A stretch of 38,108 bases of DNA from Sandarakinorhabdus cyanobacteriorum. GTDB lineage: Bacteria > Pseudomonadota > Alphaproteobacteria > Sphingomonadales > Sphingomonadaceae. The position numbers and the translations under genes were made by a program. The notes under the pieces are model-generated. The model was not told the DNA's origin and made no database searches. It was given only the letters and a program-made list of their open reading frames with translations. Below, one piece after another: positions 1 through 38,108 of the stretch (the first letter of the stretch is position 1; every line of letters starts with the position of its first letter). The DNA lies in NCBI RefSeq assembly GCF_002251755.1, contig NZ_NOXT01000130.1:992-39099 (forward strand), in the 5' to 3' direction.

Positions 1-533
1 ACCCGCAGCTCAGCCTGCGCCCGGCCACGCCGGATGACTGGCCAACCCTGTTCGCTGCCGCCGGCGATCCCGGCATCTGGGCCGGCCATCCGGCGCATGA
101 TCGCTGGCAGGAACCGGTGTTCCGTGCCTTTTTCGACGATGGCCTCGCCAGCGGCGGCATGCTGGTTGCCGAGACGGCGGACGGCGCCATCATCGGCTCG
201 TCACGCTTCGATTTCAGCCGGGCCGGCCCCGGCGAGGTGGAGGTGGGCTGGACCTTCCTGGTGCGCCGCCATTGGGGCGGCAAGGCCAACCATGTCATGA
301 AGGCGCTGATGGTCGGCCATGCGCTGCAGCAGGTGGAGCGCGTGATCTTCATGATCGGGGAGACCAACCTGCGCAGCCGCACCGCCGTCACCCGCATCGG
401 CGCCGCGCTGCAGGATCGCACCTCGACCGTCCAGCTCTCCACCGGGCCGGTCGTCCACCTTTTCTACGCCATCGATCGCGCCGGCTTTGCCGCCGGGCCG
501 CTGGCGCCGCACTGGGCGCAGCGGCTGGCCTGA
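1..533 (+). CDS. GNAT family N-acetyltransferase (5' end outside window)
   Basis: The reading frame is open from the first bases (codons in phase with position 3) to a TGA at 531-533, so the N-terminus lies upstream of the window. The visible 176 residues fit a RimJ/RimL-type GNAT acetyltransferase: an N-terminal LRPATPDDW strand-loop typical of family starts, a central EVEVGWTFLVRRHWGG stretch that fits the acceptor and acetyl-CoA-binding core, and ETNLRSRTAVTRIGA, the usual 'N..S...-..-G' segment near the C-terminus of this subgroup. Such enzymes transfer an acetyl group from acetyl-CoA to a primary amine in the cytosol; the substrate cannot be told. It is convergent with the M1/ABC fusion gene, with a hairpin between the two stops. 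Confidence 0.8.
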   Translation, partial: PQLSLRPATPDDWPTLFAAAGDPGIWAGHPAHDRWQEPVFRAFFDDGLASGGMLVAETADGAIIGSSRFDFSRAGPGEVEVGWTFLVRRHWGGKANHVMKALMVGHALQQVERVIFMIGETNLRSRTAVTRIGAALQDRTSTVQLSTGPVVHLFYAIDRAGFAAGPLAPHWAQRLA

Positions 534-560
534 GATCCTCCCCAAACCACGGGGTGGATC
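534..560. terminator. Candidate bidirectional hairpin between convergent genes
   Basis: GATCCTCCCC (534-543) and GGGGTGGATC (551-560) can pair in a 10-bp stem with one mismatch around the loop AAACCAC. It starts directly after the GNAT stop codon and lies 22 bases from the stop of the convergent M1/ABC gene. Position and stem strength suit a terminator for both genes, but no U-tract follows on either strand, so it is not a canonical intrinsic terminator. Confidence 0.45.
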
Positions 561-582
561 TGCGGTTCGCCAGCGCCGCTGC

Positions 583-3500
583 TCAGTTCACATCCACCAG
601 ATTGTCGTCGGCATTGCGGTCGACATATTTGGCATAGGGGTCGATGCCCGCCACGGTCGGCTTCACCTTGCTGATCAGCACCAGCGTCTGCTTGCCGGAT
701 GTGACCGGCAGCCGGGTCATCGCCAGCACGTTGCGGGCATCAAAGGCCCCCTGCCCCGGCTTGGCCGTGAACAGGCCGACATCGATGCTGTCGGCCAGCG
801 GGGCGGCCGTTTCCACGCCCTTGCCATCGGCATGATACTTGGCGGCATCCACCACCAGCCTGGTTTCCCAGCGGCCATCGGGCAGCTGCCGCGTGGTGGC
901 GCCGGTCGCCTTCAGATCAAATACGGTGATGCGTTCCAGAAGGTCGCTGACCAGTTCGCGTTCCTGGTCGTTGCGCGCCAGGCCCTTGAAGCCATCGGCC
1001 AGCACCTGCGGCGACATGAAGGGCGGGCCACTGAAGCGGTAGCGGCGGAACAGATCGGCCAGCATGGCATTGACCCGATCCTCGCCCAGCCGGTCCTGAA
1101 GCAGATAGAGGACCACGCTGCCCTTGCGATAATGGATATAGCCCTGGTTCTCCACCTTCACCAGCGGCAGCTCCTCGATGGCTTCGTTGCCGCGGTTGCG
1201 CAGATAATTGTCCAGCTCATATTTCAGGAAGCGCCGCATCTTGTCGGGGCCATAGAGCTGCTTCATGACCATCAGCGCCGAATATTGCGCCATGGTCTCC
1301 GTCACGAAATTGGCACCCTGTGTGTCGGCCGGCACGATCTGATGGCCCCAATATTGGTGCCCCAGCTCGTGCGCGGTGATGTAGGTGACATAGTCGATCT
1401 TGTCCGGCTCCGCCGCGTTGGCCAGAAAGCCGATGCCTTCGGAATAGGGCACCGTGCCGGCAAAGGCCTGGGCAAATTCGGCATAGGCCGGAAATTCGAT
1501 GATCCGGGCATGGTTGAACTGGTAAGGCCCGAAATTCCGGGTGAAATAGGCCAGGCTCTTCTGCATGGCGCTGATCATGCGGGCGGTGTTCCAGCCATGA
1601 TCGGGATGGTGGAACACCGAAAGCGGGATGCGGCGGCCATCGGCCAGCGTCGCCTCACCCTTGGCCTCGGCATAGCGCGCCGACTGCACCGAGAAGAAGG
1701 CCAGGATCGGCGTTTTCGACACGAAGCGGGCGGTGCGGCGGCCGCCGCTCACCGTGTCGGCCAGCTTGTCGCCCGGTGCGATCGCGGTTTGATCGGCATC
1801 GGTGATCACCGTGATGTCGCTGGTCACCCACGGCGCGTTGCTCAGATCATTGCGGCGCTGGCCCCAGGCATCGCCCAGTTTCGGCGCCCGCAATTCGCCG
1901 CTGAGGCCACGCTTGCGCCGCGTGATGCGATCGGTGAGCAGCCCCTGCCGGTTGAAGCCGATGACCGGCGCGAAATCGAAATTGTTCAGGAAGGTGCCAT
2001 TCTCGATCAGCGTGCGATCCTGGCCGCGTGCCGGGAAGCCGCGATGCCAACGCTGCGTCACGAAATCGAGCGTGGTCGTCGCCCCCGGCGCCAGCGGCGT
2101 CGCAAAGCGCAGGATGGTGTAGTTGAACCTCTTGTCATCACGCTCCACCCGCGCGCCCGGCACGGCCAGCTTCATGATCCGCGTGTCGCGGTCGCCCAGA
2201 ATCACGTGCAAGCTCTGGACCGGTGCGCCGGTGTCGTTGACCAGCGTGTAGCGCCCGGTTGCATCAAAGCGGCGCTGACCCGGCTTGAGGTCAACGGTCA
2301 CCACGACATTGGTCACGCGCGGCTGCGGCAGCCGTTCATAGCGCAGATATTCCCGCTCCAGATCGGCCAGCCAGATCTCGCCATCGTCGCGGTTGCGATA
2401 TTCGTTCAGCACATTGGTGTTGGTGTAGATGTAGGAACCGGTCGCCGCCGATCCTGCCAGCCCGGCACCAACCAGCAGCAGTGGCACGCCGCGCAGCCGG
2501 CCGGGCAACCGCGCCAGCCGGGGTTTGAGTGACACATCATTGCCGCGCCGCCACAACAGGTGCGCCAGCACCGACAGCAGCAGCGCCCAGCCGGCCCAAT
2601 AGAGCCGCAGCCACCAGGCCGCCGCCCCGCCCAGCCGATCGGCATTCATGTCGGAAAACTGCACGCGCGGCGTTTCGCCATAGAGATAGAGCGGATGTTC
2701 AAAGCCCATCTGGCTCAGCACGATGCCGGCAACAAGATAGACGGTCATCAGCGCCCAGCCGACATATTTGTTGGGTGACAAGGCCTGAACGAAGACCGCC
2801 AGCACGGCGAGCAGCAGCATTTCCACCGTGAACGGCAGCGCATACCAGAGGATGTATTGGCCAAGGGCAATGGCATCGAAACCACGCAGCAGCTGCAGCA
2901 ACACCGCCGCCACCACCGAAATCAGCAGCACACACAGCAGCACCGCCGAAAGCCCGAGCACCTTGGGCACCAGATAGGCCCAGTTGGGCAGCGAGGTCGC
3001 ATCGATGATCTCGTGGAACTTGACCTGGCGGTCGCGCCACACCAGCTCACCGGCATAATAAATGGCGATGATGATCGGGATGATGCCGAAGCTGCCGCGC
3101 AGCTGGTCGATCAGGGCGAAGGTGGCCGGGCGCGAGGGCGTGCCATACAGCTCGCCAAAAAACCACAGCGCGCCACCGGCATTGAACAGGCCCACGATCA
3201 TCAGCACGAAAAAGGCCGGGCTGCGGAACAATTGCACCATTTCAAAGCGGATGCGGCTCCACAGCCGGGCGCTGCCGGCCGCTGCCGGCCGGGTCGGCGG
3301 CAGGCTTTGCACGAGCGTGGGCGGCACGGCGGCAGCCTTGGCCAGTTTCGCATCGGCGCGGGCGGCGGCACGGCTGGAAAGCGCCTTCTGCGTGAAGGAA
3401 AAGCGCCACAGCGCAAAGGCCAGCGCCACCAGGCCCAGCCCGATCATCAACAGGCGATTGCCCAGCAACGCGCCTTCGAGGGCCACCATCTGGCTGTTGG

Positions 3501-4182
3501 ATTCCGCCGCGGTCCAATATTGGGTGGCCACCGCGCTGGCCGCCAGGCCAAAGGGTTCGGCCCAGGCCATGATCTCGCGATATTCGGGCTTGCTCCCCAC
3601 GATGCCGTTGGTCACCAGATAGGCGACAAGGAACACCACCACGCCGACATAGCTGCCCATCATCGACCGCGTGACCGTGGCCACCGCAAAGAAGATCGCC
3701 GAGGTGAGGAAGATGTTGGGCAAGGCCAGAAACGCCCAGGCCTGGGCATAATATTCAATGCGATTGGGGCCGATGGTTTCCGGATCAAGCCACGGCATCA
3801 GCGTTCCGACGAAGATGGCCAGCGGGACACAGCCAAAGGCCAGCGCCGCAGTTGCAAAGGCCCCGGTGAAACGCGCAATGAGATAGTTGAACTTCGACAC
3901 CCGGGTGGCGCGCACCATCGGGCCAAAGCCGCTTTCGTCATCGCGCACCACCACATTGGCGACAAAGGCCGTGGTGACGAACATGAAGAATACCGACAGG
4001 ATCAGATGGATTTGGGTGATCGCCGCCGGGCTGTTGACATGCACATTGCCACCCGATCCCATCTGGATCTCGTCAACGGTGACAGCGCCAAAGGTCATCA
4101 GGAAAAACAGCACGGAAACAACCCAGAACACCGGGTTCTTCAGCTGATACTTGAGCTCGAACAGCGCGATGGGCGCGAACAT
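583..4182 (-). CDS. ABC-2 permease / M1-family metallopeptidase fusion protein
   Basis: The 1199-residue protein has two parts. Roughly the first 590 residues carry many hydrophobic helices in two blocks, with ABC-2 permease features (MFAPIALFELKYQLKNPVFW at the N-terminus; a second block with YYAGELVWRDRQVKF). The remainder is an M1 (gluzincin) peptidase: zinc motif HELGH at 938-942, third ligand probably E962 in FVTETMAQY, and a later HYRKGSVVLY that may supply the catalytic tyrosine. The aminopeptidase GAMEN motif is not evident; PYSEGIGF lies at the equivalent place, so true aminopeptidase activity is uncertain. The gene follows its ABC ATPase by 14 bp and is the last of an ArsR-ATPase-fusion set. 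The fusion is a known annotation type in proteobacteria; the transported or cleaved substrate is unknown. The peptidase is probably extracytoplasmic (inference). Confidence 0.9.
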   Translation of the reverse strand: MFAPIALFELKYQLKNPVFWVVSVLFFLMTFGAVTVDEIQMGSGGNVHVNSPAAITQIHLILSVFFMFVTTAFVANVVVRDDESGFGPMVRATRVSKFNYLIARFTGAFATAALAFGCVPLAIFVGTLMPWLDPETIGPNRIEYYAQAWAFLALPNIFLTSAIFFAVATVTRSMMGSYVGVVVFLVAYLVTNGIVGSKPEYREIMAWAEPFGLAASAVATQYWTAAESNSQMVALEGALLGNRLLMIGLGLVALAFALWRFSFTQKALSSRAAARADAKLAKAAAVPPTLVQSLPPTRPAAAGSARLWSRIRFEMVQLFRSPAFFVLMIVGLFNAGGALWFFGELYGTPSRPATFALIDQLRGSFGIIPIIIAIYYAGELVWRDRQVKFHEIIDATSLPNWAYLVPKVLGLSAVLLCVLLISVVAAVLLQLLRGFDAIALGQYILWYALPFTVEMLLLAVLAVFVQALSPNKYVGWALMTVYLVAGIVLSQMGFEHPLYLYGETPRVQFSDMNADRLGGAAAWWLRLYWAGWALLLSVLAHLLWRRGNDVSLKPRLARLPGRLRGVPLLLVGAGLAGSAATGSYIYTNTNVLNEYRNRDDGEIWLADLEREYLRYERLPQPRVTNVVVTVDLKPGQRRFDATGRYTLVNDTGAPVQSLHVILGDRDTRIMKLAVPGARVERDDKRFNYTILRFATPLAPGATTTLDFVTQRWHRGFPARGQDRTLIENGTFLNNFDFAPVIGFNRQGLLTDRITRRKRGLSGELRAPKLGDAWGQRRNDLSNAPWVTSDITVITDADQTAIAPGDKLADTVSGGRRTARFVSKTPILAFFSVQSARYAEAKGEATLADGRRIPLSVFHHPDHGWNTARMISAMQKSLAYFTRNFGPYQFNHARIIEFPAYAEFAQAFAGTVPYSEGIGFLANAAEPDKIDYVTYITAHELGHQYWGHQIVPADTQGANFVTETMAQYSALMVMKQLYGPDKMRRFLKYELDNYLRNRGNEAIEELPLVKVENQGYIHYRKGSVVLYLLQDRLGEDRVNAMLADLFRRYRFSGPPFMSPQVLADGFKGLARNDQERELVSDLLERITVFDLKATGATTRQLPDGRWETRLVVDAAKYHADGKGVETAAPLADSIDVGLFTAKPGQGAFDARNVLAMTRLPVTSGKQTLVLISKVKPTVAGIDPYAKYVDRNADDNLVDVN

Positions 4183-4196
4183 GGCGATGCTCCCGT

Positions 4197-5090
4197 TCAG
4201 GCGGCGGCAGCGGTGGTGGCGCGGCGGCTCTTAGCCAGCGTGGCGAAATACACGTCTTCAAGGCCGCCAGGCACCGGTTCGAAGCCGGCACCGGGATCAT
4301 GATCGGACAGCACGTGCACGATGGTGCGGCCGGCGAACAGCCGGGTGGAAATCACCTCGTGGCTGGCCTTCAACGCCTCCAGTTCGTCGCGCCGGATCGT
4401 CTTGCCCCACACGCTGCCGCGCGCCCGTTCGATCAGATCAAGCGGCGCCCCTTCCAGCTGGATGCGCCCGGCGGCCAGCACCGCCATGCGCGGGCACAGA
4501 TCGGCGACATCCTCGACAATGTGGGTCGAAAGGATCACCACCACATTCTCGCCAATCTCGGCCAGCAGGTTCAGGAAGCGGTTGCGCTCTTCGGGGTCAA
4601 GGCCGGCGGTGGGTTCGTCCACGATGATCAGGCGCGGATTCCCGATCAGCGCCTGGGCAATGCCGAACCGCTGCCGCATCCCGCCCGAAAAACCGGCAAT
4701 CGCCTTGCCGCGCACCGCCCACAAGTTGGTCTGGTTCAGCAGCGTTTCCACCGTCGCCTTGCGGTCGGCCGCACTGGCAATGCCCTTCAGCACGCACATA
4801 TGGTCCAGCATGTCGTAGGCCGAAACGCGCGGATAGACGCCGAAATCCTGCGGCAGATAACCCAGCGTCTCGCGCAGCCGTTCCGGCTCGGCGATCACGT
4901 CGATATCGCCAAAGCGGATGCTGCCTGCCGTTGGCGTCTGCAAGGTGGCGACCGTGCGCATCAGGGTGGATTTGCCGGCGCCATTGGGGCCCAACAGGCC
5001 GAACATGCCGGTGGGGATGGTCAGGTTCACATCATCCAGGGCACGGGTGCCGTTGGGATAGACATGGGTGACGCCCGACAGTTGCAGCAT
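4197..5090 (-). CDS. ABC transporter ATP-binding protein (partner of permease/M1 fusion)
   Basis: This 297-residue ABC ATPase has Walker A GPNGAGKST (about 34-42), signature FSGGMRQRFGIAQAL, and Walker B LIIVDEPTAGLDPEE followed by the H-loop STHIVED. The start is the ATG at 5090 because GGAGG stands about 9 bases upstream (CCACCGGAGGTTTCTTGACC); the longer open frame upstream crosses the ArsR gene and is an artefact. It is the DRA-type ATPase that would power the ABC-2 permease/M1 peptidase encoded 14 bp downstream. It has its own candidate promoter in the short gap after the ArsR gene, so it need not depend on ArsR readthrough. Confidence 0.93.
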   Translation of the reverse strand: MLQLSGVTHVYPNGTRALDDVNLTIPTGMFGLLGPNGAGKSTLMRTVATLQTPTAGSIRFGDIDVIAEPERLRETLGYLPQDFGVYPRVSAYDMLDHMCVLKGIASAADRKATVETLLNQTNLWAVRGKAIAGFSGGMRQRFGIAQALIGNPRLIIVDEPTAGLDPEERNRFLNLLAEIGENVVVILSTHIVEDVADLCPRMAVLAAGRIQLEGAPLDLIERARGSVWGKTIRRDELEALKASHEVISTRLFAGRTIVHVLSDHDPGAGFEPVPGGLEDVYFATLAKSRRATTAAAA

Positions 5091-5120
5091 GGTCAAGAAA
5101 CCTCCGGTGGATGCCGGCAT

Positions 5121-5148
5121 TCTATAGCAGCTGTGTTGTTGATGTAAA
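5121..5148 (-). promoter_or_regulatory. Candidate sigma-70 promoter for ABC ATPase-permease/M1 genes
   Basis: On the minus strand, TTTACA (5148-5143) and TATAGA (5126-5121) are separated by 16 bases, a good match to -35/-10 elements, and end about 30 bases before the ATPase ATG. The stretch is distinctly AT-richer than its surroundings. The ArsR protein encoded just upstream is the obvious candidate repressor, but I see no clean dyad here. Confidence 0.5.
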
Positions 5149-5158
5149 GCGGTACCGG

Positions 5159-5479
5159 TCAGGCAGGGGCAAGCGGTGTGGGCGGGCAATAAATGGCGGC
5201 CAGGGTGGCGATCAGCTGGAGCACGGCCGGATCGGCGATGCGGTAATAGATGGTCTGGGCATCGCGCCGGGTGGACACCAGCCCTTCGGCCCGCAGCAGC
5301 GCCAGATGCTGGGACAGTGCCGATTGCGACAGCCCGACCTGCAGCGACCCGACCGACCGTTCGCCATCGCCGATCTGGCACAGGATCAGCAGCCGCCGTT
5401 CATTGGACAAGGCCTTGAGCAACCGCGCCGCCTGGGCCGCGCTGGCTTCGAATGCCGCCAGATCTCCGGTCATTTCCAT
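5159..5479 (-). CDS. ArsR-family winged-helix regulator
   Basis: The 106-residue protein has the ArsR layout: LLKALSNERRLLILCQI (first helices), a helix-turn-helix with recognition helix SQSALSQHLALLRAEGLV, and the wing RRDAQTIYYRI. The ELCVCDL metal site of ArsR/SmtB-type sensors is absent (the equivalent place reads ERSVGSLQ), and the only cysteines are one in helix LCQI and one near the C-terminus. A classical arsenic site is therefore not supported, and the inducer is unknown. It lies 68 bp upstream of the ABC ATPase and points the same way, so it probably controls that pair. An alternative start is the ATG two codons further in. Confidence 0.88.
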   Translation of the reverse strand: MEMTGDLAAFEASAAQAARLLKALSNERRLLILCQIGDGERSVGSLQVGLSQSALSQHLALLRAEGLVSTRRDAQTIYYRIADPAVLQLIATLAAIYCPPTPLAPA

Positions 5480-5528
5480 TGCTGCAACCTAGGCGAGAGC
5501 GGCCGGACGGGCAAGCTGGCGCACCGGT

Positions 5529-6773
5529 TCAATCGTTGGCAAAGGCCGGCGCCGCATCCAGATCATCAAGGCCCATCGGCCTGCCGCCAAACAGATAGGG
5601 ATAATGATATTCGCGCAAGGCCCGGTGCCAGGCCCGCACCCGCGCCCGAAAGGCCAGATCGGCGGCAACATCGCTGCCGGCCAGATGCTGCAAGGCCTGC
5701 GCCGCCTTCAACGGCGGCAACAGCCAGCCCAGGCGCTGGGCCAACGCCTCCCGCCGGGCAATGCCGGCCTCGCGCGCGGCGCTGTCGGCGGCAACAGCCA
5801 GGTCGCCCAGATGCTGGAAGGCGAAATACCATTTCCATTCAAAGGCAAGACCGGTTGCGGCCTGGCTGGCATAGGCCGGATACTGCGCCACAAAGCGCGC
5901 CATGGTCTGGGCCTTGGGCCGATCCCATCCGGCATGCACCTCCTCGCGGTTTTCCCGGGCAATGGCCGCAGCATCGGGCAGCGGCACAGCGGCATTGATC
6001 GCAAGGTGCGCCGCCGCCGGCACCACCAGCGTGATCGCAAACCACAGGCCGGCCAGCACCGCGGCCTGGGTGGCCGATGCCGCGGCCGTGCGCGCCACCG
6101 CCAGGGTGACCAGCGCCCAAAATGCCAGGCTGGCCAGCACCAGGGCCGCCGCCCCTGCCAGCCGGGCCGGTGCCGTGCCTTCGATCAGGCCGGCCGCCCC
6201 AAGCGGCAGCAGCAGCGCCAGCGCGACACCCGACACCCGCAGCAGCGCGCGCGGCGACCACAGCCGCCACCGCGCCCGGGGCAGGCTGTCGAGTGCGGCC
6301 AACCGGCCGGCTTCCCGCTCGCCCGACCAGAGATCATGCAGCAAGGCGATCAGCAGCAAGGGCGCCAGATACAAAGTGACAAAGGCAAAATCGAAGCGTC
6401 CGGCCAGCAGCAGTTCCGGGTTGGCGGCTTCATTGTCGTTGATCTGGCCTTCCAGGGCCAGGATGCGGATGCGCAGGATGGCCGGCACCGCATCACCGCG
6501 CGCTGGCGCCAAAAACGCCAGATCGCCGGGCGTGCGCCAGGCCGGGAAGTTGCGATAATAGCCGAACTCGCCTGCATCACCGTGGGCAAAGCTGGCGGTG
6601 GCGGCCGTTTCCCGCGCCTCCAGCGCCCGCACGTGGGCGATATCGGCACGGGTGCGCGCCACCTCGGCCAGGCCCAACGCCACGGCGACACCGGCCAGCA
6701 GCGCCAGCACCACCAGCCCCAGCCGTGCCGCCCCGCCGAGCAGGCGCCATTCCCGCGCCAGGCCCGCGATCAT
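5529..6773 (-). CDS. Module A ABC-2 permease, second subunit (DUF3526-type)
   Basis: A 414-residue membrane protein. The start at 6773 overlaps the stop of the preceding permease as ATGA, so translation is coupled. It has one N-terminal membrane helix, then a long extracytoplasmic region (about residues 45-145) containing EFGYYRNFPAW and NPELLLAGRFDFAFV, then several hydrophobic helices and a polar segment before the C-terminus. This is the topology of ABC-2 permeases annotated with DUF3526. It is a paralogue of the 25589-26959 gene, which shares the NPELL-AG/RG-DLGFV motif and the position as last permease after a first permease and an ATPase. It presumably forms a heterodimeric permease with its upstream neighbour; since that neighbour is interrupted, the module may be inactive. 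Substrate unknown; zinc or a zinc-ligand complex is inferred from context. Confidence 0.85.
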   Translation of the reverse strand: MIAGLAREWRLLGGAARLGLVVLALLAGVAVALGLAEVARTRADIAHVRALEARETAATASFAHGDAGEFGYYRNFPAWRTPGDLAFLAPARGDAVPAILRIRILALEGQINDNEAANPELLLAGRFDFAFVTLYLAPLLLIALLHDLWSGEREAGRLAALDSLPRARWRLWSPRALLRVSGVALALLLPLGAAGLIEGTAPARLAGAAALVLASLAFWALVTLAVARTAAASATQAAVLAGLWFAITLVVPAAAHLAINAAVPLPDAAAIARENREEVHAGWDRPKAQTMARFVAQYPAYASQAATGLAFEWKWYFAFQHLGDLAVAADSAAREAGIARREALAQRLGWLLPPLKAAQALQHLAGSDVAADLAFRARVRAWHRALREYHYPYLFGGRPMGLDDLDAAPAFAND

Positions 6774-8206
6774 GGCTGCACCCGCCGCGCGGCCCGCGCC
6801 AGTGCCAGGGCGAGCGCGGCGCCCCACAGCAGCATCACCGCCAGGCCGGGCAGCATTGCCTGCATCCGTGCCAGCGGCGAGGGCCCGGCATGGGCAAAGG
6901 GCCGTTGCTCGGCCCAGAAACGGGCGGATATCCGGCTCTGCCGCTCGGCAATGGGATCCTTGCCCCGCGCCGCATCATCGGCCGCCTTCACCGCACGAGT
7001 GTGCAGGCCATTCAGGGACTGGATCAGGCGGTACCGATGGGCTTCGGCGGCATCGAGAAAGACAAGGTGGCTGGCCAGATCGGTGGCAGCGCCGGCCATG
7101 CTGGCCTGGGCAAAGCCGATGGCCGGGCTCAGGAGGCTGGCCATGGCCAACACCCGGTGCTGGCGCTGCTAGATGGCGGCGGCCGCGGCGGCGTGATCGG
7201 CAAAGAGCCGGCTGGTCAGCCGCTCGCCTTCGGCCGACAGCGCGCCGCGATAGTTGAAGGGCAGATCCTCCACCCGCGCCACCCGATATTGCCGCAGCAA
7301 CCGCGCCTTGAAGGCGGCGAAGTGCGGATCATTGGGGTTGTGGCTGTCGCCAAGCCGGCGGAGTTCATCGTGGATCACCAGATCGGTTTCGGCCTTGGTG
7401 GGCAGCGGATGCGCCAGCCCGGCCACGCCGGCCGCCGCGCGCGGCACCAGCACCACCAGCACCGCCCAGGCCAGCACCAGGCCAAGCAGCGCCGCCTGCG
7501 CGGTGCGCGCCAGCACCGACACCAGGGTGATGCCCAACACCCATAGTGCCAGCCACAGCAGCGCCGCCAGCGCCATCACCAGCGCCACACCCGCATCCGC
7601 CGGGCTCTGCCAGGCGGCCCAGCCCAGTGCCAGCAGCGCCGGCACCGCCGCCACCCCGGCGACACCGGCCAGGGCCAGCGCCTTGCCGGCCACCAGCCGC
7701 GCCGGGGGCAGCCCCTGCGCAATCTGCTGGATCAACAGGCCGCTCTGCCGTTCCGCCACGATCATCTGAAAGCCAACGAACACCAGCAGCAACGGCACCA
7801 GCACGCGCAGCACGAAGGCCGGGGTGAGCTGGCCAAAACGGATCAGGCCCGAGGATTCGCGCGCCGCGCCCAGCGTGGTGGCGTTCTGGCGATGGCCCTC
7901 CAGATAGAGGAGCGAGCCGGCATAGGCGTCAACGCCCGGCTCGAAGGCGGCAAGGCCACTCAAGGGCCGCAGCGCATAAGTGCCATAATGCACCATGCGA
8001 TGGGGATGGCGATCGGGCTGGTTGGCAAAGGCCTGGTTGGCCGCGGCCTGGGCCGTGGCGCGGTTTGCCGCGATGCGGCTGGCCTCGCTGGCACCGGTGA
8101 TAGCGGCAATGGCCGACAGCATGACCAGCAGCACCAGCGCCACCACCGCCAGGCGGGAGCGCGCGAACAGCCGATACTGGGCCGAGGCCACACGCCAGAT
8201 TGTCAT
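6770..8206 (-). pseudogene. Module A ABC-2 permease, first subunit, interrupted by in-frame TAG
   Basis: The reading frame runs from ATG 8206 (ATGA overlap with the ATPase stop) to TGA 6770, 478 codons, and is broken only by TAG at codon 346 (7171-7169). Upstream are a first membrane helix, an extracytoplasmic region with HYGTYALRPLSGLAAFEPG, and the main helix bundle. Downstream, in the same frame, follow VLAMASLLSPAIGFAQ, AEAHRYRLIQSLNGLH and a last membrane helix. The intact paralogue at 26956-28374 (472 aa) aligns colinearly across the stop (LRLAALLSPLVPLQN, AEAHRRRIISLLN). This is a point nonsense change, probably from CAG (Gln), since the next codons read CAG CGC CAG. It could be a recent mutation, a sequencing error or, less likely, a suppressed amber codon. 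A GTG six codons after the stop could reinitiate a 127-residue tail, which would not be a working permease by itself. Confidence 0.85.
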
Positions 8207-8928
8207 GCCGACACAAAGCCGTTGTGCAACTGGTTGAGATCAAAGCGCGGGCTATCCGCCGCCGCTTGCCATTCCCGTGCCAGCCGGCCACCGGCCAAGA
8301 GGCCGATGCGGCCCGCCACATCGGCTGCCCCGAACAGATCATGGGTGACCATCAACACCGCCACGCCGCGCGCCGCAACGTCCGCCACCAGGACGTGAAA
8401 ATCGCGGGTCGCCGCCGGATCCAGGCCAGACGTGGGCTCGTCCAGCAGCAGCAGCGGGGTCTGCCGCAGCAAGGCCAGCGCGATCCCGGTCTTCTGGCGC
8501 ATGCCCTTGGAAAAGCCGCCCACCGGCCGGTCCCAGGCACTCTGGGCCAGCTTCACCGCGCAAAGCGCATCGGCAACTGCGCCAGCCGCGCGCGGCGTGC
8601 CGGCGAGATCGAGGAAATAGTCGATATTCTCCCGCGCCGTAAAACTGGGATAGAGCGCAACATTTTCAAGTAGATAGGCGGTCGCAGCGCGCACCGCATC
8701 GGGCGCGGTGGCCGGATCATGGCCCGCCACCGCGATGCGCCCACCGCTGCGCGGCAACAGGCCCAACAGGGCAAACAAGGTGGTCGATTTGCCGGCGCCA
8801 TTGCCGCCCAGCAAGGCATAGACGTCGCCGGGTTCCAGGCTGAGCGACAGGCCATCCACGATGCGGCGGCCAGCGCGTTCGACCACCAGCCCATCAATGG
8901 CCAGCACCGGGGCCAGCGGGGCGGCCAT
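8203..8928 (-). CDS. Module A ABC transporter ATP-binding protein
   Basis: A 241-residue ABC ATPase: Walker A GGNGAGKST (41-49), signature FSKGMRQKTGIALAL, Walker B LLLLDEPTSGLDP, H-loop VTHDLFGAADVAG. The start at 8928 is chosen because its ATG overlaps the TGA of the TonB receptor (TGATG); the gene ends in an ATGA overlap with the first permease. The closest relative in the window is the module B ATPase (28371-29090), which shares the SKGMRQK signature and the HD-x-F motif after the H-loop histidine. These are ATPases of the GldA/NosF type that drive ABC-2 permeases, not ZnuC-type importers; no periplasmic binding protein gene is present. It should energise the two downstream permeases. Confidence 0.92.
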   Translation of the reverse strand: MAAPLAPVLAIDGLVVERAGRRIVDGLSLSLEPGDVYALLGGNGAGKSTTLFALLGLLPRSGGRIAVAGHDPATAPDAVRAATAYLLENVALYPSFTARENIDYFLDLAGTPRAAGAVADALCAVKLAQSAWDRPVGGFSKGMRQKTGIALALLRQTPLLLLDEPTSGLDPAATRDFHVLVADVAARGVAVLMVTHDLFGAADVAGRIGLLAGGRLAREWQAAADSPRFDLNQLHNGFVSA

Positions 8929-11051
8929 CAGAACTTGAACCGAACCGCCACGGTGCCGGCGCGCGGCTGGCCCGGCTGCACCCAAAGTTGCGCGAAGCTG
9001 TTGGTGTAATAGGTGGCGTTGAACAGGTTGCTGACCTCGGCAAAAATCTCGACACGCTCGCTGATGTCGGCCCGCGCAAACAGCCGTGCCAGCGTGTAGG
9101 CCGGCAGGAAGAACTGGGTGGCGGTTTCGCCCAGCCGGCCGCCGGTGTGCTGCACGCCGCCGCCCAGGGTCAGCTTCACATCATCGGTTATCGCAATCGC
9201 CTTGGCCGCTTGCACGTTGAACTGATGGCGCGGAATGTTGATCAGCCGGTCACCCACGCGGATGTTCAGGCTGAAATTGGGATCGAGCACGGCGGCGCGG
9301 GCGGTGGCATCAACAAAGGCATAGCTCAGCAGCAGATCGACATCGCCGGGCAGCTTGCCGTTCAGATCAACCTCCAGACCGCGGCTGCGGGCCCGGCCGA
9401 TCGGCACCGAAAAGCCGGGGTTGGCCGGATCGGCGGCCAGCACATTGTCCTTGGTAAGGTTGAACAGCGCGATGGTGCCGGTCAGCTTGCCGTCGAGCAG
9501 ATTGAGCTTGGTGCCGATCTCGGCCGAGCGGCTGGTTTCGGGGTTGAAAATGCGCCCGGCCACATCGGCGCCGATGTTGGCGCGAAAGCCCTCGCCATAG
9601 GCGGCATAGAAGGACAGGGTGGGATTGGCTTCATACACGATGCCAGCCTGCGGCGAGAAGCGGTTGAAATCGCGGGCACTGGCCACGCCATTGGCACGAT
9701 TGAGCGTGGTCAGCGAGAAATCGTCATAACGGCCGCCCAGCCGGATCTGCACGTCGCCGCCCAGATCAATCTGATCCTGGACATAAAGGCCAAAGGCCTT
9801 TTGCGTGTCGAGCCGGTTGGTCTGCGGGCCCGGCGTGGGTAGCGGGAAACGGCCATAGACCGGCGCGAAGATATCGATGTCGTTCGATTGCTGGGCGGTG
9901 GTGGTGGCGCCGATCGCTGCCGGGCGGAAGCGCAGGAAGAGCTGGCTGTTTTCGAACCGGTCATAGTCGGCGCCAAACAGCACGCGGTGTTTCAGGCCGC
10001 CGGTTTCGAGCCGGCCCTGCACTTCGCCGCGCAGCACCTGATGTTCGGCATCATAATCGCGGAAGCGGCGCTGCCGCGACAGCGACCGGCCATCGCGGCC
10101 CAGGCGCTGGCGGCTGCCGGCCAGTTCGGCTTCGGTGGAAAAGCCGGTCAGGCGCGTGTCGCGGTGCTGGCCGCCGATCAGGATCGACCAGTCCGCATTG
10201 AAGTCATGGCTCAGCTGCAGCTGGTGGCCGGTGACCTCGGCATCCAGCGGGCCGTCGCCCGGCTCGCCCAGGAAGGTGCGGCGGCTCATGGCGCCTAACT
10301 GGCCATTGATGGCAACGACACCGCGATCAAACTGCGCTTCGGCGCGGGTCAGCTCCAGCTCATAGGTCAGCGCTGTCGCCTCGCCCAGCTTGACCAGCAC
10401 GGATGGCGTGAAACCCCAACGCTGGGACCGCGTGCCGCGGAAGCTGCCGGCATCCTCATAAAAACCGATCAGCCGCACGGCCGCCGTCTCGCCGGCCGCC
10501 AGATTGACATCGGCATCCACGCGCTGCCGGTCCCAGCTGCCGGCCTGCACGCCGATGGTGCCCCGCGTGTCGAAATCCGCCTTCTTGGTGACGATGTTGA
10601 TCACGCCGCCCGGTTCACCCCGGCCATAAAGTGCGGCCTGCGGACCCTTCAACACTTCGATCTTCTCGACGCCGGACACATCGCGGCTGCCGCCAAAGCC
10701 GCGGCCATTGTTGTAGCCATTGACGAGATAGCCGGACGGCAGATTTTCATCCCCGGCAAAGCCGCGCACGGCAAAGGCATCCCAGAGGCCGCCGAAATTG
10801 TTCTGCCGCGCCACCGAGGCGTTGAGATCAAGCGCATCGGTGAGGCGCAGCACATTGTTGTTGTTCAGCCAGGTCTGATCGATCGTGGTGATCGCGGCCG
10901 GGGTTTCCTGCACCGTGAAATCGCCGCGATAGGGCTGGCGGCTGGCGGTGACGGTGATTTCCGCCGCGGCATCGCCGCCGTCATCGGCTGCCGCCGCCAG
11001 GGCCGGCATCGCCGTGCCCGCCAACAACAGCATCATCATGGTGCGAATCAT
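8928..11051 (-). CDS. Module A TonB-dependent receptor
   Basis: A 707-residue outer-membrane receptor. It has a signal peptide with hydrophobic core MMMLLLAGTAMPALA, then a TonB box EITVTA (31-36). The plug domain is typical of siderophore-type receptors (IEVLKGPQAALYGRGEPGG, then NIVTKK), followed by a 22-strand-type barrel ending in the aromatic-terminated strand VAVRFKF. The ATG at 11051 is preferred over upstream in-frame starts because the signal peptide begins there. Upstream, 39 bases before the start, lies a Zur-like element shared with the COG0523 gene of module B. It is the first gene of a four-gene coupled set with an ABC ATPase and two ABC-2 permeases, so receptor and inner-membrane machinery probably serve one substrate. 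From memory, the Caulobacter Zur regulon has an operon of similar design (ZnuK with ZnuGHI); that comparison needs checking. Confidence 0.9.
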   Translation of the reverse strand: MIRTMMMLLLAGTAMPALAAAADDGGDAAAEITVTASRQPYRGDFTVQETPAAITTIDQTWLNNNNVLRLTDALDLNASVARQNNFGGLWDAFAVRGFAGDENLPSGYLVNGYNNGRGFGGSRDVSGVEKIEVLKGPQAALYGRGEPGGVINIVTKKADFDTRGTIGVQAGSWDRQRVDADVNLAAGETAAVRLIGFYEDAGSFRGTRSQRWGFTPSVLVKLGEATALTYELELTRAEAQFDRGVVAINGQLGAMSRRTFLGEPGDGPLDAEVTGHQLQLSHDFNADWSILIGGQHRDTRLTGFSTEAELAGSRQRLGRDGRSLSRQRRFRDYDAEHQVLRGEVQGRLETGGLKHRVLFGADYDRFENSQLFLRFRPAAIGATTTAQQSNDIDIFAPVYGRFPLPTPGPQTNRLDTQKAFGLYVQDQIDLGGDVQIRLGGRYDDFSLTTLNRANGVASARDFNRFSPQAGIVYEANPTLSFYAAYGEGFRANIGADVAGRIFNPETSRSAEIGTKLNLLDGKLTGTIALFNLTKDNVLAADPANPGFSVPIGRARSRGLEVDLNGKLPGDVDLLLSYAFVDATARAAVLDPNFSLNIRVGDRLINIPRHQFNVQAAKAIAITDDVKLTLGGGVQHTGGRLGETATQFFLPAYTLARLFARADISERVEIFAEVSNLFNATYYTNSFAQLWVQPGQPRAGTVAVRFKF

Positions 11052-11089
11052 GCCAACCCCAATCCTGTTCGGTTCTGTTCGGGCTGCGA

Positions 11090-11104
11090 GATACAAGATA
11101 ACAT
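11090..11104. promoter_or_regulatory. Predicted Zur-type operator of module A
   Basis: GATACAAGATAACAT stands 39 bp upstream of the TonB receptor start. It matches 14 of 15 bases of the element upstream of the COG0523 GTPase (GATACAAAATAACAT on the minus strand at 30979-30965). The ATAACAT half-site is that of Zur boxes. No Zur gene is present in the window, so the regulator is inferred. Confidence 0.6.
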
Positions 11105-11143
11105 CAAATGCGCAAGCCGGCAGCTGACGCGCCCGATCGAGCC

Positions 11144-12184
11144 TCAGGCAGTGGCACGCACCACCAGTTCGGGCGGCAGCACCAGGCTTTCCGTCTTCTC
11201 GCCGGCCAGCCGGCGCAGCAACAGGTCCACCAGGCCGCGGGCACCGGCCGCGATGTCCTGCCGGATGGTGGTGAGCGGCGGCACGGTCTGCCCAGCCAGC
11301 GGCAGATCATCAAAGCCCACCAGCCGCATGCGCTGCGGCACGGCCAGGCCGCGATCCTGCAGCGCCTTCAGGCAGGCCACCGCCAGCGTGTCGGTCGCGG
11401 CGAAAATCCCATCGATCTGGCCGGCGTGGCGGGCCAGGTGGCCGGCAATCTCATCGGGCATGCGATCAATCGCCAGATGGGTGGGGCAGGCCATGATCGG
11501 CACCCCGGCCCGTGCCGCCACATCACCGGCCCCGGCAAAGCGGGCGGCAAATTCCATCGGCTCGGTATCGCCCAGGAACATCAGGCTGGTCGCCCCGGCG
11601 GCGATCAGCTGCTGGGCCGCCAGCCGCCCGCCCAGCCGGTTGTCGGTGCCCACCACGCAATGGCGCTGGCCCTGCTGGTGGTTGCCCCACACCACCATCG
11701 GCAGATAGGCGGCGGCCGCCTCCTCGATCCGGTCGAACTGGTCCGATTGGCCGATGACGATCAGGCCGTCGACCATGCCCGAACCGGTGAAGCGGGCCAG
11801 CCAATCCTCGTCGCGATCCGGGATCACCCGGCGCAGCATCAGGTCATAGCCATGCTCGGTCAGCTCGTCGGCTAGGTGGCCGAGCAAGGTCATGAAGAAA
11901 CTGTCGGAAATCTGCTGGCGCCGGTCATGGCCCAGCGGAATGGCCACGCCCACCACGCCGGTTTTCTGGCGGCGCAGGTTGCTGGCCATCTGGTTCAGTT
12001 GAAAGCCGTGTGTCCGCGCCAGCTGCTGGATGCGATCACGGGTGCGGGCGTTGACCAGTGCATTGCCGGCCAGCGCGCGCGACACGGTGCCGGGCGACAC
12101 GCCGGCCAGCCGCGCCAGATCGGTGATGGTGCGCACCTGGCCATCGGCCAGCGAGGTTTCGAGGCTGTCGTCGGGCATCGCCAT
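11144..12184 (-). CDS. LacI-family repressor of the sucrose locus
   Basis: A 346-residue LacI/GalR regulator. The N-terminal helix-turn-helix and hinge are clear: TITDLARLAGVSPGTVSRAL (19-38), then HGFQLNQMASNLRR, where the hinge helix has the NQMASNLR form of the usual N..AR.L motif. The periplasmic-binding-protein-like effector domain follows, with MVDGLIVIG, DNRLGGRLAAQQLI, DGIFAATDTLAVACLKAL and the dimer region GFDDLPLAGQTVPPLTTIRQD. Its start overlaps the MFS stop as TGATG, so repressor and transporter are co-translated. Two CAAACGTTTG palindromes in the divergent intergenic region at 13584-13616 are the likely operators. The inducer is probably sucrose, fructose or a derivative, judged from neighbours. 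Confidence 0.93.
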   Translation of the reverse strand: MAMPDDSLETSLADGQVRTITDLARLAGVSPGTVSRALAGNALVNARTRDRIQQLARTHGFQLNQMASNLRRQKTGVVGVAIPLGHDRRQQISDSFFMTLLGHLADELTEHGYDLMLRRVIPDRDEDWLARFTGSGMVDGLIVIGQSDQFDRIEEAAAAYLPMVVWGNHQQGQRHCVVGTDNRLGGRLAAQQLIAAGATSLMFLGDTEPMEFAARFAGAGDVAARAGVPIMACPTHLAIDRMPDEIAGHLARHAGQIDGIFAATDTLAVACLKALQDRGLAVPQRMRLVGFDDLPLAGQTVPPLTTIRQDIAAGARGLVDLLLRRLAGEKTESLVLPPELVVRATA

Positions 12185-13509
12185 CAGGCCGCCTGCGTTC
12201 GTGGCAGGCGCTGGCCGGCGTCCACCAGCAGGGTGGCGCCAGCCCCGGCCAGCATCAGGCCGCCGGCCAGCAACAGCACGTTGCGCGGATCACCGCCCAG
12301 CAGCGGCCGGTAGAGCAAGGGCATGGTGAGCGTCTGGATCAACATGGGCACCACAATGAACATGTTGAAGATGCCCATGTAAATCCCGTTGCGTTCCGGC
12401 GGGATGGAATCGGCCAGCATGACATGAAGATTGCCCATCATGCCGGCCCAGCCCAGGCCAATGCCGATCATCAGGCCGAACAGCGCCAACGGTGACGAGA
12501 CGCCAGGGATCATCAGCATGGCCGCGCCCGATGCCGCAAGGCACAGGGCATGCACCAGCCGCACCCCCAGCCGCCGCACCAATGGGATCAGCAGCAGCGC
12601 CCCGGCAAATGCGACCAGATTGTAAAGCGCGCCGGCCTGCTGCGCCGTCAGCGTCGCCGCACGGAAAGCCGCGCTTTGCGGATCGGCGGTGCCATGAAGG
12701 CTGCGGGCGACGGCAAAGCTGATGAACTGCCAATAGGCGAACATCGCATACCATTGGCACAACATCGGCCAGACCAGCTGTCGCATCGGCCGCGGCATGT
12801 CGCGCACGGCCGCCGCAATATCGGCCAGGGTGCCGCGCCAGCCAAGCGGCCGCGCCGCCAGCGCCGCCCGTTCGGCCGGCGCCAGCGGCAGTTCCGGCAC
12901 CCGCCACACCGACCAGACAATGGTGCTGATCGACAGGATCGCGCCGATCACGAAGGCGATGCGCACCACGGCCGGGATGCCATTGCCATCCACCACATCA
13001 CGGCCCACCAGCGCCGTGAGCAGACTGGGCGCCAGATAGGACAGGCATTGCGCCAGGCCGGTGAAGGCGCTTTGGGTCAGGAATCCGGTCGCGCGCTGAT
13101 CCGGCGCCAGCCGATCGGCGACATAGGCGCGATAGGGTTCCATGGTGATGTTGTTGCCGGCATCCAGGATCCACAACAGCGAGGCCGCCATCCACAGCGT
13201 GGCCGAATGCGGCATGGCCAACAGCGCCAGCGAACAGATCAGCGCGCCGGCCAGGAAATAGGGTGTGCGCCGGCCCAGCCGCGACAGGGTCCGGTCACTC
13301 ATCGCGCCGATCAGCGGCTGCACCAACAAACCGGTCATCGGCCCGGCCAGCCAGAGGAGCGGCATCGTCGCCTCCTCGGCCCCCAGCATGCCATAGATCG
13401 GGCCCATATTGGCCTGCTGCAGGCCAAAGCTGAACTGCAAACCAAAGAAGCCGATGTTCATTTCCACGATTCGCCACAGTGAAAGCCGTGGTTTTTCTGC
13501 CGCTTGCAT
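12184..13509 (-). CDS. MFS/GPH-type sugar transporter (predicted sucrose uptake)
   Basis: A 441-residue, about 12-helix inner-membrane permease. The start at 13509 ([10 protein letters not shown]) is set by GGGGAGGAG just upstream. Open frame further upstream only shadows the opposite TonB gene. Features of the glycoside-pentoside-hexuronide/SLC45-like branch of the major facilitator superfamily include [20 protein letters not shown] in helix 1, the loop [21 protein letters not shown] between helices 2 and 3, and [19 protein letters not shown]. This branch contains bacterial and eukaryotic sucrose/maltose proton symporters. It is divergent from the TonB receptor and translationally coupled to the LacI repressor. 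With a TonB receptor, GH68 enzyme and fructokinase next door, sucrose is the expected substrate; another beta-fructoside remains possible. Confidence 0.88.
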
Positions 13510-13583
13510 GGCCACTCCTCCCCGCGTGCCGCCTCTGCCGGACTGCACTGCACTTCCCTGCCTGCCACAGAATCGGCGAAATT

Positions 13584-13593
13584 CAAACGTTTG
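13584..13593. promoter_or_regulatory. LacI-family operator 1 (CAAACGTTTG)
   Basis: This perfect 10-bp palindrome has a central CG, the hallmark of LacI/GalR operators (in context TTCAAACGTTTGCA). Its centre is 23 bp from that of the second copy, about two helical turns, so two dimers could bind on one face. It lies between the divergent MFS-LacI and TonB genes. Confidence 0.85.
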
Positions 13594-13620
13594 CATTTTT
13601 TGTTTGCAAACGTTTGTAAC
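13591..13620 (+). promoter_or_regulatory. Candidate promoter of the sucrose TonB-GH68-ROK operon
   Basis: TTGCAT (13591-13596) and TGTAAC (13615-13620) with an 18-bp spacer form a plausible -35/-10 pair. Both hexamers overlap the two palindromic operators, so repressor binding would directly block RNA polymerase. The ATG follows 45 bases after the -10 element. Confidence 0.5.
13607..13616. promoter_or_regulatory. LacI-family operator 2 (CAAACGTTTG)
   Basis: This is the second copy of the same 10-bp palindrome, in context TGCAAACGTTTGTA (13605-13618). The identical core and fixed spacing to copy 1 argue strongly that both are sites for the locally encoded LacI-family protein. Confidence 0.85.
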
Positions 13621-13665
13621 GAAGCTATGCCTGTCCGCAACCATAAGGGAGAGGAGCAGTATCGC

Positions 13666-16131
13666 ATGAAGATTCGCCACGCATTGGCCATCGGGGTGGC
13701 GTTCGCCGCTCTCGGCGCACCGGCCTTCGCACAAACCGAAACCGCCAAGGCCGACGCCGCCAAACCGGACAGCAGCGACGATGCCCTGGGCCTGGAAGAG
13801 ATTGTCGTGACGGCCAGCGCCCGCCCGGCCAACCGCCTCGACACCTCGGTCTCGGTCAGCGCGCTGTCCACCCAGGCGGTGCTGGATGCCGCCCCGCGCA
13901 CCACGGCTGAAATCTTCCGCCAGATCCCCGGCATCCGTTCGGAATCGACCGGCGGTGACGGCAATGCCAACATCGCCGTGCGCGGTCTGCCGGTCGCATC
14001 GGGCGGCGCCAAGTTCCTGCAGCTGCAGGAAGATGGCCTGCCGGTGATGCAGTTCGGCGACATCGCGTTCGGCAACGCCGACATCTTCCTGCGCGCCGAC
14101 CAGACCATCCGCTCGATTGAAGCGGTGCGCGGCGGCTCCGCCTCCACCCTCGCCTCCAACGCGCCGGGCGGCGTCATCAACTTCATCAGCAAGGATGGCA
14201 GCGAGGATGGCGGCACGCTGATCGGCACCGCCGGCGTTGACTTCGAGGAATATCGCCTCGATTTCAACTATGGCGCCCGCATCGGTGACAAGACCCGCTT
14301 CAACATCGGCGGCTTCTGGCGCGAAGGCGAGGGCCCGCGCCGCGCCGGTTACAACGGCAACAGCGGCTATCAGGTGAAGGCCAACCTCACCCAGGAATTT
14401 GAGGGCGGCTATGTGCGGATCAATGCCAAGCATCTGAACGATCGCGCCATTGGCTATCTGCCGATGCCGATGCTGGTCACCGGTTCCAACGCCGATCCCA
14501 AATTCCAGTCCTTCACCAATTTCGACATCCTGCGCGACACGCCGCACAGCGCCTTCTTCACCACGGCCGCCGGTCTTGATGGCAACAACAACCGCCGCGT
14601 CACCGATATCCGCGACGGCATGCGCGCGATGGTCACCACGCTGGGCCTCGAAGCCCAGTTCGAGCTGGCCGATGGCCTGACGATCGAGGAACGTTTCCGC
14701 TGGTCCAGCGTGAAGGGCCGCTTCGTCTCGCCCTTCCCGTCGGAAGTGGGCCCGGCTGCCGGCATCGGCAATTCGGTCGGCCAGCTGCTCACCGGCACCG
14801 CCGGCTCCTACAATCTTGTCTATGCCAACGGCCCCAACGGCGGCCGCGCCTTCAACAATGCCAATGGCCTGTTGATGCGCACCCACTTGTTCAACACCGA
14901 AATCAATGATTTCGGCGGCTTCACCAACGATCTGAAGCTGACCAAGGATTTCGGCAAGGTCACCGCCACGCTGGGCTTCTACAAGGCCCGCCAGAACATC
15001 GACATGGACTGGACGTGGGACAGTTTCCTGATGGAGGTCCAGGGCCGCAACGCCGCGCTGGTCGATGTGGTCAACCCGGCCAATGGCGCGGTGCTCACCC
15101 GCAATGGTCTTTATGCCTATGGCGTGCCGTTCTGGGGCAATTGCTGCCAGCGCAGCTATGATGTCAGCTACGACATCAATGCCCCCTATCTGGCGGTGAA
15201 CGCCGATCTGGGCGCCCTCAGCCTCGATGGCTCGCTGCGGTGGGACAATGTCTCGGCGCGCGGCAGCTATGCCGGCACGCTGCAGGCCAGCAACTTCGAT
15301 GTCGATGGCAATGGCTCCATCCAGCCGGTCGAACGGTCCGTGTCGCTGATCGCCAACGGCACACCCAGCCCGGTCAACTATGACGTCGGCTATTTCTCCT
15401 GGTCACTCGGCGCCAACTATCGCCTGAATGACGACACGGCGGTGTTTGCCCGGGCCAGCCGTGGCGGCCGTGCCAACGCCGATCGCCTGCTGTTCGGCGT
15501 GGTGCTGCCCAACGGCGGCGTGCGCAAGCAGGATGCGGTGGATCATGTCGATCAGTATGAAATCGGCGTGAAATACAAGTCGCGCGGTTTCGGCCTCTTC
15601 GTCACCGGCTTCTATGCCCGCACCCAGGAACAGAATTTCGAGGCCACCACCCAGCGCTTCTTCGATCGCACCTACGACGCCAAGGGCATCGAGCTTGAGG
15701 CCGCCTATCGCACCGGCCCGTTCGATCTGCGCGCCGGCGCGACCTGGACGGATGCGACCATCGCCAGCGATGCCATCACCCCGGCCAACCAGGGCAACAC
15801 CCCGCGCCGCCAGGCCAGCCTGATCTATCAGGTCACCCCGTCGGTTGATCTGGATGTCGCGCGCTTCGGCCTCAACATCGTCGGCACCACCCGCGCCTTC
15901 GCGCAGGACAACAACCAGCTGGTGTTCCCGGCCTACACCCAGGTCAACGCCTTCGTGAACGTCCGCCCGGTCGATCGCGTCGAAGTCTCCCTGAATGCCA
16001 ACAATCTGTTCAACGCGGTTGGCATCACCGAGGCGGAGGAAGGCGCCATCACCCAGGGCGCCAACAACTTCCTGCGCGCCCGTGCCATCAACGGCCGGAC
16101 CATCACCGCATCGGTGCGGTTCGACTTCTGA
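13666..16131 (+). CDS. TonB-dependent receptor, predicted sucrose/oligosaccharide uptake
   Basis: An 821-residue outer-membrane receptor. The signal peptide is about residues 1-22 (ALAIGVAFAALGAPAFA, cleavage before QTE), and the TonB box is EEIVVTA (44-50). The plug has QIPGIRSESTGGDGNANIAV and IRSIEAVRGGSAS with NAPGGVINFISK. The large barrel ends in ASVRFDF. The ATG at 13666 is supported by GGGAGAGGAG 8-17 bases upstream and by the signal peptide. It heads the plus-strand sucrose operon and lies directly behind the LacI operators. The plan matches the Xanthomonas sux locus (TonB receptor, LacI regulator, MFS transporter, sucrose-cleaving enzyme), where the receptor brings sucrose across the outer membrane. 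Substrate assignment rests on neighbours. Confidence 0.93.
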   Translation: MKIRHALAIGVAFAALGAPAFAQTETAKADAAKPDSSDDALGLEEIVVTASARPANRLDTSVSVSALSTQAVLDAAPRTTAEIFRQIPGIRSESTGGDGNANIAVRGLPVASGGAKFLQLQEDGLPVMQFGDIAFGNADIFLRADQTIRSIEAVRGGSASTLASNAPGGVINFISKDGSEDGGTLIGTAGVDFEEYRLDFNYGARIGDKTRFNIGGFWREGEGPRRAGYNGNSGYQVKANLTQEFEGGYVRINAKHLNDRAIGYLPMPMLVTGSNADPKFQSFTNFDILRDTPHSAFFTTAAGLDGNNNRRVTDIRDGMRAMVTTLGLEAQFELADGLTIEERFRWSSVKGRFVSPFPSEVGPAAGIGNSVGQLLTGTAGSYNLVYANGPNGGRAFNNANGLLMRTHLFNTEINDFGGFTNDLKLTKDFGKVTATLGFYKARQNIDMDWTWDSFLMEVQGRNAALVDVVNPANGAVLTRNGLYAYGVPFWGNCCQRSYDVSYDINAPYLAVNADLGALSLDGSLRWDNVSARGSYAGTLQASNFDVDGNGSIQPVERSVSLIANGTPSPVNYDVGYFSWSLGANYRLNDDTAVFARASRGGRANADRLLFGVVLPNGGVRKQDAVDHVDQYEIGVKYKSRGFGLFVTGFYARTQEQNFEATTQRFFDRTYDAKGIELEAAYRTGPFDLRAGATWTDATIASDAITPANQGNTPRRQASLIYQVTPSVDLDVARFGLNIVGTTRAFAQDNNQLVFPAYTQVNAFVNVRPVDRVEVSLNANNLFNAVGITEAEEGAITQGANNFLRARAINGRTITASVRFDF

Positions 16132-16142
16132 TCGACTCCCCC

Positions 16143-16172
16143 GGCCGGGGTTGCCACGTGGCAGCCCCGGCC
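16143..16172 (+). terminator. Strong intercistronic hairpin after the sucrose TonB gene
   Basis: GGCCGGGGTTGCCAC (16143-16157) is followed directly by its near-exact complement GTGGCAGCCCCGGCC (16158-16172), with one G-T wobble. The stem begins 12 bases after the TonB stop and 45 bases before the GH68 start. No U-run follows. It may be a partial terminator or an mRNA-stabilising hairpin that sets the receptor-to-enzyme ratio. Confidence 0.5.
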
Positions 16173-16216
16173 ACCCCACTATCGTCACCCACTCCTGCCA
16201 CATCGGGCCCCCGTTC

Positions 16217-17335
16217 ATGACCAGCCGCTGGACTGTCGCCGCCGCCGGCACCGCCAATGCCGCCCAGGCCGCCCAGGTGCCGCTGATCACCGGCGTCGAC
16301 CGTCAGGGCCTGGCCTCCGACCGGCTCTATTGGGATTTGTGGCCGATCCAGGACGAACAGGGCCGCATCGCCCGGCTTGCCGGGCGGGAATTTTGGATGG
16401 TCCTCACCGCGCCCGATCGCGGCGACCCGGCGCTGCGCCACTTCGAGGCAAAGATCCACCTGCTCGAACGGCGTGACGGCCAGTGGCAGGATCTGGGCCC
16501 GGTGCTGCCGGATGGGCCGGTGCCCTATGAGCGCGAATGGGCCGGCTCCGCCGTCACCAACGGCACCAATGTCACCCTTTATTTCACCGCGGCCGGCACC
16601 GCTGCCCGGCCCGGCGGCTATCAGCAGCAGCTTTTCGAAGCCAGCGCCGCCATCGGCGCCGATGGCCGGCCGCACGGCTGGTCGCACCCCCGGCCCTCGC
16701 TGCGCGGGCCTCATCCCGCCTATATGCTGGCCGATGCCCATGAAGGCGAAGCCGGCAAGATCAAGGCCTTCCGCGATCCGGCCTGGTTCCGCGATCCGGC
16801 CGACGGCCACGAATATCTGATCTTCACCGCCTCGCTGGCCGGGGCCATCAGCGATCACAACGGCGCGGTTGGCATCGCCCGCAAGGCCAGCGATGGCGGC
16901 TGGCAGCTGCTGCCGCCGCTGGTCACCGCCGATGGCGCCAACAACGAGCTGGAACGCGCCCATGTCGTGGTTCACGCGGGGCGTTATCATGTCTTCTGGG
17001 CCACCCAGTCCAGCACCTTCGCCCCCGGTCTCGGCCATGCGCCGGGCGGGCTTTACGGCATGGTCGCCGATACGCTGTTCGGGCCCTACACGCCGCTGAA
17101 TGGCTCCGGCCTGGTGCTGTGCAACCCGCCATCGGCGCCGCTGCAAAGCTATAGCTGGATCGTCACGGCCGAACTCACCGTGGCCAGCTTTGTCGATTTC
17201 ATCGGCCTCAATGGCACGGGCGTCCCGGCCGATCCGGCGACAGCGCGGCGCCATTTCGGCGGGGTGCCGGCGCCGCTGCTGCACCTGTCGCTGCTTGGCC
17301 ACGGCGCCAACCTGGTGCACACGCAAGCGGCATGA
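16217..17335 (+). CDS. Glycoside hydrolase family 68 enzyme (levansucrase/beta-fructofuranosidase type)
   Basis: A 372-residue five-bladed beta-propeller enzyme with the GH68 catalytic set: nucleophile D40 in LYWDLWPIQ, EWAGSA (107-112, cf. EWSGSA of SacB), transition-state stabiliser D187 in FRDP, and the acid/base motif ELERAH with E246-R247. These enzymes split sucrose and transfer fructosyl to water or growing levan. It is shorter than Bacillus SacB (473 aa) and has no evident signal peptide; Zymomonas levansucrase, from the same order, also lacks one yet is exported. With an MFS sucrose permease and a cytosolic fructokinase beside it, an intracellular sucrose hydrolase is at least as likely. 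Coupled to the ROK gene by an ATGA overlap. Which activity dominates cannot be read from sequence. Confidence 0.87.
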   Translation: MTSRWTVAAAGTANAAQAAQVPLITGVDRQGLASDRLYWDLWPIQDEQGRIARLAGREFWMVLTAPDRGDPALRHFEAKIHLLERRDGQWQDLGPVLPDGPVPYEREWAGSAVTNGTNVTLYFTAAGTAARPGGYQQQLFEASAAIGADGRPHGWSHPRPSLRGPHPAYMLADAHEGEAGKIKAFRDPAWFRDPADGHEYLIFTASLAGAISDHNGAVGIARKASDGGWQLLPPLVTADGANNELERAHVVVHAGRYHVFWATQSSTFAPGLGHAPGGLYGMVADTLFGPYTPLNGSGLVLCNPPSAPLQSYSWIVTAELTVASFVDFIGLNGTGVPADPATARRHFGGVPAPLLHLSLLGHGANLVHTQAA

Positions 17336-18207
17336 CCAATATCCCCCTTCTGGCCGGTATCGAAGCCGGCGGCACCAAATTCGTGCTGGCCGTGGGTCAT
17401 GCCCCCGATGCCATCACCGCCCGCCATGTCATCCCCACCCGCACGCCGGCTGAAACCCTGGCCGAAGCCAGCGCCTGGTTCGCCGCCCAGGGCGCCATCG
17501 CGGCCATGGGCATCGCCAGCTTCGGCCCGGTGGCGCTGGATCGCGCTTCCCCGCGCTGGGGCCATATCACCAACACGCCCAAGCCGGGGTGGGCCGATTG
17601 CGATCTGGCCGGCCATTTCGCCCGCAGCCTGGGCGTGCCGGTGGGCTTTGACACCGATGTGAACGGCGCCGCGCTGGCCGAAGCCCGCATGGGCGCCGGC
17701 CGTGATGCCGGTTCGCTGGCCTATGTCACCATTGGCACGGGGGTGGGCGGCGGCCTCATCCTCGATGGCCAGCTGGTGCATGGCGCCGCCCATCCGGAAA
17801 TGGGCCACATGCTACCGCGCCGCCCGGCCAACGATGCCGATTTTCCCGGCATCTGCCCCCATCATGGCGATTGCCTGGAAGGGCTGGTATGCGGCCCGGC
17901 GATCATCGCGCGCTGGGGCCAGCCATTGTCAGGCCTGCCCGCCGATCATCCCGGCCACGCCATCATCGCCGATTATCTGGGGCAACTCTGCCACACGCTG
18001 ATCGCCACCACGGCGGTGGAAATCATCGTGCTGGGCGGCGGCGTGATGAACACGCCCGGCCTGATCGACCGGGTGCGCGCCCGCACCGACACCCTGGGCA
18101 ACGCCTATTTCCCCGGCACCGGCCGCCACCGCATCCTGCCCCCTGCCCTCGCTGACAACAGCGGGATCACAGGCGCCCTGCTGCTGGCGCAGGCCGCCGC
18201 CCGTTAG
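17332..18207 (+). CDS. ROK-family fructokinase
   Basis: A 291-residue sugar kinase. It has the N-terminal phosphate loop GIEAGGTKF (9-17), catalytic aspartate D109 in FDTDVNGAALAE, adenosine-loop GTGVGGGLILDG, and the ROK zinc site with H159 of HPEMGH plus C175, H178 and C181 in GICPHHGDCLEG. The CPxHGDCLEG form and the start GIEAGGTKF are typical of YdhR/ScrK-type fructokinases, which phosphorylate fructose to fructose-6-phosphate with ATP in the cytosol. The start overlaps the GH68 stop (ATGA), so fructose released from sucrose would be used at once. Its TAG at 18205-18207 interlocks with the TAA of the convergent acyl-CoA synthetase gene. Confidence 0.92.
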   Translation: MTNIPLLAGIEAGGTKFVLAVGHAPDAITARHVIPTRTPAETLAEASAWFAAQGAIAAMGIASFGPVALDRASPRWGHITNTPKPGWADCDLAGHFARSLGVPVGFDTDVNGAALAEARMGAGRDAGSLAYVTIGTGVGGGLILDGQLVHGAAHPEMGHMLPRRPANDADFPGICPHHGDCLEGLVCGPAIIARWGQPLSGLPADHPGHAIIADYLGQLCHTLIATTAVEIIVLGGGVMNTPGLIDRVRARTDTLGNAYFPGTGRHRILPPALADNSGITGALLLAQAAAR

Positions 18208-19901
18208 GCCGTCGGCAGCGCCGCGCTCAACTGTTCGCGCAGCTCGCGCCGCAGGAACTTGCCGCTGGCATTGCGCGGCAGCGGATCGGCCATGAACCAG
18301 ATGTGGCGGGGCAGCTTGTAATTGGCGATCAGCGCCGCGCAGTGCTGGCGCAGGCCCTCGGCGTCCAAGGCCTCGCCGGGCTTCAACACCACGGCCACGC
18401 CCACCTCTTCGCCCAGCCGTTCGTCGGCCACGCCGAACACGCAGCATTCGGCCACCGCCGGGTGGCGATAGATGGCGGCCTCCACCTCCGCGCAATAGAC
18501 ATTCTCGCCGCCGCGCAGCACCATGTCCTTCTTGCGGTCGACGATATAGATGAAGCCATGCTCGTCGATGCGGGCAATGTCGCCGGTGTGCAGCCAGCCA
18601 TCGGTGATGGCAGCGGCAGTGGCCTCCGGCCGGTTGATATAGCCCTTGATCACCGCCGCACCGCGCACCCACAGTTCGCCAACCGCTCCCGGCGGCACCA
18701 TGTTGCCATCATCGTCCACGCACTTCGCCTCATAGGCCGGCATGGCAGGGCCGGCGCTGTCCGGCTTGTCGACAAAGAAATCCCCGGAGCAGGAGGTGAT
18801 GATCCCGCAGGTTTCGGTCATGCCATATCCGGTGCTCGGCCGGGCGCCGGCCACCCGGTCCTCGATCTTGTGCACCAGATCGGGCGGCACCTGGGCGCCA
18901 CCGCCCGACATCGCGGTCAGGCTCGACACATCGGTGGTGGCAAAATCCGGGTGGTTGATCAGTTCGCGCGCCATCACCGGCACGCCGCCGACGGAAGTCA
19001 CCCGTTCCTGTTCGATGATGCGTAGTGCCTCGCCCGCATCCCAGCGATACATCAGCACGATCGTGCCGCCCGCCGCCGTGGTGGCATAGGCGCCGCAATT
19101 GTTGGCGGTCACATGGAACAGCGGCGTTGTCAGCAGCGTCACCGGCACCGGCGGCGTGGCCGGCGGCGCCACACCGGTGGCCAGCTGCACCGCCCGCGCC
19201 GTGGACGCACCGGCATAGAGCATGTTGAACAAGTTGGTGATGCAGCCCCGGTGCGTCAGCTGCGCGCCCTTGGGAAAGCCTGTGGTGCCCGATGTGTAGA
19301 AGATGCAGGCATCGGCATCCGGATCGATCGCCACCTCGGGCATCGCCCCGCCATGGGCGATCACTTCCGCAAATGGCGTCACGCCGGGTGCCGGCTCGGC
19401 CAGCCGCACGCCCACCAGCTGCAGCCCGGCCGGCGGCGCGGCAATGCCCCGGAACCGCGCCAGCCGCTCGGCATCCAGAAACAGCGCCTTGGGCGCCGCA
19501 TCCGCCAGGCCATAGGCCATTTCCTCCGGCGTCCACCAGGCGTTCATGCCCACCACGGCAATCCCGGTCGACACGCAGGCCCAATAGATCAGCAGCCATT
19601 CCGGATAGTTGCGCATGGCAATCGCCACCCGGTCCCCCGGCTGCACGCCGGCAGCGGCCAGCCAGGCGGCAATGGCGTCCACGCGGGCATGGGCTTCGGC
19701 ATAGGTCAGCCGCTCGCCTTCATACACAAGATAGGGGCGCTCGGCGAACTGGCGCGTTGATTGCCACAGGGCCCGCACATCCGGCAGCGCATGGGCATAG
19801 GCCCGCACCGGAACCCCGCCCACGTTTATGGTGACAATCTCGAACGCGCCGCCCGGCCCGGTCAACTCGTCGCGCGCCTGCGCCAGTTCCGCGTAGTGCA
19901 T
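18204..19901 (-). CDS. Class I adenylate-forming enzyme, acyl-CoA synthetase
   Basis: A 565-residue AMP-binding enzyme that activates a carboxylic acid with ATP and CoA. Motifs: P-loop-like FYTSGTTGFPKGAQLTH, the GYGMTETCG motif (A5), hinge region GWLHTGDIARIDEHGFIYI with DRKKDM (A8), and the catalytic lysine in NASGKFLRREL near the C-terminus (A10). Length and motif set fit medium/long-chain fatty acyl-CoA synthetases. The ATG at 19901 (MHYAELAQ) is preferred because GGGGAGG lies just before it; another in-frame ATG lies 30 bases upstream. It stands alone, divergent from the RluE-like gene, and its stop overlaps that of the ROK gene by 4 bp. The natural acid is unknown. Confidence 0.9.
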   Translation of the reverse strand: MHYAELAQARDELTGPGGAFEIVTINVGGVPVRAYAHALPDVRALWQSTRQFAERPYLVYEGERLTYAEAHARVDAIAAWLAAAGVQPGDRVAIAMRNYPEWLLIYWACVSTGIAVVGMNAWWTPEEMAYGLADAAPKALFLDAERLARFRGIAAPPAGLQLVGVRLAEPAPGVTPFAEVIAHGGAMPEVAIDPDADACIFYTSGTTGFPKGAQLTHRGCITNLFNMLYAGASTARAVQLATGVAPPATPPVPVTLLTTPLFHVTANNCGAYATTAAGGTIVLMYRWDAGEALRIIEQERVTSVGGVPVMARELINHPDFATTDVSSLTAMSGGGAQVPPDLVHKIEDRVAGARPSTGYGMTETCGIITSCSGDFFVDKPDSAGPAMPAYEAKCVDDDGNMVPPGAVGELWVRGAAVIKGYINRPEATAAAITDGWLHTGDIARIDEHGFIYIVDRKKDMVLRGGENVYCAEVEAAIYRHPAVAECCVFGVADERLGEEVGVAVVLKPGEALDAEGLRQHCAALIANYKLPRHIWFMADPLPRNASGKFLRRELREQLSAALPTA

Positions 19902-19999
19902 GGCCCTCCCCAGAGCATGGTTGCAGCCCATGATGTTGCACGCGCACCGCCGCGCCGAAAGCTATCTAGAGCCATTGGGCGGGCAGCCGCACATGGGGT

Positions 20000-20025
20000 G
20001 GGAGACCGCGACTGGAGACCGCGAC
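20000..20025. repeat. Short tandem direct repeat, 13-bp unit x2
   Basis: GGAGACCGCGAC occurs at 20001-20012 and again at 20014-20025, separated by one T, in the 161-bp gap between the divergent acyl-CoA synthetase and RluE-like genes. It could be a regulator site or a replication-slippage duplication. Confidence 0.6.
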
Positions 20026-20062
20026 GGAAGACAGGGCCGCGTTCCAGCGATATGAACGCGCC

Positions 20063-20638
20063 ATGGCCCGGCTGCTCCTGTTCAACAAACCCTTCGGCGT
20101 CCTGTCGCAATTCACCGATCGTGGATCGCCCACGGCGCGTCCAACCCTGTCGGACCATATCGATGTGAAGGGCGTCTATCCCGCCGGGCGGCTGGATCAG
20201 GACAGCGAGGGGCTGTTGCTGCTGTGCGATGACGGTCGGTTGCAGGCGCGCATCGCCGATCCGCGCTTCAAGCTGCCCAAGACCTATCTTGTCCAGGTCG
20301 AAGGCGATCCGCAGGCGCCCGCGCTGGATCAATTGCGCCACGGCGTGCGGCTGAAGGATGGCATGACGCTTCCGGCTGCGGTGGATCGCATCGACCCGCC
20401 CGACCTGTGGCCACGCGACCCGCCGATCCGCCAGCGCAAATCCATTCCCGATGCCTGGCTGAAACTCACCATCCGCGAAGGGCGCAACCGCCAGGTGCGC
20501 CGCATGACCGCGGCGGTTGGCCTGCCCACGCTGCGGCTGGTGCGCTGGTCCATTGGCGACTGGACGGTTGCCGGCATCGCGCCGGGCCAGTTTGTGGAAA
20601 TCGCCGTTCCGCCCGGCCGCACCGCATCAGGATCCTGA
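20063..20638 (+). CDS. rluE: rRNA large subunit pseudouridine synthase, RluE-like
   Basis: A 191-residue pseudouridine synthase of the RsuA/RluB/E/F family without an S4 domain, as in RluE. It starts MARLLLFNKPFGVLSQF, has catalytic aspartate D45 in AGRLDQDSEGLLLL, then the KTYLVQVEG strand and the C-terminal REGRNRQVRRMTAAVG and LRLVRWSIG motifs. RluE isomerises one uridine in 23S rRNA (U2457 in E. coli). Lack of S4 and overall length fit RluE best. The ATG at 20063 directly precedes the conserved start. It is followed after 6 bp by rlmJ, another 23S rRNA modification gene, so the two probably form an operon. Confidence 0.88.
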   Translation: MARLLLFNKPFGVLSQFTDRGSPTARPTLSDHIDVKGVYPAGRLDQDSEGLLLLCDDGRLQARIADPRFKLPKTYLVQVEGDPQAPALDQLRHGVRLKDGMTLPAAVDRIDPPDLWPRDPPIRQRKSIPDAWLKLTIREGRNRQVRRMTAAVGLPTLRLVRWSIGDWTVAGIAPGQFVEIAVPPGRTASGS

Positions 20639-20644
20639 ACCCCG

Positions 20645-21475
20645 ATGAACTATCGCCATTCCTTCCATGCCGGCAACAGTGCCGATGTCGTGAAACATTG
20701 CCTGCTGATCAGGCTCGTCCGGGCCCTGCAGCAAAAGCCTGGTGCGCTGACCCTGATCGACACCCATGCCGGTTGCGGCCTGTACGACCTTGGCGGCGAG
20801 GAGGCTCAGCGCACGGGCGAGGCGGCGCACGGCGTGCTGCGGGCCTTTGCCGATGCCAGCCCCTTGCTGGACGATTATCGCGCCGCCGTGCAGGCGGTGA
20901 ATGTGGGGCCCGAGCCACATCTCTACCCCGGCTCGCCGCGTATCCTGGCCCAGTTGCTGCGGCCGCAGGATGCCCTGATCCTCAACGAAAAACACCCCCA
21001 GGATGCCCAGGCCCTGCGCGCCGCCATGCGCGGCACGCAAGCCGCCGTGCACGAACGCGACGCCTATGAACTCTGGCTGGCGCTGTTGCCCACCCGCACG
21101 CCGCGCGGCCTGGTGGTGGTGGACCCGCCCTATGAACAAACCGATGAACGCGCCCGCATCACCGCCGCCCTGGCCGCCGCCCACCGCAAATGGGCGCATG
21201 GCGTTACCCTTATCTGGTTCCCGCTGAAAGACCGTGGCACCCATCTGCGCTGGACGGAACAGCTGCGCCGGCTCGGCATCCCCAAGTTCCTCGCCGTGGA
21301 GCATTGGCTCTATGATGCCGACCAGCCCGACCTGTACAACGGCGCCGGCCTGTTCATCATCAACCCGCCCTATGCCTTCACCCAGGCCCTGCCGCCCGTG
21401 CTGGCGGCCCTGCGCTCCGCGCTCGCGCCCTATGGGCACCAGGGCACGATCACGGCCAGCTGGCTGCACGATTGA
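20645..21475 (+). CDS. rlmJ: 23S rRNA (adenine(2030)-N6)-methyltransferase RlmJ
   Basis: A 276-residue Rossmann-fold methyltransferase, the usual length for RlmJ. The N-terminus MNYRHSFHAGNSADVVKH is diagnostic of the family. The SAM-binding motif I is LIDTHAGCGLYDL (37-49), and the catalytic N6-adenine motif DPPY is at 160-163. The C-terminus contains NGAGLFIINPPY. RlmJ methylates A2030 of 23S rRNA during assembly in E. coli. It begins 6 bp after the RluE-like gene and is convergent with the second TonB receptor of module B, with a hairpin between them. Confidence 0.95.
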   Translation: MNYRHSFHAGNSADVVKHCLLIRLVRALQQKPGALTLIDTHAGCGLYDLGGEEAQRTGEAAHGVLRAFADASPLLDDYRAAVQAVNVGPEPHLYPGSPRILAQLLRPQDALILNEKHPQDAQALRAAMRGTQAAVHERDAYELWLALLPTRTPRGLVVVDPPYEQTDERARITAALAAAHRKWAHGVTLIWFPLKDRGTHLRWTEQLRRLGIPKFLAVEHWLYDADQPDLYNGAGLFIINPPYAFTQALPPVLAALRSALAPYGHQGTITASWLHD

Positions 21476-21497
21476 TCCATGGCGGCCACCGCCATGA
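21474..21497. terminator. Candidate bidirectional hairpin between rlmJ and TonB gene
   Basis: ATGGCGG (21479-21485), loop CCA, CCGCCAT (21489-21495) form a perfect 7-bp stem flanked by GATC on each side with one bulged C. It fills the 22-bp gap between two convergent stop codons. No U-tract is present. Confidence 0.4.
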
Positions 21498-23429
21498 TCA
21501 GAAATCGATGGTCAGATACCCACCCACCCGCCGGCCGGGGATCAGATCATAGGCGCCAGCCCCCTGCAGTTCAAAGCCTTGCAGATCGGTCAGATTTTCC
21601 ACCTGCAGGCGCAGCAGGGCGGATTGCCCGGCCAGCCTGAAGCTGTAGCGCGCGCCCAGATCGACCAGCGTGCGCGCAGGGATGCGGGTCTGCGCGCTCA
21701 CCGTTGCCACTTCGGGGCTGCGATGGCTGATGGCCAGATCAACGCCCAGGCCATCAAGCAGCGGTGGCCGCCAATCAAGGTTCAATTCGATGCGGCGGCT
21801 GATCGCCCCCACCGGCTGGTCCCCCACCCGGCCCAGCGCCACCCCGGCTCCCGTCACCCGCGGCCACAACAGCACGCTGCCCGCCACCATGCTGAACCGG
21901 CTGGTCACTGCACCCGAAACCGAAAGCTCGATGCCGCGATTGATCACCTCGCCCAGCGCGTCAAAGTGGTTGCCGGCATCCAGGTTGAAATAGGGCTTTC
22001 GCACATCAAACAGGCCAGCCACCAGCCGCACATCGCCGCTGATCGCCCAGCGCAGGCCGGCATCATGCTGGCGCGTGCGGATCGCCGGCAGCGCCTCGTT
22101 GCGGTTGGCGGCATTGCCCGGCGCGATGCCGCTTTCCTCCAGCCCCGTCACCGTGCCGGCATAGGCGATCAGCCTGGGCGTCAACTCAACGGCCAGCGTC
22201 GCGTTGTACAGCAGCGGCGATGCATCGGTCACCACCGGCGCCAGGCTGGGCAGGCCGATGCGCTTGGCATAGTCCGTCGTCTGCACCCCAAGGCTCAGCT
22301 CGCCAACGCCGGGCCAGCGCGCTTCCCAGGCGATGCCGGCAATGATCTGCCGCACCCGATCCTTCTGCTGCTCGCTAAATTCCAGCCGGGGCGGCGGCGC
22401 CCGGGTGGGGGCAAAGATGCTGGTGGCGCCCAGATCGATGAAATCCGATCCGTCAAAGCGCCGGTCCCCGGCCCGCGCCCGCAGGCTGGCGTGGATGCGA
22501 TGGGTGCGCGGCCCGTCGATGATGGTGCGCGTCAACCGCAATTCGCCGCTGGTGCTGGCAAATTTCACCGGCGGATCGGCAATCACCAGCTGGTTGCCCC
22601 GGCCATCGGCCGCCACATCGGTGATCAGGTTGGCAAAACCGCGCGCATCATCGAACAGCGAGCGGAACAGGCCGGCCCGCACCTCCCACCCCGGCCCCGG
22701 CCGCCAAGTGCCCAACACCCCGGCATTGAAGGCCACCCCGCGATACCGCGCCCATTCCGGCCCCTTGAACAGCCGGCGCGGCAGCCGCGGCGGCAAGCCC
22801 TCACCGGCGGGCAGGAAGATCGGCCCGGTCTGGTCAAACCCCTCCGACCGCGCCAGAAAGGGCAGAATTTCCACCGCATCCGACGGGGCATAGCGCGCCG
22901 CCAGCGATACCTGCCAGAAACTGGCGCGGGTGGCATTGTAGAACCGGTCGTCAAACTGCGCCGCCCCGGCCGCCATGCTCAGGCCCTTGGCCACCGGCAG
23001 ATTGGCATCCAGCTCCAGCGCCGCATTTCCCCACTGGTTCAGCGCGCCCAGCACGCTCAAGGCCGCATCGTCGCCCGGCTTGCGGAAGGCATAATCCACA
23101 ATGCCGGTGGGCGCCGGAAACGGGCTGCCCAACGCCGAAAGCCCCACCCGGATGGTGGTGGCCCGGCGCAGGCGCGGGTTCAGCCCCCAGACCTGATCGA
23201 AATACAGGCCATCGATGCGCACATTGCCGGCCGCCGTCGGCGAAAATCCGCGCACATTGCCGGCGTTATACAGCCCGATCGTTTCCCGCCCGATGGAGGT
23301 GCCAAAGGCATCGCTGGCGCCGCGCACGGCATTTTCGGCCGCGCGCGCCCCGGTGGCGGCGGTGCTGTTGTCCACCGCCTGCGCCAGGGCTGGCCCGGCC
23401 AGCAGCCCGGCCAGCAGCACCAGCCGCAT
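21498..23429 (-). CDS. Module B second TonB-dependent receptor, divergent subfamily
   Basis: A 643-residue beta-barrel receptor with signal peptide MRLVLLAGLLAGPALAQA and a C-terminal strand RVGGYLTIDF. The N-terminal domain is unusual. No classical TonB box is visible; instead there is AAENAVRGASDAFG, then SIGRETIGLYNAGNVRGFSP and AAGNVRIDGLYFDQ, which take the place of the normal plug opening. The gene at 33313-35232 has almost the same block (AAENALQAADDGFG, AIGRESIGLYSADDIRGF, AGNVRLEGLYFDP) and is a clear paralogue. The start overlaps the stop of the upstream receptor gene (TGATG), so the two are co-translated; after the in-frame TGA upstream, its expression may be affected by polarity. 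Ligand unknown; a metal or metallophore is inferred from the operon. Confidence 0.88.
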   Translation of the reverse strand: MRLVLLAGLLAGPALAQAVDNSTAATGARAAENAVRGASDAFGTSIGRETIGLYNAGNVRGFSPTAAGNVRIDGLYFDQVWGLNPRLRRATTIRVGLSALGSPFPAPTGIVDYAFRKPGDDAALSVLGALNQWGNAALELDANLPVAKGLSMAAGAAQFDDRFYNATRASFWQVSLAARYAPSDAVEILPFLARSEGFDQTGPIFLPAGEGLPPRLPRRLFKGPEWARYRGVAFNAGVLGTWRPGPGWEVRAGLFRSLFDDARGFANLITDVAADGRGNQLVIADPPVKFASTSGELRLTRTIIDGPRTHRIHASLRARAGDRRFDGSDFIDLGATSIFAPTRAPPPRLEFSEQQKDRVRQIIAGIAWEARWPGVGELSLGVQTTDYAKRIGLPSLAPVVTDASPLLYNATLAVELTPRLIAYAGTVTGLEESGIAPGNAANRNEALPAIRTRQHDAGLRWAISGDVRLVAGLFDVRKPYFNLDAGNHFDALGEVINRGIELSVSGAVTSRFSMVAGSVLLWPRVTGAGVALGRVGDQPVGAISRRIELNLDWRPPLLDGLGVDLAISHRSPEVATVSAQTRIPARTLVDLGARYSFRLAGQSALLRLQVENLTDLQGFELQGAGAYDLIPGRRVGGYLTIDF

Positions 23430-25513
23430 CAGAAGCGCACCAGCGCGCTGGCGCGCAGCGTGCGCGGCTGGCCGGGATAGAAATTGTTGTTGGTGTTGCC
23501 GTTCTCGAAATAACGCGCGTTGCCGATGTTGATCAGGTTCAGCTGCACCTGCACCGCCTCCAGCGGCTGCAGATAGAGCGCCGCATCAAACCGGGCATAG
23601 CCGGGCAGGCGGAAGCTGTTGGCCGGATCGATGAAGCGCGCATCAACGATGGTGGCACCCACGCCCACGCCGACATGGCGGGGAACATCACCCCGCGCCC
23701 ACAGGCTGGCGGCATGGCGCGGCACCTGGTTCAACTGCCGGCCCAACAGGGTGCGATCCGCCGTCACCTCGGCATCGGTAAAGGCATAGGCCGCTTCGAA
23801 CGCCAGCCCCTTCACCGGCTGCAGCGCCAGATCCAGCTCGATGCCCTGGCTGCGCTGTTCGCCGCTCTGCCGGTCGGCCGGTGATGGCGCCGGTTCGGCC
23901 ACCCGCACATTGGTCTTGGTGATGCGGAACCAGCTCGCCGATGCACGCAACAGGCCGTCGCGGCTTTCCCAGCGGGCACCCGCTTCAAACTGTTCGCCCA
24001 GCGATGGCAGCGCCACCGCCCGGTCCACCAGCGGCCGCGTGCTGGTTTCGGGGTTGAAGCTGCGGCCCCAGTTGGCAAACAGCGCAAAGCCATTGCCGGG
24101 CAGGATCGTCACCCCCAGCCGCGGCGTCACCGCCGTGTCTTCGGTGCGCCCGGTCACGCCGCTGATATTGTCGGTGAAGCGGGCGCGGCTGCGCTCCACG
24201 CGCAGGCCGGCGGTGGTGCGCAGCCATGGCATTCAGGCGCTTTCCAACTGCACCAGCGCGCCCAGCCCGTCGGCACGCGACCGGCTGCCCACGATGGCCG
24301 CCGTGGTCGGGCTGTAAAGCGCGCCGCCCACCGGCGCAAAGATGTTCACCGGCGCGTTCACCGTGGCGCGGTTGATGGTGGAAAAGCCGCTGTTCTCGCT
24401 CCAGTCGGCCGAGATCAGCAGCGTGTGGGCGATGCCACCGGTGCGCGCCTTCACCACCAGATCAAGCTGCGCGCTGGCATCATCCTCGCGGTCGATGGTG
24501 ATCTGGTTGCGGCGGTTCAGCACGCCGCCCGCGGTCAACAGCGGCACCGTCGCCCCGCCGCCCACCGGGAAGAAATAGGCCCCGCGCGCATCACCCCGGC
24601 CCCAGCCGCCGCCCATACGCAGCAGCACATCATCGCTGAATTCATGGGTCAGCCGCGCGGTGATGGTGCGGGTTTCATTGCGAAAATTGTCGGCCGGATC
24701 GCCCAGGAAGCGCCCCGGCGGCAGGTCGGTCATCAACCCCAACAGGCCGGGCGCGGCGGCAAGGCCACGATCGAACACGCCATCCCGGTCCAGCCACTCC
24801 CCCTCGATCACGATGCGGGTGCGCTCACCGGGCTGAAGGGCAATGGCCGGCGCCAGATAGCGGGTCTCGTTGGCCACCGCGTCGCGAAACCCGTCGCCAT
24901 TCTCCCACACGCCGTTGACGCGCAGGCCAATGCCGCTGCCCAGCGCCAGGTTCACATCGGCGGTGCCACGCACCAGCCCGTCGTCGTCCACCATCAGCCC
25001 GGCACTGCCGAAATTGCGCGCCACATCCGGCTGCTTCGTCACGATGTTCACGGCCCCGCCCGGCTCCAGCCGGCCATAGAGCATGGAGGCCGGGCCCTTC
25101 AGCACCTCGATCCGCTCGATATTCTGCACCTCGCTCACCGGCCAGGCGACACCCTGGCGATAACCGTTGCGCAGATTGGTCTGGGCCACAAAGCCACGCA
25201 GGCGAAAGCGCGTGTTGAACCCGCCGATGCCGCCCACCGGATTGGTGCCCGAAACCGTGCGCAGCGCATCGGTCAGGCTGACCAGCCCGCGATCGGCCAG
25301 CAGCGCGGCGCCCACCGTGTCAACACTGAACGGCAGTTCCAGCGCCGGCGTGTCGGTGCGGGTGGCGGCCAGGGTGCGCGGGGCATAACGGTCGATGCTG
25401 GCCGTCACGATGATTTCGGCCGCCTCTGTATCCGCATCGGCTGCCAGCGCCGGCGTGGCCCCAAAGCACAGACCAACGCCCAGCAACAGGATCAGACGGG
25501 TGGTCGGGGGCAT
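23429..25513 (-). pseudogene. Module B TonB-dependent receptor, interrupted by in-frame TGA
   Basis: A 695-codon frame from ATG 25513 to TGA 23429, broken by TGA at codon 427 (24235-24233). The N-part has a signal peptide (LILLLGVGLCFGATPALA), TonB box EIIVTA (33-38), siderophore-type plug with IERIEVLKGPASMLYGRLEP and NIVTKQP, and the first barrel strands. The C-part continues in the same frame (MPWLRTTAGLRVERSRA...) and ends in a normal last strand, RTLRASALVRF. Together they have the right length and order for one receptor, so a single base change is the simplest cause. The stop is followed at once by ATG, so reinitiation could make a 267-residue barrel fragment, which is unlikely to fold alone. 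The start at 25513 has GGAG six bases upstream. Misread base and real nonsense mutation cannot be separated here. Confidence 0.83.
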
Positions 25514-25525
25514 GAGCATCTCCGT

Positions 25526-25543
25526 GTAATGTCATAACATGCC
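25526..25543. promoter_or_regulatory. Predicted Zur-type operator before module B TonB genes
   Basis: ATGTCATAACAT (25529-25540) is a 12-bp dyad with one mismatched pair, in context GTAATGTCATAACATGCC. Its ATAACAT half is identical to that of the two other predicted sites (11090-11104, 30965-30979). It lies in the only sizeable gap of module B, just upstream of the ribosome binding site of the TonB gene. Confidence 0.5.
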
Positions 25544-25566
25544 ATGGTTCGGCCAAGGCCGATGGC
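25541..25566 (-). terminator. Candidate hairpin ending the COG0523-ABC unit
   Basis: GCCAT (25541-25545) pairs with ATGGC (25562-25566), and CGGCC (25550-25554) pairs with GGCCG (25557-25561), giving an interrupted hairpin with a tight AA loop and a GGTT bulge. It lies 23 bases past the second permease's stop and just before the Zur-like element, where one unit should end and the next begin. No U-tract. Confidence 0.35.
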
Positions 25567-25588
25567 AGGTTGCATGGTGGTGAAATTC

Positions 25589-26959
25589 TCAATCGGGCTG
25601 CAGCCGGTTGATCTGGCGCACCGCGGCCAGCAGCAGCCCGCTGGCCAGCGCCAGCAGCCAGGCCAGGGCGCCCAGCGGCGGTGCGGCCGGGGCCGGCGCC
25701 ACAAAGCGCGGCAGGCGGTCAAGATCGGCCGGCGTCATCGGCTGTGGCCGTGTTGCCAGGCGGGCCAGCGCCGCACGCAGCTGCGCCACATGGGCGGCGG
25801 CGGCATCCTGCACCTGGGCCACCGCCCCGGCATCGCTGCCGGCGGCCCGGGCCAGCGCCTGCGCCGCCAGCATCGGCGGTGCCAGCAGGGCCAATTGGTC
25901 CAGCGTTTCCTGCCGCCCGGCGCGGCGGGCGGCGTGATCGGCCATGATCGGCGCGATGGCGGCAGCAACCTTGCCGGTCACGTCCAGCGTGCGCGCCAGC
26001 GCGTCGCGACGGCTGGCCAGTTCGTCGGAAACCGCCTCGGCATGGTCATTGTCCCACTGCGCCGTGGCCGCCACTTCGGCGGCGCGGGCCTTGGCAATCA
26101 CGGCATAGCGCGACGGCAATGGCTGGGCGAGGCCAACCAGCGCGGTGAGCAGCGCCGGCAGCACCAGCGTGAACAGCGCCCAGATCGCCACCAGTGCCAG
26201 GGCAGCAGCATCGGCCGAGCTGCGCAGGCTGTTGACCAGCAGCACCAGCGCCCACCACAGCAGCAGGCTGGCCAGCGCGATCAGGCCCCACCAGATCAGC
26301 GCCGTGGTGCGACCGGGCAGATCCGGCCCGCTCAGCCCCAGCCACAGCAGGGCCAGCGCAATCGGTGCCAGCACCAGGGCGAGACGCGGCAGCGATCGCG
26401 CCAGCAACAGCCGGCCCACCCCGCCGCCCTGCGCCAGCACCAGCCGCAGCGCACCCGAATCGCGATCGGCCGGGATCATGCCATGGCCCAGCACCACCAG
26501 CAGCAAGGGCGCGATCACCAGCACGACAAAGCCCAGATCCAACCCGCCACGCATCAGCAGTTCGGGATTTTCCAGCGTGGACCGGGCAAACAGCGTGTCG
26601 GCCCGGCTGCGCAGGCCGGCCGCCCCGGCATCGGGCGCCAGCGGGGCCTGGCCGGCGCTGGCATCGATCAGCGGCGGCAGCGGCGCAATCACCGGCATCC
26701 GCACCCGGATCGGCAACAGCACCGCATCGGCCGCCGGCATGCCCCTGGCCATGCCGGCGCGCAGCCGTGCATCCGCCTCGGCAAGCTCGCTGCTGGCCGC
26801 CGCCCGGCTGGCCAGCTGGGCCGCCAGCAGCGCCCGGCCATTGGCCAGCGCCAGGATGATGGCCCCCATCAACACCGCCAGCACCGCCAGCGCCAGCCGG
26901 CTGCGCAGCAGCCAGCGGCCTTCCATCGCCAGCAGCGACGGGCGCGCCAGCGCCGTCAT
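25589..26959 (-). CDS. Module B ABC-2 permease, second subunit (DUF3526-type)
   Basis: A 456-residue membrane protein. The start at 26959 overlaps the first permease's stop as ATGA. One N-terminal membrane helix (LALAVLAVLMGAIILALA) is followed by a large extracytoplasmic region (about residues 45-170, containing STLENPELLMRGGLDLGFVV), several helices, a second polar stretch with QWDNDHAEAVSDELASRRDAL, and a C-terminal helix. It is a paralogue of the module A second permease (5529-6773), which has the equivalent NPELLLAGRFDFAFV. It probably pairs with the first permease and the module B ATPase. No solute-binding protein is encoded, so direction of transport is open; ABC-2 permeases are usually exporters. 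Confidence 0.86.
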   Translation of the reverse strand: MTALARPSLLAMEGRWLLRSRLALAVLAVLMGAIILALANGRALLAAQLASRAAASSELAEADARLRAGMARGMPAADAVLLPIRVRMPVIAPLPPLIDASAGQAPLAPDAGAAGLRSRADTLFARSTLENPELLMRGGLDLGFVVLVIAPLLLVVLGHGMIPADRDSGALRLVLAQGGGVGRLLLARSLPRLALVLAPIALALLWLGLSGPDLPGRTTALIWWGLIALASLLLWWALVLLVNSLRSSADAAALALVAIWALFTLVLPALLTALVGLAQPLPSRYAVIAKARAAEVAATAQWDNDHAEAVSDELASRRDALARTLDVTGKVAAAIAPIMADHAARRAGRQETLDQLALLAPPMLAAQALARAAGSDAGAVAQVQDAAAAHVAQLRAALARLATRPQPMTPADLDRLPRFVAPAPAAPPLGALAWLLALASGLLLAAVRQINRLQPD

Positions 26960-28374
26960 TGCTGGCCCGCCGCCAGCCGACGGCCGGCCAGCCGCAACAG
27001 GCCCAGGGCCGCCAGCAGCCACAGGCCCAGCGCCAGCGCATCAGGCCAGCTGCGCGCCAGTGCGGCGGCGGTGCCCGGCGGCTGCCAGGCAAAATCCGGC
27101 GCCCGCCGCCACAGCGCGGCATCGGCGTGATAATCAAATCCGGCGGCCCCGGCGTGCGCGGTCATGTCGGCATTCAGCAGGCTGATGATGCGGCGGCGAT
27201 GGGCTTCGGCCCGGTCCTGGAAATCGCGCTGCACGGCGGCGTCGCTGCCGGCCAGCGCCATGGACAGATTCTGCAACGGCACCAGCGGCGACAGCAGCGC
27301 GGCAAGGCGCAAGGCGGCGCGGCCAGCTTCATGGGTGGCGGCCAATCGGCCCCAGGCCGCATCAAACACCCGGTTGCCATGCTGCTCGGCCGCTTCCAGG
27401 CGCAGGCCATCGATGTTGACCGGCAGATCCTCCAGCCGGGTGACACCATAACGCGCCATCACTGCCGCTTCGAATGCCTTGCCGTCCTTGCCGAACGGGT
27501 CGTGGCCGCTTTTCATCTGCGCCTGCACGCCGGCGGCAAAATCATGCGGGGTCGGCACCGGGGCGGCCTGCATGGCAAGCCCGCTGCCCAGCCGCGGCAC
27601 GATCAGCAGCAGCACCAGCCACAGGCCCACCAGCAGCAGCCGCGCCTGCGCCGCCGTCGCGCACAGCGCCGAAACCGCCACCGCCAGCGCCGCCAGGATG
27701 GCAAAATACAGCAGATAGGCCGACAGCCACAGCAGCAGCGCCACCCCATCCACCGGCCCGGCCAGCAGCGTGGCCACCAGCGCCGCCGCCAGCAATGGCA
27801 GCACCAGCACGGCGGCAATGCGCCCCAGCGCCAGATATTTGGCCGGCATCACCTGCCCGGCCGCAAGCCCGCTGGCCAGCATCAGGCGCAGCGTGCCGGC
27901 CTCCCGCTCCCGCGCCACCAGCCCGGCGCCGATGATGAACAACAGCAGCGGCAGCACATATTGGAACACCCAGGCCGCGCTGAAGCGGCCCAGATCCAGC
28001 CCGCCGGCCAGATCCTCGGCCGGGCGGGCCTGCGCCGGATTGCGATTGTGCGCCTCCAGCCAGATGGCGCTGCCGGCATAGGGCAGCACGCCGGGATCGA
28101 GCAGCGCCATCGGCGGCAGCGGCCGGAACGCCCAGAAGGCGAAATGCGCCGCGCTGTGCGGATTGCGCGCGCCCTGGCCTTCCCAGGTCACCCGGTCGGC
28201 CGCGATGGTGGCGCGCCGGTCGGCATCATGGGCGGTCACCTCTACAAAGGCCGCCACCACCGCCGTCACCGCCAGCAGGGCAACCAGCAGGCTGATCAGC
28301 GCCAGCCGCCAATCGCGCCGATATTCGGCCCAATCCTTGGCCGCCACGCTGGCCGCGATCGCGGCCGGGCTCAT
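26956..28374 (-). CDS. Module B ABC-2 permease, first subunit (intact paralogue)
   Basis: A 472-residue inner-membrane permease, intact, with an N-terminal helix (LISLLVALLAVTAVVAAF). The extracytoplasmic region contains NPHSAAHFAFWAFRPLPP and LDPGVLPYAGSAIWLEAHN, then come the helix bundle (PLLLFIIGAGLVAREREAGTL), a second polar region and a last helix. It starts in an ATGA overlap with the ATPase gene and ends in an ATGA overlap with the second permease. It is the reference for the interrupted module A copy: both share the H-x-x-x-x-A-x-RPL motif, the PG-x-x-x-YAGS motif and the LLSP-to-AEAHR region. The RERE/RESG segment after the third helix is typical of NosY-like ABC-2 permeases. Confidence 0.88.
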   Translation of the reverse strand: MSPAAIAASVAAKDWAEYRRDWRLALISLLVALLAVTAVVAAFVEVTAHDADRRATIAADRVTWEGQGARNPHSAAHFAFWAFRPLPPMALLDPGVLPYAGSAIWLEAHNRNPAQARPAEDLAGGLDLGRFSAAWVFQYVLPLLLFIIGAGLVAREREAGTLRLMLASGLAAGQVMPAKYLALGRIAAVLVLPLLAAALVATLLAGPVDGVALLLWLSAYLLYFAILAALAVAVSALCATAAQARLLLVGLWLVLLLIVPRLGSGLAMQAAPVPTPHDFAAGVQAQMKSGHDPFGKDGKAFEAAVMARYGVTRLEDLPVNIDGLRLEAAEQHGNRVFDAAWGRLAATHEAGRAALRLAALLSPLVPLQNLSMALAGSDAAVQRDFQDRAEAHRRRIISLLNADMTAHAGAAGFDYHADAALWRRAPDFAWQPPGTAAALARSWPDALALGLWLLAALGLLRLAGRRLAAGQQ

Positions 28375-29090
28375 GCCGCCCGCTCCGCCATGTGGGTCAG
28401 ATACATATGCTCCAGCTCGCCGGCCGACAGGCTGGCCGGATCGATCATCGCCACCAGCCGGCCGTGGCGCATGATGCCGATGCGGCTGGCCACCTCCTTG
28501 GCGCGGAAGATGTCGTGGGTGGAAATCAGAAGGGCAACGCCGCCCGCCGCCGTCTCGCGCAGCACGCCCACCAGATCATTGGCTGCCGCCGGGTCCAGGC
28601 CCGACAAGGGCTCGTCCAGCAGGATGACGCGCGCCTCCTTCATCAGGGCAATCGCCAGGCCCAGTTTCTGGCGCATGCCCTTGGAATAGGTGCCGGCCGG
28701 GCGCAGGATGGCATCGGCGGGAAAGCGCAGCCGCGCCAATATCGCATCACGGCGGGCGGGATCGACGGCGACGCCTGCCAACCCGGCAAAGAAGGCCAGA
28801 TTTTCCGCGCCCGACAGGCTGGGATAAAGGCTCACCACCTCGGCAACATAGCCCAGCCGGGCCCGCGCCGCCGCCGGGTCCTCGGCCACCACCAGCCCAT
28901 CCACCAGCGCGGCGCCTGCCGTCGGCGCGGTGAAGCCCAGGAACAGGTTCAATGTCGTGGTCTTGCCGGCACCATTGGCGCCCAGCAGGCACAGGGTTTC
29001 GCCGGCCGCCACCGCGAGGTTCAGCCCATCCAGCGCCAACGCCGCGCCATAACGCTTGGTCAGCCCGCGCGCTTCCAGCACCGCGCCCAT
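28371..29090 (-). CDS. Module B ABC transporter ATP-binding protein
   Basis: A 239-residue ATPase with Walker A GANGAGKTT (37-45), signature YSKGMRQKLGLAIAL, Walker B VILLDEPLSGLDP and H-loop ISTHDIFRAKEVA. The ATG at 29090 overlaps the DUF1826 stop as TGATG, which fixes the start over longer in-frame options. It resembles the module A ATPase and NosF/GldA-type proteins that energise ABC-2 permeases. It should act with the two permeases that follow. Its linkage to a COG0523 GTPase and DUF1826 gene is the main reason to link the transporter with metal limitation. Confidence 0.92.
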   Translation of the reverse strand: MGAVLEARGLTKRYGAALALDGLNLAVAAGETLCLLGANGAGKTTTLNLFLGFTAPTAGAALVDGLVVAEDPAAARARLGYVAEVVSLYPSLSGAENLAFFAGLAGVAVDPARRDAILARLRFPADAILRPAGTYSKGMRQKLGLAIALMKEARVILLDEPLSGLDPAAANDLVGVLRETAAGGVALLISTHDIFRAKEVASRIGIMRHGRLVAMIDPASLSAGELEHMYLTHMAERAA

Positions 29091-29730
29091 CAGCAACAGT
29101 CCATTTGGGCCGGGTTGATCACCAGCACCAGCCGCCGCTGCCCCGATCCGGCAATCGGCGGAGAGCGGTGGATGATCGGGCTGTCGGTCAACAGCTTGCC
29201 CTTGAACAACGCCACCTCGCCGGCCAGCAGCTGGCGCAGCTCCAGTCGCTCCAGTGCCACGCCATCGGCCAGGGCGGCGGCATCCGCGTTGGAAAGCCAT
29301 TGGCTACCCGGCCCGGCATAGGATGTGATCAGCCGCAGCCCCACATAATCGGCGTGGAACTTGCGGCAGGCATCTCCCGTGATGATCTCCAGCCGCAAAT
29401 CAACCAACGGGCTTTTCATGCGGGCTGCGGCGTGCTGGGCCAATTCGGCCACATCAGCCACCAGAACGGGCACCGGCGGCCAGCCGGCGGCCACCAGCGC
29501 CTCGGCCAGCGCCACCGCCGCCTGTTCGGCGGCCACGCTCAAGCGGATTTCGCCAGTGCCACGGCGCAGCACCTCCCCCGCCGCAGCCGTCAGGGCACGC
29601 GCCAGCCGGCGCTGCCACACCGCCAGATTGATCGCGGGATCATCACTCGCGCCCAGCACATCCGGGGTCGGCCCCATGGCCACATGGGTGATCGGCGGAA
29701 ACAACACGTCCGCCACGCGGGCCAGCGCGC

Positions 29731-29734
<4 letters not shown>
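29090..29734 (-). CDS. DUF1826 domain protein
   Basis: A 214-residue soluble protein that I recognise as DUF1826. It has an N-terminal helical part, a central [34 protein letters not shown] with conserved Cys and His, then [18 protein letters not shown] and a C-terminal [12 protein letters not shown] strand. The KFHADYV...HRSPP...RLVLVI pattern resembles a cupin/2-oxoglutarate-dioxygenase-like fold with two spaced histidines; this is only a resemblance. It starts in an ATGA overlap with the COG0523 gene and is followed by the ABC ATPase in a TGATG overlap. DUF1826 genes are often next to COG0523 genes, and a role in metal handling is assumed but, to my knowledge, not shown. Confidence 0.82.
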
Positions 29735-30945
<1,211 letters not shown>

Positions 30946-30960
30946 CCCGGCCTCATGGAA

Positions 30961-30985
30961 TCACATGTTATTTTGTATCATGTGA
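30961..30985. promoter_or_regulatory. Predicted Zur-type operator of module B
   Basis: TCACATG (30961-30967) and CATGTGA (30979-30985) form a perfect 7-bp inverted repeat around an 11-bp AT-rich core. The inner ATGTTATTTTGTATC (30965-30979) matches the module A element in 14 of 15 bases on the opposite strand. It lies directly upstream of a COG0523 zinc GTPase, a classical Zur target. Confidence 0.65.
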
Positions 30986-31040
30986 CAGACCTGCGGGCCG
31001 CTGGCAAGGCTGAGGCAATTGCCGTTCGCCCTCCGGATGC

Positions 31041-32284
31041 TCAGTACCGGGTCAATTCCACCTGCAAATGCTTGTATCCATGCACGAAACTGGCCAGCAC
31101 GCGCACCGGCTCGGCAACCGGGTTCACCCGCAACCGCCGCTTCGCCAGCTCCTCCAGCAGGGTGACCAGCTGCAGTTCGGCCACGCGCGCGCCAACACAG
31201 CGGTGGATGCCATAACCGAACGACAGGTGCCGCCGGGCGTTGGGGCGATCAACGATGATCCGGTCGGCATCATCAAACACGCTCTCGTCGCGGTTGGCCG
31301 AGATATACCAGAGCGCCAGCATGTCGTGCTTCTTCAGGCGGTGGCCGAACAGCTCGGTGTCCTCCGTCACCGTGCGCCGCATGTAGGAAAGCGGCGTCTG
31401 CCAGCGGATGATTTCCTGCACGGCATTGGGGATCAACGCCGGATCGGCTTCCAGCAGGCGCGCTCATCGGGAAACTGCGCCAGGCCCCAGGCACAGGCCG
31501 TCATCGAATTGCGCGTGGTGTCGTTGCCACCAACGATCAGCAGGATCAGATTGCCGATGAACTCCACCGGATCCATGTCGCGCATGGCATCGGATTGCAG
31601 CATCACCGAAATCAGATCCTTGCCGGGGTCGGCGGCACGGCGCTGCCACAGTTCGGCAAAGGCGGCGCCCATGGCCTCCATCTCGCCGTTGAACCAGTCC
31701 CAGCCGCCGGGGGCAACAATGGCATCGATATTGCCGCCGGCATCCGACCAGGCGGTCAACTTCTGCCGCTCCTCCCACGGGAAACCGAACAGGCGCGCCA
31801 GCATGCCGGTGGTCAACTCGATCGAAACCCGCTCCACCCAGTCAAAGCGTTCGCCCACCGGCAACGCGTCCAGCACCGCGGCGGTGCGATGTTGTACCTC
31901 GGCCCGCATCGCCGCCACCTCGGCCGGGCCAAAGGCCGGCGCCACGGTGCGGCGCTGGCCGGTATGGCGCGGCGGATCCATGGCGATGAACTGCGGCAGC
32001 CGCCGCTCCCCCGGCCGGGCGCGGTCGGCCTCGATGCCCAGCGTGATGCCACCCAGTTCGAAGCTGGACGAAAACAGCTTGGGCAGCGCTTCCACATGCA
32101 CGATCGGCTTGTAACTGCTGATCGACCAATAGGGGCCGAACTTGCTGTCGGGAACATATTGGATCGGTGCCTGCGCCCGCAGTTGGCGGAACGGCGCCTG
32201 CCAGCGGTCTTCGGCGAACGGTTCCGGCCGGGCGACATCGATGGGCGCCAGTTGATCGGCCATGGCGAGGGTTTCCGCCGGCAT
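31041..32284 (-). pseudogene. CYP153-type cytochrome P450, frameshifted
   Basis: The two pieces of a P450 of about 414 residues lie in different frames. The first, from ATG 32284 (AGGAG upstream), contains MDPPRHTGQRRTVAPAF and the I-helix oxygen-binding GGNDTTRNS, then runs out of frame after FPDERA. The second contains EIIRWQTPLSYMRRT, NRDESVFDDADRI and the haem-binding loop FGYGIHRCVGARVAE with the ligand cysteine. A one-base deletion between about 31457 and 31467 explains the switch; restoring it gives a continuous LLEADPALIPNAV. The WQTPL-x-x-MRRT and HLSFG-GIHRC motifs are those of CYP153 alkane terminal hydroxylases, soluble enzymes needing ferredoxin and a reductase, neither of which is in the window. 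It may be truly broken or a sequencing indel. Confidence 0.85.
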
Positions 32285-32327
32285 CGAACCTGCTCCTCTT
32301 CTGCCTGAACCGGGACAGCCTAAGCGA

Positions 32328-32345
32328 TTGTAGCGACCGCTACAA
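32328..32345. promoter_or_regulatory. 18-bp near-perfect palindrome upstream of the P450
   Basis: TTGTAGCG-AC-CGCTACAA has perfect 8-bp arms and a 2-bp centre. It lies 43 bp upstream of the P450 start and overlaps the LysR stop codon. On the P450 strand its edge forms TACAAT, a good -10 hexamer. The TAGCG..CGCTA form is typical of TetR-family operators; no TetR gene is in the window. Confidence 0.65.
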
Positions 32346-33215
32346 GCCTGCGTTGACCGCCTCCAGGCGCAGCCGTGTCGCCTCCACTTCGGCCAGCAAC
32401 CAATCGCGGAACAGCCGGACCGCCGGGCCAGGCCGCCGGCCGTTGGGCAGCACAAGATGATAATGCCATCCGGTGGCCCGCACCGCGCCCACCGGCACGA
32501 TGGCACCGGTGCCGATCTGGTCGGCTGTCACCAGCAGATCAACCAGCCCCATCCCGCTGCCGGCCAGCACGGCGCTGATCGTCAGATCGCGGTTGGGCAC
32601 GCTCATCTGGGCCGGGCCGCCCAAGCCAGGCCAATCTTCCCATTCATCGGCCTTGCCCTGCTGCACGATGCGCGGCCAGGCGCCATGGACCAACCGATCC
32701 GCCCTGATGGCTGGCGCGATCGTCTGCGCCAGCAGCCGCTGCGCCGTCACGCCGGGCCAGCCCCCGGGGCCCAGCCGCAGCGCGCAATCCACCATCTCCC
32801 GATCCAGATCGACCAGCCGGGCGGTGGCGGCCAACCGCACATCGACATCCGGGCACTGCGCCGCAAACTGGCCGATGCGCGGCAAGAGCCAGTGCGCCGC
32901 CAGACTGTCATGCGCGCTGATCGTCAACACCGAACGGGCCGCGCGTGCCTCGGCCACTGCCCGATCGATGCTGGCAAAGGGCACTGCCAGCTGCCGCGCC
33001 AGCGCCTGGCCAGCGGCCGACGGCCGGACATGGCGGCCATGGCGTTCCAGCAACGGCGCGGGAAAGCCGGCGCCCAGCGTCTGCAACTGGTGGCTCACCG
33101 CAGACAGTGTCAGCCCCAGCTCGCGCGCCGCCGCTCCCACACTGCCCAGCCGCACCACCGCTTCAAAGGCGCGCAGGCCATTCAACGACACGCTCAACGA
33201 TGCCCGTGCGGCCAT
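32340..33215 (-). CDS. LysR-family transcriptional regulator (GcvA-like)
   Basis: A 291-residue LysR regulator. The winged helix-turn-helix is GLRAFEAVVRLGSVGAAARE followed by LGLTLSAVSHQLQTLG (about residues 12-48). The effector domain starts with RSVLTISAHDSLAAHWLLPR, and LADFDREMVDC-like (here VDLDREMVDCALRLG) is the GcvA-type pattern. The ATG at 33215 is chosen because the conserved N-terminus starts there; longer frames run into the opposite TonB gene. It is divergent from the TonB receptor at 33313 and lies 55 bp upstream of the P450 in the same direction, so it may control either. An ACTAT...ATAGT dyad in the divergent gap is a possible binding site. Confidence 0.9.
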   Translation of the reverse strand: MAARASLSVSLNGLRAFEAVVRLGSVGAAARELGLTLSAVSHQLQTLGAGFPAPLLERHGRHVRPSAAGQALARQLAVPFASIDRAVAEARAARSVLTISAHDSLAAHWLLPRIGQFAAQCPDVDVRLAATARLVDLDREMVDCALRLGPGGWPGVTAQRLLAQTIAPAIRADRLVHGAWPRIVQQGKADEWEDWPGLGGPAQMSVPNRDLTISAVLAGSGMGLVDLLVTADQIGTGAIVPVGAVRATGWHYHLVLPNGRRPGPAVRLFRDWLLAEVEATRLRLEAVNAGL

Positions 33216-33231
33216 GCTTGCACTTCTCTCA

Positions 33232-33257
33232 ACTATAATCGCTGATTGATCGATAGT
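33232..33257. promoter_or_regulatory. Candidate LysR-type binding dyad
   Basis: ACTAT (33232-33236) and ATAGT (33253-33257) form a 5-bp inverted repeat in the 97-bp divergent gap between the LysR and TonB genes, in a locally AT-rich stretch. It is the expected place for LysR autoregulation, but the arms are short. Confidence 0.35.
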
Positions 33258-33312
33258 GGCAGCGACCCCGCCTTGGCAATCCCGGCACATGTTCCTGCCT
33301 GAAAGAATGCCG

Positions 33313-35232
33313 ATGCCCCCTCTGTCCGTTCGCCTTGCCCTCCTGGTTGCAGCCGGCCTGATCGCCGCGCCGGTATTGGCCCAGCGTGCCGCCGAAAATG
33401 CCCTGCAAGCCGCTGATGATGGCTTTGGCACCGCCATCGGGCGCGAAAGCATCGGCCTCTACAGTGCTGATGATATCAGGGGTTTCTCGGCCGTCGATGC
33501 CGGCAACGTGCGGCTGGAAGGCCTGTATTTCGATCCCGCCAGCCTGCCGCCCAGTCTGCTGCGCGGCACCACCAGCATCCGGGTAGGCCTAGCCGCGCAG
33601 GGCTTTGCCTTTCCGGCGCCAACCGGCGTGGTCGATATCCGCCTGCGCCATGCCGGCACCCGCCCGGCAGCCACGCTGTTCCTGTCGGCCGACAGTTTCG
33701 GTTTCATCACCGGTGAAGCCACCTGGGATCAACCGCTGGGCAGCGGCATCGGGCTGGCCGTGGGCGCCGGTGCCTATCGCGAAGCCTATCCCAATGGCAC
33801 CACCGATCAGACCTACACGGCCAATGCCACGCTGGATTGGCAGATCAGCCGCCGGCTGAAGCTCACGGCCCTGGCCAGCGCCACCATGGTGCGCGCCGCC
33901 GAACCGCCGCCCGTCTATCTCACGGCCGATGGCCAGCCGCCGCCACGCGTGGACCGCGGGCGCTTCCAGGGCCCCGATGGCCTGTTCAACAGCCGGGATC
34001 GCCGCACCCTGGGCCTGATCGGCGATTGGCAGGCCGGGCCGTGGCACCTGCAGGCCGGCCTGTTCCATTCCAAATCCGATGCGCCGCGCACCGTCGCCAA
34101 CCTCTATCTCGATGTCACAACCACAGGCGCGGCCCAGCAGCTGCTGGTGGTTGATCCGGCCGGCCGCAACCGCGTGACCAGCGGCGAACTGCGGCTGGAC
34201 AGGTCAATCACCGATGGCCCGCGCACCCACATGATCACCCTGTCGGCCCGCTGGCGCGACCGGCAGCGCCAGTTCGGTGGCAGCGCCCTGGTGGATCTGG
34301 GATCAGTGCAGCTGAACCAACCGGCGCCGCCGCTGCCGGCCCTGCCCGGCTTTGGCCCCCGCGATGATGACCGCATCCGTCAGGCAACGGTCGGCCTCGC
34401 CTATGAACTGCGCTGGCCCGGCATCGCCAACCTGTCGCTGGGCCTGCAGAAAACCCGGTATCGCAAACAGGCGACCCCGGCCGCCAGCCCGCCAGCCACC
34501 GAACGGGCCAGCCCCTGGCTCGTCACCGCCGCTGCCGCCATTCCAATCACGCAGCGGTTGGGCAGCTATGCCAGCTTTGCCCAGGGGCTGGAGGACAGCG
34601 GCGCCGCGCCCGGTAGCGCCAGCAACCGCAACCAGCCGCTGCCGGCCAGCGCCACCCGCCAGATCGATGCCGGCCTGCGCTGGCAAGTCGCCGGACCGCT
34701 GGCCCTGGTTGCCGGCGTGTTCGAACTCTCGCGCCCCTATTTCCAGTTCGATGCCACCGGCCGCTTCAGCCGGCTGGGCGACACGCGCAGCCGCGGGCTG
34801 GAGCTCAGCCTGTCGGGCCCGCTCAGCCCCCGGCTCGATATTCTGGCCGGCGCCGTGATCGGGCGCACCAGCGTGGTTAGCGCGGCGGTGCGCGATGGCC
34901 TGGTCGGCAGCCGGGCCGTGGGCCGGCCCGATGGGCGCGGCAGCATCGCGCTGGAATGGCGGCCGGCCTTTGCCAGCGGCCTGCGCATCAATGCCGCCGT
35001 GAACCACATCACGCCGGTGGTGGCCAGCAACGACAACAAGGCCCGCGCCCCGGCCCGCACCACCATTGATCTGGGCCTGCGCCAGGCGCTGAAGATTGCC
35101 GCCGCCCCGGCCCAGCTGCGCCTTGTCGTGACCAACATCGCCAATCAATATGGCGTGGAGGTGCTGGGCAGCGGTGTTTATGACATCAGCGCCGGCCGCG
35201 CCGCCCAGTTGAGCCTGGGAGTGGATTTCTGA
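33313..35232 (+). CDS. TonB-dependent receptor, same divergent subfamily as 21498-23429
   Basis: A 639-residue outer-membrane receptor with signal peptide SVRLALLVAAGLIAAPVLA. The subfamily block follows (AAENALQAADDGFG, AIGRESIGLYSADDIRGF, AGNVRLEGLYFDP, then FPAPTGVVDIRLR), and the protein ends in RAAQLSLGVDF. No TonB box is evident. The ATG at 33313 is used because GAAAGA lies six bases before it; the ATG at 33307 would leave no spacing. It stands alone on the plus strand, divergent from the LysR regulator and without an adjacent transporter. The paralogue in module B suggests a related ligand, but no Zur-like site is seen here. Its last 55 bp overlap the end of the FGE-like gene on the opposite strand. 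Confidence 0.88.
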   Translation: MPPLSVRLALLVAAGLIAAPVLAQRAAENALQAADDGFGTAIGRESIGLYSADDIRGFSAVDAGNVRLEGLYFDPASLPPSLLRGTTSIRVGLAAQGFAFPAPTGVVDIRLRHAGTRPAATLFLSADSFGFITGEATWDQPLGSGIGLAVGAGAYREAYPNGTTDQTYTANATLDWQISRRLKLTALASATMVRAAEPPPVYLTADGQPPPRVDRGRFQGPDGLFNSRDRRTLGLIGDWQAGPWHLQAGLFHSKSDAPRTVANLYLDVTTTGAAQQLLVVDPAGRNRVTSGELRLDRSITDGPRTHMITLSARWRDRQRQFGGSALVDLGSVQLNQPAPPLPALPGFGPRDDDRIRQATVGLAYELRWPGIANLSLGLQKTRYRKQATPAASPPATERASPWLVTAAAAIPITQRLGSYASFAQGLEDSGAAPGSASNRNQPLPASATRQIDAGLRWQVAGPLALVAGVFELSRPYFQFDATGRFSRLGDTRSRGLELSLSGPLSPRLDILAGAVIGRTSVVSAAVRDGLVGSRAVGRPDGRGSIALEWRPAFASGLRINAAVNHITPVVASNDNKARAPARTTIDLGLRQALKIAAAPAQLRLVVTNIANQYGVEVLGSGVYDISAGRAAQLSLGVDF

Positions 35233-36203
35233 ACAAGCCAGCGCCGGCGCACGCAGCGAAAGCCGATATGGCTGGTGGCCGTATCAATCATTTCGGGATG
35301 CCGGGCGGCCGGGCGAAAACGCTGACAGTGGTTCAACGCGCACAAATGCGATCCGCCCTTCAACACCTTGCGGCCAATCTTCACCTGGGGCTGGGCGGGA
35401 TCATAACTGCCCCACAGATCGCCGCCGCGCGGGTTCCGGATGGTGCAGCAGGCATCGGGCTGGCGCTTGCGCGGGGGGCGCGGCCGCTCCTGCCACCAAT
35501 CCGCCGTCCATTCCCACACATTGCCGATCATGTCGTAAAGGCCATGGCCGTTCGGCGGAAAGCTGCGCACCGGCGATGTGCGCAGCCAGCCATCGTCCAG
35601 GCTGTTGTGGTGCGGGAACTCGCCCTGCCAGTAATTGGCCAATATTTGCCCGCCGGGCGCCAGTTCGTCACCCCAGGCAAATTCGGCGCCCGCAAGGCCG
35701 CCGCGCGCAGCATATTCATGCTCGGCCTCGGTGGGCAGCGCCTTGCCGGCCCAGGCGGCATAGGCCGCCGCATCGGCATGGGCCACCTGCACCACCGGAT
35801 GGTCCCACAGGCCCAACGCTTCCACATCGGCCTCGGGCCCCAGCGGGTGCCGCCAATCCGCCCCGGGCACCCAGCGCCACCACCGCTGATATTGATCCAG
35901 CGGCACCGGCCCCGGCGGCGGCGTGAACACCAGCGCCCCCGGCACAGCCAGCGCCGGATCCATGCCGGGATAATCGCGCGGATCCGGCGGAATTTCGGCC
36001 AGCGTGCGATGGCCGGTCGCCGCCAGGAAGGCCGCAAACTGCCGGTTGGTCACCGGCGTTTCGTCAATCCAATAGCCATCAACGGCCACCATCCGCAGCG
36101 GCCGCTCCTCGGGATAGAAGCGCTCGCTGCCCATCCGGAATGTCCCGCCCGCGATCCAGCGCATGCCGGGCGGCGGATCGGAAGGTGGCGGCAAACCAGT
36201 CAT
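35178..36203 (-). CDS. Formylglycine-generating enzyme (FGE/SUMF1) family protein
   Basis: A 341-residue FGE-sulfatase-domain protein. It has the opening GMRWIAGGTFRMGSERFYPE, VDGYWIDETPVTNRQFAAFL, LPTEAEHEYAARGG, then LYDMIGNVWEWTADWW and KVLKGGSHLCALNHCQRFRPAARH. The last motif keeps both copper-binding active-site cysteines (C288 and C293, spaced as Cys336/Cys341 of human FGE). Most bacterial SUMF1-fold proteins lack them, so this one is probably a true oxidase that turns the cysteine of a CxPxR sulfatase motif into formylglycine. No sulfatase gene is in the window. The start is ATG 36203; a GTG two codons earlier is possible, and no good ribosome site is seen. The C-terminal tail overlaps the TonB gene end by 55 bp, antisense. 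Confidence 0.88.
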   Translation of the reverse strand: MTGLPPPSDPPPGMRWIAGGTFRMGSERFYPEERPLRMVAVDGYWIDETPVTNRQFAAFLAATGHRTLAEIPPDPRDYPGMDPALAVPGALVFTPPPGPVPLDQYQRWWRWVPGADWRHPLGPEADVEALGLWDHPVVQVAHADAAAYAAWAGKALPTEAEHEYAARGGLAGAEFAWGDELAPGGQILANYWQGEFPHHNSLDDGWLRTSPVRSFPPNGHGLYDMIGNVWEWTADWWQERPRPPRKRQPDACCTIRNPRGGDLWGSYDPAQPQVKIGRKVLKGGSHLCALNHCQRFRPAARHPEMIDTATSHIGFRCVRRRWLVQKSTPRLNWAARPALMS

Positions 36204-36379
36204 GATCACGTATTGGCAGGCCGGCCGGGCCGCTGTCTACCGTTCCCACCGGTCGCCCCGCGCCATGGCCAATCGATCGACAACCAGTTGATGGCCGGCC
36301 GCTCGGGATATGAGGGCTGTTGCGGGCGGCGCCGCGCGTGCAAGCCAGCCAGAAGCGCAACGCCATGCATTGCTTGTGA

Positions 36380-37069
36380 TCAGGCACGCCGCGACGGACG
36401 CACGCCAACCACAAGCAGCCAGAGCCCGATACCGATCTCCCCAACTGTGGCCGGCACCCGCAGGATCGAGGCCAATGTCAGTTCATTATAATTGGGCAGC
36501 ATGATCTGACCGAACAGATTCCCCAGATATCCGATGCAGCCTGTCATCAACAAGACGCCGAGCGCTCGCGGCAGGAAACCCGATTTGAACACGAGATAGC
36601 CAAACGGCAGCAGCCAAAGACCCCAGAATGTGGTTGCAAACATCAAGGCCGTGTTTGCCCGCGCCCGCGTCACCGCCACCAGATCGGGCAACGCCTCTGG
36701 CGACACGATGATCCTGCCCGTCAGCAGCTCCACCAGGAAGACCCGTTCGGCCGCGCTGGCCAGGGCCAGGGGAATGCCAGCCAGCGCCGCCAGCACCATG
36801 ACCTGGGCGAGACGGCAGTTCGTCGACGCCAGCAGCCGGTACAGCGCCAGAGGCAAGACGAAGAAGGCAATCTGGTTGATCAGCAGCGCGGCAATGCCCG
36901 CGCGATAGAGTGGCGCCTGGGCTCGGATATTCGCCATGGTCGCATCGGCATTGCCCTTCACCAGGATTTCTGACGGCACATACATGAACGCGAAAATTCC
37001 TGTCACGATAACAAGAAGATACAGAAATCCGGACAGTCGAGCCCAAGCCGGCATATCATCCTCTGCCAT
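36380..37069 (-). CDS. DUF4386 family integral membrane protein
   Basis: A 229-residue protein with about six to seven hydrophobic helices, starting RLSGFLYLLVIVTGIFAFMYVPSEILV, a typical DUF4386 opening (RxAG-hLYLh-hI--G-F). AQAPLYRAGIAALLINQIAFFVLPLALY, SAAERVFLV, FWGLWLLPFGYLVFKSGFLPR and a last helix GIGLWLLVVGV follow. The start has GGGGAAG eight bases upstream. Function is unknown; no catalytic motif is visible. It lies 114 bp downstream of an AraC-family regulator on the same strand, which may control it. The 176 bp between this gene and the FGE-like gene hold no further recognisable feature. Confidence 0.85.
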   Translation of the reverse strand: MAEDDMPAWARLSGFLYLLVIVTGIFAFMYVPSEILVKGNADATMANIRAQAPLYRAGIAALLINQIAFFVLPLALYRLLASTNCRLAQVMVLAALAGIPLALASAAERVFLVELLTGRIIVSPEALPDLVAVTRARANTALMFATTFWGLWLLPFGYLVFKSGFLPRALGVLLMTGCIGYLGNLFGQIMLPNYNELTLASILRVPATVGEIGIGLWLLVVGVRPSRRA

Positions 37070-37183
37070 GATCTTCCCCTTCGTTGCTGGCGCTGGATGA
37101 TCGCCGGATCAGGGCCGCCGCCACAATCGCCGGGCTCGACATGGTCATGACATGTGGCGACAGGCCCGCCGCGAGGCGGCGCT

Positions 37184-38005
37184 TCAGTCAGGCTGGCCCG
37201 CCATCTGCCGAAATGCGCCTGGTGATTTGCCCTCCCGCCGCTTGAAGGCGCGCGCAAAGGCGGAAACGTCGGAATAGCCCAGCAAAAATGCGATTTCCTT
37301 GAGCGAGGCCCGCCGCCCGGCAAGATAGCCGCGGGCGAAACGGTGGCGCAGCTCGGCCAGCAGGGCCTCAAAGCTGGTGCCCTCGGCCCGCAATGCCCGA
37401 TAGAGACCCTGCCCGCTGTAGCCAAGCTGGCCCGCAACCAATGCCGCTGTCACCTGTCCGGTGTGCAGCAGAGGCAGGATCGCCCGCTCCACCTGCCCTG
37501 CCACCGATCGGGTTGCATCAAGGTCGGCCAGCAGGCGATCCGCGTGCGCACAGAAAAGCCCGAAGGCATAGCGGGGATATTGGGCAATCCGATAATCCTG
37601 CCAGGCCGCGCTCACCCTCAGGGCATTGCGCGCCGCCCCAAAGCGCACCCTCGCGCCCAGCGCCCGTTCCAGCGCGGGGCCGGTGCCCCGATCCGCGTGG
37701 GTCACCTCGGCCAGGCTGCAATAGGGCGTGTCACCAAACTGCCGCGTGCCGGCAACCATGCGGACAAAGCTGGTTTCGGTCAGTTCCGGAAACGGCGGAC
37801 GATCAATGCGATTGTCGGTCAACCACAGGCCATCGGCTTCGTGCGAAAGCGTGAAGCGGGCCGGGCCGGCGACGGCGATATCGGTGACCAGGCGGCCAAA
37901 GCGATTGAGCTGGTCCAGCGCATCCCGCATCATGGCAGAGGCATAGCCAATCAGGCCAACGATCGACAGGTCGGCAAAATTGGTGGTTTTATCTTGCGTT
38001 GCCAT
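37184..38005 (-). CDS. AraC-family transcriptional regulator
   Basis: A 273-residue regulator. The N-terminal two thirds resemble the AraC 'arabinose-binding-like' domain of the OruR/ArgR type (GPARFTLSHEADGLWLTDNR, FGAARNALRVSAAW). The C-terminal AraC DNA-binding domain has two helix-turn-helix units: QVTAALVAGQLGYSGQGLYRALRAEG and the highly conserved LKEIAFLLGYSDVSAFARAFKRREGKSPGAFRQ. The inducer is unknown. It is followed by the DUF4386 gene on the same strand. The remaining 103 bp to the window end contain no complete gene. Confidence 0.92.
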   Translation of the reverse strand: MATQDKTTNFADLSIVGLIGYASAMMRDALDQLNRFGRLVTDIAVAGPARFTLSHEADGLWLTDNRIDRPPFPELTETSFVRMVAGTRQFGDTPYCSLAEVTHADRGTGPALERALGARVRFGAARNALRVSAAWQDYRIAQYPRYAFGLFCAHADRLLADLDATRSVAGQVERAILPLLHTGQVTAALVAGQLGYSGQGLYRALRAEGTSFEALLAELRHRFARGYLAGRRASLKEIAFLLGYSDVSAFARAFKRREGKSPGAFRQMAGQPD

Positions 38006-38108
38006 GATCGGTATTTCCCGCTATTGTGAGGATGCAGGTTCAAGAGCGGGAGACGAGAATTCAAAGGGTTAGCCCGCCTTATTCATGAGCCTTCCTGTCA
38101 GGGCGTTG

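What the first reader, a model, noticed from the sequence alone, without database searches (positions are those of the whole stretch)
5529..30985. Two paralogous TonB/ABC-2 modules sharing a near-identical operator: a predicted zinc-starvation regulon
Module A (11051-5529) and module B (30945-21498) both combine TonB receptor(s), a NosF/GldA-like ATPase and two ABC-2 permeases with large extracytoplasmic loops. The leading genes carry GATACAA(G/A)ATAACAT (14/15 identical), and the module B TonB pair has ATGTCATAACAT. ATAACAT is a Zur-box half-site, and module B starts with a COG0523 CxCC GTPase and DUF1826. There is no binding protein and no ZnuB-type permease, so this is not ordinary ZnuABC uptake. 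An ABC-2 transporter coupled to TonB receptors could export or recycle a zinc-binding ligand that the receptor brings back, or move the complex inward. From memory, Caulobacter ZnuK/ZnuGHI is the closest described design.
Basis: partly seen in the sequence, partly recalled or inferred. Interest (0 to 1): 0.85.

Follow-up and report, generated by a model that had tools for sequence, protein, structure and literature searches.

The report
Zinc-starvation transport modules of ZnuGHI type
This bacterium carries two copies of a little-studied transporter that its zinc sensor probably switches on when zinc runs short; the design is known from one other bacterium, but how it moves zinc is still an open question.

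Summary
Both modules exist as described, and the three operator-like sites fit Zur-type 17-bp palindromes (ATGTTAT-N3-ATAACAT). An independent Caulobacter Zur matrix ranks two of them first and second among the genome's 39 consensus places; places before merC-zur and a ZnuD-like receptor/His-rich pair are also in its top six. The module A site is weak here, but better versions align with it in seven orthologues. In relatives, 22 of 39 module upstream regions hold a box at p < 0.01, against 2 of 274 other upstream regions. A zur-like gene is present; ZnuA, ZnuB and ZIP were not found.

The regulon reading is therefore well supported. The design is not new: Caulobacter znuGHI/znuK, an ABC-2 ATPase, two ABC-2 permeases and a TonB receptor, is Zur-repressed (PMC4176598). 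Direction and substrate are unproven. Permease 1 has an HxxxH...ExH quartet in its first extracytoplasmic loop (39 of 41) on a fold nearest NosY, so the permease itself may bind zinc. My best guess is zinc uptake without a binding protein; NosDFY-like periplasmic metal handling is the main rival. In this assembly each module has one gene cut by an in-frame stop.

The parts
30965..30981 (-). predicted Zur box of the GTPase-DUF1826-ABC-2 operon (ATGATAC AAA ATAACAT)
   Evidence: rank 1 of 39 places by Caulobacter matrix; a box one base different stands before ZigA in L072
29731..30945 (-). COG0523 GTPase, ZigA-like zinc metallochaperone, CxCC
   Evidence: Pfam cobW + CobW_C; NCBIfam ZigA 590.8 bits, cut-off 600
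29090..29734 (-). DUF1826 protein
   Evidence: PF08856 E 2.1e-40; DUF1826-like ORFs in 9 of 38 relatives' loci
28371..29090 (-). ABC ATPase (ABCA/NosF-like)
   Evidence: PF00005; best solved chains ABCA7, ABCA3, ABCA4, ABCA1, then NosF; start chosen by eye at the overlap with DUF1826
26956..28374 (-). permease 1, ABC-2 with DUF3526; H73, H77, E107, H109 in first extracytoplasmic loop
   Evidence: AlphaFold2 pLDDT 93.9; nearest fold NosY
25589..26959 (-). permease 2, ABC-2 with DUF3526
25524..25540 (+). predicted Zur box before the module B receptor genes (GTGTAAT GTC ATAACAT)
   Evidence: fewest mismatches in the genome, rank 2 by matrix; lies in the 69-bp gap between permease 2 and the receptor
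23429..25519 (-). TonB-dependent receptor with in-frame TGA at 24233-24235 (pieces 24233-25519 and 23429-24232)
   Evidence: Plug in the first piece, barrel in the second; both pieces best with TonB-siderophor
21498..23429 (-). second TonB-receptor-like barrel, no Plug hit
   Evidence: PF00593; weak TonB-siderophor match; related genes beside modules in several relatives
11088..11104 (+). predicted Zur box of module A (GAGATAC AAG ATAACAT), weak
   Evidence: 3 mismatches, matrix 11.9; aligned with boxes and a constant CTTG in seven orthologues
8928..11051 (-). module A TonB-dependent receptor
   Evidence: Plug + barrel; NCBIfam TonB-siderophor 283 bits, over its cut-off
8203..8928 (-). module A ABC ATPase
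   Evidence: PF00005; start chosen by eye
6770..8206 (-). module A permease 1, interrupted by in-frame TAG at 7169-7171
   Evidence: DUF3526 match runs across the stop; no stop inside the DUF3526 match in any relative's row
5529..6773 (-). module A permease 2, DUF3526
   Evidence: PF12040 103.8 bits; start chosen by eye

Best explanation
Two paralogous, Zur-repressed zinc-acquisition modules of the Caulobacter ZnuGHI/ZnuK type. When cellular zinc falls, Zur leaves its operators (predicted). The TonB receptors then bring zinc or zinc complexes into the periplasm (inferred from ZnuK/ZnuL mutants in Caulobacter). An ABC-2 transporter made of one ATPase and two DUF3526 permeases then handles the metal without a binding protein, taking zinc at a His/Glu site in the first extracytoplasmic loop of permease 1 and moving it into the cytoplasm (inferred). 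There the ZigA-like GTPase of module B would deliver it to client proteins (inferred from family). Regulation is well supported by sequence; the inward step is the least certain part.
For: Operators; relatives: 21 of 39, 22 of 39 on the repeat with other random windows, versus 2 of 274 other upstream regions. Zur-like gene, box at the start of merC-zur; ZnuD-like/His-rich pair with box. ZigA-like GTPase. Zur-like genes lie in 8 of 38 relatives' loci, DUF1826 in 9, MerC in 5, ZigA-like in 4. No ZnuA, no ZIP, no true ZnuB found (the one marginal ABC-3 hit is a FecCD-family permease, 267 bits, beside a PF01497 binding protein). DUF3526 rings in Caulobacter only among 14 control genomes, which by the lists is also the one control without ABC-3. 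His/Glu quartet in 39 of 41. Receptors beside the same core match different families (ZnuD, CirA, haem-type, siderophore type; ten picked by me, all under the models' cut-offs), so the shared substrate is more likely the metal than one ligand. No recurrent metallophore-type gene recognised among neighbours; no NRPS condensation domain and no IucA/IucC.
Against: No ABC-2 system is known to me as a metal importer (recalled), and the nearest solved fold is NosY, which serves copper-site assembly. The His quartet is just as conserved in distant phyla where I found no Zur box, so it is not specific to the zinc-regulated subset. I had no coordinates to show that the four residues meet. The module A box is weak (15th-16th of 39). 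A sigma-70-type scan found no promoter match at the module B boxes. Several places of better score than module A have no zinc link that I know (for example C37:2088 and C129:7541, 17.5). Two genes are interrupted, so in this strain neither module may be complete. DUF3526 and ABC-3 are only weakly exclusive in relatives (2 shared, P = 0.05), and 68 of 118 genomes have neither (counted), so other zinc routes must exist. MerC in the zur operon is a rival candidate for the inner-membrane step.
Confidence: 0.45

Rival explanations
1. NosDFY-like periplasmic machine: the ABC-2 complex does not carry zinc across the inner membrane but uses ATP to move metal between periplasmic partners (for example strips zinc from the receptor's cargo or loads a periplasmic protein); another protein such as MerC does the inner-membrane step.
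For: Nearest solved sequence (NosY, E 6.8e-10) and fold (NosY, E 1.8e-4); NosF among the ATPase's better solved relatives; large extracytoplasmic parts in the model; MerC in the zur operon and in 5 of 38 relatives' loci.
Against: No NosD-like gene among the genes of the two operons; MerC is not always beside the module; the ATPase is closer to ABCA proteins than to NosF; the NosY match is partial (TM-score 0.41 by query, rmsd 12.5).
Confidence: 0.25
2. Export and recycling: the ABC-2 transporter secretes a zinc-binding molecule and the TonB receptor brings the loaded form back.
For: ABC-2 systems are mostly exporters (recalled); the module receptors score best with the siderophore receptor family; no binding protein.
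Against: No recurrent metallophore-type gene recognised within about 9 kb in the loci examined (a methyltransferase, short-chain dehydrogenases and GTP cyclohydrolase I do recur in 4-14 loci, with median distances of several kb); no NRPS condensation domain and no IucA/IucC in the genome; receptors of different families sit beside the same core. Opine-type or ribosomal peptide metallophores were not searched for.
Confidence: 0.15
3. The sites belong to another Fur-family regulator (Fur) and the modules serve iron-siderophore traffic.
For: The module receptors match the TonB-siderophor family best; a strong Fur gene is present (138.8 bits).
Against: The 7-3-7 palindrome matches Caulobacter Zur sites (PMC4176598); the same boxes stand at merC-zur, ZnuD-like and ZigA-like genes.
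Confidence: 0.05
4. Decaying copies: the in-frame stops are real and the modules are on their way to loss.
For: TAG in permease 1 of module A and TGA in the module B receptor; a split P450-like gene in the same window; the B-like module of G030 is also broken into pieces (L080).
Against: The other module genes are open with ordinary codon-position GC; operators retained; 130-contig draft, so base errors are possible; no stop inside the DUF3526 match in relatives.
Confidence: 0.1

Closest known systems
Caulobacter crescentus ZnuGHI + ZnuK (CC1518-1520, CC1517), PMC4176598
   Same: ABC-2 ATPase, two ABC-2 permeases and an adjacent TonB receptor under Zur; COG0523 protein (ZrpX) in the same regulon; Caulobacter vibrioides is the only control genome with DUF3526
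   Different: Here two paralogous modules lie in one 25-kb stretch, a ZigA-like GTPase and DUF1826 lead one operon, and receptors are first in the operon (A) or downstream (B) instead of divergent; Caulobacter protein sequences were not in hand, so orthology is untested
NosDFY (copper, nitrous oxide reductase assembly)
   Same: Nearest solved relative of permease 1 by profile and fold; NosF among the nearer ATPases
   Different: No NosD, two different permeases, extra loops with a His/Glu quartet, zinc regulation
ZnuABC / AdcABC
   Same: Zur-regulated ABC system, by prediction
   Different: No ZnuA and no ABC-3 permease found in the genome
Neisseria ZnuD
   Same: A ZnuD-like receptor with its own box exists elsewhere in this genome (375.7 bits to NF038289, cut-off 950)
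   Different: The module receptors match the siderophore receptor family; ZnuD is not among the matches shown

Membership tests
ZnuGHI/ZnuK-type system | ATPase + two ABC-2 permeases in one operon with an adjacent TonB receptor | tested here: met
   one gene of each module is interrupted
ZnuGHI/ZnuK-type system | Zur box upstream | tested here: met
   predicted by consensus and by Caulobacter matrix; weak for module A; binding not tested
ZnuGHI/ZnuK-type system | Same permease family as Caulobacter ZnuH/ZnuI | tested here: inconclusive
   Caulobacter vibrioides genome rings with DUF3526 but the hit could not be tied to CC1519/CC1520
ZnuGHI/ZnuK-type system | Zinc- and Zur-dependent expression | not testable with these tools
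   needs RNA or reporter assay
ZnuABC | ZnuA binding protein and ABC-3 permease | tested here: not met
   PF01297 no match in the genome; PF00950 only a hit of 21.8 bits that is a FecCD-family protein
NosDFY | NosD periplasmic partner gene | tested here: not met
   none among the operon genes; the rest of the genome was not searched for it
NosDFY | NosY-like permease fold | tested here: met
   partial, TM-score 0.69 normalised by NosY, 0.41 by the query
Zur regulon | zur gene in the genome and sites at other zinc genes | tested here: met
   the zur-like gene scores below the Zur model's cut-off

The most novel reading that the evidence does not exclude
An ABC-2 (type V fold) transporter that imports zinc without a binding protein, with the permease's own extracytoplasmic HxxxH...ExH site taking the metal from exchangeable TonB receptors; a receptor-swapping zinc uptake core used across several phyla in place of ZnuABC.
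Probability: 0.35. Interest if true: 0.75.

Novelty: new member of a known kind. Interest (0 to 1): 0.5.

Why it matters
Caulobacter and this bacterium gave no ZnuA or true ABC-3 permease in the searches made, and I know of no proof how zinc crosses their inner membrane. These modules are obvious candidates, relatives of the permease occur in several phyla, and it has a conserved candidate metal site, so the idea of an ABC-2 metal importer can be put to a direct test by changing four residues.

Tried and rejected
Iron/Fur control: judged unlikely because the boxes also stand at zinc genes. Ligand export: lowered because no metallophore-type neighbour was recognised (clusters judged by eye, nine neighbour proteins checked with Pfam) and NRPS condensation and IucA/IucC domains were not found. 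Cupriavidus 'uncharacterized ABC-type transporter' for zinc resistance (PMC7912956, passages seen): a glycerol-type ABC system, unrelated. Exclusion of DUF3526 and ABC-3 across relatives: weak, 2 shared where about 5 are expected (the 19 ABC-3 genomes are my count of hits above 80 bits), and confounded by kinship. Finding Caulobacter ZnuH itself: not achieved; 3 of 387 genomes of the class, own included, have DUF3526. Distances between the four residues: the tool gives no coordinates. For 17 of 39 module regions in relatives no box reached p < 0.01 on the repeat; some have boxes further upstream (L079, L096, L105), L081 has none above the threshold. With a fixed score of 14 or more the contrast is smaller: 17 of 39 against 9 of 274. 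In named loci only 7 of 75 ATPase upstream regions reached p < 0.01; one of them (L123) is the same contig as L104 of the first set. A promoter scan showed nothing at the module B boxes; no tRNA in the window.

Dropped rows: six of 44 relatives' loci (L067, L069, L073, L074, L086, L101; overlaps or fragments); upstream regions under 200 bases skipped; seven duplicate contigs more left out. The ORF caller fails in AT-rich genomes (L087, L097-L101), and one search uses it for its control regions. The null windows are mostly coding; one search adds upstream regions of other called ORFs as a fairer control. Only places with up to 3 mismatches were ranked by matrix. Two peptide seeds chose the loci, so conservation there is biased; the 41-sequence set (the window's own and 40 from relatives) came from loci found by the C-terminal DUF3526 domain, with sequences taken by similarity to the window's permeases. 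The ten receptors were picked by me, most of them because they resembled ZnuD.
Full report
What is there. The window is G000:C76:992-39099 of a 3.53-Mb, 130-contig genome, in the genus group that includes G007. G007's contig C26 and Polymorphobacter multimanifer contig NZ_JACIIV010000026.1 have the same length, 50,095, so the source is probably a Sphingomonadales bacterium near that species (inference). Module A reads TonB receptor, ATPase, permease 1, permease 2; module B reads COG0523 GTPase, DUF1826, ATPase, permease 1, permease 2, TonB receptor, second receptor-like barrel. The four DUF3526 matches of the genome are these four permeases.

The operators. Read as a Zur palindrome, ATGTTAT-N3-ATAACAT, the module B receptor site has the fewest mismatches in the genome. 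Scoring the 39 places with a matrix made only from five Caulobacter sites puts the ZigA-like operon first (22.6), the module B receptor second (21.4), the ZnuD-like/His-rich divergent pair third (20.5), queC fourth (19.4), merC-zur fifth (19.2) and a tonB-like gene sixth (18.7). The queC and tonB-like sites both contain GTTATACTATCAC and could simply be promoter -10 elements. The next places (17.5 and below) have, module sites apart, no zinc link that I know. The control pattern gave 22 places against 39, so many weaker places are noise. The merC-zur box overlaps the first bases of the listed merC ORF. The module A site scores only 11.9, 15th-16th of 39, but an alignment with seven orthologues shows a constant CTTG followed by the box, as if a -35 element; the sigma-70-type scan of the module B stretch found no promoter at its boxes.

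Footprint in relatives. DUF3526 occurs in 33 of 118 genomes including the window's own and in 3 of 387 genomes of the class, own included. In 38 loci from relatives, 21 of 39 module upstream regions held a box better than 99% of random windows of the same locus. Repeating this with upstream regions of other genes as control gave 22 of 39 against 2 of 274; with a fixed score of 14 or more, 17 of 39 against 9 of 274. Genes like zur lie in 8 of the 38 loci, DUF1826 in 9, MerC in 5 and ZigA-like in 4. In the 80 best named loci of 177 confirmed, from Alpha- and Gammaproteobacteria, Acidobacteria, Myxococcota, Bacteroidota and others, 7 of 75 ATPase upstream regions reached p < 0.01, including three Luteimonas contigs; none of the seven is from Acidobacteria or Bacteroidota. 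So zinc control is clear in part of the family only.

Zinc context of the genome. There is one Fur (138.8 bits) and one weak FUR-family protein (30.9 bits) whose best NCBIfam model is Zur (60.9 bits, cut-off 167). No match was found for ZnuA or ZIP; the single marginal ABC-3 hit (21.8 bits) is a FecCD-family permease beside a PF01497 binding protein. Of 14 control genomes, Caulobacter vibrioides is the only one with DUF3526 and, by the lists, the only one without ABC-3. Across 118 relatives the two families overlap in 2 genomes (19 have an ABC-3 hit above 80 bits by my count, 33 have DUF3526; P = 0.05), a weak result; 68 have neither.

The permease. In 41 permease 1 sequences, H73 and H109 are in 41, H77 in 40, E107 in 39, all four in 39. 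They lie in the loop between the first two long helices, on the side opposite the conserved E-R-E helix (residues 156-158) that I take for the coupling helix, hence extracytoplasmic (inference). H73 and H77 are one turn apart in a predicted helix 72-78. The AlphaFold2 model, made with 65 sequences, has mean pLDDT 93.9. Its two matches with E below 0.001 are NosY chains of NosDFY, and NosY is also the only strong match of the sequence profile. The quartet is family-wide (each residue in 64 of 65 in the set chosen partly by those motifs), so it may serve any metal or be structural.

Mechanism. Shown: anatomy, operators as sequence, their recurrence, no true hit for ZnuA, ZnuB or ZIP. Inferred: Zur binding, zinc as substrate, direction. 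Receptors matching different families (ZnuD, CirA, haem-type, siderophore-type) stand beside or within about 1.5 kb of the same core (ten receptors, all under the models' cut-offs); in G015 the module B core is followed directly by the second barrel without the first receptor. A constant core with exchangeable receptors suggests that the metal, not one ligand, is what the core handles. Together with the lack of recognisable metallophore genes this makes export less likely, although the window's own module receptors score best with siderophore receptors. Between import and a NosDFY-like periplasmic role I cannot decide; I put 0.45 and 0.25.

Literature. PMC4176598 (abstract, passages, whole Discussion read): znuGHI is annotated as ABC-2 ATPase and permeases, 29-, 38- and 12-fold up in the zur mutant; znuK and znuL mutants were tested, and in the parts I read no znuGHI mutant is reported. 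PMC6103462 (passages seen) lists znuGHI among uptake systems. Searches for Zur + ABC-2 + TonB-dependent + zinc (2 papers), DUF3526 (none), znuGHI (3 papers) and zinc + ABC-2 type + TonB + Zur regulon (44 papers with at least three terms, 12 listed) showed me no study of mechanism; most subscription journals are not in this library.

Damage. Permease 1 of module A has an in-frame TAG and the module B receptor an in-frame TGA. No relative's row shows a stop inside the DUF3526 match, but the module of G030 is broken into pieces (L080). Whether the window's stops are base errors of a draft or real losses cannot be told here.

Noticed in passing
L024:7342-7358 (G000:C100): A Zur-like box (rank 4 of 39) lies about 65 bp upstream of queC and a radical-SAM gene; it may be a -10 element or a real link between zinc and queuosine synthesis.
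   Followed up: partly
L022:6356-6372 (G000:C118): A Zur-like box (rank 6 of 39) lies at the upstream edge of a tonB-like gene (PF03544), perhaps a TonB for zinc receptors.
   Followed up: partly
L127, L130, L145 upstream of the ATPase: In Polyangia/Sorangium relatives a different palindrome, TTGCAA-N5-TTGCAA, precedes the same ABC-2 module; it may be the local regulator's box.
   Followed up: no
L023:7802-8131: Small His/Asp-rich protein without any family match, divergent from the ZnuD-like receptor with a box between; a similar low-complexity hit in L139.
   Followed up: partly
window 583-5381: Downstream of module A: an ATPase and a 1199-aa membrane protein with an M1 peptidase domain, a different ABC-like pair.
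   Followed up: no
window 33256-35232: Third receptor-like barrel, similar to the second barrel of module B by eye, near a sulfatase-modifying-factor-like gene (by eye); no strong box before it.
   Followed up: no
window 31041-32506: A cytochrome P450-like gene split by a frame change (by eye), the third broken gene in the window.
   Followed up: no
window 11144-18207: LacI and, by eye, transporter, levansucrase-like and ROK kinase-like genes look like a sucrose cluster between the two modules.
   Followed up: no
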